Origin: Apostichopus japonicus
Lineage: Eukaryota > Echinodermata > Holothuroidea > Aspidochirotida > Stichopodidae
DNA length: 64,000 nt
Direction: 5' to 3'
Assembly (NCBI RefSeq): GCF_037975245.1
Contig: NC_092568.1
Coordinates: 11,865,501-11,929,500 of the forward strand
Of the stretch, positions 1 to 64,000 are shown one piece after another. The notes under the pieces were generated by a model. It was not told the DNA's origin. It was given only the letters and a program-made list of their open reading frames with translations, and ran no database searches. Each line of letters starts with the position of its first letter. Positions within the stretch are counted from its first letter, which is position 1. A program made the translations under genes and the position numbers.

Positions 1-3000
1 GAGACGATTTATTTAACCAATATTATACGTCCGACTTGAACATTTAAACCCATTTTAGTTTAAATATCATTATTGTAGATCAGACGGAAGGATTTGAGTC
101 GACAATTGAGACGAAAAGCTGAAATATTGGTATAAAGTCGAAATTTTTAAAAACAATAGTTGAAATATTAAAATAAAATTGATACAGTCAAAGTCGAAAT
201 GCTATTAAAATTGTAAGAAAAACAGTGAAGATGTGTGATGTCCCCTCTGAGCCACCGTAGTCTCCAAAGCTGAAATTCTTCTATGGAAAGACTGTCAACC
301 CCACTAGTTTTTCCTCAACCATCACTTATAATGAAGTACGTTAGTTTGATATAATATATTTAGTAATAACTTGCGTGTAAAAGCACCGTAATTATAAAGA
401 CATTATAATGCAGACACTTCAGTTTTCCAAAATACCGTGAAAGAGGTGTTTTGACGGTCTTTCGTTTTCTTTCAGAAATTCCGGTAATTCTATATAGGCT
501 ACATCTATTTATACTCATTGCCTGAAAGTGCTAAATATTTGTATTGTTATCAGTCCCTAAGGTTGTTTGGTTGGGATTCTTTGTTTTTTTCTTTTTGAGT
601 AAACCAAGCATTCCGTTGCATTTAAAAACAAATCTTTTTGTATCACTGCAGTGGAATAACCGACGGAGACAAACATCACAGACTATTCAAAAAGGAAACT
701 TGTTTGGTTGGAATTTTTTTTTTCTCTCTCTTTGAGTTAACCAAGCAAATTCAAGTTTTCACCAACTGATTAAGGCTGAACTTGCTTTGAAATGCCAGGG
801 GAGAATGAAGAATAATATAAAGGAGGGAGCTGCATTGGGGTCATTGAAACCGACTCATACGCAGGGAAATGGCGGTCTGGGGGTTTTCAACCGGAGAAAG
901 AAAGTGAGAAGTCACATGGTGCATTCTGATCAATATTTCTTCTCATACTGTTGATGACCAGCTGCAGATTACTGAGAAATCAGTTTGCCCACCAGCACCA
1001 TTTCACACATGCGAAGTTATTCACAAAGTATAATGGCACTTGTATATTTAGCATTCTAAAATACTTCTTGTACAGAAACATTAAGAAGAGTATGATTTTA
1101 AACTCCTAACCCATTCTCTTACGATGTCAATTGTTGAGTCAGCTGCAGAGCTGGGATGATGAAGCAAGGGGGATATTTTATCAATCCAAAACAACTATAC
1201 AGCAACCAGTGCAAATTAGTGATGATATGTTTTACTTTAAGTTATATATCTGCAGCTTCTGCATAAACTGACACCTACTCAGCCACAAACATTTGTTACT
1301 AGATAATATGAATAGTTAAACGAGTGAGATATTCCATTCATAAATGTACTTTCTCACCCTAGCTGTCTTTATTTCTCAACTGCACTACTTATAATTGATA
1401 TGTAACAATGTTTAATCCTTGATCATGTTGAAGGTTGACATCTTATTGTGCTTGCACGCCAGCTTTAAAGCAAGGTAATTTCTTAATGGAACATTCTGAC
1501 AGTTTCTGGTAATACCAATTATATCCTTGTGGGAATATATAATCATATACCAATATTGTTTCATCATATGCTCATATAGTTATGTAAAATTCAATATACC
1601 ATAGTCTAAGGATACATATGAAGGATACAGGAGTGCTTTAATCACCCCATGTTCTATTGTCTCAAATGCTTGACAAAGTTCAGTGGTGCCCCACCAATCT
1701 GTTTCTAAAAATGGGTTGGAACATGTGGGGATGAGGAAATTACAATATGGTTCATGTTGGATATGACACGACACTGACGTGTGTAGTGGTTTGGCGAGCT
1801 CCTTCTTGGTATCAGGGAAAAAGTCATACAAAGAATGGTGGGAGCACATTTGGCGTCATGGTGGGATGAAATGTTGCTTTTGATGGTAGAACATTACACT
1901 AAAATACGTAAAGCTAGACTGGTGGGTATCGGCAGAGTCTTGCAAACTTTATCGGGGCTTCAATCCCCAATATCTATAGCAAAGCCTGTATTGGACAGTG
2001 CAGTGATTGCAGTGCAGTCGGGATACACAATGACCAAAGTTTCATGCAATGTGAAAGATACTAAAATGATGATCAAATAAAACTAAACCTTCACCTGACC
2101 ATTTTTGTAGTTTGAGGGCCACGGCGTAGGCCCGCCCCAGGTAACCACACCCTCCGTCAACCCCAAAAACTGTACAAATTACCAGTAATCTGAATGCACA
2201 CCCTCAACTGCAACCTTTTAAGAGGGAGCTATTCTATCATGTTAAACACCAATATTAGTGTGTTTTGTGTTTCAGATATCACAAAAACTGTTTGAATACA
2301 CACCTCAATTACAGGACACCTAGATATCCCCCAATTAAACATTTTGACCCCCCTCCCTCTTCTAAGTGTGTTTTCAAACACAAGTCTCCTGATTGATGTG
2401 TCGGTTCAAGTACATGCACACAAATCATTTGTGTATAACGATTTTTTTTATTTTTTTATTTTTTACAGTTTGAAAGGGTACAGCTTTGTTAATATTACCG
2501 TCTCGTTTCAATCTGCCCGACGTTTCCCTGAGTGACGTCACGCATTATATTGTTATCAGATACCCACCCTATTTTCAGTAACCTTTCAATGTGTTTCTGT
2601 CTCGGTGTTTAGAATTCAACGCAAAAACTGCAGTTTTCACCTTACCCCGTGTGATTGAACAATCTGATATAAATTTTACCAGATTATTTCACTTTCTGTC
2701 AAGGCCGATATAACTGAAAATAAACAAAATTTTATTATCAGAAAATCAGTTTCCATATCTTGGTTTATAAATGACATAATTTCGTTATTTAACTAACCAG
2801 GCTGTACATTTCGAAGCGGTTATAGATAGATCATCTATAAAGGAGGTCGAATCATCTTCAAGTTATTTGCTAAAAAACATCTCAATAACATACTAAACGT
2901 TTTTGAATAACAGTTGGGAGGTGAGGTTGACAGACGTTGACAGACTTATATCTTCTCCCCCCCCCCCACCCCCATACACCCCCCATCACCCCTCCCGTCT

Positions 3001-5015
3001 CCTCTCTCTGTACAACTGTTCGTGTCTTAAATGTGAACTAACGGAAATATGGTTGTTGTTTGTTTCCTCTGAGATATAATGACAGCTTGTATCATTATGG
3101 CGCCTATTCAACCTCGAATACTTTTAAAGATATGACATAGATGCATTTGCAGTTATCATCATGCAAATATTGGGATGATCAACTGCATTGATTGCCTTCT
3201 TGTTGCAACCATGGAATGGTCAATTGTGTCAGCAGCCAGTGTCTTTATCGGCTGTTCTATATCTAACTGATTCGAAAATCATTTCTGCAGAGGTTTTCGA
3301 GATTTGCGGAATAGTGTCGGAGCCTCCACATTTCCTTTTTTGTACGAAGTACTCGTTTAATTTTTAATATAACCATGCTTTTCGGGATTTTGTTTAGGCA
3401 AACGTTGACAGCATTTACAACCTGATCTTTAATATGTAACTTCAGCTAGAATGTCTGTCCTACAGATACAATAGAAATTAGAACGACTTATAGCTTGGCG
3501 ATTTTTAATTATTTTTTTAATTAAGTTTATAGACATGAGGTGGGTGGTAACGTTACAGACAGACACTGCCTACGTGCTGTTTGCTCAATCGTCGGGGATA
3601 AAATGAATGGCATATCGTCGATGAGGCATGTGTGTGTAAAGTATATATAGACTCACTGACTCACAGACTCACTCATAGAAACACAGTCGTTGGAGGTCGA
3701 AACTAAAGGAGGAGAATGAACCAAAATGTGACGCAAGAATTATTCAGACAACCATAAGCGTGTGGATCGTTAACCACGAAGGTTCAACGTTACATGAAAA
3801 CATAAAGTCCATCACAAAAGCTCAAGCGTTCGAAGCATTTCCGTTTTAAAGGAATGACTTTGCAGCACACTTTTCTGCACCAGTTTGACCAATTCTATAT
3901 ATAGCCTACTATAATCACGGGGCCGGTTATTCACCTTCTCAGTACAGGACCAACGGAGAAGAGGGAGCTGAGGTGTGGATTTATCCGTCACTATTTGTTT
4001 TGCCATGTCTAAACATGTGTAATAATAACCCAGACTGCTGTAATCATTGAAAATTCGAGTCAACGTAACCAGTATGACTGCATAGCACATTGGTATACCG
4101 ACGTCAAAGCAATGCCCGGTTTCATTTCTACGAGGAAATTGACAGCTAGCTAACCGTCAATTTATCATTTTGTGTTTTGTCATAGGCCTACCAAAGTCCG
4201 TGGAAATTTTGGCATTTTCTTAAAACTTTCTATAAAAGGTCGAAAGTTTAAAGAAAACACCGAAATCATTCAACAGTTTCTTTAAACCTTTCGTTATACC
4301 CTCATACACTCTCCTACTTTATTGAATACCACCTAAGTATATATCATTATCCCGAGGTTTCAAGAAAGTTGATATTTTGAGATTAAAATAGTCTGTTGAA
4401 CTTTTAAAACGTTACTATTTCAAGGAATAAATCGAAATATTTTGGAGATATCAGCATTGAAATTTGTGTCATGAGTGTGTCATTTTGTCAGGTCATGATG
4501 ACAAAGTGTTGCCAGGATGTGCAAACATGGCTATTCCTTTAGCTATTCTTCTTCTTCTTTTTTTCTTTTCATTTTCCTTTTTTCCCTCCATTTTCAAGCT
4601 GAATTTACACACTTGACACTGAAAACATTGAAAGCATAACTTATTAGGTACATGCTCAGAAATTCAACATGTTCGATCCACCATTATTTTGGGAAGCCTA
4701 ACTTTATAACGGAAAATATGTACTGCAATAAATAATAAGTCTATAAAAGTTAATGCAAATGAGAATCGGTCTGTAATATTTTGATTTGTTCAAGCTATCA
4801 CCTTTGTCTATCAAAGAACTTTTAAGTTGCTATTTCCCTGCAGGTGGAATAAACTGTTCTTACCTTTTGGGGGTAAGTCGTTCATCTCTATCACATAGAC
4901 ACCTGCTAATGGTTGGGAGTGCTTTTGTTACCTTAACTTAGACTCTTCTAAGAAGGGTATGTACATATATTATTAGAGAATTATATTGTATACAAGCATT
5001 AACAGATGCATGTAG
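1..5015. other. Left flank outside the array, no gene seen
   Basis: This stretch has no counterpart elsewhere in the window. It is AT-rich, with short poly-T and poly-C tracts (for example the C-rich run near 2958-2995). The open frames in it (such as 1835-2080 plus and 3812-4090 minus) are at most 92 codons, show no recognisable motif, and are not supported by a sister copy. A TATATATA-like motif at about 3641-3648 could be a core promoter, but nothing downstream supports a gene. It may be intronic or intergenic DNA. Confidence 0.5.
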
Positions 5016-5125
5016 CAGTGGCGAATTAGGTATAGGAGGCTGAAATGTTATGGAAACAGCCAGATGTGAATGGAGGATCTTGTGAAGCAGGGGCATTCCC
5101 GCCCTCCCTCCTTGCGCACGCCATT
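5016..5125. mobile_element. Possible degenerate hAT-like MITE at the array edge
   Basis: The segment begins CAGTGGCG and ends CGCCATTG, which are near-perfect inverted ends of the same kind as the two clearer hAT-like insertions at 5743 and 40795. The flanking 8-mers gcatgtag and tcttttag match at only 5 of 8 positions, so target-site duplication is not convincing. It sits directly left of the point where homology to the tandem units starts. Confidence 0.35.
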
Positions 5126-5742
5126 GTCTTTTAGTGCTGTTGCCAGATAATGGTACCGCTTGGAACCACATCGTGACCGGGTTTGCGTTACTTTACCAAA
5201 CAAACGTCATGCAAAAACATAACGTGGATCTATCCACTAACAAGTAACGAATTGTCAACGAATTTAATTTATAGTCTTCTATTTTTCTCATTTGGAACCC
5301 ATGAAAGGGGTTTCCTTATATAAGCGTCCCTGATCCTACCGAGGGGATACAATTACACGGTGCTCTTTCAGGGACCTTAAGTTTCCTCGAAGCGGTCGAG
5401 TTTGATTTCCCAGGTTACGAAAAAAATGCTAGCAAAGTTTATTTTACAGCAAATGATAATAATGGATGCAAATGAGCCTCTCATACGTACCTCAAGTAGG
5501 AGGATATTAATGTCCATGTGCTTAATGTCTTTTCGTCGTTATATAGTCATCAATTGAATGCTTGATACGTGTTACCGGAAGCAGGTTAAAACGCTAAACG
5601 TTCACTGTGAATTCTGGACTGCCCACATAGCGTAAACATCTTGTCTTCAGGTTTCAGTAATATGAAATAAAACTGCACCACTTGAATGGCATTGATCTCT
5701 CTGTATTGTTATAAACTTGTTTCGAATAAGGAACATGTGGTT

Positions 5743-6136
5743 CAGTGGCGGAGCGCCCATACAGTCAGGGGGCGGATGCCCCCCCCCCCCCCTGACGGAC
5801 TCAAATGGACTGCTGGCGCCCTTTTCAGCTTTTTACCACTTTTTACTTATTCGCGATTATTGACAATTTTACTGCGCTCTCATCTACCTATTGACATTTC
5901 TCACATTTTTTGGTGTAATTTTCTGACAAAATGCTCTAACGGCTATTTATTCTTCGTTTATCTGCAAATTAGCATGGCCCGGAAAGGGTCATTTCCGGCG
6001 ATCTAGGGAGTATCTTTACTCAAAAAAATTCTGTACGCTCCGCGCCAACCTGTGATGGCGCTCCGCTTAGATAGTCGAAAGCGCTACTACAGACCATTCT
6101 CGCCCCCTCTGACCAATACCCCTAGCTCCCCCACTG
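5743..6136. mobile_element. Non-autonomous hAT-like DNA transposon, 394 bp
   Basis: The element has inverted ends CAGTGGCGG...CCCACTG and is flanked by a perfect 8-bp target duplication, atgtggtt (5735-5742 and 6137-6144). Unit 2 (21574-21581) and unit 3 (36857-36864) retain the empty site with a single atgtggtt, so the insertion happened after the units separated. There is no transposase-sized ORF. The 8-bp duplication and CAGTGGCG ends are typical of hAT-superfamily MITEs; the family assignment is inferred. The stretch near 6030-6075 is related, in inverted orientation, to 40990-41043. Confidence 0.85.
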
Positions 6137-6144
6137 ATGTGGTT

Positions 6145-7269
6145 CGTCAATGAGTACTGATAAAGTCCATTAGTGTGTTACGTGTTGGACATAACGGGGA
6201 CTACTTGGTATTCCATTAATGGCAGTTTTCTTCATCTGTTCATTGTTCATCAGAATGTAGTCCATTGACTTTTAAAACAAATAGAAGAAAGAACAAGGAA
6301 TCGGGTAACATTCTTCCGAGATCAAACTAGTTTTATCCTGAGACGTGTACAACGAACAGATAGACCGAAGAGTTGAAGACATCCCGAAGATCATGTGTAG
6401 TATCTGTTCCCTTTCGAGAGGAATTTATATCCACACCTGACGATGATCACACAGTCACAGTCTCGATGCAAGGGGACTGGGGTTGAGAGCGGATCAGACG
6501 TTCGGTAGTTTGGTTTTCGTTAATCTTCATATAAGCAACAGAGCACCCTTGGATGGCATTCGACATCATTTGTTGTCCTTAACAAATTTGTAATAAATTA
6601 TAAACATGTTATTTGAGACCATATAATCTTAATTTCTCCCATTGAGTTTTGTAGTGCAACCGAGGAACTAGATGGGCTGTGTAATTAACTAATTGAATGG
6701 TCCAGTCACTTTAACTAGTGAACCTCAACTGTTTAAAGGGTCATTCAAAAGAACAAACAAAACAAAAAAGTAAATGTGCTATACAACCCTAGCTAGACCG
6801 AGAGCAGTGGCTTTTAACGTTCCACGACATATCAAAGTTAATTTTGTTGCTGAAGTTATCAAAACACAATACGGGGTATTTTTTGTGAATCTCAAACAAA
6901 GTTCTTAAGAATCACTCAGTTTCCGAAACTACCTACTATCCGGTATGAGAATTTGCTACAACACTGTTGCTTATAATGGGACCATATTGAAACTGGTATA
7001 CTTTGGTTTTCTTGCAAAAGTGATATAGATTGAATTCTATATATATTAAAATTTTATCTCATGGTCTTGCCGGCTTGTATGTCTCTTGTATTGCAACGAA
7101 TATAATGCTTGTTTTGGTGTAGGTTGTGTGAATCTTTACCAACACATTTATATCAAACAATGAGCCTAATTAAGTTCCTGCAAACCCTTGTGAACCGCAT
7201 CACTGTTTGAATGTGTTGCTTGGCCTACCACAAATAAACCATTACAATAAAATCCATTCCACCTTCCAA
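6145..7269. other. Unit 1 spacer, no gene seen
   Basis: Sequence shared with the equivalent spacers of units 2-4 but showing no coding exon, RNA gene or transposon end that I can support. About 350 bp present in the other units (for example 21960-22310) is missing here near 6515. Confidence 0.5.
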
Positions 7270-7389
7270 AAAAAAAACGGCTTTTAAGGAATTCGATGGC
7301 GCTAGTTTGAAACAGGATGCTTTTTCATATAAAATAATTATATGGCCTTTAAAGGCATCCGTAGATTTATATTTAGGAGAACAGCGCCT

Positions 7390-7710
7390 CATCGGGCCGC
7401 GTATTCAGTGGACGGTGGCTGCAAGCATGCCGGTCGCAGAGATGTCACCACCTCTGGCCAAAGGTAAGGATTCACGCACGCCACCTAGTACGCTTCTGGT
7501 CAATTTGACCGACCTTCTGCGCATCCTCCCGGGTTCTTTTGCGACAACAAGGGAGACATGGTACGGGATCCTAGGCCACAAAAAAGCACCATGCCACAGC
7601 CAGAGGTATTATCGCCAGAGGCCTGTCTTGAACCCTAGCCACGATTTACACGACCGACGAGGAATGAGTCTTTCGTCACCCTCTTAACAGTATCGGCCAC
7701 CACATCAGCT
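7390..7710 (-). mobile_element. Possible SINE with tRNA-like head (unit 1)
   Basis: On the minus strand, TGGCCGATACTGTTAAG (7683-7699) resembles a tRNA Leu/Ser A-box region, and GGGTTCAAGAC (7625-7635) fits a pol III B-box. A GC-richer conserved body follows and then a tract that ends in poly-T/A near 7268-7276. Copies lie at the same place in units 2, 3 and 4, so insertion predates the array. The apparent protein frame on the plus strand is a by-product. SINE status is inferred; target duplications were not identified. Confidence 0.4.
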
Positions 7711-7792
7711 AGTAAATTATATGATCGAATTAATATATCAAGACTTCAGCGTGGGCTGCTTAAAGAGAAAAAGAATTTTTAAACGTGTATAA

Positions 7793-7862
7793 TCGTTGAT
7801 GGAGTCGAACTCAGTTCATCAGATTACCAGTCCACTGCTCTACCCACTGAACCATTTGACGG
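7793..7862 (-). other. Second tRNA-like segment (unit 1)
   Basis: Minus strand reads TGGTTCAGTGGGTAGAGC, a perfect A-box match to a tRNA D-arm, followed by CTGGTAA (GGT anticodon position) and GAGTTCGACTC resembling a B-box. The T-stem and acceptor stem do not pair properly, so it is a tRNA relic or SINE head, not a functional tRNA gene. Present also near 23612, 38893 and 54835. Confidence 0.4.
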
Positions 7863-10039
7863 GTTAAATTTCTTCGATCTCAAATTGGTATTGTTGGTTG
7901 GATACAATCTATTGGTAACAGTGAACGACACTGCCTTCAACGAAATCTCTATTCATCCTGTTTTACTCTCATTAGAACAACGGATCTGAATATCTTTATT
8001 TACAAGAAGCTCACGCTTGTCTTTGTTTACATTGCAGCAAATAGTAATTATAAGAATGTCGTTTCCTTCCAAGACCATGGAGCTATAAAAGACGTTAATG
8101 TACAATAGGCTTATTCCCCGATACTATCGATGACTTCGAAGCAAGCAGTAAAAGAAAAACGGATTACGTGAAATCTTCTTATTCACAAAATGTTGCTTAA
8201 GATAATGCTCGCGAGAGAGTTCTTGCTGTAAGTTGTGTCCTTTTACACTATATTCTAAGCTGACGATCATGAACTGGTGATGAGCTTAAAATTTTAACAA
8301 ACAATGCATATTCTTAATTAGGGATCTGAATGGCTGGAAATAGCACGGTTACTCGAAACCCGAAACAGGATTCATAGGGTTTGGAGTTTATGCAAGAAGA
8401 TTTGGGAAACACGGGGATCGGGAATTCGTCAAGTGACTAGATGTGTTTATTGATCAAATTTTGATCTATTATCAGCCAATGTTGTTTACAATTGTTGCAT
8501 TTTGAAAGACTGAATGGTTATGAGGAAGGGACGGTGACGAGAACGGGGTTTGGCTGTTTTTACAGCTTCTTATATGTACAATACAAGTCAACACTCTGAC
8601 ATGGTCGACTCTATCAGCAGCTTAAATCTCTATAAAGCATAAGTTATAGGAGGCAATAGCAACCCTTTCAGGTCGTAGCTACTCTACCCTCACCGCCGCC
8701 CCTCCTTCTCATTTCATTTGCCGATACGTTACTGAAGCATGAAAATTGTATCTCAGATCAGATCTCTATAACAAAGAAATAAACGAACGGAATGAAAATT
8801 AAGTTTCCTCCTCCTATCGATTTGAAAAGAGGTATTTGCGTCACCTTTCATAGAGTGTGGGCTTGGAATAATTGACGTCTTTCATCCAGAACTCTGTTTT
8901 ACTGTGTTTAACAAAAGATGTTGTATCATTGAAATAGGCGTAACATGACAAAAATCAGGTTTAAGCATGAAAGGTATAACCGTAACTAGGTATATTGGGT
9001 AACCTTATGTACGTAACCATGGTATCGTCTTGTATTAGGATCTGATATTGCCAATGAGTAACAAGCAAATGTGTCACGCTCAATTCATACGGTTTGAGGC
9101 AAATATATCTTATCATCAAAAACATGCAAAATTGGGTGGGACCATTATATTTAATTAGACTATGGGCCAACGGAGACCCCCTACCCCCCCCCCCCCCCTA
9201 ACTAACTTTAACTTCATCACCTGACCCAAATTTATTCATGCAAGAAAAATAATCTTGAAAAAAAAAGAACATCATGTAACAAAGTATTGTAAGTGTTGTA
9301 AGTGTCAAAAGGAAGTAAGAACCAATGAGAACATGTGAACTATAGACACATTCGTTGTATTCCGTTTCAAGTCATGTTGGAGGATTAGAGATTACGTTGA
9401 TCCCAAGAACTAACCGCCATGATATGGAAGGAAAGCTTAAAGAGAAAGCATTCTTATAAGAAATTCCCTCTGAAAAAATACACTTTATACAATCATAACA
9501 GAGCTATATGCTGCTATATCCTTTCTATGGATTTAAAACTAACGACATTAGACATTAGAAAAGGGAATGGTACAACCTTGGCACACCTGTTTTCAATCTT
9601 TCAATCACATGAACTGCGATTGGCAGAGGTCAGGCGAAGTTTCCCTCCTCACTATTAGGGGATTCTCCCTAGCAGGGATTCTCCCTGCTTGCCTGCTGGA
9701 TGTCCCTGCTCCCATTGTGCGTACGAGTGAAAGGATATAATTCTGTCTACAAGATTGATGAGTGCAAAATATTGTAAGGTCAAGTCAATTCTTTTCATGT
9801 TATTTACCATTGATTCAAATTTGCTTTCTTTTATGTTTGTTCCCATTTATTCGTGTTTTGTATACTCCCTTGTAGTGGAATGTAACAAATCAGTAGCATA
9901 TCAGTTGACACAGCTGAATTAAATCATGAGAACTGTAAGATATATGCTTTAAGTATAGTACACCCATATTGAGCCTGGGGAAAACACAAAAGATGTTGTG
10001 CCAGTGAAATAGGCGTGACATGACAAATATCAGGTTTAA

Positions 10040-10150
10040 GCGAAAATTGGTATATGTCGATTTAAATCGGTATAGGTTAATTTAAGCTGCTGGAAACTGG
10101 TATAAGTCGAAGGAAATTGGTCTATGTCGATTTAAATCGGTATAAGTCGA
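10040..10150. repeat. AT-rich palindromic satellite remnant (unit 1)
   Basis: Imperfect repeats of a roughly 20-bp motif containing the palindrome tcgatttaaatcga (with variants tcgatttaaatcggtat). A longer version is at 57570-57890 in unit 4; units 2 and 3 lack the whole surrounding segment. Confidence 0.7.
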
Positions 10151-10717
10151 TTGCCCATGATTTGAGACTGATGGCCCGCCATACGAGTAACTGAATAATA
10201 ACGCTACGGAGTGACCACAATGACGTGTTCCTTATGTATAAACTACTATAAGCAATTTAGAGTAAACTGCAAGGTATCCTTTGTGAAGCTGGACTGGAAA
10301 GGTTATCATTTTTTTCAAATTAATCAAAATTATTAAATATGCATAAGTGAATTGTAAATGCTAACTGGACTCTAGAATTAATGGACGCGGAGAACGACAA
10401 TATTCTGTATATACCAGTCTGCACTTCGCTAGCGTAAACTTGTAATAGAAGTAATAACAGTAAGGCTGTGGCGCGAAATGTGATCTGTTTACTACCATTG
10501 CAATAGTTTACCTACGATTCTTAGGGAAGCCAATGCCAGCCCCCCCCCCCCCCCGCCGTTATTTCCTTATCCCTTGGTTAACGTGTAAATAAACAGAAAA
10601 GAACACATGCTTTCATGTGCGGTAATGAGCTGTGCTTCACTACGCCAAACGCACCTTTATTCTTTTGATTTCGTCTTTAATTTTTGATTGAATTTTGCCT
10701 ATAACACTTTGTTATGT

Positions 10718-10727
10718 TTATTTATTG
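10718..10727 (-). promoter_or_regulatory. Candidate polyadenylation signal of gene copy 1
   Basis: Minus-strand AATAAATAAA about 660 nt past the stop codon. The same string occurs at the equivalent place in units 2, 3 and 4. The role is inferred from position only. Confidence 0.3.
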
Positions 10728-11385
10728 TTATTATTTTTTATATGGAGCGGGGGGGGGGGGATCGGGCCACAAGGAGATAGGGGGGAGGTGTATGGGTAGA
10801 GACGTGCCCTGTAGTCACTATCTTCTTGGTAACGCAAAAATCCAGGAAAATCCCCAAAATTTCATTCACTTCGTGCGATGTCTAATATCAACATGAGATT
10901 GAAGTCACAGAACAGCTTGTGTGGTTCCTTTTTAAACTTGAACACAAAATAAAGTATAGTCATTAATGAATGTTATGAGAGAATGTTGTCGTATTCACAC
11001 AGGGAACATTTCTTGTGATTGTATATAGCCTATGTGTGTTTAATATGCCTAGATTCCACCCTTGTCATAAAACACACAACGTAATAGAAAGAAACGAAAA
11101 GAACGAGTTACGGATACAAACGATATATTTGACGATTACAACGAAACAAACACATCGCGAAACAAAGCATAGCTGAATATATCAATATGAGTGATAGGAA
11201 GTTGATGACGTCATTGTTACCAAGGTAACACATCCGGCCAGTGATCTGATGTAGTATGGATGGACACAGATCAAGCTTATTCGACATCCAATCAGTGGAT
11301 ATGAGACTTTATACCGTTACTCAACACCACACGACCCTTCACGTACCCGAGTCTCACCCCACCCCTACCCCAGGGGTAAAAGTCA

Positions 11386-11414
11386 TCAGCACTGCAGGTA
11401 AAGGTGACGATCAT
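11386..11414 (-). CDS. Copy 1 exon 24 (stop exon)
   Basis: Encodes DDRHLYLQC and TGA directly after a cataacag acceptor. The acceptor, frame and stop are kept in all four copies; copy 4 has only a synonymous CTG to CTA change. That supports this as the true 3' coding exon. The protein would end in Cys. Confidence 0.7.
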
Positions 11415-14400
11415 CTGTTATGAAATGAAGAAAAGAAGAATGACACCTCAACAAAAATTTGGCCGAAGAAGTTCGTGTAACTATACGATTACTTATAATT
11501 GTATGGAATGTAAAATGAAGAAGTATTTACAGTTAAGGTCCGCATTAGGGACTCGTCCCTCATAACAAAGCTGCCTTTGCAATTGACTGACGAAAAGTGA
11601 CGAAAGAAAAAAACGAAAAAAAAAAAAAAAAAAAAGGTTATCCACTAAAGAGCCTTTGTAAGAGAATGTGTAAAAGTAGGAGGGCCTGAGATTTCAATCC
11701 TAGCGAAAATTTACTAACATTGCACTATATATACATTTTCTATATAATGCACTCTTACATAAACCGCACAGTATTGTAAACGTGTGGCGTATTCCATTCA
11801 GTGATGAAATGTCTCTAAATTGATATTTACTCATTTTAATTATCTAATAATGTATATTGATGGTGGAAATTTGTATCATACCATTAGTGAACACGTCGTC
11901 TCCTTTCCCTGCTGGGTAGGTTTGTTTGATGAAGAAAAAACCGTCTGTTGGTAAATAAGAGGATCGTCAATATGAAAATGTAATCTCAGAAAGGTCAAAG
12001 GTCGATATGACTAGTTCGAATCTTTATACGTTGAAGAAACCTTGTTCTGTCGTTATTGCTTTATTTTACTATAAAATATTTTAAGGAAAATAGTATATAA
12101 CTCAGTTGCTTGCCAGGGAGGGGGTGGCCCCTTTCTCCATAGTCAGTGGGAGGGAGCCTCAGTAAGGAGATATTCGGTCGGAAAAGAATAACACCACTCC
12201 TCTGGGCCCACTGACATCCTGAGGTGTAGAACCAGGGAGTATGGGGTGAACAGGCCGCTTTTCAGACTCACTCAGAAATTATAAAGTATTTATTAGCACA
12301 AAACGGGAGTCGGCTTCAAAGACCACATGGCCACATCCTTCCTTTAAGAACCCTTGATCCCACCTTTTTGAAATCATGTGCACGTCTGCTGATGTAGCTC
12401 AAGACATAGCAATGGTAAACGTGTGTAAAATAATCCTATATGTTATGTCCAGTCATTGGTTAATCCTTTGTTACAGAATAACGTACTTATTTTAAATAGT
12501 TGCAATCTTTGAAATAAATATACAAACCTGATTGTCGTAGGTCTATCTCCTCAGCCTGGAATTCGTAACTTCCATCTGTAAAATAAATAAACAATTTGAT
12601 AATTATTGCAAAGGGAAATTTTAACCCCTAGTTGCGTCATTAATTTTCAATCAAACGGCGAAAATAAAGACGCATGCGTATACGTCTCATCGATGAATAG
12701 AAGAAAATACTTCCAAGTGTGATTGTATACAATGTTCATATAATTCTTATATCTCGATACTCGATATATAGTTCAATTGAGATGAGTAAATTATTACCAT
12801 TCGTAGTCGTTTCCGACACACTGTGACTGTAATAAGTATCATCTATAAACAAGAAAATACAAAATAAATTTATTTGTCTTCAATCGGCCTATGACGGAGA
12901 ACAAAGGAAACATGTGAGATATTTATACGATATTTAAATTGTCATGACTTGGCCTTTACAAAGGTGCTGCCTGCCCCTCCCCTAGAAAGTTATTGCCAAC
13001 CCCCTCCCCGGGAATATGCAATGAATGACTACAGGATTGCATTAAGAATGTTTTTTTTTCGCTTTTTAGATGAATCCTTTAACGGTAATAGAGATACAAA
13101 CTCTCACAGAAGAGTAACGTTAACGTATACATTTGCATTAATCGATTCATAATTACCTGTGCTGGTCGATTGGTTTGATGACGTCACTACAGTGGATGAA
13201 ACTCCATCTATATATAAGACAAGGATATGGTATTAGAAGGGCACTACTAAAAAGCAAATGAACAAAGCAACACCAACAACGTATAATATAGCCTACTGTG
13301 ATATCCCCTTGACCATGATGGGATATATATCGGTAAAAGCGCGAAGGTATCATAAATTTATTGATCTATATTTATAAAAATTGAGAGATTCACGATTCTC
13401 AGAGTAACATTATTTTTCGATATTAATCAAATTATGATACGAATATTTACTGTAATATATCACTAAATGACTGTAACAATATTATTTCTGATAAAAATCA
13501 CTCACCAGTTGAGATTCGCTGATCCTGATATACTGTAGTTGTGACGTCACCATCTGGAAGTACAAATGTTTAGAAGTATTGATTATATTTTGATACCTGC
13601 AAGCCTCGGGACACAATCTTTAATACAAAATGTTTGTTACTTCAAGTGGTCTACATTTTTTCATTTACCGTACTTGACACAGTAGGTACATTACAATATA
13701 AAATAATATAGAAACAAGAGTGTGAAAGGTTAAGTTGGTTTTCTTGACATTTACATTTTTACTTTATTACTTTCGTAAATATTAGTTTACACAAGATAGC
13801 TTAGAAATGAAGGTTAATGGTCTTTACTAAACCATACCTGATACAGTTTCCTCCGAGCCACTCTGAGTTTGACTCTGAAATGATGTCCCGTCTGATGATA
13901 CAATTTGTAAATCAAGTTAATTACAAAACTGCAACTTGTTAAAAAAAAAACTTTACTGTAATCCGGTTCATGTATTCTTATTTTTATCCTTTACATGGCA
14001 ACTGTTTGTAGCAGCTATTTAATTCCAAACTATGGTAATATAACAACATAAAGAACAGAGAAAGATCAAATAAGTTTAATAAACGCAGAGAAACTTGATT
14101 ATTTATCTTTTGAAGTCTTTTAACTTTATGAAGAGCAGATCGTGTTAGGTTAAGAATCATTTTACTCATATTTTATATAAATAAATCCAACTCACCACTA
14201 ATACTGGTCTGCAAACTGAATTGTTTGTTTATTGTTGTTTGCTTTCCAGCTAAAATAAGAAGGGAACAAAATAATAAATTTGTAAATTATACTGGGTGGG
14301 TGGCGCTCCATAAATTATAAAAGCCAACAATGATAAATTGACAATAGGAAGGTTATATAAGTATTCACGATATTATCAAAGGTATGGATTTCCTTCCATC

Positions 14401-17400
14401 GCTGTGCGATCGTATATCAATGCATGTATATCAATGACAGAGGTATATAGCTACTTACCTACTACAGTGTTATCAGTGATGTGGCTAAGCTCTTCCTTGC
14501 CAATCCCAAAAACTGTGAACGAGGAGAGTAATTTACAACAAATTATGGATTATTTAATAATTACAAATGTAACCGTATCGATATTATACTGAAGCATTGT
14601 GAGTTAAAACTTCCACGATTATGTTTTGTACAGTGATGAAGAGTAGGGTGAATGGACTGGTGGAAAGATGAGGAAATTTGATAAACACATTATTATGTTG
14701 ATGAGAAGCTAATTATGTCTTACGACTGTTTCAAATAATAACTAAATTAATAATTGGGTAAAATAATAAATTATAACAAAATAATGAACAGTAGGTTACT
14801 CACCAGAGTAATCACACTGTTGAATGTCCTGTGTATGGGTGATAGTTTGACCGTCTGTAAACAGAGAATATATTACGTCACATCATAATATGACAGAATA
14901 ATAGGCAATCAAAGGTATTATAAATCTATAAGAATACTTAATATATAAGATAAATTGTAATTTGATATTCATAATTCCTTATCATTATTATTTATTATTA
15001 TTATTAAATATTTGAAATTACAAACCTTCGGTTTGAGTTGTTATCTTATTCGCCTTCAGTTGGTATGAAGACACCCCATCTGTCAGAGAAAGGAAAGAGG
15101 AATCCATTAATATCGCTGAAACAATAAACTCACAGAAAAAGTCACAGTGTCGATGACGTTAAGGCTATATGTTTACTTGTTGTAAGTAGTCAAGGAGCCG
15201 TAATAGCTCTAAGAAGTAATCCTTCACACACCACTGTTTATCCCCTTCTATACCTCCAGATGATACAGTATATATTGAGCATAAGTTACGCCCACACCCC
15301 CACCCCACCCGCCAAATGAACATCCGAAGAGAAACACCTTGGCAATGACATGTGACACAATATAGCGACACTTACCAGTCCAATAGTACATGTATTTGGT
15401 GGCTGTCTTGGTACCGGTCGGATCTGAAAGAAATATGAAGAAGCATTTTGAAGTAATAATTTCAAAAGTACGTGTTAGAATTTAAAAGAAAAATCAATCA
15501 AAACCTCCTTGGTGTAAACAAACAATCTATTTTTCTCACCTGTTAGAGTTTCCTCGGTGTTTTGGATCTGATCAGGGCCTGCAAAGATTGTCAAATTATG
15601 TTATATTTGAAAACAGTCAAGAAGACTTTTATTACATAAATCTCAGATTTATTACCTTGAGTAGAAATTACAGAAAGAAATGAAAGATTAATATTTAATT
15701 TTTCATATCAATTGAGTTTTAACTTTTCTTGCGCACAATACGTAATTCATTTTCACTCAATACTCACCAGTTGAACTTTTGAAGGTATACTGGTAGTAAG
15801 TCAGGGTGTAACCTGAAAAGCACAAAATGTGACTTATCTCGTCAAAATGTTTTACCTACTGATAAATAGTTAATACGGGACTGCAGAGACTTCCACAGGT
15901 GACCCCCACCACCACACAGTCTTGAAAAAGAAGATACACCTAGATGCTTTAATATAATGTAACCATATATTATAGCCTACCGACTACAGTGAGTGTTACT
16001 TTACCTTCACATCTCGTTGTTGTGGTCTGTTGAGTGTGTTGGCCCTGAATATCTGCAGCGTGAATAAAATTTGGGAAGATTTTATGAAATAATCTTAAAC
16101 ATTTATGACATCGATAGTTTGTTTTCTTCCCTTAGCTTTCTCTTAGGTTTTACTTATTGGCGATGTACTGTGCACCAAGTTCCATATCGTTTATGGTATA
16201 AAAAGTCACGAAAATGATGAAGTAAGGAATGGAAACAAAATATATCTTACCAGACCAGGTAGAGGTAGTATCATCTTGTTGATGCATCTCGAAGGCAGCA
16301 GGGGTCGTGTACTGCTCGACTACAAAATAAAATATATAATCAAGTGATGGTCTGACGAAAATATTAAATTGTTAATGGATTTTTATTCCATATCTTTAGT
16401 ATACTAATCACAAAAGAATTTCACATGAAATTCAAACAGTCCAAATTATTTAAGTCTTTAGAGATATTTTAGTCTGTAGAGATATGTTAGTCTGAGAGAT
16501 AATACGGTGAATCGAGGCAATAACTCGACTCACGATGACTTGCCGATTTTATGATGGAATGACTCGTGATACAGATCTCGAATGTAAGTAACCATATTCA
16601 GAACACGAATGTAAGTAACCATATACAGAACACGAATGTAAGTAACCATATACAGAACACGAATGTAAGTAACCATATACAGAACACGAATGTAAGTAAC
16701 CATATTCAGAACACGAATGTAAGTAACCATATTCAGAACACGAATGTAAGTAACCATATACAGATCAGGAATGTAAGTAACCATATCAGATTGCGAGGTC
16801 TGCATTCTGATATTTTCTATTCGGCAGTGAAGTGATAGAAGGGGGAATGGGTGGATGTCATGAAGAGTGTAGCAAGAGTGGATGAGGTGAGAGGGGCGGT
16901 AACGAGAAGAGAGAGACTGTGAGTGTGTGTATGTGTGTTCTGATACTACAGGCATTCAGTAAAGATAACAACAATGAAACCTTTCTTTAAAAAAAAACTC
17001 ACCTCGAGGTAAATTAATGATCCCAAAGTAACCGCTTGGAATCAGTAACATTCTCTCAGGATCTAAAGGAAAGATTAAGTACAAATTATAAAGTATCGAA
17101 TGATAAAAAAACGGGTAGTATGCCCAAAAGTATTTAATGAGTTTTACGTACAATCTCGTTCGTCTTCAATATTTTGGGTATACTGTACTACGTATAAAGT
17201 TCAACTTACCGTTCTTGTGATCGAGAGGAACACGTGAAGGAAGGCCTTGAATGAGGCGTTCTGCTGCAGTAAAGAAAGAAAAGAACAAACTTATATAGCA
17301 ACAATTAACAACTATTTCAAACCGTCATCATAAAACCAGTTAAATGGTTTTGTGGTCATTTAATTAAAGTATATTGTACCCATATTTCTTTCAATACAAG

Positions 17401-19610
17401 AAGTCATAGTAACTCACCTTCAAATTTTGCCAGCATAAAATCAGGATAAAGTCTTAGCTGGTCTTGCATCGTAAGATTAAGATGGCCTGAATGGGAGTAA
17501 AATGCTAATTAACAACTTTATAGTTTAATGTAAAGTTTGAATTTAATTTGTATGTGATCTTGTTTTATGAATGGTCAGCGAACATATTTCTTTTATAAAT
17601 GAGACTCCTAACTATGTGCTTGAACGTGAAAATTAGTATTCATTATGTAAAGGAAGAGATGATTGCACTTACTGTTAAAAAGATCTTCACGCATGCGCAG
17701 GGTTTGCTCTAAAAAAAGAAGAGAGTTTCCATATATATGTGAAAGTGAAATCATCTGAGCATTAATGTTATTAAGTGACACACACACGCATACACACAAA
17801 AAAAGTAAAGCAAGCACAGAAGTTGTTAAAAACATTCATGGAAACTTAAAATTATTTATGAAGTTCTGAAGGACGATGCATGGTTCGGATGTTTGTAATT
17901 AGAGGGCGGTAGCAAAATTAACAGCCGTCGGTCATGGAATTGTATATGAATGCTAAGTTAATGTAAAGAGTACTGTAGAAACTAGAAAAATAAACTTGGA
18001 GAAATACCTGATGGAAAGCAAAGAAGCGAAGAAACATTTTCTTCGGTGACGGGAAATTCCCGATTGAAGGGTTTCCGTTTTAGATCTATGTAGATGAAAA
18101 CAGTGATAAGAACGATGTCTAAACTACATAGCTTCACTTAGAATCGGAATGCAAGACTATCACGTCACCATGTACATTGGAGGGGGTTGGGTGGGGGTGG
18201 AGGGGCATTATGAGAGTGTATGGTCGTCTCATCTTTACCTTACTCACCGTGGAAGGAAAAGCAAACCAGAGAATCATACCAGGAGAATGATTAACTATAT
18301 ACACATACCTCGATTCTGAAAGTTTTCCTCTCCTTACCCTGTAAGCTACCATAGGATCCCCCCTCCCCGCATCCGTCCCTTCCAATCCAAATTATTATTG
18401 AAGTCACTGGTCAATATATTATATGCTATTCCTCTATTTAATGGATCTATTAATAATCACGTGATATAAATACTCGCCCATAATTGGATGACGTAATTTG
18501 ACTTTGACCTACACCTTACCTTGAAACGGAGGACGGTACCCGTAACATCCTTCTGGGAGGATGTATTGAGCTGAGGATAAACGAAAATATATCTGACTAA
18601 CTATGAAGATGAATTCAGTTTCTTTTAATGACTTGCCTTATATTTTGGTTAGTATATGGAATCAGAAACATTGTATGCAGAGATCTGATATAAGTCTTGT
18701 TAGGCGTCACTATGGACGGGGTGTGTGCTGGGCTAGCTTTTTATAAGGGTTTTTATATTAAAATTTTTTTTTGACTGAGATCAGTAATTCATGTTACCAA
18801 GAAATATTGGACTCCTCAAGGGTAAGGAAGGGTCAGGGAGGGGTGGGGAGATGGAAAACTTTAAATGGAAGGGAGAGAGAAAGAGACCCAACCTACCTCC
18901 ACGTTGAATGAACTGAATATAGGGAACTTTTCCGAACGCTTTATAGAGCATTGAAAATGCAAATTATGATCGTTGAACAATTTCTCTCAGTTATCTGCCT
19001 TTCCAATATTGACAATCGATGTTACATTCACCTACTATAAAACACGTAGTTAATGAAATGCGTCACGCACAGTAACGGTGGCCTGGCCATCCAGGTCCCC
19101 ACAGCACCTCACCCTTACCCCACCCCCTACACACCGTACCAAATTATGTGTTGAGATTGGCCTATTAAGTGATGTCATGTTTTATCTTATTGGATTGTTT
19201 ATGAAGCAAACATAATATTTGACAATCCCGTTATATAGGTATACGCTTTATTCGGACTTACAGTTACCGTAAGAAAAAGGTAACAATAAAATCGTGCACA
19301 AACTTAATATTACTGGCGTATGGAATATCATGTAGGAATTATATACATGTAGGAATGATATTTAACTAGTGAGATGATGTCTAAATTGAACTAATTGTCC
19401 TATAAAGTTAGTATCATTTCGCAATACGAGAAATTCCAAATAACTCGAGGACATCATATAGCGTTCCACATAAAATGACGACTGAAAATGGAAAAATTAA
19501 CATATATTTGTTGGTCTTAACTTACCTCGACCATAGGCCAGGAATTTGGTGAACTTCCTAGCCATGTAAGAGGAAGCATAGTAGCTTGCCATTGAGAATG
19601 TAAAGAACAT
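11386..19610 (-). CDS. Microexon gene copy 1, 24 exons, complete prediction
   Basis: Spliced minus-strand gene, joined exons: 19526-19610, 18897-18938, 18520-18570, 18008-18085, 17673-17708, 17418-17486, 17210-17263, 17003-17062, 16251-16319, 16005-16052, 15768-15812, 15540-15578, 15376-15423, 15026-15079, 14804-14854, 14459-14512, 14196-14249, 13838-13891, 13506-13553, 13157-13207, 12798-12842, 12528-12575, 11882-11944, 11386-11414. The total is 1275 nt, 424 residues. Each exon is bounded by AG and GT. All 22 internal exons are multiples of three in phase 1-1, and the frame stays open throughout. The N-terminal half is basic and aromatic; the C-terminal half is Thr/Ser/Gln-rich with repeated Asp-Gly starts. 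Sequons occur in exons 4 (NVS), 6 (NLT) and 20 (NQS). There are few cysteines, one being the last residue. No family is recognised, and no clear signal peptide or membrane segment is seen. Exons 1 and 2 and the start are the least certain. Confidence 0.75.
11882..11944 (-). CDS. Copy 1 exon 23, 63 nt
   Basis: Encodes 21 residues starting DGFFFIKQTYPAGKGDDV. The protein is unchanged in all four copies; the one base difference (gctggg versus gccggg on the plus strand) is silent. Acceptor accaacag, donor aatg|gtatga. Confidence 0.85.
12528..12575 (-). CDS. Copy 1 exon 22, 48 nt
   Basis: Encodes DGSYEFQAEEIDLRQS; copies 2, 3 and 4 have Tyr instead of Phe and are otherwise identical in protein. 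It is the most acidic module and one of the best conserved. Confidence 0.85.
12798..12842 (-). CDS. Copy 1 exon 21, 45 nt
   Basis: Encodes DDTYYSHSVSETTTN. Copies differ by a few replacements (SLLETTTN ending in copy 3) with the same length and splice sites. Confidence 0.8.
13157..13207 (-). CDS. Copy 1 exon 20, 51 nt
   Basis: Encodes DGVSSTVVTSSNQSTST, almost all Ser/Thr/Val, with one NQS sequon. Also contains TGACGTCA. Acceptor is an alternating tatatatag. Confidence 0.8.
13506..13553 (-). CDS. Copy 1 exon 19, 48 nt
   Basis: Encodes DGDVTTTVYQDQRIST; DDDV... in the other copies. It contains the palindrome TGACGTCA. Donor actg|gtgagt. Confidence 0.8.
13838..13891 (-). CDS. Copy 1 exon 18, 54 nt
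   Basis: Encodes DGTSFQSQTQSGSEETVS. Copies 2, 3 and 4 have Cys in place of the Phe. Donor tcag|gtatgg. Confidence 0.8.
14196..14249 (-). CDS. Copy 1 exon 17, 54 nt
   Basis: Encodes AGKQTTINKQFSLQTSIS, acceptor ttttag, donor agtg|gtgagt. Present in all copies. Confidence 0.8.
14459..14512 (-). CDS. Copy 1 exon 16, 54 nt
   Basis: Encodes VFGIGKEELSHITDNTVV. The donor follows a tandem gtag (gtagtag|gtaagtag), so a donor 3 nt upstream is also possible. Deleted in copy 4. Confidence 0.75.
14804..14854 (-). CDS. Copy 1 exon 15, 51 nt
   Basis: Encodes DGQTITHTQDIQQCDYS; acceptor tttacag, donor tctg|gtgagt. Deleted in copy 4. Confidence 0.8.
15026..15079 (-). CDS. Copy 1 exon 14, 54 nt
   Basis: Encodes DGVSSYQLKANKITTQTE. 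It starts with the same five residues (DGVSS) as exon 20, pointing to exon duplication. In copy 4 this exon lies only 14 nt from exon 17. Confidence 0.8.
15376..15423 (-). CDS. Copy 1 exon 13, 48 nt
   Basis: Encodes DPTGTKTATKYMYYWT; acceptor ctttcag, donor ctg|gtaagtg. Conserved in all four copies. Confidence 0.8.
15540..15578 (-). CDS. Copy 1 exon 12, 39 nt
   Basis: Encodes GPDQIQNTEETLT. Acceptor ttgcag (ttgtag in copies 3 and 4), donor acag|gtgaga. Same length in all four copies. Confidence 0.8.
15768..15812 (-). CDS. Copy 1 exon 11, 45 nt
   Basis: Encodes GYTLTYYQYTFKSST, rich in Tyr and Thr. In copy 4 it has several replacements (HTVAFYQYTF) but keeps length and phase, which suggests relaxed or diversifying change within a fixed frame. 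Confidence 0.8.
16005..16052 (-). CDS. Copy 1 exon 10, 48 nt
   Basis: Encodes DIQGQHTQQTTTTRCE, including a run of four threonines; acceptor gctgcag, donor gaag|gtaaag. Present in all four copies with the same length. Confidence 0.8.
16251..16319 (-). CDS. Copy 1 exon 9, 69 nt
   Basis: Encodes 23 residues starting VEQYTTPAAFEMHQQ and ending TSTWS. Present in all four copies with the same length. It begins the Thr/Ser/Gln-rich half of the protein. Confidence 0.8.
16579..16787. repeat. 27-bp minisatellite, 8 copies, in intron 8 of copy 1
   Basis: Unit aatgtaagtaaccatatacagaacacg with small variants. Because 27 is a multiple of three and the unit has no stop in one frame on each strand, long spurious ORFs run across it both ways (NVSNHIQNT plus, MVTYIRVLN minus). 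It lies between exons 8 and 9 and appears intronic. Each unit contains GTAAGT on the plus strand, antisense to the gene. Confidence 0.9.
17003..17062 (-). CDS. Copy 1 exon 8, 60 nt
   Basis: Encodes DPERMLLIPSGYFGIINLPR; donor cgag|gtgagt. Copy 3 has a 63-nt form (DPARIYFIPNSCDFGIISLP...) in the same phase. The IPSG/IPNS core resembles the LPEG of exon 3. Confidence 0.8.
17210..17263 (-). CDS. Copy 1 exon 7, 54 nt
   Basis: Encodes AERLIQGLPSRVPLDHKN between a ctgcag acceptor and aacg|gtaagt donor. A tandem CAG (ctgcagcag) offers a second acceptor 3 nt downstream, which would drop one residue. Copy 3 is 51 nt and its first half is divergent, while the PLDHKN end is unchanged. Confidence 0.75.
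17418..17486 (-). CDS. Copy 1 exon 6, 69 nt
   Basis: Encodes 23 residues including HLNLTMQDQLRLYPDF. Donor gaag|gtgagt. Copy 3 has a divergent version (LDLTLQDQLKLYPDFG), and the fossil exon at the unit boundary begins with the copy 3-like version. Confidence 0.8.
17673..17708 (-). CDS. Copy 1 exon 5, 36 nt, the shortest internal exon
   Basis: Encodes EQTLRMREDLFN. It has acceptor tttttag and donor aaca|gtaag, and ends with A rather than G, so the junction codon with exon 6 is AGC (Ser). Copy 3 changes M to I and F to L but keeps the frame. Confidence 0.75.
18008..18085 (-). CDS. Copy 1 exon 4, 78 nt, the longest internal exon
   Basis: Encodes 26 residues starting DLKRKPFNREFPVTEE and ending SSLLCFPS, with a possible N-glycosylation site NVS. 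Acceptor ctacatag, donor tcag|gtat. Copies 2 and 3 keep the length and frame with few substitutions. Confidence 0.8.
18520..18570 (-). CDS. Copy 1 exon 3, 51 nt
   Basis: Encodes AQYILPEGCYGYRPPFQ, phase 1-1, with atcctcag acceptor and caag|gtaag donor. The I/LPEG motif recurs in the fossil exon at 20607-20888, and a looser IPSG version occurs in exon 8. Conserved in copies 2 and 3. Confidence 0.75.
18897..18938 (-). CDS. Copy 1 exon 2, 42 nt
   Basis: Encodes AFGKVPYIQFIQRG in phase 1-1. Acceptor ...ctctataaag is weak (no good pyrimidine tract); donor ggag|gtagg is good. It is conserved in copy 2 and destroyed in copy 3, so its use is less certain than that of later exons. Confidence 0.5.
19526..19610 (-). 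CDS. Copy 1 exon 1 (start exon)
   Basis: Eighty-five nt from ATG to a CGAG|gtaag donor, encoding 28 residues that end MARKFTKFLAYGR. The frame stays open upstream to ATGs at 19667 and 19700, but in copy 2 the same upstream frame has a TGA just before this ATG. The ATG at 19610 is therefore the only start usable in all three complete copies. The N-terminus (MFFTFSMASYYASSYM) is aromatic and Ser-rich rather than a classical signal peptide. Confidence 0.55.
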
Positions 19611-19723
19611 CTTGAGAAATCGCACAATAGACTTATCTTCAACAAAGAGCAATTGCAATATAAACATTACATTACATATGTACCTTATAATGTTTATCAT
19701 CGTTGTCCATTTTTTTTACTGTG

Positions 19724-19731
19724 TGACGTCA
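19724..19731. promoter_or_regulatory. CRE-like palindrome TGACGTCA upstream of copy 1
   Basis: Lies 114 bp upstream of the chosen start codon. The same octamer is kept upstream of copies 2 and 3 (near 35019 and 52166). A second copy lies at 19962-19969. TGACGTCA is the classical CREB/ATF half-site pair; function here is inferred. Confidence 0.4.
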
Positions 19732-19811
19732 CATGTACAGTAACGCTCGCGCAATGATCACTCAGTGCGTTTCAACAAGTTACGCTCCGAGATCTGTTGT
19801 GTCCTTCGAAA

Positions 19812-19822
19812 CATATATATAC
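19812..19822 (-). promoter_or_regulatory. TATA-like box upstream of gene copy 1
   Basis: Alternating TATATATA about 200 bp before the start codon, between the two CRE-like sites. Unit 2 keeps a shorter version; unit 3 has no equivalent. A core promoter is plausible but unproven. Confidence 0.3.
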
Positions 19823-19961
19823 TATACAGAGACCTGTTATAGCACATCGGTAACTGAACGCGCGCACGTACACGCGCAAGTTGTTCCCATCGCAGTGTTG
19901 GTACGGACGCACTGCAATAAATCATACAGTAAAAAAAACGTGTGTAGGCTCGTATGTGAAC

Positions 19962-19969
19962 TGACGTCA
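19962..19969. promoter_or_regulatory. Second CRE-like palindrome upstream of copy 1
   Basis: TGACGTCA, 238 bp from the first. It is also intact in unit 2 (near 35254) but changed to TGACTTCA in unit 3. Confidence 0.35.
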
Positions 19970-20606
19970 CTGTGTATGGTATTGGAGTTAAGGATCTAGC
20001 GCATCTTTGACGCTATACCGTTGTAGGCTATGCAAAAGGCGACCTATACATGTCCTACGCTTTCGCAATGATCACGCAGTGTCCTTTGCGAGTTTCCATT
20101 TCACTATCTGTTCCCGGTTCAAAATTTACCACAGGAACCAGATTCTTTTGAGCTATTCAGAATTGCTGCTTTGTAGAGTTGTTGAGCGAAGTTTTCCGAA
20201 GATTCGAATATTTTACGAATTGAGAAACATATGTATGACACAGCCCTATGAGCATACATAGGCGGATAAAGGACGTGATGTGAGCCTAAAGAAGCCAACT
20301 TCCTAATAGAGGATACGGAGGACCCCCACTCACCCTCCCCTCCCCTTCCCCACTTTTCACTCCACTCTCCCCTATACCTCCCCTCAAAAAAAATATTCGA
20401 CGTGAAATGGTGCATTCTGAGGCATTTATTAATTAAGTCTATAATTAGTTTGGTCTTAGTTTATTTATTTTTCAAGCAGAAAACGATCAATAGGTATTTC
20501 TTGCACACAACTACCGATGATGACCTGGCATCGCAGAAATGATATTATTAAGGCCTAAGATGTATTATCTTAGATGGTAGAATTGTAATTAATTTCATAA
20601 TCTTAC

Positions 20607-20888
20607 CTCGTTGTACATATACCCATGTAGTATCAGTTCCTTCCGGAATAACAAAGCCACCATCATTCCACCCGACATCCTTGGGTGGATCATTACCCGG
20701 AAGAGATGTTTCACACAAATTTCAGGATTTTTCACAAGAAACCGCAACATTTTCCGGGTTTCCGTCGATCTGACCCGACGTAAACTCACATGGGAGTGCT
20801 AACCATTCCCCACCCATCCACCACAGGTTTGCCAGCCCAAAGTCAGGATAGAGTTTTAGCTGGTCTTGAAGCGTGAGATCAAGATAAA
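20607..20888 (-). pseudogene. Fossil 282-nt fused exon at the unit 1/2 boundary
   Basis: Bounded by a tacttag acceptor and cgag|gtaag donor, phase 1-1 like the real exons, and 94 codons long. It starts like copy 3 exon 6 (LDLTLQDQLKLYPDFG), continues through a segment with no intron (LWWMGGEWLALPCEF), and ends GGFVIPEGTDTTWVYVQR, which resembles exons 2-3 and 8. One in-frame TGA interrupts it after CEKS. The copy in unit 2 shares this stop and has a second one. It lies upstream of gene copy 1 and downstream of copy 2. Confidence 0.6.
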
Positions 20889-23800
20889 CTAAGTATGGAA
20901 AAAGAGAACTATATATGTTTTCTTGGTTTGTAACGAACGTAAAAAGTTTGGATATTCAGTACCCATCAAGATAGCATCTAATTAGGAACAGAGAAGGTAA
21001 TTAATCATATTATTGTTTACATTAAAGTTTGACTTATATAATATGTCATCTCTTTATTTATGTGCTGTTATTTAGTGCTGCTGCCAGATAATGGTACCGC
21101 TTGGAACCATATCGTGACCGAGCTTGCGTCACTTTACCAAACAAACGTCATACAAAAACATAACTGGATCTATCCACTAACAAGTAACGATTTGTCAACG
21201 GATTGAATATATAGTCTTCTATTTTTCTCATTTGGAACCCATAAAAGGGGTCTTCTAATATAATCGTATATATTTTACTACAAATAATAATGGATGCAAA
21301 TGCGCCTCACATGCGACTCACATACGTACCTCAAGTAGGAGGATATTAATGTCATGTCTTTTATGTCTTTTCGTCGTTATAGAGTAATTAATTGAATGCT
21401 AGAAACGTTTAACCGAAAGCTGGTTAAAACGCTAAACGCTCAATGTTAATTCTGGACTGCTCACATAGCGTAAACATCTTTTCGTACACATTTCAGTAAT
21501 ATGAAAGCAAACTGCACCACTCAAATGGCATTAATCTCTCTCTATTGTTATAAACTTGTTTTGAATAAGGAAGATGTGGTTCGTCAATTAGCATCGATAA
21601 AGTTCATTAGTGTGTTACGTGTTGGACATAACGGGGACTACTTGGTATTCCATTAATGGCAGTTTTCTTCATCTGTTCATTGTTCATCAGAATGTAATCC
21701 ATTGACTTGTAAAACAATTAGAATAATAAACAGGGAATCGGGTAACATTCTTCCGAGATCAAACTAGTTTTATCCTGAGACGTGTACAACGAACAGATAG
21801 ACCGAAGAGTTGAAGACATCCCCAAAGATCATGTGTAGTATATGTTCCCTTCCGAGGGGAATGGTTATACAAACCTGACGATGATCACACAGTCACAGTC
21901 TCGATGCAAGGGGACTGGGGTTGAGAGCAGATCAGACGTTCGGTAGTTTGGTTTTCTTGCCCAGGTTCTTTCCTGGGTGACTTTTCTTAAAAAAGCATCC
22001 CCGGTAATCAATCACGGGAGAATGATCGGCAACTACATTTTGTTGTAACTCGATAACTCACTTAAATAATTAAATAATAAATAAGGTAGAATTTGAGTCT
22101 TGATATGTTATAATACAAAGAAAACAGACAACTTTGAGTCCAATAATGTTTCTGTAGCTATTCCAGTATTTTTCAAGATATGTAACGTTAAATATACTTA
22201 ATTTCTTGAATATTCGTTTAGGCTAAATACTTGATGGTGACGTCGGCTCCTCACTACAGTTCTTATAGTTAATGTTAATCCGTTGTTTTTTAGGTCAACC
22301 AGAATATGTTCGTTAAACTTCATATAAGCAACAGAGTACCCTTGGATGGCATTCGACATCATTTGTCCTTAACAAATTAGTAATACATTATAAACATGTC
22401 ATTTGAAACCATATCATCTTAATTTCTCCCATTGAGTTGTGTAGTGCAACCGACGGAGGAACTAGTCTGATGGGCTGTGTAATTAACTAATTAAATGGTC
22501 CAGTCACTTTAACTAGTGAAACTCAACTGTTTAAAGGGTCATTCAAAAGAACAAACAAAAAAATAAGTAAATGTGCTATACAACCCTAGCTAGACCGAGA
22601 GCAGTGGTTTTTAACGTTCCACGGCATATCAAAGTTAATTTTGTTGCTGAAGTTATCAAAACACAATACGGGGTATTTGTTTTGTGTGAATCTCAAACAA
22701 AGTTCTTAAGAATCACTCAGTTTCCGAAACTACCTACTATCCGGTATGAGAATTTGCTACAACACTGTTGCTTATAATGGGACCATATTGAAACTGGTAT
22801 ACTTTGGTTTTCTTACAAAAGTGATATAGATTGAATTCTATATATATTAAATATTTGGTCTCATGGCCTTGCCGGCTTGTATGTCTCTAGTATTGCAACG
22901 AATATAATGCTTGTTTTGGTGTAGGTTGTGTAAATCTTTACCAACACATTTATGTCAAACAATGAGTTTAATTAAGTTTCTGCAAACCCCTGTGAACCGC
23001 ATGACTGTTTGAATGTTTTGCTTGGCTTACCAAAAATAACCCATTACAATAAAATACATTCCACCTTCAAAGTGACAAGAAAAAAAAACGGCTTTAAGGA
23101 ATTCGATGGCGCTAGTTTGAAACAGGGTGTTTTTGAATATAAAATAATTATATGGCGCTTAAAGGCATCCGTAGATTCACTTTTAGGAGAATAGCGCCTC
23201 ATCGGGCCACGTATTCAGTGGACGGTGGCTGCAAGCATGCCGGTCGCAGAGATGTCACCACCTCTGGCCAAAGGCAAGGATTCACGCACGCCACCTAGTA
23301 CGCTTCTGGTCGATTTGACCGACCTTCTGCGCATCCTCCCGGGTTCTTTTGCGACAACAAGGGAGACATGGTACGGGATCCTAGGCCACCAAAAAGCACC
23401 ATGCCACAGCCTGAGGTATTATCGCCAGAGGCCTGTCTTGAACCCTAGCCACGATTTACACGACCGACGAGGAATGAGTCTTTCGTCACCCTCTTAACAG
23501 CATCGGCCACCACATCAGCTAGTAATTTATATGCTTGAATTAATATATCAAGACTTCAGCGTCGACTACTGAAATAGAAAAAGAAATTTTTAACGTGTAT
23601 AACCAACCATCGATGGAGCCGAACTCAGTTCATCAGGTTACCAGTCCACTGCTCTACCCACTGAACCATTTGACGAGTTAACTTTCAACGAGCTTAAATT
23701 GGTGTTGTTGGTTGGATACAATCTATTGGTAACAGTGAACGACACTGCCTTCAACGAAATCTCTATTCATCCTGTTTTTCTCTCATTAGAACAACGGATC

Positions 23801-26551
23801 TGAATATCTTTATTAACAAGAAGCTCACGCTCCAGTGTTCTTGTTTACATTGCAGCATGAATGTCGCTTCCTTTCAAGACTTAAATGTACAATAGGCTTA
23901 TGCCCGATATACCGATGACTTCGAAGCAAGCAGTAAAAGAAAAACGGATTCCGTGAAATCTTCTTATTCACAAAAGGTTGCTTAAGATTATGCTCGCAAG
24001 ATAGTTCTTGCTGTAAGTTGTCTCCCTTTACAACTATATTTTATGCAGACGATCATGAACTTGGATTAAGCCTGAAATTTCAACAAACAATACCTATTCA
24101 CATTTCAAGACCTTCTTGAATGAGGAAGGGACAATACTTATTAAGTCAAACACGTTAACTACATGTGACTAATCTTATTTAGGGATCTGAATGTCTGGAA
24201 ATAGCACAGTAATTTGAGTTTATGCAAGTAGATTTGGGAAACACGGGGATCGGGAATTTGTCAACTTACAAGACTTTGTTTAGTCCGCAAGTGACTAGAT
24301 GTGTTTATTAATCCTCTGAAACTGCGGTATTTGCGTGTATAGCACCCCCCCCCCCCGCCACATACGAAGTGTTTATTTAGTTTAATACAAAATATTAGAA
24401 CCATCTTTATAAATATCACATTTTGATCTATTATCAGCCAATGTTGTTTACAATTGTTGCATTTTGAAAGACTGAATGGTAATGAGGAAGGGACGGTGAC
24501 GAGGACGGGGTTTGGATGTTTTAATAGCTCTTATATGGGCAATACAAGTCAACACTCTGACATGGTCGACTCTATCAGCAGCTAAAATCTCTATAAAGCA
24601 TAAGTTATAGGAGGCAATAGCATCCCTTTCAAGGTGGTAGCTACTCACCCTTCACCGCCGCCCCTCCTTCTCATTTCATTTGCCGATACGTTATACTGAA
24701 GCATGAAAATTGTATCTAAGATCAGATCTCTATAACAAAGAAATAAACGAACGGAATGAAAATTAAGTTTCCTCCTCCTATTGTTTTGAAAAGAGGTATT
24801 TGCGTCACCTCTCATAGAGTGTGGGTTTGAAATAATTGACATCATTCATCCAGAACTCTGCTATAATTTATTATTTGTCTTTCATCCAGAACTCTGTTTT
24901 ACTGTGTTTAACAAAAGATGTTGTATCATTGAAAAAGGCGTAACATGACAAAAATCAGGTTTAAGCATGAAAGGTATAAACGTAGCTCCGTAAATTGGGT
25001 AACCTTATGTACGTAACCATAGTATCGTCTTGTATTAGGATCTGATATTGCCATTGAGTAACAAGCAAATGTGTCACGCTCACTTCATACGGTTTGAGGC
25101 AAATATATCTTATCATCAAAAACATGCAAAATTGGGTGGGACCATTATATTTAATTAGACTATGGGCCAACGGAGACCCCCTACCCCCCCCCTAACTAAC
25201 TTTAACTTCATCACCTGACCCAAATTTATTCATGCAACAAATTTAATCTTGAAAAAAAAGAACATCATGCTACAAAGTATTGTAAGTGTTGTAAGTGTCA
25301 AAAGGAAGTAAGAACCAATGAGAACATGTGAACTATAGAAACATTCTTTGTATTCCGTTTCAAGTCATGTTGGAGGATTAGAGATTGCGTTCATCCCAAG
25401 AACTAACCTCCATGAAATGGAAGGAAAGTTAAAAGGGAAAGCATTCTTATAAGAAATTCCCTCTGAAAAAATACACTTTATACAATTATAACAGAGCTAT
25501 ATGCTGCTATGTCCTTTTTATGGATTTATAACTAACGACATTAGACATTAGAAAAGGGAATGATACAACCTTGGCACACCTGTTTCAATCTTTCAATCAC
25601 ATGAACTACGATTGGCAGAGGTCAGGCGAAGTTTCCCTCCTAACTAGTAGGGGATTCTCCCTAGCAGGGTATTCTCCCTGCTTGCCTGCTTGCCTGCTGG
25701 ATGTCCCTGCTCCCATGTTGCGTATGAGTGAGAGGATATAATTCTGTCTACAAGATCGATGAGTGGCTATATGCACATGCTTTCATGTGCGGTAATGAGC
25801 TGTGCTTTACTATGCCAAACGCACTACCTTTGTTCTTTTGATTTCGTCTTTAATTTTTGATTGAATTTGCCTATAACACTTTGTTATATTTATTTATTGT
25901 TATTAAAAATTTTAGGTGGAGCGGGAGGAGGGATCGGGCCAGAAAGAGATGACGGAGGAGGTGTATGGGTAGAGACGTGCCCGTGGTATTCATCTACTGT
26001 TAACGCAAAGGTCCAGGGAAATACCCCAAATGTCATTCACTTCTTGCGATGAAAAATGACAATATGAAATTGAAGTAACAGAACAACTTGTGTGGTTCCT
26101 TTTTAAACTTGAACACAAAATAAAGTATAGTCATTAATGAATGTTATGGGAGAATGTTGTCGTATTCACACAGGGAAGATTACTTGTGATTGTATATGTA
26201 TGTGTTTAATATGCCTAGATTCCACCCTTATCACAAAACACACAACGTAATAGAAAGAAGCGAAAGGAACGAGTTACGGATACAAACGATATATTTGACG
26301 ATTACAACGAAACAAACACATCGAGAAACAAAGCATAGCTGAATATATCAATATGAGTGATAGGAAGCTGATGACGTCATGGTTACCAAGGTATCACATC
26401 CGGCCAGTGATCTGATGTAGTATGGATGGACACAGATCAAGCTTATTCGACATCCAATCAGTGTATATGAGACTTTATACCGTTACTCAACACCACCCGA
26501 CCCTTCACGTATCCGAGTCTCACCCCACCCCTACCCCGGGGGTAAATGTCA
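20889..26551. other. Unit 2 spacer including gene 2 3' flank
   Basis: Equivalent of the unit 1 spacer. Holds the second SINE candidate (about 23195-23515, minus strand), a tRNA-like relic near 23612-23676, a poly-C tract near 24345-24357 and a short direct duplication of tcatccagaactctg (24847 and 24887). No additional gene is seen. Confidence 0.5.
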
Positions 26552-29500
26552 TCAGCACTGCAGGTAAAGGTGACGATCATCTGTTATGAAATGAAGAATA
26601 GAAGAATGACACCTCAAAAATAAATTGGGCCGAAGAAGTTCGTGTAACTATAAGGTCCATGAATAGTTCGGGTTATTAATTATACCAGTTTGGAAAGCTG
26701 CCTTTGCAATGAACGAAAAGTGACGACAGAAAAAAACTGTTAGTAAACTGCTTATCCACTAAAGAACCTGTGTAAGAAAATGTTTCAAAGTAAAAGGCCC
26801 CGACGTTTCGATCCTAGCGAAAATCCACTAACATTGCAGCGAGAAGTATACAGTTTATATACATGTTCTATAAAATGTAAACTTACGTATACCGCACAGT
26901 ATTGCAAACGTGTGATGTATTCTATTCAGTGATGAAATGTCTCTAAATTGATATTTACTCATTTTAATTATCTAATAATGTATATTGATAATGTAAATAT
27001 GTATCATACCATTAGTGAACACGTCGTCTCCTTTCCCTGCTGGGTAGGTTTGTTTGATGAAGAAAAAACCGTCTGTTGGTAAATAAGAGGATCGTCAATG
27101 TCAATCTTATAGTGGCTGTGAAAATGTAATCTCAGAAAGGTCAAAGGTCAATATGACTAGTTCAAATCATTATTCGTTTAAGAGAGATTGTTTCTGATGT
27201 TATTGGTAACATTACTACAAAATAGTTTATGGATAAAGAAAAAATATAAAATCAGAGGCTTTCCCGAGTGGGGGTGGCGCTTTTCTCTATAGTCAGTGGG
27301 AGGAAGAGAATAATACCACTCCTCTGGGTCCACTGACGTCCTGAGGTGTAGAACCAGGGTGTATGGGGTGAATGGGCCGCTTTTAAGACTCACTCAGAAA
27401 TTCAAAAGTATTTATAAGCCCAAAACTTGCGTTAGATCGAATTACAGACATAATTTCTAAATATACCCCAGAACGCATCATTTTTGATGTCTGCATATTT
27501 TATGCTTATTCGGGAGTCGGCTTCAAAGACCACAGGTGCCACACCCCTTCCGATAAGAACCCTTGATCCGCCTCTGTACATTCTACGGTCATGCCCCTAC
27601 GTAAATCTGGGCAAATTTAGCAATTAGCCCCCCCCCCCCAATCTTTTAAATCCTGTACATGTCTGCTGATGTAGCTCAAGAAATAGCCATGGCCAAACGT
27701 GTGTAAAATAATCCTATATGTTATGTCCAGTCATTGGTTAAACTTTGTTACAGAATAACGTACTTATACTTTAAATAAATGGAATCTTTTGAAGTAAATA
27801 TACAAACCTGATTGTCGTAGGTCTATCTCCTCAGCCTGGTATTCGTAACTTCCATCTGTAAAATGAATAAACAATTTGATAATTGTTGCAAAAGACAGAC
27901 TGTTACTCCGAGTTGCGCCATAAATATGAAATCAAACGGCGAAAATAAAGACGCATGCGTATACTTCTCATCGATAAATGTAAGAAAATGCTTCCAATTA
28001 TGTGTATACAATTTTCATATTATTCTTATATCTCGACGCTCGATAACATACTTCGTAGGGAATTTTAATATTTCGATCGAACGACTTAAGAAAATTCAAT
28101 CTTCGTAATGTGTCTGCCAATATTTGTTACAATTATTGTTTTGTGTAATATTGATAATATATTATGACAGGCTATACATGGAAGTCGTTTTGCTGATTCT
28201 TTTGTATTATGTGTTACGGTATTGTAAATAAATACAGTGGAAAAAAAAGGATACATGTGTCGCGCAATTGAAATGAGTAAATTATTACCATTCGTAGTAG
28301 TTTCCGACACACTGTGGCTGTAGTATGTATCATCTATGAAATAAGAAAAAACAAAATAAATTTATTTTGTCTTCAATCGGCCTATGATGGAGAACAAAGG
28401 AAACATCGTGAGATATATATATACGATATTTAAATTGTCAGGACTTGGCCTTTAGAGAGGTTCTGGCTGCCCCTCCCCTCGCTTTTTAGATGAATCCTTT
28501 AACGGCAATAGAGATACAAACTCTCATGTATACATTTGAATAATCGATTCATAATTACCTGTGCGGGTCGATTGACTTGATGACGTCACTACATTGGATG
28601 AAACTCCATCTATATATAAGACAAGGATATGGTATAAGAAGGGCACTACTAAAAAGCAAATGAACAAAGCAACACCAACAACGTATAATATAGCCTACTG
28701 TGATATCCTCTTGACCATGATGGGATATATATCGGTACAAGTGAGAAGGTATCATAAATTTATTGATCTTTATTTATAAATATTGAGAAATTCACGATCC
28801 TCAGAGTAACATCATTTTTCGATATTAATTAATTATGATACGAATATTTACTGTAATATATCACTAAATGACTGAATCAATATTATTTCTGATTAAAATC
28901 ACTCACCAGTTGAGATTCGCTGATCCTGATATACTGTAGTTGTGACGTCATCATCTAGAAGTAAATACAAAGGTTTAGAAGTAATGATTATATTTTGATA
29001 CCTGCAAGCCTCGGGACACAATCTTTAATACAAAAGGTTTGTTACTTCAAGTGGTCTACATTTTTTCATTTACCGTACTTTATACAGTAGGTACATGACA
29101 ATATAAAATAATATAGAAACAAGAGTGTGAAGGTTAAATTGGTTTTCTTGACATTTACATTTTTACTTTACTTTCGTAAATATTAGTTTACACAAGATAG
29201 CTTAGACATGAAGGTTAATGGTCTTTACTAAACTATACCTGATACAGTTTCCTCCGAGCCACTCTGAGTTTGACTCTGACATGATGTCCCGTCTGAGGAT
29301 ACAATATGTAAATCAAGTTAATTAAAAAACTGCAACTTGTTAAAAAAAACTTTACTGTCATCCGGTTCATGTGTTCTTATTTTTATCCTTTACATGACAA
29401 CTGTTTGTAGCAGCAATTTAATTCCAAACTATGGTAATATAACAACATAAAGAACAAAGAAAGATCAAATAAGTTTAATAAACGAGTTTCGCAGAGAAAC

Positions 29501-32500
29501 TTGATTATTTATCTTTTGAAGTCTTTTAACTTTATGAAGAGCAGATCGCGTTATGTTAAGATTAATTTCATTCATATTTTATATAAATAAATCCAACTCA
29601 CCACTAACACTGGTCTGCAAACTGAATTGTTTGTTTGTTGTTGTTTGCTTTCCAGCTAAAATAAGAAGGGAACAAAATAATAAATTTGTAAATTATACTG
29701 GGTGGGTGGCGTTCCATAAACTATAACAGCCAACAATGATGAATTGACAAGAGGAGGGTTATATAAGTATTCACGACATCATCAAAGGTATGGATTTTTT
29801 CTATCGCTGTGCGACCGTGTATCAATGCACGTATATCAATGACAGAGGTATATAGCTACTAACCTACTACAGTGTTATCAGTGATGTGGCTAAGCTCTTC
29901 CTTGCCAATCCCAAAAACTGTGAACGAGGAGAGTAATTTACAACAAATTATGGATTATTTAATAATTACAAATGTAACCGTATCGATTTAATACTGAAGC
30001 AGTGTGCGTTACAACTTCCACGATTATGTTTTGTACAGTGATGAAGAGTAGGGTGGGTGGACTGGTTGAAAGATGAGGAAATTTGCTAAACACATTATTA
30101 AGTTGATGAGAAGCTAATTATGTCTTATGATGGTTTCAAATGATAAATAAATTAATAATTGGGTAAAAAAAATAATGGACAGTAGGTTACTCACCAGAGT
30201 AATCACACTGTTGAATGTCCTGTGTGTGGGTGATAGTTTGTCCGTCTGTAAACAGAGAATATATTACGTCACATCATAATATGACAGACTAATAGGCCAT
30301 CAAAGGTATTATAAATCTATAAGATAAATTGTAATTTGATATTCATGATTCCTTATCATTATTATTATTAAATATTTGAAATTACAAACCTTCGGATTGA
30401 GTTGTTATCTTATTCGCCTTCAGTTGGTATGAAGACACCCCATCTGTCAGAGAAAGGAAAGAGGAATCCATTAATATCGCTGAAACAATAAACTCACAGA
30501 AAAAGTCACAGTGTCGATGACGTTAAGGATATATGCTTACTTCTTGTAAGTCAATAATGAGCCGTAATAGCTCCAATAAGTAATCCTTCCCACACCACTG
30601 TTTATCCCCTTCTATACCTCCAGATGATACCGTATATATTGAGCGTAAGTTACGCCCACACCCCCCCCCCACCCCACCCGCCAAATGAACATCCGAAGAG
30701 AAACACCTTGGCAACGACATGTGACACAATATAGCGACACTTACCACTCCAATAGTACATGTATTTGGTGGCTGTCTTGGTACCGGTCGGATCTGAAAGA
30801 ATTATGAAAAAGCATTTTGAAGTAATAATTTCAAAAGTACGTGTTAGAATTTAAAATAAAAATCAATCAAAACTATCTATTTTTCTCACCTGTTAGAGTT
30901 TCCTCGGTGTTTTGGATCTGATCAGGGCCTGCAAAGATTGTCAAATTATATTATATTAGAAAACAGTCAAGAAGACTTTTATTACATAAATCTCAGATTT
31001 ATTACCTTGAGTTGAAATTATAGAAAGAAATGAAAGATTAATATTCAATTTTTCACATCAATTTAGTTTTAACTTTTCTTGCGCACAAAGCGTAATTCAT
31101 TTTCACTCAATACTCACCAGTTGAACTTTTGAAGGTATACTGGTAGTAAGTCAGGGTGTAACCTGAAAAAGGAAAATGTGACTTTTCTCGTCAAAATGTT
31201 TTACTTACTAATAACTTTTTAATACGGGACTGCAGAGACTTCCCCTGGTGACCCCCCATACAAAGAAGATACCCCTAAATGCTTTAATATAATGTAACCA
31301 TATATTATAGCCTACCGACTACAGTGAGTGTTACTTTACCTTCACATCTCGTTGTTGTGGTCTGTTGAGTGTGTTGGCCCTGAATATCTGCAGCGTGAAT
31401 AAAATTGACTAAACTTTTAAAAATACAGTTAAAGAACACTTGTTTGACAACTATAGTTTGTTTTCTTCCCTTTCTCTTAGGTTTTACTTATTGGCGATCT
31501 ACTGTGCACCAAGTTACATATCGTTTATGGTATTAAAAAGTCACGAAAATGATGAAATACTGAATGGAAACAAAATATATCTTACCAGACCAGGTAGAGG
31601 TAGTATCATCTTGTTGATGCATCTCGAAGGCAGCAGGGGTCTTGTACTGCTCGACTACAATATAAAATATATAATCAATTTATGGTCTGACGAAAAATAT
31701 TGAATTGTAAATGGATTTTTATTCCATATCTTTAGTATACTAATCACAAAAGAATTTCACATGAAATTCAAACAGTCCAAATTATTTAAGTCTGTAGAGA
31801 TATTTTAGTCTGTAGAGATATATTAGTCTGAGAGATCATACAGTGAATCGAGGCAATAACTCGACTCACGATGACTTGCCGATTTTATGATGGAATGACT
31901 CGTGATACAGATCTCGAATGTAAGTAACCATATACAGATCACGAATGTAAGTAACCATATTCAGATCACGAATGTAAGTAACCACATACAGATCACGAAT
32001 GTAAGTAACCATATACAGATCACGAATGTAAGTAACCATATACAGATCACGAATGTAAGTAACCATATACAGATCACGAATGTAAGTAACCATATTCAGA
32101 TCACGAATGTAAGTAACCATATACAGATCACGAATGTAAGTAACCATACACATATCACGAATGTAAGTAACCATATCAGATTGCGAGGTCTGCATTCTGA
32201 TATTTTCTATTCGGCAGTGAAGTGAATAAAAGGGGGAATGGGTGGATGTCATGAAGGGTGGATGATGTGAGAGGGACGGTAACGAGAAGAGAGAGACTGT
32301 GAGTGTGTGTTTGTGTGTTCTGATACTACAGGCATTCAGTAAAGATAACAACAAGGAAACCAAAAAAACTCACCTCGAGGTAAATTAATGATCCCAAAGT
32401 AACCGCTTGGAATCAGTAACATTCTCTCAGGATCTAAAGGAAAGATTAAGTACAAAATATAAAATATCGAATGATAAAATGTATGCTCAATATTGTTTAA

Positions 32501-34907
32501 TGAGTTTTACGTACAATCTCGTTTGTTTTCAATATTTTGGGTATACTGTACTACGTATAAAGTTCAACTTACCGTTCTTGTGATCGAGAGGAACACATGA
32601 AGGAAGGCCTTGAATGAGGCGTTCTGCTGCAGTAAAGAAAGAAAAGAACAAACTGATATAAGCAACAATTAACAACTATTTCAAACCGTCATGATAAAAC
32701 CAATTAAATGGTTTTGTGTTCATTTAAATAAAGTATATTGTTCGCATGTTTCTTTCAATACAAGAAGTCATAGTAACTCACCTTCAAGTTTTGCCAGCAT
32801 AAAATCTGGATAAAGTCTTAGCTGGTCTTGCATCGTAAGATCAAGATAGCCTGAATGGGAGTAAAATGCTAATTAACAACATTATAGTTTAATGTAAAGC
32901 TTGAATTTAATATGTATGTAATCTTGTTTTATGGATGGTCAGCAAACATTTTTTTTCATAAATGAGATACTTAACTATGTGCTTTAACGTGAAAATTAGT
33001 ATTCATTACGTAAAGGAAGAGATGATAACGCTTACTGTTAAAAAGATCTTCACGCATGCGCAGGGTTTGCTCTAAAAAAAGAAGAGAGTTTCCATATATA
33101 TGTGAAAGTGAAATCATCTGAGCATTAATGTTATTAAGTGACACACACACGCATACACACAATAAAGAAAGCAAGCACAGACGAAATTAAAAACATCCAT
33201 GGACACTTAAAATTATTAATGAAGTTCTTGCCCGATCAACCGTGAAAGGACGATGAATGGTTCGGATCTTTGTAATTAGAGAGCGGTAGCAAAATTAACA
33301 GCCGTCGGTCATGGAACTGTATCTGAATGTTAAGTTATTGTAAAGTACTGTGGAAACTAGAAAAATAAACTAGAAGAAATACCTGATGGAAAGCAAAGAA
33401 GCGAAGAAACATTTTCTTCGGTGACGGGAAATTCCCGAGTGAAGGGTTTCCGTTTTAGATCTATGTAGATGAAAACAGTAATAAGAACGATGTTTAAACT
33501 ACATAGCTTCACTTAGAATCGGAATGCAAGACTATCACGTCGCCATGTACCTTGGAGGGGTGGGGTGGAGTGGAGGGGCATTATGAGAGTGACATGGTCG
33601 TCTCATCGTTACCTTACTCACCGTGGAAGGAAAAGCAAACCACAGAATCATACCAGGAGAATGATTAACTATATACACATACCTCGATTCTGAAAGTTTT
33701 CCTCTCCTTACCCTGTAAGCTACCATAGGATCCCCCCTCCCCCCATCCGTCCCTTCCAATCCAAATTATTATTGAAGTCACTGGTCAATATATTATATGC
33801 TATTCCTCTATTTAATGGATCTATTAATAATCACGTGATATAAATGCTCGCCCATAATTGGATGACGTAATTTGACTTTGACCTACACCTTACCTTGAAA
33901 CCGAGGACGGTACCCGTAACATCCTTCTGGGAGGATGTATTGAGCTGAGGATAAACGAAAATATATCTGACTAACTAAGAAGATGAATTCAGTTTCTTTT
34001 AATGACTTGCCTTATATTGTGGTTAGTATATGGAATCAGAAACATTGTATGCAGAGATCTGATATAAGTCTTGTTAGGCGTCACTATGGACGGGTGTGTG
34101 CTGGACTAGCTTTTTATAAGGGTTTTTATATTAAAATTTTTTTTTGACTGAGATCAGTAATTCATGTTTAAATGGAAGGGAGAGAGAAAGAGACCCAACC
34201 TACCTCCACGTTGAATGAACTGAATATAGGGAACTTTTCCGAACGCTTTATAGAGCATTGAAAATGCAAATTATGATCGTTGAACAATTTCTCTCAGTTA
34301 TCTGCCTTCCCAATATTGACAATCGATGTTACATTCACCTACTATAAAACACGTAGTTAATGAAATGCCTCACGCACAGTAACGGTGGCCTGGCCATCCA
34401 GGTCCCCACAGCACCTCACCCTTACCCCACCCCCTACACACCGTACCAAATTATGTGTTGAGATTGGCCTATTAAGTGATGTCATGTTTTATCTTATTGG
34501 ATTGTTTATGAATCAAACATAATATTTGACAATCCCGTTATATAGGTATACGCTTTATTCGGACTTACAGTTACCGGTAACAATAAAATCGTGCACAAAC
34601 TTAATATTACTGGCGTATGGAATATCATGTAGGAATTATATACATGTAGGAATGATATTTAACTAGTGAGATGATGTCTAAATTGAACTAATTGTCCTAT
34701 AAAGTTAGTATCATTTCGCAATACGAGAAATTCCAAATAACTCGAGGACATCATATAGCGTTCCACATAAAATGACGACTGAAAATGGAAAAATTAACAT
34801 ATATTTGTAGGTCTTAACTTACCTCGACCATAGGCCAGGAATTTGGTGAACTTCCTAGCCATGTAAGAGGAAGCATAGTAGCTTGCCAGTGAGAATGTAA
34901 AGAACAT
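26552..34907 (-). CDS. Microexon gene copy 2, 24 exons, complete prediction
   Basis: Exons: 34823-34907, 34204-34245, 33894-33944, 33383-33460, 33036-33071, 32782-32850, 32573-32626, 32374-32433, 31586-31654, 31340-31387, 31118-31162, 30890-30928, 30745-30792, 30390-30443, 30195-30245, 29864-29917, 29602-29655, 29239-29292, 28907-28954, 28559-28609, 28289-28333, 27808-27855, 27010-27072, 26552-26580. All have the same lengths and phases as copy 1 (424 residues). Differences are scattered replacements such as F to Y in exon 22, F to C in exon 18 and T to S in exon 13. Upstream of the start, an in-frame TGA rules out the longer N-terminus possible in copy 1. Exon 16's donor is gttagt rather than gtaagt. 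The frame appears fully open. Product unknown. Confidence 0.75.
31915..32178. repeat. 27-bp minisatellite, 10 copies, in intron 8 of copy 2
   Basis: Same repeat as in copy 1, with 10 units and a different dominant variant (cagatcacg instead of cagaacacg). Flanks are the same, so the array expanded or was homogenised independently after duplication. Absent from copies 3 and 4. Confidence 0.9.
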
Positions 34908-35900
34908 CTTGAGAAATCACACAATAGACTTATCTTCAACAAAGAGCAATTGCAATATAAACATTACATTACATATGTACCTTATAATGTTTATCGTCGT
35001 TGTCCATGTCATTTCTGTGTGACGTCACATGTACAGTAACGCTCGCGCAATGATCACTCAGTGCGTTTCAACAAGTTACGCTCCGAGATCTGTTGTGTCC
35101 TTCGAAACATATATACTATACAGAGACCTGTTATAGCACATCGGTAACTGAATGCGCGCACGTACACGCGCAAGTTGTTCCCATCGCAGTGTTGGTACGG
35201 ACGCACTGCAATAAATCATACAGTAAAAAAACGTGTGTAGGCTCGTATGTGTACTGACGTCACTGTGTATGGTATTGGAGTTAAGGATCTAGCGTATCTT
35301 TGACACTATACCGTTGTAGGCTATGCAAAAGGCGACCTATACATGTCCTACGCTTTCGCAATGATCACGCAGTGTCCTTTGCGAGTTTCCATTTCACTAT
35401 CTGTTCCCGGTTCAAAATTTACAACAGGAACCAAATTCTTTTGAGCTATTCAGAATTGCTGCTTTGTAGAGTTGTTGAGCGAAGTTTTCCGAAGATTCGA
35501 ATATTTTACGAATTGAGAAACATATGTATGACACAGCACTATGAGCATACATAGGCGGATAAAGGACGTGATGTGGGCCTAAAGAAGCCAACTTCCTAAT
35601 AGAGGATACGAAGGACCCCCACTCACCCTCCCCTCCCCTCCCCCACTTTTCACTCCACTCTCCCCTATACCTCCCCTCAAAAAAATATTCGACGTGAAAT
35701 GGTGCATTCTGAGGCATTTATTAATTAAGTCTATAATTAGTTTGGTCTTAGTTTATTTATTTTTCAAGCAGAAAACGATCAATAGGTAAATTTCTTGCAC
35801 ACCAACTACCGATGATGACCTGGCATCGCAGAAATGATATTATTAAGGCCTAAGATGTATTATCTTAGATGGTAGAATTGTAATTAATTTCATAATCTTA

Positions 35901-36184
35901 CCTCATTGTACATATACCCATGCAGTATCAGTTCCTTCCGGAATAACCGAGCCACCATCATTCCACCCGACATCCTTGGGTGGATCATTACCCGGAAGAG
36001 ATGTTTCACACAAATTTCAGGATTTTTCACAAGAAACCGCAACATTTTCCAGGTTTCCTTCGATCTGACCCGACGTAAACTCATATATGGGGAGTGCTAA
36101 CCACTCCCCACCCATCCACCATAGGTTTGCCAGCCCAAAGTCAGGATAGAGTTTTAGCTGGTCTTGAAGCGTGAGATCAAGATA
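35901..36184 (-). pseudogene. Fossil fused exon at the unit 2/3 boundary
   Basis: Second copy of the broken 282-nt exon. It keeps the acceptor and donor, shares the TGA found in unit 1, has an additional TGA just before the donor (VYVQ then stop), and contains a small insertion that changes LPCEF to a LPIYEF-like reading. Accumulating stops confirm it is not under coding constraint. The equivalent stretch is deleted at the unit 3/4 junction. Confidence 0.6.
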
Positions 36185-39100
36185 AACTAAGTATGGGGAA
36201 AGAGAACTATATATGTTTTCTTGGTTTGTAACGAACGTAAAAAGTTTGGATATTCAGTATCCACCAAGATAGCATCTAATTAGGACAGTGAAGGTAATTA
36301 ATAATATTATTGTTTACATTAAAGTTTGACTTATATAATATGTCATCTCTTTATTTATGTGCTGTTATTTAATGCTGCTGCCAGATAATAGTACCGCTTG
36401 GAACCACATCGTGACCGGGTTTGCGTTACTTTACCAAACAAACGTCATACACAAACATAACTGGATCTATCCACTAACAAGTAACGATTTGTCAACGGAT
36501 TGAATATATAGTTTTCTATTTTTCTCATTTAGAACCCATAAAAGGGGTCTTCTAATATAATCGTATATATTTTACTGCAAATAATAATGGATGCAAATGC
36601 GCCTCACATGCGCCTCACATACGTACCTCAAGTAGGAGGATATTAATGTCTTTTCGTCGTTATATAGTCATTAATTGAATGCTAGAAACGTGTAACCGAA
36701 AGCTGGTTAAAACGCTAAACGCTCAATGTTAATTATAGACTGCTCACATAGCGTAAACATCTTGTCGTACAGGTTACAGTAATATGAAAGCAAACTGCAC
36801 CACTTGAATGGCATTAATCTCTCTCTATTGTTATAAACTTGTTTCGAATAAGGAAGATGTGGTTCGTCAATGAGCATCGATAAAGTTCATTAGTGTGTTA
36901 CGTGTTGGACATAACGGGGACTACTTGGTATTCCATTAATGGCAGTTTTCTTCATCTGTTCATTGTTCATCAGAATGTAGTCCATTGACTTGTAAAACAA
37001 TTAGAATAATGAACAGGGAATCGGGTAACATTCTTCCGAGATCAAACTAGTTTTATCCTGAGACGTGTACAACGAACAGATAGACCGAAGAGTTGAAGAC
37101 ATCCCCGAAGATCATGTGTAGTATATGTTCCCTTCCGAGGGGAATGGTTATACAAACCTGACGATGATCACACAGTCACAGTCTCGATGCAAGGGGACTG
37201 GGGTTGAGAGCAGATCAGACGTTCGGTAGTTTGGTTTTCTTGCCCAGGTTCTTTCCTGGGTGACTTTTCTTAAAAAGGCATCCCCGGTAATCAATCACGG
37301 GAGAATGATCGGCAACTACATTTTGTTGTAACTCGATAACTCACTTAAATAATTAAATAATAAATAAGGTAGAATTTTAGTCTTGATATGTTATAATACA
37401 AAGAAAACAGACAACTTTGAGTCCAATAATGTTTCTGTAGCTATTCCATTATTTTTCAAGATATGTATCGTTAAATATACTTAATTTCTTGAATATTCGT
37501 TTAGGCTAACTTGATGGTGACGTCGGCTCCTCACTGCAGTTCTTATAGTTAATGTTAATCCGTTGTTTTTTAGGTCAACCAGAATATGTTCGTTAAACTT
37601 CATATAAGCAACAGAGTACCCTTGGATGGCATTCGACATCATTTTTCCTTAACAAATTAGTAATACATTATAAACATGTCATTTGAAACCATATCATCTT
37701 AATTTCTCCCATTGAGTTGTGTAGTGCAACGACGGAGGAACTAGTCTGATGGGCTGTGTAATTAACTAATTAAATGGTCCAGTCACTTTAACTAAACTCA
37801 ACTGTTTAAAGTGTCATTCAAAAGAACAAACAAAAAAATAAGTAAATGTGCTGTACAACCCTAGCTAGACCGAGAGCATTGGTTTTTAACGTTCTACGGC
37901 ATATCAAAGTTAATTTTGTTGCTGAAGTTATCAAAACACAATACGGGGTACCGTATTTGTTTTGTGTGAATCTCAAACAAAGTTCTTAAGAATCACTCAG
38001 TTTCCGAAACTACCTACTATCCGGTATGAGAATTTGCTACAACACTGTTGCTTATAATGGGACCATATTGAAACTGGTATACTTTGATTTTCTTGCAAAA
38101 GTGATATAGATTGAATTCTATATGTATTAAATATTTGGTCTCATAGCCTTGCCGGGCTTGTATGTCTCTAGTATTGCAACGAATATAATGCTTGTTTTGG
38201 TGTAGGTTGTGTAAATCTTTACCAACACATTTTTGTCAAACAATGAGTTTAATTAAGTTTCTGCAAACCCCTGTGAACCGCATGACTGTTTGAATGTTTT
38301 GCTTGGCTTACCAAAAATAACCCATTGCAATAAAATACATTCCACCTTCAGAGTGACAAGAAAAAAAAACGGCTTTTACGGAATTCGATGGCGCTAGTTT
38401 GAAACAGGGTGTTTTTGAATATAAAATAATTATATGGCGCTTAAAGGCATCCGTAGATTCACTTTTAGGAGAATAGCGCCTCATCGGGCCACGTATTCAG
38501 TGGACGGTGGCTGCAAGCATGCCGGTCGCAGAGATGTCACCACCTCTGGCCAAAGGCAAGGATTCACGCACGCCACCTAGTACGCTTCTGGTCGATTTGA
38601 CCGACCTTCTGCGCATCCTCCCGGGTTCTTTTGCGACAACAAGGGAGACATGGTACGGGATCCTAGGCCACAAAAAAGCACCATGCCACAGCCTGAGGTA
38701 TTATCGCCAGAGGCCTGTCTTGAACCCTAGCCACGATTTACACGACCGACGAGGAATGAGTCTTTCGTCACCCTCTTAACAGCATCGGCCACCACATCAG
38801 CTAGTAATTTATATGCTTGAATTAATATATCAAGACTTCAGCGTCGACTACTGAAATAGAAAAAGAAATTTTTAACGTGTATAACCAACCATCGATGGAG
38901 CCGAACTCAGTTGATCAGGTTACCAGTCCACTGCTCTACCCACTGAACCATTTGACGAGTTAACTTTCAACGAGCTTAAATTGGTGTTGTTGGTTGGATA
39001 CAATCTATTGGTAACAGTGAACGACACTGCCTTCAACGAAATCTCTATTCATCCTGTTTTACTCTCATTAGAACAACGGATCTGAATATCTTTATTAACA

Positions 39101-40786
39101 AGAAGCTCACGCTCCAGTGTTTTTGTTTACATTGCAGCATGAATGTCGCTTCCTTTCAAGACTTAAATGTACAATAGGCTTATGCCCGATATACCGATGA
39201 CTTCGAAGCAAGCAGTAAAAGAAAAACGGATTCCGTGAAATCTTCTTATTCACAAAAGGTTGCTTAAGATTATGCTCGCAAGATAGTTCTTGCTGTAAGT
39301 TGTCTCCCCTTTACAACTATATTTTATGCAGACGATCATGAACTTGGATTAAGCCTGAAATTTCAACAAACAAAACCTATTCACATTTCAAGACCTTCTT
39401 GAATGAGGAAGGGACAATACTTATTAAGTCAAACACGTTAACTACATGTGACTAATCTTATTTAGGGATCTGAATGTCTGGAAATAGCACAGTAATTCGA
39501 GTTTATGCAAGTAGATTTGGGAAACACGGGGATCGGGAATTCGTCAACTTACAAGACTTTGTTTAGTCCGCAAGTGACTAGATGTGTTTATTAATCCTCT
39601 GAAACTGCGGTATTTGCGTGTATAGCACCCCCCCCCCCACCACATACGAAGTGTTTATTTAGTTTAATACAAAATGTTAGAACCATCTTTATAAATATCA
39701 CATTTTGATCTATTATCAGCCAATGTTGTTTACAATTGTTGCATTTTGAAAGACTGAATGGTAATGAGGAAGGGACGGTGGCGAGGACGGGGTTTGGATG
39801 TTTTAATAGCTCTTATATGTGCAATACAAGTCAACACCCTGACATGGTCGACTCTATCAGCAGCTAAAATCTCTATAAAGCATAAGTTATAGGAGGCAAT
39901 AGCATCCCTTTCAAGGTCGTAGCTACTCACCCTTCACCGCCGCCCCTCCTTCTCATTTCATTTGCCGATACGTTATACTGAAGCATGAAAATTGTATCTA
40001 AGATCAGATGTCTATAACAAAGAAATAAACGAACGGAATGAAAATTAAGTTTCCTCCTCCTATTGTTTTGAAAAGAGGTATTTGCGTCACCTCTCATAGA
40101 GTGTGGGTTTGAAATAATTGACATCATTCATCCAGAACTCTGCTATAATTTATTATTTGTCTTTCATCCAGAACTCTGTTTTACTGTGTTTAACAAAAGA
40201 TGTTGTATCATTGAAAAAGGCGTAACATGACAAAAATCAGGTATAAGCATGAAAGGTATAGACGTAGCTCCGTAAATTGGATAACCTTATGTACGTAACC
40301 ATGGTATCGTCTTGTATTAGGATCTGATATCTCTGATATTGCCATTGAGTAACAAGCAAATGTGTCACGCTCAATTCATACGGTTTGAGGCAAATATATC
40401 TTATCATCAAAAACATGCAAAATTGGGTGGGACCATTATATTTAATTAGACTATGGGCCAACGGAGACCCCCTACCTAACTTTAACTTCATCACCTGACC
40501 CAAATTTATTCATGCAACAAATTTAATCTTGAAAAAAAAGAACATCATGCTACAAAGTATTGTAAGTGTTGTTAAGTGTCAAAAGGAAGTAAGAACCAAT
40601 GAGAACATGTGAACTATAGAAACATTCTTTGTATTCCGTTTCAAGTCATGTTGGAGGATTAGAGATTACGTTCATCCTCAGAACTAACCGCCAATGGAAG
40701 GAAAGCTAAAAGGGAAAGCATTCTTATAAGAAATTCCCTCTGAAAAAATACACTTTATACAATTATAACAGAGCTATATGCTGCCA
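36185..40786. other. Unit 3 spacer, left part
   Basis: Nearly identical to the unit 2 spacer. Holds the third SINE candidate (about 38475-38800, minus), a tRNA-like relic near 38893-38958 and a poly-C tract near 39627-39638. No additional gene is seen. Confidence 0.5.
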
Positions 40787-40794
40787 GTGGCGTC

Positions 40795-42541
40795 ACCAGA
40801 CTTTTCAGTCTGGGGGGCACAGGGGGGGCACCAGCATTTGATGGGGGGCACTTAGGTGGATACGGATCGCCGTCCTGAGGGAGGGGTCTAAGGGAAGGGG
40901 GTGCTCCCTCCAGGCGCGGCGGAACGGGAAAATTATTGGGGGGGCTAATGTGTAGAGACTATCAGAGCCTAATATATAAGGCTCTGGAGACTATCTAAGC
41001 GGAGCGCCACCATCAGTTGGCGCGGAGCGTACAAGAAAATTTTGGGTTTTTCAAACCCCCAGATGGCCGGAAAACGGCACTTCCCGAGTGTTTTATGCTG
41101 CGAATACCTAGCCCTAAAATATGGGTCTCAAGCCTGAAATTTCTCAGATTGCACGTAAAAGTCTGTAAAAACATTGTAATTTGTATATTCGATGGTGTTT
41201 TAAGAGAGTAGCTATTACTCGTAGTGTACTCGCAAAGACGTTTTTGAGTGTAGTAAGGGGATGTTGGAGAACTGGCTGAAATGAAGCAAGTCATTGGCCT
41301 AAGACGAAGTTGTGTTGCGCTTACCGGTACTCACACTCACTGCTTCCACTTTTCACGGGGCGTGAAGACGCGGTTGGGGTGACAATGTGGTCTATAGCCA
41401 GGGGACGGGCCGAGGGTCCCCCCCAGCATTTACTAAAATTATTACACCTATATAGTATACGTGTGCATCGGACAGATCGACAAGTATGCATTGAAAAATG
41501 GGCAGATGCACGTTTCGGAGCCTTGGTAAATATTGGGGGGGGCTTATCATGCATTTGCCCCCTCAAATTTTTCATTGAGGGGGTGAGCCCCAAAGCCCCC
41601 CCCCCCCGGTTCCGCCGCCACTGCCCCCTCCCCTTTGGAAAATTTTCGCATACGGAGGATGGGCTAGATGCAAAATGCTGCCACATTTGATGCTAAATTC
41701 GATCTGAAGATATCTCCAGAAATTGCTATTTTTGAGGTAATGATTTTAACAAGGCCCAGAATTTTGCAGAGGATATGAACTACATGCTGTCGATATTATG
41801 TCTAACCCTATATCAATAAAACCTACATTTGTTGAATTAATGTGTGCATGACCCCCGACTCCTTTCTTGTCCTTCTCGTTTTCGCCCATTATCTATTAAG
41901 ATGTAACAGGTTCCAGCATCGTTATTGGCTCCTATCAGGGATCTCACCATGCAATCCAAAGTTTGATCACACATCGAGTATGGCTCAGTATGCAGGTGTG
42001 AACATTCGCCATTTGTTCCTACAAGCATCTGACCTCAAATGACCTCTGCACCCCCTACACAACAGGGTTAATATTTTGGTCCACAAATATAGGCAAGTAT
42101 GGTGCCTGCGGACCCTCACATTCTCACATTTCGTCAGCTCCTAACCTGTCAACCTCAGACCAAGGCAACATATTGCAGTACCCTCCCTTCTCACAGTCAT
42201 GTAGCTCGCGAAGCGAACGTGTATATCTGCTGGTATGGCGTGAGCACTGACACATTCAATGTAAATATCGACACCTGTTGTGATGGCGCGGGTTAAGACT
42301 TCGATACCCGACGTTCAAGGATAAACTTGTTAATTTTTTCGCAGCTCATTTGAAGAAAATACGAATTACTGTGCTTCTTTGTCCTTATGAAAAACCAACT
42401 CAGATGATGGGAGTTGAATATAACAAAATATATATATATTTTTTTACCAACCCAAATCTCAGATGGGGGGCACTCGGGGGGCACTAGGTTTTCCAGGGGG
42501 GCACGTGCCCCCCCCTGCCCCCCCCCTTGGAGACGCCACTG
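40795..42541. mobile_element. hAT-like DNA transposon, 1747 bp, composite
   Basis: Ends read CAGTGGCGTCACC on the left and GGAGACGCCACTG on the right, inverted repeats with one mismatch over 13 bp. They are flanked by a perfect 8-bp duplication tatgctgc (40787-40794 and 42542-42549). Units 1 (9507-9514) and 2 (25500-25507) hold the unoccupied site. The subterminal regions are rich in G or C runs. The interior has only short frames (for example 41310-41690 plus) without transposase features, so it is non-autonomous. A second pair of inverted ends inside it suggests nesting. Confidence 0.85.
40911..41623. mobile_element. Putative nested hAT-like element
   Basis: Inside the 1747-bp insertion a second inverted-end pair occurs: CAGGCGCGGCGGAAC at the left and GTTCCGCCGCCACTG at the right. 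Part of its left half (40990-41043) matches, inverted, the right half of the 394-bp element in unit 1, so the two belong to related families. Flanking 8-mers are only near matches (gctccctc and gccccctc, the latter overlapping the last base), so nested insertion is likely but not proven; it could also be a recombined or captured segment. Confidence 0.5.
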
Positions 42542-42549
42542 TATGCTGC

Positions 42550-43587
42550 TATGTCCTTTCTATGGATTTAAAACTAACGACATTAGACATTAGAAAAGGG
42601 AATGATACAACCTTGGCACACATGTTTTCAATCTTTCAATCACATGAACTACGATTGGCAGAGGTCAGGCGAAGTTTCCCTCCTAACTAGTAGGGGATTC
42701 TCCCTAGCAGGGTATTCTCCCTGCTTGCCTGCTGGATGTCCCTGCTCCCATTTTGCGTATGAGTGAGAGGATATAATTCTGTCTACAAGATCGATGAGTG
42801 GCTATATGCACATGCTTTCATGTGCGGTAATGAGCTGTGCTTTACTATGCCAAACTCACTACCTTTGTTCTTTTGATTTCGTCTTTAATTTTTGATTGAA
42901 TTTGCCTATAACACTTTGTTATATTTATTTATTGTTATTAAAAATTTTAGATGGAGCGGGAGGAGGGATCGGGCCAGAAAGAGATGACGGAGGAGGTGTA
43001 TGGGTAGAGACGTGTCCCGTGGTATTCATCTACTGTTCACGCAAAGGTCCAGGGAAATACCCCAAATGTCATTCACTTCTTGCGATGAAAAATGACAATA
43101 TGAAATTGAAGTAACAGAACAACTTGTGTGGTTCCTTTTTAAACTTGAACACAAAATAAAGTTTAGTCATTAATGAATGTTATGGGAGAATGTTGTCGTA
43201 TTCACACAGGGAAGATTACTTGTGATTATATATGTATGTGTTTAATATGCCTAGATTCCACCCTTATCACAAAACACACAACGTAATAGAAAGAAGCGAA
43301 AGGAACGAGTTACGGATACAAACGATATATTTGACGATTACAACGAAACAAACACATCGCGAAACAAAGCATAGCTGAATATATCAATATGAGTGATAGG
43401 AAGCTGATGACGTCATGGTTACCAAGGTATCACATCCGGCCAGTGATCTGATGTAGTATGGACGGACACAGATCAAGCTTATTCGGCATCCAATCAGTGT
43501 ATATGAGACTTTATACCGTTACTCAACACCACCCGACCCTTCACGTATCCGAGTCTCACCCCACCCCTACCCCGGGGGTAAATGTCA
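42550..43587. other. Unit 3 spacer, right part, with gene 3 3' flank
   Basis: Continues the unit 2-like spacer after the transposon. It should contain the 3' UTR of gene copy 3 and the AATAAATAAA-like string near 42926-42935 on the minus strand. Confidence 0.5.
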
Positions 43588-46500
43588 TCAGCACTGCAGG
43601 TAAAGGTGACGATCATCTGTTATTAAATGAAGAAAAGAAGAATGACACCTCAAAAATAAATTGGGCAGAAGAAGTTCGTGTAACTATAAGGTCCATGAAT
43701 AGTTCGGGTTATTAATTATACTAGTTTGGAAAGCTGTCTTTGCAAATGACGAAAAGTAACGAAAAAAACCAAACTGTTAGGAAACTGCTTAAACACTAAA
43801 GAACATGTGTAAGAAAATGTGGCAAAGTAAAAGGCCCCGACGTTTCGATCCTAGCGAAAATCCACTAACATTGCAGCGAGAGGTATACAGTTTATATACA
43901 TGTTCTATAAAATGCACTCTTACGTATACCGCACAGTATTGTGAACGTGTGATGTATTCCATTCAGTGATGAAATGTCACTTTATTGATATTTACTAATT
44001 TTAATTATCTAATAATGTATATTGATAATGTAAACATGTATCATACCATTAGTGAACACGTCGTCTCCTTTCCCTGCCGGGTAGGTTTGTTTGATGAAGA
44101 AAAAACCGTCTGTTGGTAAATAAGAGGATCGTCAATGTCAATATTAAAGTGGCTGTGAAAACGTAATCTCAGAAAAGTCAAAGGTCAATATGACTAGTTA
44201 AAATCTTTATTCGTTTAAGAGACATTGTTTCTGATGTTATTGGTAACTTTACTACAAAATATTTTATGGATAAAGAAAACAATTTAAAATCAGAGGCTTT
44301 CCCGAGTGGGGGTGGCGCTTTTCTCTATAGTCAGTGGGAGAGGAAGAGAAAACTACCACTCCTCTGGGCTCACTGACGTCCTGAGGCGTAGAACCAGGGG
44401 TATGGGGTGAATGGGCCGTTTTTCAGACTCACTCAGAAATTCAAAAGTATTTATAAGCCCAAAACTTGCGTTAGATCGAATTATAGACATAATTTCTAGT
44501 CTAAATATACCCCAGAATACATCATTTATTTTGATGTCTGCACATTTTATGCTTATTCGTGAGTCGGCTTAAAAGACCACAGTGCCACACCCCTTCCTAT
44601 ATAAGAACCCTTGATCCGCCTCTGTACATTCTACGGTCATGCCCCTACGTAAATCAGTCTGGGCAAATTTAGCAATTAATTCCCCCCCCCCCCCCCACAT
44701 CTTTAAAATCCTGTGCACGTCTGCTGATGTAGCTCAAGAAATAGCCATGGTAAACGTGTGTAAAATAATGCTATATGTTAAGTCCAGTCATTGGTGAAAC
44801 CGTTGTTACAGCATAACGTACTTATTTTAAATAAATGGAATCTTTTGAAGTAAATATACAAACCTGATTGTCGTAGGTCTATCTCCTCAGCCTGGTATTC
44901 GTAACTTCCATCTGTAAAATAAATACACAATTTGATAATTATTGCAAAGGACAGGCTGTTACCCCGAGTTGCGCCATACATATGAAATCAAAAGGCGAAA
45001 TTAAAGGCGCATGGGTATACTTCTCATAGATAAATGTAAGAAAATACTTCCAAGTATGATTGTATATAATTTTCTTATATACTCATATCTCGACGCTCGA
45101 TAACATATACTTCGTAGGGAATTTTAATATTTCGATCGAACGACTTAAGAAATCCAATTTTCGTGGATGTGTCTGTCAATATTTGTTACATTCATTTTTG
45201 TGTGTAATATTGATAAAAATGTTATGAATGTCTATACTATACATATCGCTCAATTGAGATGAGTAAATTATTACCATTCGTAGTCGTCTCCAACAAACTG
45301 TGGCTGTAGTAAGTATCATCTATGAACAAGAAAATACAAAATAAATTTATTTGTCTTCAATCGGCCTATTACGAAGAACAAAGGAAACATGTGAGATATT
45401 TATACAATATTTAAATTGTCAGGACTTGGCATTTAGAAAGTTTCTGCCTGCCCCTCCCCTAGAAAGGCATTGCCCCCCTCGAAACTATACAATGAATGAC
45501 TATAGGCTTGCATTAGAATTTTTTCTCGCTTTTTAGATGAATCTTTTAATGGTAATAGAGATACAAACTCCTACAGAATAGTACCGTTGACGTACATTTG
45601 CATAATCGATTCATAATTACCTGTGCGGGTCGATTGGTTTGATGACGTCACGACACTGGATGAAACTCCATCTATATATAAGACAAGGATATGGTATTAG
45701 AAGGGCACTTCTAAAAGCAAATGACCAAAGCAACACCAACAACGTATAATATAGCCTACTGTGATATCCCCTTGACCATGATGGGATATATATATATTTA
45801 TGAATATTTAGAGATTCACGATCCTCGGAGTAACAGCATTTTTCGATCTTTATTAATTATGATATGAATATTTACTGTAATATATCACTCAATGACTGAA
45901 TCAATATTAGTTCTGATAAAAATCACTCACCAGTTGAGATTCGCTGATCTTGATATTCTGTAGTTGTGACGTCATCATCTGGAAGTAAATACAAAAAGGT
46001 TTAGAAGTAATTATAATATTTTGATACCTAAAGCCTCGGGACACAATCTTTAATACAAAATGTTTGTTACATCAAGTAATTTACATTTTTTTCATTTACT
46101 GTACTTGATACAGTAGTTACATAACAATATAAAATAATAGAAACAAGAGTGTGAAAGGTTAATTGTTTTTCTTGACATTTGAAGCAAAATAAGACTATAT
46201 TTTCGTCAATATTAGTTTACATAAAGATAGCTTAGACATTAAGGTTTACGGTTTTTACTAAACCATACCTGATACAGTTTCCTCCGAGCCACTCTGAGTT
46301 TGAGTCTGACATGATGCCCCGTCTGAGGGTAAAAAGATTTAAATCAAGTTCACTACAAAACTGCAATTTGTAAAACCTCTTTATTGTCATCCGGTTCATG
46401 TGTTCGTATATTTACTCTTTACAGGAAAACTGTTTATAGTACATATAGTGCATATATTTTCGGTCAGTGTAGCAAATTTAGTCCCAAACTATGGTAATAT

Positions 46501-49500
46501 AACAACATAAAGAACAAAGAAAGATGAAATAAGTTCAATATACGAGTTTCGAAGTCAAACTCGATTATTTATCTTTTGAAGTATTTTAAGAAGAGCAGAT
46601 CGCGTTATGTTAAAATTCATTTCATTCATATTTTATATAAATAAATCCAACTCACCACTAACACTGGTCTGCAAACTGAATTGTTTGTTTGTTGTTGTTT
46701 TCTTTCCAGCTAAAAAAAAAGAAGGGAAACAAATTATAATTTTGTAAATTATACTGTGTGGCGTTCCATAAACAATAACAGCTAACAATGATAAATTGAC
46801 AAGAGGAAGGTTATATATGTATTCACGACATTATCAAAGGTATGGATTTCTTTCTATCGCTGTTCGATCGTATAACAATGCATGTATATCAATGACAGAG
46901 GTATATAGCTACTTACCTACTACAGTGTTATCAGTTATGTGGCTTAGCTCTTCCTTGCCAATCCCAAAAACTGTGAACGAGGAGAGTAATTTACTACAAA
47001 TTATGGATTACTTAATAATTACAAATGTAACTGTATCGATATTATACTAAAGCAGTGTGCGTTAAAACTTCCACGATTATGTTTTGAACAGTTAATGAAG
47101 AGTAGGGTTGGTGGACTGGTGGAAAGATGATCATTATTATGTTGATGAGAAGCTAATTATGTCTTATGAATGTTTCAAATAATAAACTAATTAGTTATTG
47201 GGTAAAATAATAAATGATATTAAAATAATGGACAAAATGTTCCTCACCAGAGTAATCACACTGTTGAATGTCCTGTGTATGGGTGATAGTTTGTCCGTCT
47301 GTAAACACAGAATATAATGTAACATCATAATGTGACAGACTAAGGCAAAACAAAGGTATTATAAATTAATACTTAATATATAAGATAATTTGTCATCTTA
47401 TATTCATAGTTCCTTATCATTTATTATTATTATATATTTGAAATTACAAACCTTCGGTTTGAGTTGTTATCTTATTCGCCTTCAGTTGGTATGAAGACAC
47501 CCCATCTGTCAGAGAAAGGAAAGAGGAATCCATTAATATCGCTGAAACAATATACTTACAGTGTTGATGACTTTAAGGCTATATGTCTACTTGTTGTAAT
47601 TAGTCAAGGAGTCGTAATAGCTCCATGAATTAATCCTTCTCACATCAAAGTTTATCCCTTCTATACCTCCAGATGTTACAGTATATATTGAGCATAAGGT
47701 AGCCCCCCCCCCCCCTCCTCCCCAAATGGATCTCCAAAGAGATGGAAACACCTTTACAAGGACATGTGACACAATATGACGGTACTTACCAGTCCAATAG
47801 TACATGTATTTGGTAGCTGTCTTGGTACCGGTTGGATCTGAAAGAAATATGAAGAAGCAGTTTGAAGTAAGAATTTAAAATTATTGGTTAGAATTTAAAA
47901 CAAAAATCAATCAAAACTCCTTGATGTAAACAAACAATCTATTTTTCTCACCTGTTAGAGTTTCCTCGGTGTTTTGGATCTGATCAGGGCCTACAAAGAG
48001 TGACAAATTATGTTATATTTGAAAGACTTTTATTACATAAATCTACGGTTTATTACCTTGAGTAAAAATTATAGAAAGAAATGAAAGATTACTATTTCAA
48101 TTTTTCAAATCAATTGAGTATTAACTTTTCTTGCGCACACTTTTTACAATTTCACTCAATACTCACCAGTTGAACTTTTGAAAGTATACTGGTAGAAAGT
48201 CAGGGTGTAACCTGAAAAGCGAAAAAATATGACTTTTCTCGTCAAAATATGATAATTACAAGTAACTATTTGGCACGGGACTGCAGAGACTTCCCCAAGT
48301 GACCGACCCCCACCCCCTCCCATGTGTTGAAAAAGAAGATATACCTAAATGCTTTAATATAATGTAACCGTATATTATAGCCTACCGACTACAGTGAGTG
48401 TTACTTTACCTTCACATCTCGTTGTTGTGGTCTGTTGAGTGTGTTGGCCCTGAATATCTGCAGCGTGAATAAAACTGGCTAAAGTTTTTATAAACTTAAA
48501 AAACATTTGTTTTGACAATGATAGTTTGTATTTCTTCCCTTTTTTCTTAGGTTTTTCTCAGTGGTGATGTACTGTGAACAAAGAAGTTTCTCTCACAAGT
48601 TCGGATGCAATGCAGTACTGACTAAAAGCTTACCGTTTATAATATACAAAAGTCACGAAAATTATGAAATACTGAGTGGAAATAAAATGTATCTTACCAG
48701 ACCAGGTAGAGGTAGTATCATCTTGTTGATGCACCTCGAAGGCAGTAGGGGTCTTGTACTGCTCGACTACAAAAAATTCAAACATTCAAGAAAATATTTT
48801 TAGGCTTAGTTTAGGGCTTAATCAGATAAGAAAGTGCCGCTAATAATATGTAAGGGGATAAAGGATTGGGGGGGGGGGCGGATAATGTCGCTACTCCTTC
48901 TTATATCAGAGAAACTTTTTTTTCGATATGTTACTAAATAAGACTCGTTTTTTAGTGTCATATTTGTAATTTCATTAAATGGAAGTATATGTGATATGAA
49001 CAGTTGGGACACTTGAAGACCAAGAAATTTTAGTCACAGTGAAAGTGCTTCAACATTCAGTCGGAAGGGAAGTGTAGAGGGGAAAGGGAGTGACTGAAAG
49101 AGAAGAAGAGCATGTCAGTGAAATGTGTGGAGAGGAGGTAAGGAAAGGTAAGAAAGAGCGTTGGATGAGGGGCTTGGGGTATAGAGAAGGTCTGCATCTA
49201 ATACAAAGACCCAGTAGTTAATTAGAATTCTATCAAATTTAGTAAAAAAAATAACACATTCAATGAGATCTTGCTTTAAAACAATCAAACTCACTTCGAG
49301 GTAAAGAAATGATCCCAAAGTCACAGGAATTTGGAATAAAATAGATTCTCGCAGGATCTGAAAGTATAAAGATTAAAATCAGTTTAACTGGTCGAACACG
49401 GTTAGCATGTTTAATGAATAGTCTGATCTGTCTTACATGCGATAATACTGATATATGTAAGCTTAACTTACCGTTCTTGTGATCGAGAGGAATACTTGAA

Positions 49501-52054
49501 GAAAGTCTGTGAAGGAGACACTCTGTGGACCAAGAAATAATAATAACTAAACTTAAGATAAATGAAAAGAAAACTAAATCTATCATACCGTCTTTGAAAT
49601 AGTCTAACCACCTGTTCGTGTTCTAATAGTTAAATAATAATTATATGTGTATTTATTTCAATATAAGATCTCAAGTTCATAACTCACCTTCAAGGTTTGC
49701 CAGCCCAAAGTCAGGGTAGAGTTTTAGCTGGTCTTGAAGCGTGAGATCAAGATAGCCTTAGTATAGGAAAGGAGAATGTTAATTATAACATAGTTTATAC
49801 TAAAGTTTGACTTAAATAAGTTTACATGTTTTATGGTTTTTAACGAACGTATAAAGTTTGGATATTCAGTATCCGTCAAGATAGCCTCGAATTTGGAACA
49901 TAGAAGGTAATTAATAATAGTATTGTTTACATTAAAGTTTGACTTAAATAAGTTTGTCATCTCTCTACTTAAATGAACGTATATAATATGAATATTCATG
50001 AAGAGGTGATAAGCTTACTGTTGAGAAGATCTTCACGGATGCGTAGGGTTTGCTCTATAACAAAACAGAGAATGTATGATAGAGTCACATTAGAAGTAAT
50101 GTAATTATTCATTTTGATGATTCAAGAAACGAATACACACACACTCATACAAGAGAGGAAGTAAGGGAAGCGTTAAGAAAACAACCAACCGGAAAATTAT
50201 GAAGAGAAACGAGACACTGAATGGACGACGAAGAGTTTATAAATGACTATGGTCCGTGTCTTGTAAAATAGAGGGCAGTAGCAATTTACAGCCAATGGTC
50301 ACAGAAATTTATTGCGAAGTGTCATTATACAATTCAATTCAGAAGGTATGAATTGTTGCCAAATTGCAGACTGAACTTATACCTGATGGAAAGCAAAGGA
50401 GCGAAGAAATATTTTCTTCGGTGACGGGAAATTCCCGATTGAAGGGTTTCCGTTGTAGATCTATATAGAAACAATAAAAAATATTACAATTACAAAAAGT
50501 TTGTTACTAAAAGTATGTCTGTAAAAAAAGTATGTAAATAAATCATAAAGTATGTAAATCTTTGCTTGGAGACAGGAATAAAGATCTTTTATCAATAATT
50601 TCAATATATTACGTGGTGGGGAGGGGGAGGGTGGAGAGGTTGGTAGTGCTATGTGAGTGGACGGTCGTCCTATCATTTCCTTAATTACCCACCGGGGAAG
50701 GAAAAATTATAAAAGGAATCACACCGGGAGAATGCTTAACTATATAACCCGATTTTCAAAGCTCAGTTCCTCTCCTTACCCTCCAAGTCTTGACCTAGTT
50801 AAGTACGCTCTTACCACTTCTGCCCACATCTCATTTCCCCTTCCAGTAAAACACCATTTACTTAATGCACTTGCCAATGTATTATTCCTCTGCTTGGATA
50901 TATTATTCATGAGATATAAATGCTCAACCAAAATTGGATGACGTAATTTTGTTTGACCGACACCTTACCTTGAAACGGTGGACAATACCCATAACATCCT
51001 TCTGGGAGGATGTATTGAGCTGAGGATAAAGGAAAATATATCTGACTAACTATGAAGATGAATTCAGTTTCTTGTAATGACTTGCCTTATATTTTGGTTA
51101 ATATATGAAATCAGAAACATTGTATGCAGAGATCTGATATAAGTCTTGTTAGGCGTCACTATGGACGGGGTGTGTGCTGAGCTAGCTTTTTATTTTGGTT
51201 GGCATGTAAAGAAGAAACACTGTTGACTGAGATCAGCAAGTCATTTTCAATGACATATTGGACTCCTCAAGTGTAAGGATAGCGTGGGGTGGGAGATGGA
51301 CAACTTGAATTGAAAGGGACGAACTGAATATAGGGAACTGTTAGGAACGCTTTATAAAGCATTAAAATACAAATTATGATCGCTGGACAATCTTCTCTCA
51401 GTAATCGGCCTTCCTAATATTGACAATCGATGTTACATTCACCTACTATAAAACACGTAGTTAATGAAATACGTCACGTACAGAGTAACGATGGCCTGGC
51501 CATCCAGACCCCAACAGCACCTCACCCTTACTCCACCCTACACACCGTACCAATTGTATGTTGATATTGACCTATTAAGTGATGTCATGTTTTATCTGAT
51601 TGGATTGTTTATGAAGCAAACATAATATCTAAAAATCCCGTTATATAGGTATTACGCTTTATTCGGACTATACAGTTACCGTATAAAACACGGTAACAAT
51701 AAAATCGTACACAAAGTTAATGTTATTGGCGTACGTAATATCTTGTAGGAATTGTACACACAATAGGGTTCATCAAATCAAACAAACTTAAACTGATATT
51801 TAACATGTGAGATGATGTCTATATTGAACTAATTGTCCTATAAAGTTAGTATCATATCTTAATACGAGAAATTCCAAATAACTCGAGGACATCCCTTTGT
51901 ATAGCGTTCCACATAAAATGACGACTCAAAATGCAACAAATAAACATATATTTATTGGTCATAACTTACATCGCCCATAGGCCAGGAATTTGGTGAACTT
52001 CCTAGCCATGTAAGAGGAAGCATAGTAGCTTGCCAGTGAAAATGTAAAGAACAT
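43588..52054 (-). CDS. Microexon gene copy 3, 23 exons, exon 2 lost
   Basis: Exons: 51970-52054, (exon 2 lost), 50969-51019, 50383-50460, 50019-50054, 49688-49756, 49472-49522, 49295-49357, 48698-48766, 48410-48457, 48167-48211, 47952-47990, 47790-47837, 47452-47505, 47248-47298, 46917-46970, 46656-46709, 46269-46322, 45931-45978, 45621-45671, 45275-45319, 44864-44911, 44047-44109, 43588-43616. Predicted 410 residues. Skipping exon 2 keeps the frame because exons are phase 1-1. Exons 5-8 differ markedly from copies 1 and 2 (exon 6 LDLTLQDQLKLYPDFG; exon 7 is 3 nt shorter; exon 8 is 3 nt longer), and intron 8 has no minisatellite. Exon 1 ends CGAT|gtaag. The frame stays open; product unknown. 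Confidence 0.7.
51310..51355 (-). pseudogene. Remnant of exon 2 in copy 3
   Basis: Aligns to exon 2 of copies 1 and 2 around ttccctatattcagttc, but a deletion of about 35 bp removed the donor and the last codons, and other substitutions altered the 5' end. It cannot be used as the original exon. Confidence 0.6.
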
Positions 52055-55000
52055 CTTGAAAAATCGCACAATAGACTTATCTTCAACGAAGAGCAATTGC
52101 AATATAAACATTACATTACATATATAGCTTATAATGTTTATTGTCGTTGTCCATGTCATTTCTGTGTGACGTCACATGTACAGTAACGCTCGCGCAATGA
52201 TCACTCAGTGCGTTTCAACCACTGATCTACACTAATGTAGATCAGGGGTTTCAACGAGTTACGCTCCAAGATATGTTGTTGCGCTTCGGCCCATAAAAAT
52301 ACAACTTACAGAGAACTGTTATAGCGCATCGGTAAGCGAATGCGCGCACGTGTACGCGTAAGTTGGCTCCATCGCTAAGTGTGCATGGACGCACTGCAAG
52401 AAATCATACAGTAACAAACGTATGTATCCTCGTGCGTGTACTGACTTCACTGTTTGTGAAAGGTATGAGAGTAATGGATCTAGCGCATCTTTGACACTAT
52501 ACCGTTGTAGGCTACGCTGAAGGCGACCTATATGTCCTACGCTTTCGCAATGATCATGCAGTGTCCTTCGCGAGTTTTCCATATCCACTATCTGTTCCCG
52601 GTTCAAATTCACCACAGGAACCAGATTCTTTTGACCTATTCAGAATTGCTTTGTAGAGTTGTTGAGCGGAGTCTTCCGTGGAATTGAATATTTGCGAGTT
52701 GTGAAATATATGCATGACACAGCACTGAGCTAACAGAGGCGGATAAAGGACGTGATGGGGGCCTTGAGAAGCCAACTTCCTGAAAGAGGATACGGGGGAC
52801 CCCGCTCACCCTCCCCTCTCCTCCCCTCCCCTACCCTCCACTTCCTCTCTCCCTCTACCTCCCCTAAACAAATATTCGACGTGAAATGATGCATTCTGAG
52901 GCATTACTCAAGTCTATAATTAGTTTGGTCTTAGTTTATTTTTTTTTCAAGCAGAAAACGATCAATAGGTAAATTTATTGCACACCAACTACACTATTGA
53001 CTTGTAAAACAATTATAATAAAGAACAGGGAATCGGGTAACATTATTCCGAGATAAAACTAGTTTTATCCAGAGACGTGTACAACGAACAGATAGACCGA
53101 AGAGTTGAAGACATCCCCGAAGATCATGTGTAGTATCTGTTCCCTTACGAGGGGAATGGTTATACACAGTCTCGATGCAAGGGGACTGGGGTTGAGGGCA
53201 GATCAGACGTTCGGTATTTTGGTTTTCTTGCCCAGGTTCTTTCCTGGGTGACTTTTCTTAAAAGTATCCCAGGTAATCAATCACGGGAGAATGATCGGCA
53301 ACTACATTTTGCTGTAACTCGATAACTCACTTAAATAATTAAATAATAAATAAGGCAGAATTTGAGTCTTGATACGTATAATACAAAGAAAACAGACAAC
53401 TTTGAGTCCAATAATGTTTCTGTAGCTATTCCATTATTTTTCAAGATATGTATCGTTAAATATACTTAATTTATGGAATATTCGTTTAGGCTAACTTGAT
53501 GGTGACGTCGGCTCCTCACTGCAGTTCTTATAGTTAATGTTAATCCGTTTTTTTTTAGGTCAACCAGAATATGTTCGTTAAACTTCATATACGCAACAGA
53601 GCACCCTTGGATGGCATTCGACATCATTTGTCCTTAACAAATTTGTAATAAATTATGAACATGTCATTTGAGACCATATCATCTTAATTTCTCCCATTGA
53701 GTTGTGTAGTGCAACCGACAGAGGAACTAGTCTGATTGGCTGTGTAATTAACTAATTAAATGGTCCAGTCACTTTAATTAGTGAACCTCAACTGTTTAAA
53801 GGGTCATTCAAAAGAACAAACAAAAAAATAAGTAAATGTGCTATACAACCCTAGCTAGACCGAGAGCAGTGGTTTTTAACGGTCCACGGCATATCAAACT
53901 TAATTTTGTTGCTGAAGTTATCAAAACACAATACGGGGTATTTTTTTTTGTGAATCTCAAACAAAGTTCTTAAGAATCACTCAGTTTCCGAAACTACCTA
54001 CTATCCGGTATGATAATTTGTTACATTAACACTGTTGCTTATAATGGGACCATATTGAAACTAGTATACTTTGGTTTTCTTGCAAAAGTGATACAGATTG
54101 ACTTCTATATATCATAAAATTCTATCTCATGGTCTTGTCGGCTTGTATGTCTCTTGTATTGCAACGAATATAATGCTTGTTTTGGTGTAGGTTGTGTATA
54201 TCTTTACCAACAAATTTATATTAAACAATGAGCCTAATTAAGTTCCTGCAAACCCCTGTGAACCGCATGACTGTTTGAATGTGTTGCTTGGCCTACCACA
54301 AATAACCTATTACAATAAAATCCATTCCACCTTCAGAGTGACAAGAAAAAAATACGGCTTTCAAGGAATTCGATGGCGCTAGTTTGAAACAGGGTGTTTT
54401 TTAATTTAAAATAACTATATGGCTCTTAAAGGCATCCGTAGACTCTCTTTTAGGAGAATAGTGCCTCATCAGGCCACATATTCAGTGGTCGGTGGCTGCA
54501 AGCATGCCGGTCGCAGAGATGTCACCACCTCTGGCCAAAGGCAAGGATTCACGCACGCCACCTCCCGGGTTCTTTTGCGACAACAAGGGAGACATGGTAC
54601 GGGATCCTAGGCCACAAAAAAGCATAATGCCACAGCCTGAGGTATTATCGCCAGAGGCCTGTCTTGAACCCTAGCCACGATTTACACGACCGACGAGGAA
54701 TGAGTCTTTCGTCACCCTCTTAACAGCATCGGCCACCACATCAGCTAGTAATTTATATGGTTGAATTAATATATCAAGACTTCAGCGTCGACTACTGAAA
54801 TAGAAAAAGAAATTTTAAACGTGTATAATCAACCATCGATGGAGTCGAACTCAGTTGATCAGGTTACCAGTCAACTGCGCTACCCACTGAATCATTTGAT
54901 GAGTTAACTTTCTACGAGCTTAAATTGATATTGTTGGTTGGATACAATCTATTGGTAACAGTGAACGACACTGCATTCAACGAAATCTCTATTCATCCTG

Positions 55001-58000
55001 TTTTACTGTCATTAGAACAACGGATCTGAAAATCTTTTTTAACAAGAAACTCACGCTCCAATGTTTTTGTTTACATTGCAAGCAGCAAGAATGTCGCTTC
55101 CTTTCAAGACTTAAATGTACAATAGGCTTATGCCCGATATATCGATGACTTCGAAGCAAGCAGTAAAAGAAAAACGGATTCCGTGAAATCTTCTTATTCA
55201 CAAAAGGTTTCTTAAGATTATGCTCGCAAGAGAGTTCTTGCTGTAAGTTGTCTCCCTTTACAACTATATTTTATGCAGACGACATGAACTGGGATTAAGC
55301 CTGAAATTTCAACAAACAAAACCTATTCACATTTCAAGACCTTTTTGAATGAGGAATGGACAATACTTATTAAGTCAAACACGTTAACTACATGTGACTA
55401 ATCTTATTTAGGTATCTGAATGGCTGGAAATAGCACAGTAATTCGAAACCTGAGACAGAATTCATAGGGTTTTGAGTTTATGCAAGTAGATTTGGGAAAT
55501 ACGGGGATCGGGAATTCGTCAAGTATACAAGTCTTTGTTTAGTCCGCAAGTGACTAGATGTGTTTATTGATCCTCTGAAACTGCGGTAGTTGCGTGTATA
55601 GCCCACCACCCCCCACCGAGTGTGTATTTATAGTTTAATACAAAATGTTAGAATCATCTTTATAAATATCAAATTTTGATCTATTATCAGCCAACGTTGT
55701 TTACAATTGTTGCATTTTGAAAGACTGAATGGTAATGAGGAAGGGACGGTGACGAGCACGGGGTTTGGATGTTTTTATGGCTTTTATATGTGCAATTCAA
55801 GTCAACACTCTGACATGCGGTCGACTCTATCAGCAGCTAAAATCTCTATAAAGCATAAGTTATAGGAGGCATTAGAAACCTTTTGAAGGTCGTAGCTACT
55901 CTCCCCTCACCGCCGCCTCTCCTTCTCAATTCATTTGCCGATAAGTTACGGAACCTTGAAAAATTGTATCTCAGATCAGATCTCTATAACAAAGAAATAA
56001 ACGAGCGGAATAAAATTAAGTTTCCTCCTTCTATTGATTTGAAAAGAGGTATTTGCGTCACCTCTTATAGAGTGTTGGTTTGAAATAATTGACATAATTC
56101 ATCCAGAACTCTGTTAATAAGAATTTATTATTTAATAAGAATTAAATAAGAAATTAATAAGAATTTATTATTTGTCTTTCATCCAGAACTCTGTTTAACA
56201 AAATATGTTGTATCATTGAAATAGGCGTGACATGACAAAAATCAGGTTAAGCATGAAAGGTATAAACGAAGCTAGTTAAATTGGGTAACCTTAGTACGTA
56301 ACCATGGTATCGCCTTGCATTAGGATCTGATATCGCCATTGGGTAACAAGCAGTTTTGTCACGCTCAATTCATACGGTTTGAGGCAAATATATCTTATCA
56401 TCAAAAACATGCAACATTGGGTGGGACCATCATATTTAATTAGACTATGGGCCAACGAAGACCCCCCCCCTAACTAACTTTAAATTCATCGCCTGACCCA
56501 AATTTATTCATGCAACAAATTTTTTTTTTTTTAAATGAGAACATGTGAACTATAGAAACATTCTATGTATTCCGTTTCAAGTCATGGAGGATTAGAGATT
56601 ACGTTGATCCCAAGAACTAACCGCCATGAAATGGAAGGAAAGCTAAAAGGGAAAGCATTCTTATAAGAAATTCCCTCTGAAAAAAACCCACTTATATACA
56701 ATCATAACAGAGCTATATGCTGCTATATCCTTTATTATGGATTTAAAACTAACGACATTAGACATTAGAAAAGGGAATGATACAACCTTGGCACACCTGT
56801 TTTCAATCTTTCAATCACATGAACTACGATTGGCAGAGGTCAGGCGAAGTTTCCCTCCTCACTAGTAGGGGATTCTCCCTAGCAGGGCATTCTCCCTGCT
56901 AGCCTGCTGGATGTCCTTGCTCCCATTTTGCGTATGAGTGAGATGATATAATTCTGTCTACAAGATCGATGAGTGGCTATATGCGAAATTGTAAAGTCAA
57001 GTCAAATCTTTTCATGTTATTTAGCATTGATTCAAATTTACTTTCTTATATGTTTGTTCCCATTTATTTGTGTTTTGTATATTCTCTTGTAGTGGAATGT
57101 AGCAAATCAGTAGCTTATCAGCTGACACAGCTGAATTAAATCATGAGAACTGTAATACATATGCTATAAGTATAGTACCCATATTGAGGGGATAAAACAA
57201 AAGATGTTGTGTCTTTGAAAAAGGCGTGACATGACAAATATCAGGTTTAAGCATGAAAGGTATAAACGTAGCTAGGTAAACTGGGTAACCTTATGTACGC
57301 AACCATGGTATCGTCTTGTATTAGGATCTGATATTGCCATTGAGTAACAAGCAAATGTGTCACGCTCACTTCATACAGTTTGGCGCAAATATATCTTATC
57401 ATCAAGAAAATAACGTGAGAACAAGAGAGTAATAAAAGACGGTAGCAAAGCGAGGACTGATGCAGAAGCACGAAATAGGGCAACGCAGCGAAAGCCCCCC
57501 CCCCACCCCAAAGGAAAAAAAGCGAATCCCTTGGGATTTCACCTTACCATGTTTTTCGGTTAGCTAGGATGAGCTAAATCGATGATATGTCGATTTAAAT
57601 ACGTATATGTCCCTTTGAGTTGCTAGAAACTGGTGTAAGTCCAAGGAAATTGACTTCTACCGATTTAATTCGACATATCATCGATTTAAACTGGTAGATG
57701 TCGATTTAAATCGGTATATATCGATTTAAAATTACATATACCGATTTCATTTGACATATCATCGATATAAACTGGTAAATGTCGATTTAAATTGGTATAT
57801 GTCGATTTAAATTGATATATGTCGATTTAAATCGATGATATGTCGAAGGAAATTGGTATATGTCGATTTAAATCGGTATAAGTCGATTCCCCATGATTTG
57901 AGACTGATGGCCCGCCATACGAGTATCTGAATGATAACGCTATACGGAGTGACCACAATGACGTGTTTCTTATGTATAAACTACTACTAATTTAGATTTA

Positions 58001-59114
58001 CAAACTGCAAGGTATCCTTTGTGAAACTGGAGTGGAAAGGTTATCAGCTCTTTATTAATAATAATCAAAATTATTAAATAAGCATAAGTGAATTGTCAAT
58101 GCTAATTGGGCTCTCGAATTAATGGACACGGAGAACGACAATATACTGTATACACCAGTCTGCACTTCGCTATAGCGTAAACTTGTAATAGTAGTAACAG
58201 TAGTAGGGCTGTGACCCGAAATGTGATATGTTTATTATCCATTGCAATAGTTTACCTACGAGTCTAAAGAAACCACTGCTCCCTCCCCCGCTTCGTTATT
58301 TCCTTATCCCTTGGTAATATAACGTGTAAATAAACAGAAGCGAACATATGCTTTCATGTGCGGTAATGAGCTGTGCTTTACTCTGCCAAACGCACTACCT
58401 TTGTTCTTTTGATTTCGTCTTTAATGTTTGATTGAATTTGCCTATAACACTTTGTTATATTTATTTATTGTTATTATTTTTTTTAGATGGAGCGGGGAGG
58501 AGGGATCGGGCCAGAAAGAGATGACGGAGGAGGTGTATGGGTAGAGACGTGCCCCGTGGTATTCATCTACTGTTAACGCAAAGGTCCAGGGAAATACCCC
58601 AAATGGCATTCACTTCTTGCGATGAAAAATGACAATATGAAATTGAAGTAACATAACAACTTGTGTGGTTCCTTTTTAAACTTGAACACAAAATAAAGTA
58701 TAGTCATTAATGAATGTTATGGGAGAATGTTGTCGTATTCACACAGGGAAGATTACTTGTGATTGTATATATGTGTGTTTAATATGTCTAGATTCCACCC
58801 TTGTCATAAAACACACAACGTAATAGAAAGAAGCGAAAAGAACGATTTACGGATACAAACGATATATTTGACGATTACAACGAAACAAACACGTCACGAA
58901 ACAAAGCATAGCTGAATATATCAATATGAGAGATAGGAAGTTGATGACGTCATGGTTACCAAGGTATCACATCCGGCCAGTGATCTGATGTAGTATGGAT
59001 GGACACATATCAAGCTTATTCGACATTCAATCAGTGGGTATGAGACTTTATACCGTTACCCGACCCTTCACGTACCCGAGTCTCACCCCACCCCTACCCC
59101 GGGGGTAAAAGTCA
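52055..59114. other. Gene 3 upstream region, junction and unit 4 spacer
   Basis: Starts with the promoter region of copy 3 (CRE-like octamer near 52166; no TATA-like run), then the fused unit 3/4 junction near 52991, and the unit 4 spacer. The spacer contains the fourth SINE candidate (about 54450-54745, minus, with a roughly 45-bp internal deletion), a tRNA-like relic near 54835-54900, an internal duplication of about 150 bp (56245-56405 resembles 57235-57400), and the AT-rich satellite. No gene is seen. Confidence 0.5.
57570..57890. repeat. AT-rich palindromic satellite (unit 4)
   Basis: More than ten imperfect copies of a motif around tcgatttaaatcggtatatg, in both orientations because the core is palindromic. 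An inverted form (accgatttcatttgacatatc) is interspersed. Longer than its relic in unit 1 (10040-10150). Confidence 0.8.
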
Positions 59115-62100
59115 TCAGCACTGTAGGTAAAGGTGACGATCATCTGTTTTGAAATGGAAAAAAAAAAGAAGAATGACACCTCAAAAATAAATTGTGCAGA
59201 AGAAGTTCGTGTAACTATACGGTCCATGAATAGTTCGGGTTATTAATTATACTAGTTTGGAAAGCTGTCTTTGCAAATGACGAAAAGTAACGAAAAAAAC
59301 CAAACTGTTAGGAAACTGCTTAAACACTAAAGAACATGTGTAAGAAAATGTGTCAAAGTAAAAGGCCCCGACGTTTCGATCCTAGCGAAAATTTACTAAC
59401 ATCGCAGCGAGAAGTATACAGTTTATATACATGTTCTATAAAATGCACTCTTACGTATACCGCACAGTATTGTGAACGTGTGATGTATTCCATTCAGTGA
59501 TGAAATGTCACTTTATTGATATTAACTAATTTTAATTATCTAATAATGTATATTGATAATGTAAACATGTATCATACCATTAGTGAACACGTCGTCTCCT
59601 TTCCCTGCCGGGTAGGTTTGTTTGATGAAGAAAAAACCGTCTGTTGGTAAATAAGAGGATCGTGAATGTCAATATTAAAGTGGCTGTGAAAACGTAATCT
59701 CAGAAAGGTCAAAGGTCAATATGACTAGTTAAAATCTTTATTCGTTTAAGAGACATTGTTTCTGATGTTATTGGTAACTTTACTACAAAATATTTTATGG
59801 ATAAAGAAAACAATTTAAAATCAGAGGCTTTCCCGAGTGGGGGGTGGCGCTTTTCTCTATAGTCAGTGGGAGGAAGAGAAAAATACCACTCCTCTGGGCT
59901 CACTGACGTCCTGAGGCGTAGAACCAGGGGTATGGGGTGAATGGGCCGTTTTTCAGACTCACTCAGAAATTCAAAAGTATTTATAAGCCCAAAACTTGCG
60001 TTAGATCGAATTATAGACATAATTTCTAGTCTAAATATACCCCAGAATACATCATTTATTTTGATGTCTGCACATTTTATGCTTATTCGTGAGTCGGCTT
60101 AAAAGACCACAGTGCCACACCCCTTCCTATATAAGAACCCTTGATCCGCCTCTGTACATTCTACGGTCATGCCCCTACGTAAATCAGTCTGGGCAAATTT
60201 AGCAATTAATCCCCCCCCCCCCCACATCTTTAAAATCCTGTGCACGTCTGCTGATGTAGCTCAAGAAATAGCCATGGTAAACGTGTGTAAAATAATGCTA
60301 TACGTTAAGTCCAGTCATTGGTGAAACCGTTGTTACAGCATAACGTACTTATTTTAAATAAATGGAATCTTTTGAAGTAAATATACAAACCTGATTGTCG
60401 TAGGTCTATCTCCTCAGCCTGGTATTCGTAACTTCCATCTGTAAGGAAAATAAACAATTTGATAATTATTGCAAAGGACAGGCTGTTACCCCGAGTTGCG
60501 CCATACATATGAAATCAAAAGGCGAAAATAAAGACGCATGGGTATACTTCTCATAGATAAATGTAAGAAAATACTTCCAAGTATGATTGTATATAATTTT
60601 CTTATATACTCATATCTCGACGCTCGATAACATACTTCGTAGGGAATTTTAATATTTCGATCGAACGACTTAAGAAATCCAATTTTCGTGGATGTGTCTG
60701 TCAATATTTGTTACAATCATTGTTTTGTGTAATATTGATAAAATTGTTATGAATGGCTATACTATACATATCGCTCAATTGAGATGAGTAAATTATTACC
60801 ATTCGTAGTCGTCTCCAACAAACTGTGGCTGTAGTAAGTATCATCTATGAACAAGAAAATACAAAATAATTTTAATTGTCTTCAATCGGACTATTACGGA
60901 GAACAAAGGAAACATGTGAGATATTTATACAATATTTAAATTGTCAGGACTTGGCATTTAGAAAGTTTCTGCCTGCCCCTCCCCTAGAAAGGCATTGCCC
61001 CCCTCGAAACTATACAATGAATGACTACAGGATTGCATTAGCATTTTTTTCTCGCTTTATAGATGAATCCTTTAAATGGTAATAGAGATACAAACTCCTA
61101 CAGAATAGTACCGTTGACGTACATTTGCATAATCGATTCATAATTACCTGTGCGGGTCGATTGGTTTGATGACGTCACGACACTGGATGAAACTCCATCT
61201 ATATATAAGACAAGGATATGGTATTAGAAGGGCACTTCTAAAAGCAAATGACCAAAGCAACACCAACAACGTATAATATAGCCTACTGTGATATCCCCTT
61301 GACCATGATGGGATATATATATATTTATGAATATTTAGAGATTCACGATCCTCGGAGTAACAGCATTTTTCGATCTTTATTAATTATGATATGAATATTT
61401 ACTGTAATATATCACTCAATGACTGAATCAATATTAGTTCTGATAAAAATCACTCACCAGTTGAGATTCGCTGATCTTGATATTCTGTAGTTGTGACGTC
61501 ATCATCTGGAAGTAAATACAAAAAGGTTTAGAAGTAATTATTATATTTTGATACCTGCAAGCCTCGGGACACAATCTTTAATACAAAATGTTTGTTACTT
61601 CAAGTGATTTACATTTTTTTCATTGACTGTACTTGATACAGTAGTTACATAACAATATAAAATCATATAGAAACAAGAGTGTGAAAGGTTAATTGTTTTT
61701 CTTGACATTTGAAGCAAAATAAGACTATATTTTCGTCAATATTAGTTAACATAAAGATAGCTTAGACATTAAGGTTTACGGTCTTTACTAAACCATACCT
61801 GATACAGTTTCCTCCGAGCCACTCTGAGTTTGAGTCTGACATGATGTCCCGTCTGAGGGTAAAAAGATTTAAATCTAGTTCACTACAAAACTGCAATTTG
61901 TAAAACCTCTTTATTGTCATCCGGTTCATGTGTTCGTATATTTACCCTTTACAGGAAAACTGTTTATAGTATATATAGTGCATATATTTTCGGTCAGTGT
62001 AGCAAATTTAGTCCCAAACTATGGTAATATAACAACATAAAGAACAAAGAAAGATCAAATAAGTTCAATATACGAGTTTCGAAGTCAAACTCGATTATTT

Positions 62101-63477
62101 ATCTTTTGAAGTATTTTAAGAAGAGCAGATCGCGTTATGTTAAAATTCATTTCATTCATATTTTAAATAAATAAATCCAACTCACCACTAATACTGGTCT
62201 GCAAACTGAATTGTTTGTTTGTTGTTGTTTGCTTTCCAGCTAAAACAAGAAACCTTCGGTTTGAGTTGTTATCTTATTCGCCTTCAGTTGGTATGAAGAC
62301 ACTCCATCTGTCAGAGAAAGGAAAGAAGAATCCATTAATATCGCTGAAACAATATACTTACAGTGTTGATGACTTTAAGGCTATATGTCTACTTGTTGTA
62401 ATTAGTCAAGGAGTCGTAATAGCTCCATGAATTAATCCTTCTCACATCACTGTTTATCCCTTCTATACCTCCAGATGTTACAGTATATATTGAGCATAAG
62501 GTAGCCCCCCCCCCCCTCCTCCCCAAATGGATCTCCAAAGAGATGGAAACACCTTTACAAGGACATGTGACACAATATGACGGTACTTACCAGTCCAATA
62601 GTACATGTATTTGGTAGCTGTCTTGGTACCGGTTGGATCTGAAAGAAATATGAAGAAGCAGTTTGAAGTAAGAATTTAAAATTATTGGTTAGAATTTAAC
62701 ACAAAAATCAATCAAAACTCCTTGATGTAAACAAACAATCTATTTTTCTCACCTGTTAGAGTTTCCTCGGTGATTTGGATCTGATCAGGGCCTACAAAGA
62801 GTGACAAATTATGTTATATTTGAAAGACTTTTATTACATAAATCTACGGTTTATTACCTTGAGTAAAAATTATAGAAAGAAATGAAAGATTACTATTTAA
62901 ATTTTTCAAATCAATTGAGTATTAACTTTTCTTGCGCACACTTTTTACAATTTCACTCAATACTCACCAGTTGAGCTTTTGAAGGTATACTGGTAAAAAG
63001 CCACGGTGTGACCTGAAAAGCGAAAAAAATATGACCTTTCTCGTCAAAATGTGATAATTACAAGTAACTATTTGACACGGGACTGCAGAGACTTCCCCAA
63101 GTGACCGACCCCCACGGCCCACCCCCTCCCATGTGTTGAAAAGGAAGATATACCTAAATGCTATAATATAATGTAACTATATATTATAGCCTACCGACTA
63201 CAGTGAGTGTTACTTTACCTTCACATCTCGTTGTTGTGGTCTGTTGAGTGTGTTGGCCCTGAATATCTGCAGCGTGAATAAAATTGGCTAAAGTTTTTAT
63301 AAACTTAAAAAAAACATTTGTTTTGACAATGATAGTTTGTATTTCTTCCCTTTTTCAAAAGTCACGAAAATTATGAAATACTGAGTGGAAATAAAATATG
63401 TATCTTACCAGACCAGGTAGAGGTAGTATCATCTTGTTTATGCACCTCGAAGCCAGCAGAGGTCTTGTACTGCTCGA
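59115..63477 (-). CDS. Microexon gene copy 4, partial, exons 15-16 deleted
   Basis: Exons visible: 63409-63477 (exon 9), 63219-63266, 62968-63012, 62753-62791, 62591-62638, 62254-62307 (exon 14), 62186-62239 (exon 17), 61799-61852, 61458-61505, 61148-61198, 60800-60844, 60391-60438, 59578-59640, 59115-59143. The window ends just before exon 8, so the 5' part is unseen. A deletion of about 740 bp relative to copy 3 removed exons 15 and 16 and most of the adjoining introns. Exons 14 and 17 are now 14 nt apart (62240-62253), too short for a normal intron; retention would read into an in-frame TAG. A productive transcript must skip exon 14 or 17, which keeps the frame. Close to copy 3 elsewhere; exon 11 has several replacements. 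Confidence 0.65.
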
Positions 63478-64000
63478 CTACAAAAAAAACACATTCAAGA
63501 ACATGTTTTGAGGCTTATTTTAGAGCTTAATCAGATAATAAAGTGTCGCTAATAATCTGTAAGGGGTAAGGGATGGGGGGGGGGGGGGTAACGTCGCTAC
63601 TCCTCTTATATCAGAAGGAACTTTTTTCCTCGATATGTCACTAAATAAGACTCGTTTTTGAGGGTCATAGGTTTAATTCTATTAAATGAAAGTATATGTG
63701 AAATCACATTAAGAGTTTAGTTGTTGCACCTACTAAGACCACTTCACTCTTAATACATGCAAGTAATTTTAGTCACTGTGAAAGTGCTTCAACATTCAGT
63801 CGGAAGGGAAGTGGAGAGGGGAAAGGGAGTGATGGAAAGAGAAGAAGAGCATGTCAGTAAAATGAGTGGAGAGCAGGTAAGGTAGGGTAAGAAAGGGCGT
63901 TGGATGAGGGGGTTGGGGTATAGAGAAGGTCTGCATCTAATACAAAGACCCAGTAGTTAATTAGAATTCTATCAAATTTAGTAAAAACAATACCACATTC
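63478..64000. other. Intron 8 of gene copy 4, cut by window end
   Basis: Matches intron 8 of copy 3 (48767-49294), with a poly-G tract near 63577-63588 and a purine-rich stretch; no minisatellite. No exon is seen before the window ends. Confidence 0.6.

Follow-up and report, generated by a model that had tools for sequence, protein, structure and literature searches.

A predicted tandem family of 23-exon genes with same-phase micro-exons in the sea cucumber Apostichopus japonicus

Introduction

Gene finders may miss or mangle genes that are made of exons of a few dozen nucleotides. The 64,000-nt stretch of Apostichopus japonicus DNA analysed here (the window) raises the question of whether a repeated series of such pieces encodes a genuine protein. 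The window contains head-to-tail units of 15-17 kb, each with tiny exons on the minus strand. The initial annotation read them as four head-to-tail genes, of which copies A, B and C proved intact and copy D incomplete; its outer coordinates agree with the present model, in which copy A finishes with its last exon at 11386 and the exon 8 found in copy D starts at 63477 (Table 1). The window was also scanned for Rfam families and tRNAs, with no matches. The evidence below makes it highly probable that the units belong to a real animal protein-coding multigene family with 23 coding micro-exons and all introns in phase 1, expanded in tandem and held under purifying selection.

Table 1. Predicted features of the four copies, in window positions
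Feature	Position	Strand
Copy A, intact gene + leader, 23 coding exons, 409 aa	11386..19658	-
Near-invariant 48-nt leader, copy A	19611..19658	-
CRE-like TGACGTCA before ATG, copy A	19724..19731	-
Copy A exon 1, coding part	19526..19610	-
Copy A exon 2	18520..18570	-
Copy A exon 3	18008..18085	-
Copy A exon 4	17673..17708	-
Copy A exon 5	17418..17486	-
Copy A exon 6, 51 nt, second AG of double acceptor	17210..17260	-
Copy A exon 7	17003..17062	-
Copy A exon 8	16251..16319	-
Copy A exon 9	16005..16052	-
Copy A exon 10	15768..15812	-
Copy A exon 11	15540..15578	-
Copy A exon 12	15376..15423	-
Copy A exon 13	15026..15079	-
Copy A exon 14	14804..14854	-
Copy A exon 15	14459..14512	-
Copy A exon 16	14196..14249	-
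Copy A exon 17	13838..13891	-
Copy A exon 18	13506..13553	-
Copy A exon 19	13157..13207	-
Copy A exon 20	12798..12842	-
Copy A exon 21	12528..12575	-
Copy A exon 22	11882..11944	-
Copy A exon 23, incl. stop codon	11386..11414	-
Copy B, intact gene + leader, 23 coding exons, 409 aa	26552..34955	-
Copy B exons 1 (coding part) to 8, high-low	34907-34823, 33944-33894, 33460-33383, 33071-33036, 32850-32782, 32623-32573, 32433-32374, 31654-31586	-
Copy B exons 9 to 16, high-low	31387-31340, 31162-31118, 30928-30890, 30792-30745, 30443-30390, 30245-30195, 29917-29864, 29655-29602	-
Copy B exons 17 to 23, high-low	29292-29239, 28954-28907, 28609-28559, 28333-28289, 27855-27808, 27072-27010, 26580-26552	-
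CRE-like TGACGTCA before ATG, copy B	35020..35027	-
Copy C, intact gene + leader, 23 coding exons, 410 aa, type II exons 4-7	43588..52102	-
Copy C exons 1 (coding part) to 8, high-low	52054-51970, 51019-50969, 50460-50383, 50054-50019, 49756-49688, 49522-49472, 49357-49295, 48766-48698	-
Copy C exons 9 to 16, high-low	48457-48410, 48211-48167, 47990-47952, 47837-47790, 47505-47452, 47298-47248, 46970-46917, 46709-46656	-
Copy C exons 17 to 23, high-low	46322-46269, 45978-45931, 45671-45621, 45319-45275, 44911-44864, 44109-44047, 43616-43588	-
CRE-like TGACGTCA before ATG, copy C	52167..52174	-
Copy D, broken; exons 8-13 + 16-23 in window, 1-7 past window end, 14-15 absent	59115..64000	-
Copy D exons 8 to 13, high-low	63477-63409, 63266-63219, 63012-62968, 62791-62753, 62638-62591, 62307-62254	-
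Copy D exons 16 to 23, high-low	62239-62186, 61852-61799, 61505-61458, 61198-61148, 60844-60800, 60438-60391, 59640-59578, 59143-59115	-
14-nt remnant separating exons 13 and 16, copy D; in-frame TAG if unspliced	62240..62253	-

Genomic distribution

The micro-exon array extends far beyond the window. Genome searches found at least 22 first-exon loci of the family, every one on chromosome C8, and 20 of them form a cluster of about 0.7 Mb; the family counts are lower bounds because the best candidates alone were scored (98 of 438, 103 of 258 and 40 of 97). An old paralogue, hereafter named 'out', lies at C8:7.33 Mb, 4.5 Mb away from the cluster, and the 22nd locus is a relic at C8:7.09 Mb, where exons 1-12 alone were recovered. 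Exon matches without exon 1 (e.g. near C8:11.565, 12.21 and 12.32 Mb) stand outside the locus count. Twenty-one of the 22 loci were read through; 16 of these 21 are intact, and the other five (D, p11, p12, p13 and p14) show damage or a gap. Among viral contigs and prokaryote genomes, scanned with two short peptide patterns per scan, no relative was confirmed.

Exon model and reading frame

The 21 internal exons of copy A measure 36-78 nt (median 51) and all are in phase 1, which holds at all 22 junctions in A, C and 'out'; the internal exon lengths are multiples of 3 throughout all 16 intact copies. Across the 21 loci, the required splice borders were present in 477 of 479 exon instances, with exon 1 judged by its donor alone and exon 23 by its acceptor alone, and the initial description of tiny internal exons with conserved lengths, splice sites and frame is thereby borne out. 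For this final count of borders and intactness, exon alignments below 0.42 of the maximum score were treated as missing; the first reading of the loci had applied 0.40 and discarded alignments out of order. That the exons are more than a chance pattern was supported by scanning copies A-C for AG..GT stretches open in phase 1 and above a splice-score threshold, which returned almost solely predicted exons or their end variants. Fifteen of the 21 internal exons of copy A were recovered in this manner, exons 3, 13, 17, 20, 21 and 22 falling below threshold, and a stricter first scan had left 18 candidates. The near-unchanged state of such tiny exons in many copies suggests genuine genes that serve the animal.

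Alignment of 'out' with copies A, C, m9 and p15 yielded 20-22 blocks, each containing one or more of exons 1-22, and exon 23 was located in the paralogue as well. Some blocks continue through the short introns 4, 5, 6 and 8, indicating that the intron sequence has not all diverged. The initial model had 24 exons; 23 coding exons were counted here, no exon-free block between exons 1 and 22 supplies another, and the leader directly adjoins exon 1. Intron 7 of A and B contains a 27-bp minisatellite whose frame is open; this was likewise rejected as coding, having no block with the paralogue.

The proposed product of 424 residues gives way to one of 409-410 aa, read from an ATG that is open in every intact copy. 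An upstream ATG (429 aa) was not retained, since a TGA interrupts its frame in B, m4, m5 and m7; this longer form had been the query of the first family searches and the first genome search. Exon 6 was set to 51 nt rather than 54 nt because seven loci, C, D, m1, p14, p15, p16 and the paralogue, offer the AG for 51 nt alone, and where a single acceptor is present, as in the paralogue and those type II copies that were checked, it matches the second AG of copy A. The 51-nt form was used for the border counts, the dN/dS against the paralogue, the junction phases and the spliced-sequence genome search. Among the matches listed by that search (250 in total), which are single exons, no processed retrocopy showing splicing was found.

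Leader and upstream stretch

The 48-nt leader carries 0-2 differences from its consensus in each of the 21 loci and one in the paralogue, a conservation that exceeds that of the coding part. A genome-wide search with up to 3 mismatches placed it at 22 sites, all on C8 and all at exon 1; the reversed-pattern control found 0. In 19 of the 21 loci, all 16 intact ones among them, the CRE-like TGACGTCA sits 113-127 nt upstream of the ATG. It is not promoter-specific: of the 79 such motifs in the 21 copies, exons 18-19 contain 35, a further 11 lie about 350 nt upstream and 14 are in other places. TATA-like stretches upstream were recognized by a loose pattern without a chance control. Transcription would start at this conserved upstream stretch of CRE-like site, TATA-like stretch and leader.

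Mosaic copies and selection

Exons 4-7 exist in two versions that are mixed among the copies. Copy m1 is a mosaic, with exons 3-7 nearest to p15, C and p16 and exons 9-19 nearest to B, and such mixing of the exon 4-7 versions probably arose through gene conversion. Two natural exon losses were recorded, copy D being without E14-E15 and p11 without E20, and residue 155 is M, V, K or F among the copies. At the protein level, copy A shares 89-96% identity with five other copies of the cluster, a value that, like the family alignment, the single-sequence family searches and the genome searches with 438 and 258 candidates, was obtained with the 54-nt exon 6 and its one extra residue.

Against 'out', the dN/dS of 15 intact copies is 0.31-0.39, with one exon 7 codon removed from the 410-aa copies, and the bootstrap intervals for four copies fall inside 0.25-0.50. 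The comparison suggested in the initial annotation yields ratios that are not near 1; with 16 of 21 loci intact, a tandem family of micro-exon genes is supported. Inside the cluster, pN/pS is 0.53. Exon by exon, with exons of unequal length left out and exon 6 taken as 54 nt, most ratios in the cluster lie between 0.17 and 0.88, but those of exon 7 (1.76) and exon 8 (3.52) exceed 1, as does exon 3 against the paralogue (1.96); exon 16 is undefined in the cluster, with zero synonymous changes. Taken together, these comparisons argue that purifying selection overall is maintaining the exon lengths, the splice sites and the protein, with uneven constraint.

Protein and family searches

The N-terminus MFFTFSLASYYASSYMARKF shows no clear signal peptide when judged by eye. 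Cysteines number 5 in A, 9 in C and 4 in 'out', and the sequons differ among A, C and the paralogue. All DG dipeptides fall on junctions (7/7 in A, 6/6 in C and 6/6 in 'out'). By Chou-Fasman values, a crude measure, strand is favoured over helix in most of exons 9-23, with the exception of 11, 17 and 21 and a tie in 15. The likeness of exon peptides to one another reached a score equalled by 3 of 500 whole-peptide shuffles; with the first two residues held, 32 of 500 shuffles reached it, which is no better than chance, so internal exon homology is not claimed.

Profile searches of the product, with a family alignment of 7 of the 21 loci, revealed no fitting family in Pfam, NCBIfam or PHROG. 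The matches to HalA (E 0.023), two unnamed PHROGs (E 0.12 and 0.16), RMI1_C (0.08) and WS_DGAT (0.18), in one member each, and to Myosin_N (1.1, two of 7 members) were regarded as noise. In the open-access literature, no paper describing the family was found. The family may therefore still be called undescribed within the databases and open-access literature searched, where no match of weight appeared.

Interpretation

The transcript is predicted to be spliced as modelled from 23 micro-exons behind the CRE-like site, the TATA-like stretch and the 48-nt leader. Tandem duplication would have enlarged the family, and the copies appear to swap blocks, with gene conversion as the simplest route. 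As to the protein, a tentative reading, somewhat short of an even chance, is a structural protein specific to this lineage, in which exons 1-8 encode an N-terminal part and exons 9-23 a beta-prone part rich in Thr, Gln and Ser, with many near-identical genes supplying it in quantity. Each of exons 9-23 might contribute about one strand or hairpin, with Asp-Gly turns at the exon borders, although this beta-repeat idea is weak. Our best guess at the function is a dosage array that supplies a beta-rich structural protein, a variable secreted protein seeming less likely.

The latter proposal, a diversity array of secreted variable proteins whose same-phase exons are swapped or skipped by alternative splicing, as proposed for schistosome MEGs, is unlikely but has points in its favour: uniform phase 1 would allow frame-neutral skipping, two exon losses occurred naturally, exons 4-7 come in two mixed versions, residue 155 varies, and pN/pS exceeds 1 in exons 7-8 within the cluster. 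The high identity of five copies to copy A and the low dN/dS measured against 'out' speak against it, as do the lack of a clear signal peptide by eye and the unconserved sequons and cysteine number, and in D the exon loss was no clean skip, since it left 14 nt that include a stop. The secreted, adhesive or variable immune-type protein first imagined is not supported. Slightly less likely still is an exon-cassette system, in which 21 one-phase micro-exons, gene-converted and skippable or losable without frame cost, would build combinatorial beta-rich proteins.

The remaining explanations are far less probable. Extreme divergence from a known fold family, such as a GH11-xylanase-like jelly roll at about residues 196-340, is suggested by PDB matches to GH11 xylanases (profile E 0.0043, single sequence E 0.083), but the profile score of 19 stands beside a bias of 6.7 bits, none of the 7 members searched matches Pfam GH11 even when E values as high as 10 are allowed, and in the profile alignment the Glu in the EYYIVE stretch of the xylanase, presumably the catalytic residue, lies opposite no Glu of the family product. 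The match looks compositional, kinship was rejected, and such a fold is improbable. Slightly more so is a decaying array, a former gene now mostly in pseudogenes that are alike through recent duplication; the five damaged or incompletely read loci and the relic fit it, yet 16 loci are intact across 23 exons, the ratios against 'out' are low, and the blocks of the paralogue hold exons. That the pieces are conserved non-coding elements rather than exons is hardly credible: the leader is indeed more conserved than the coding part, but the AG/GT borders, the open frames, the exon lengths divisible by 3 and dN/dS below 1 oppose it. With 16 intact copies, an old paralogue and exon losses that can be pinpointed, the protein-coding multigene family, the preferred reading, lends itself as a natural experiment on why all introns of a gene stay in one phase.

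Comparison with known systems

In A. japonicus itself, 74 clusters have more than 5 tandem copies, and the PSP94-like tandem cluster is reported to have no homologues in other species (PMC5638244). Both this cluster and the micro-exon array are tandem; the PSP94-like proteins have highly conserved cysteines, in contrast to the varying number in A, C and 'out' (PMC5638244).

The gene design resembles that of two other systems, a likeness that does not by itself imply membership. Aphid bicycle genes, implicated as plant-gall effectors, have about 17 exons on average with many unusually small internal ones, almost all of which begin at codon position 2 (PMC9168663). Small internal exons starting from codon position 2 are common to both families, and the bicycle family is likewise hard to relate to others by sequence; unlike bicycle genes, as far as the systems can be compared by description, the sea cucumber copies are near-identical and appear to be under overall purifying selection (PMC9168663). 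Schistosome MEGs are described as platyhelminth-restricted, with most of their coding sequence divided among very small symmetrical exons, a trait that the sea cucumber family has too (PMC4350168). In the genome studied here, COX1 reads in mitochondrial code 9, which echinoderms and flatworms share; a flatworm source is nevertheless unlikely. All MEGs have a signal peptide, whereas none is clear by eye here, and three MEGs have dN/dS above 1 in the mature part, compared with about 0.35 for the sea cucumber family against its paralogue (PMC4350168).

Same-phase micro-exon families are known from schistosomes and aphids, in which they have been linked with effectors that are secreted. If a free-living echinoderm provides a third and apparently independent case, the design would not depend on parasitism, and the cassette reading, if true, would provide an animal counterpart of the same-phase micro-exon design that is independent of flatworms and aphids.

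Gene structure and copies

The window holds an array of units of 15–17 kb with minus-strand exons of clear borders, which agrees with the tandem family of micro-exon genes proposed in the initial annotation; successive exons with clear borders were read directly along the minus strand of unit 1. That proposal had also assigned 24 tiny exons to each gene, and here the micro-exons were borne out but the count was not, copy A having 23 coding exons. Each internal exon of copy A is a multiple of three in length, and all 22 introns are in phase 1. A scan of the intact copies A, B, and C for open, phase-1 stretches lying between AG and GT and scoring above a threshold returned nearly only predicted exons or variants of exon ends. 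In copy A, it recovered 15 of the 21 internal exons, the remaining six scoring under the threshold.

The product of copy A gave at least 112 exon matches in the genome at E up to 10, all 112 on C8, the 43.0-Mb contig carrying the window at positions 11865501–11929500. Within C8 11.63–12.33 Mb, exon 1 was found at 20 places, of which 13 are on the minus strand and 7 on the plus; two more, at 7.09 and 7.33 Mb, lie outside this cluster. When as many as 3 mismatches were allowed, a genome-wide search with a 33-base stretch of the leader, the 48 nt directly before the ATG of exon 1, returned these 22 places and none besides, and the reversed pattern used as a control returned 0. All 22 first-exon places were inspected, 21 being read exon by exon and the 22nd being the relic at 7.09 Mb. 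Intact genes occupy 16 of the 21 loci, comprising A, B, and C, the cluster copies m1–m9, p10, p15, and p16, and the old paralogue "out" at 7.33 Mb. The required borders are present in 477 of the 479 exon instances of the 21 loci. Exon 23 of the broken copy p11 probably lies beyond the stretch fetched.

Defective copies and accompanying features (window positions unless a contig is named)
Feature	Location	Description
Relic L017	G000:C8:7085800-7094800	Exons 1–12 only, within 9,001 bases fetched; without AG before exon 12 as mapped
D		Exons 14–15 absent
p11		Lacks exon 20; no exon 23 within fetched stretch
p12		Exon 19 without AG
p13		Exon 5 without AG as mapped
p14		Exon 5 shorter by one base
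Minisatellite, intron 7 (copies A and B)	16569-16790; 31905-32181	27 bp, 8–10 copies
Exon-5-like fragment (copies A and B)	20814-20888; 36112-36186	Upstream of exon 1
Extra stretch of unit B	40785-42538	Absent from aligned units A and C
Open frame, plus strand	7238-7687	149 aa, intergenic
AT-rich tandem repeat	57647-57888	Partly self-complementary; periods 20, 41, 61, 81
Short repeats	near 10044-10150	Resemble the AT-rich repeat
COX1 pieces (L002)	G000:C29:13728-17354	Several, on a 31-kb contig

Comparison with the distant paralogue

The strongest evidence for the predicted micro-exon gene model is "out". Aligned by blastn (E up to 0.01) to each of A, C, m9, and p15, it gave 20–22 blocks per copy, every block containing one or more of exons 1–22 and a few extending across the short introns 4, 5, 6, or 8; exon 23 of "out" sits slightly beyond the aligned blocks. 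Among the intact copies, lengths spread widely in intron 7 (436–2225) and intron 14 (277–2482) and are nearly steady in intron 5 (157–177). The initial annotation had named a dN/dS near 1, together with frame-breaking indels in other copies, as speaking against the genes, and the 15 intact cluster copies gave 0.31–0.39 against "out" (mean dN 0.136, mean dS 0.399), with bootstrap intervals for A, C, m9, and p15 running from 0.25 to at most 0.50.

Variation within the cluster

Among the 15 intact copies, pN/pS is 0.53. Taken exon by exon between copies, as had been suggested for dN/dS, the ratio was uneven, with exon 7 at 1.76, exon 8 at 3.52, exon 16 undefined, and all other exons under 0.9; exon 3 reached 1.96 against "out". 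Positive selection in exons 3, 7, and 8 is not claimed, the exons being short. Residue 155 varies among M, V, K, and F. Exons 4–7 come in two versions, one of them marked by an exon 7 of 63 nt and carried by C, D, m1, p14, p15, and p16, and p13 was assigned to it through its 410-aa product. The nearest relatives of m1 are p15, C, and p16 in exons 3–7 and B in exons 9–19. This copy is a mosaic, for which gene conversion or unequal crossing-over is the simplest explanation.

Upstream region

The leader shows 0–2 differences from the consensus per locus across the 21 loci, and 1 in "out", a constancy that contrasts with the synonymous distance of 0.40. In 19 of the 21 loci, the 8-mer TGACGTCA lies 113–127 nt upstream of the ATG, being absent in D and p14, both broken; TATA-like stretches lie 57–76 nt upstream of the ATG in 18. 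From motif resemblance, we take TGACGTCA to be a putative CRE and the TATA-like stretch a putative TATA box. Against a promoter reading counts the abundance of the 8-mer: the 21 copies, 221,412 bases in all, contain it 79 times (35 in exons 18–19, 11 about 350 nt upstream, and 14 elsewhere); two other 8-mers, as a rough control, occurred once and twice. Exons 18 and 19 each contain it in copies A–D and others.

Accompanying features

The intron 7 minisatellite has an open frame on the minus strand with MVTYIRDLY-like repeats, probably owing to its period being divisible by three. The exon-5-like fragment may be left over from an older rearrangement, and the extra stretch of unit B was either inserted there or lost from the other units. 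Counterparts of the 149-aa frame in the other units are about 71–95% alike in protein; two of the three have early stops, and the third has one stop in the matched part. Elsewhere in the assembly, COX1 is whole on the mitochondrial contig C35, where it reads through in code 9 (echinoderms, flatworms), and C29 is perhaps a mitochondrial fragment remaining in the assembly.

Protein product and proposed function

A Pfam search with the copy A product at E up to 10 gave no match, and family searches with seven members gave weak scattered matches only. In the PDB, GH11 xylanases matched with E of 0.083 for the single sequence and 0.0043 for the profile, with a bias of 6.7 bits. Exons 9–23 encode 18% Thr, 11% Ser, 11% Gln, and 9% Asp. 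In A, Asp is found as the split-codon residue at 13 of the 22 junctions, whereas it makes up 17 of the 84 comparable residues at other positions (p 0.0004). Every DG dipeptide in A, C, and "out" lies at a junction. This suggests that exon borders fall at turns, a hint and not a structure.

At the sequence level, the analysis establishes an array of intact, constrained genes. Transcription would start from the conserved upstream stretch, and the 22 introns would be spliced out to yield a product of 409–410 aa. Our tentative guess at function is dosage of a structural beta-rich protein, favoured because the copies are alike and constrained; that the array serves diversity seems rather unlikely.

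Comparison with known systems

The family had been called undescribed, and no account of it was found among open-access papers on micro-exons in echinoderms or sea cucumbers and on tandem families of A. japonicus, including PMC5638244 and PMC13228809; gene models may exist as "uncharacterized". As described in PMC9168663, aphid bicycle genes likewise have small internal exons starting at codon position 2, and the micro-exon genes of schistosomes (PMC4350168) share small symmetrical exons; membership is claimed in neither. According to PMC4350168, the schistosome genes belong to platyhelminths, encode signal peptides, and show high dN/dS.
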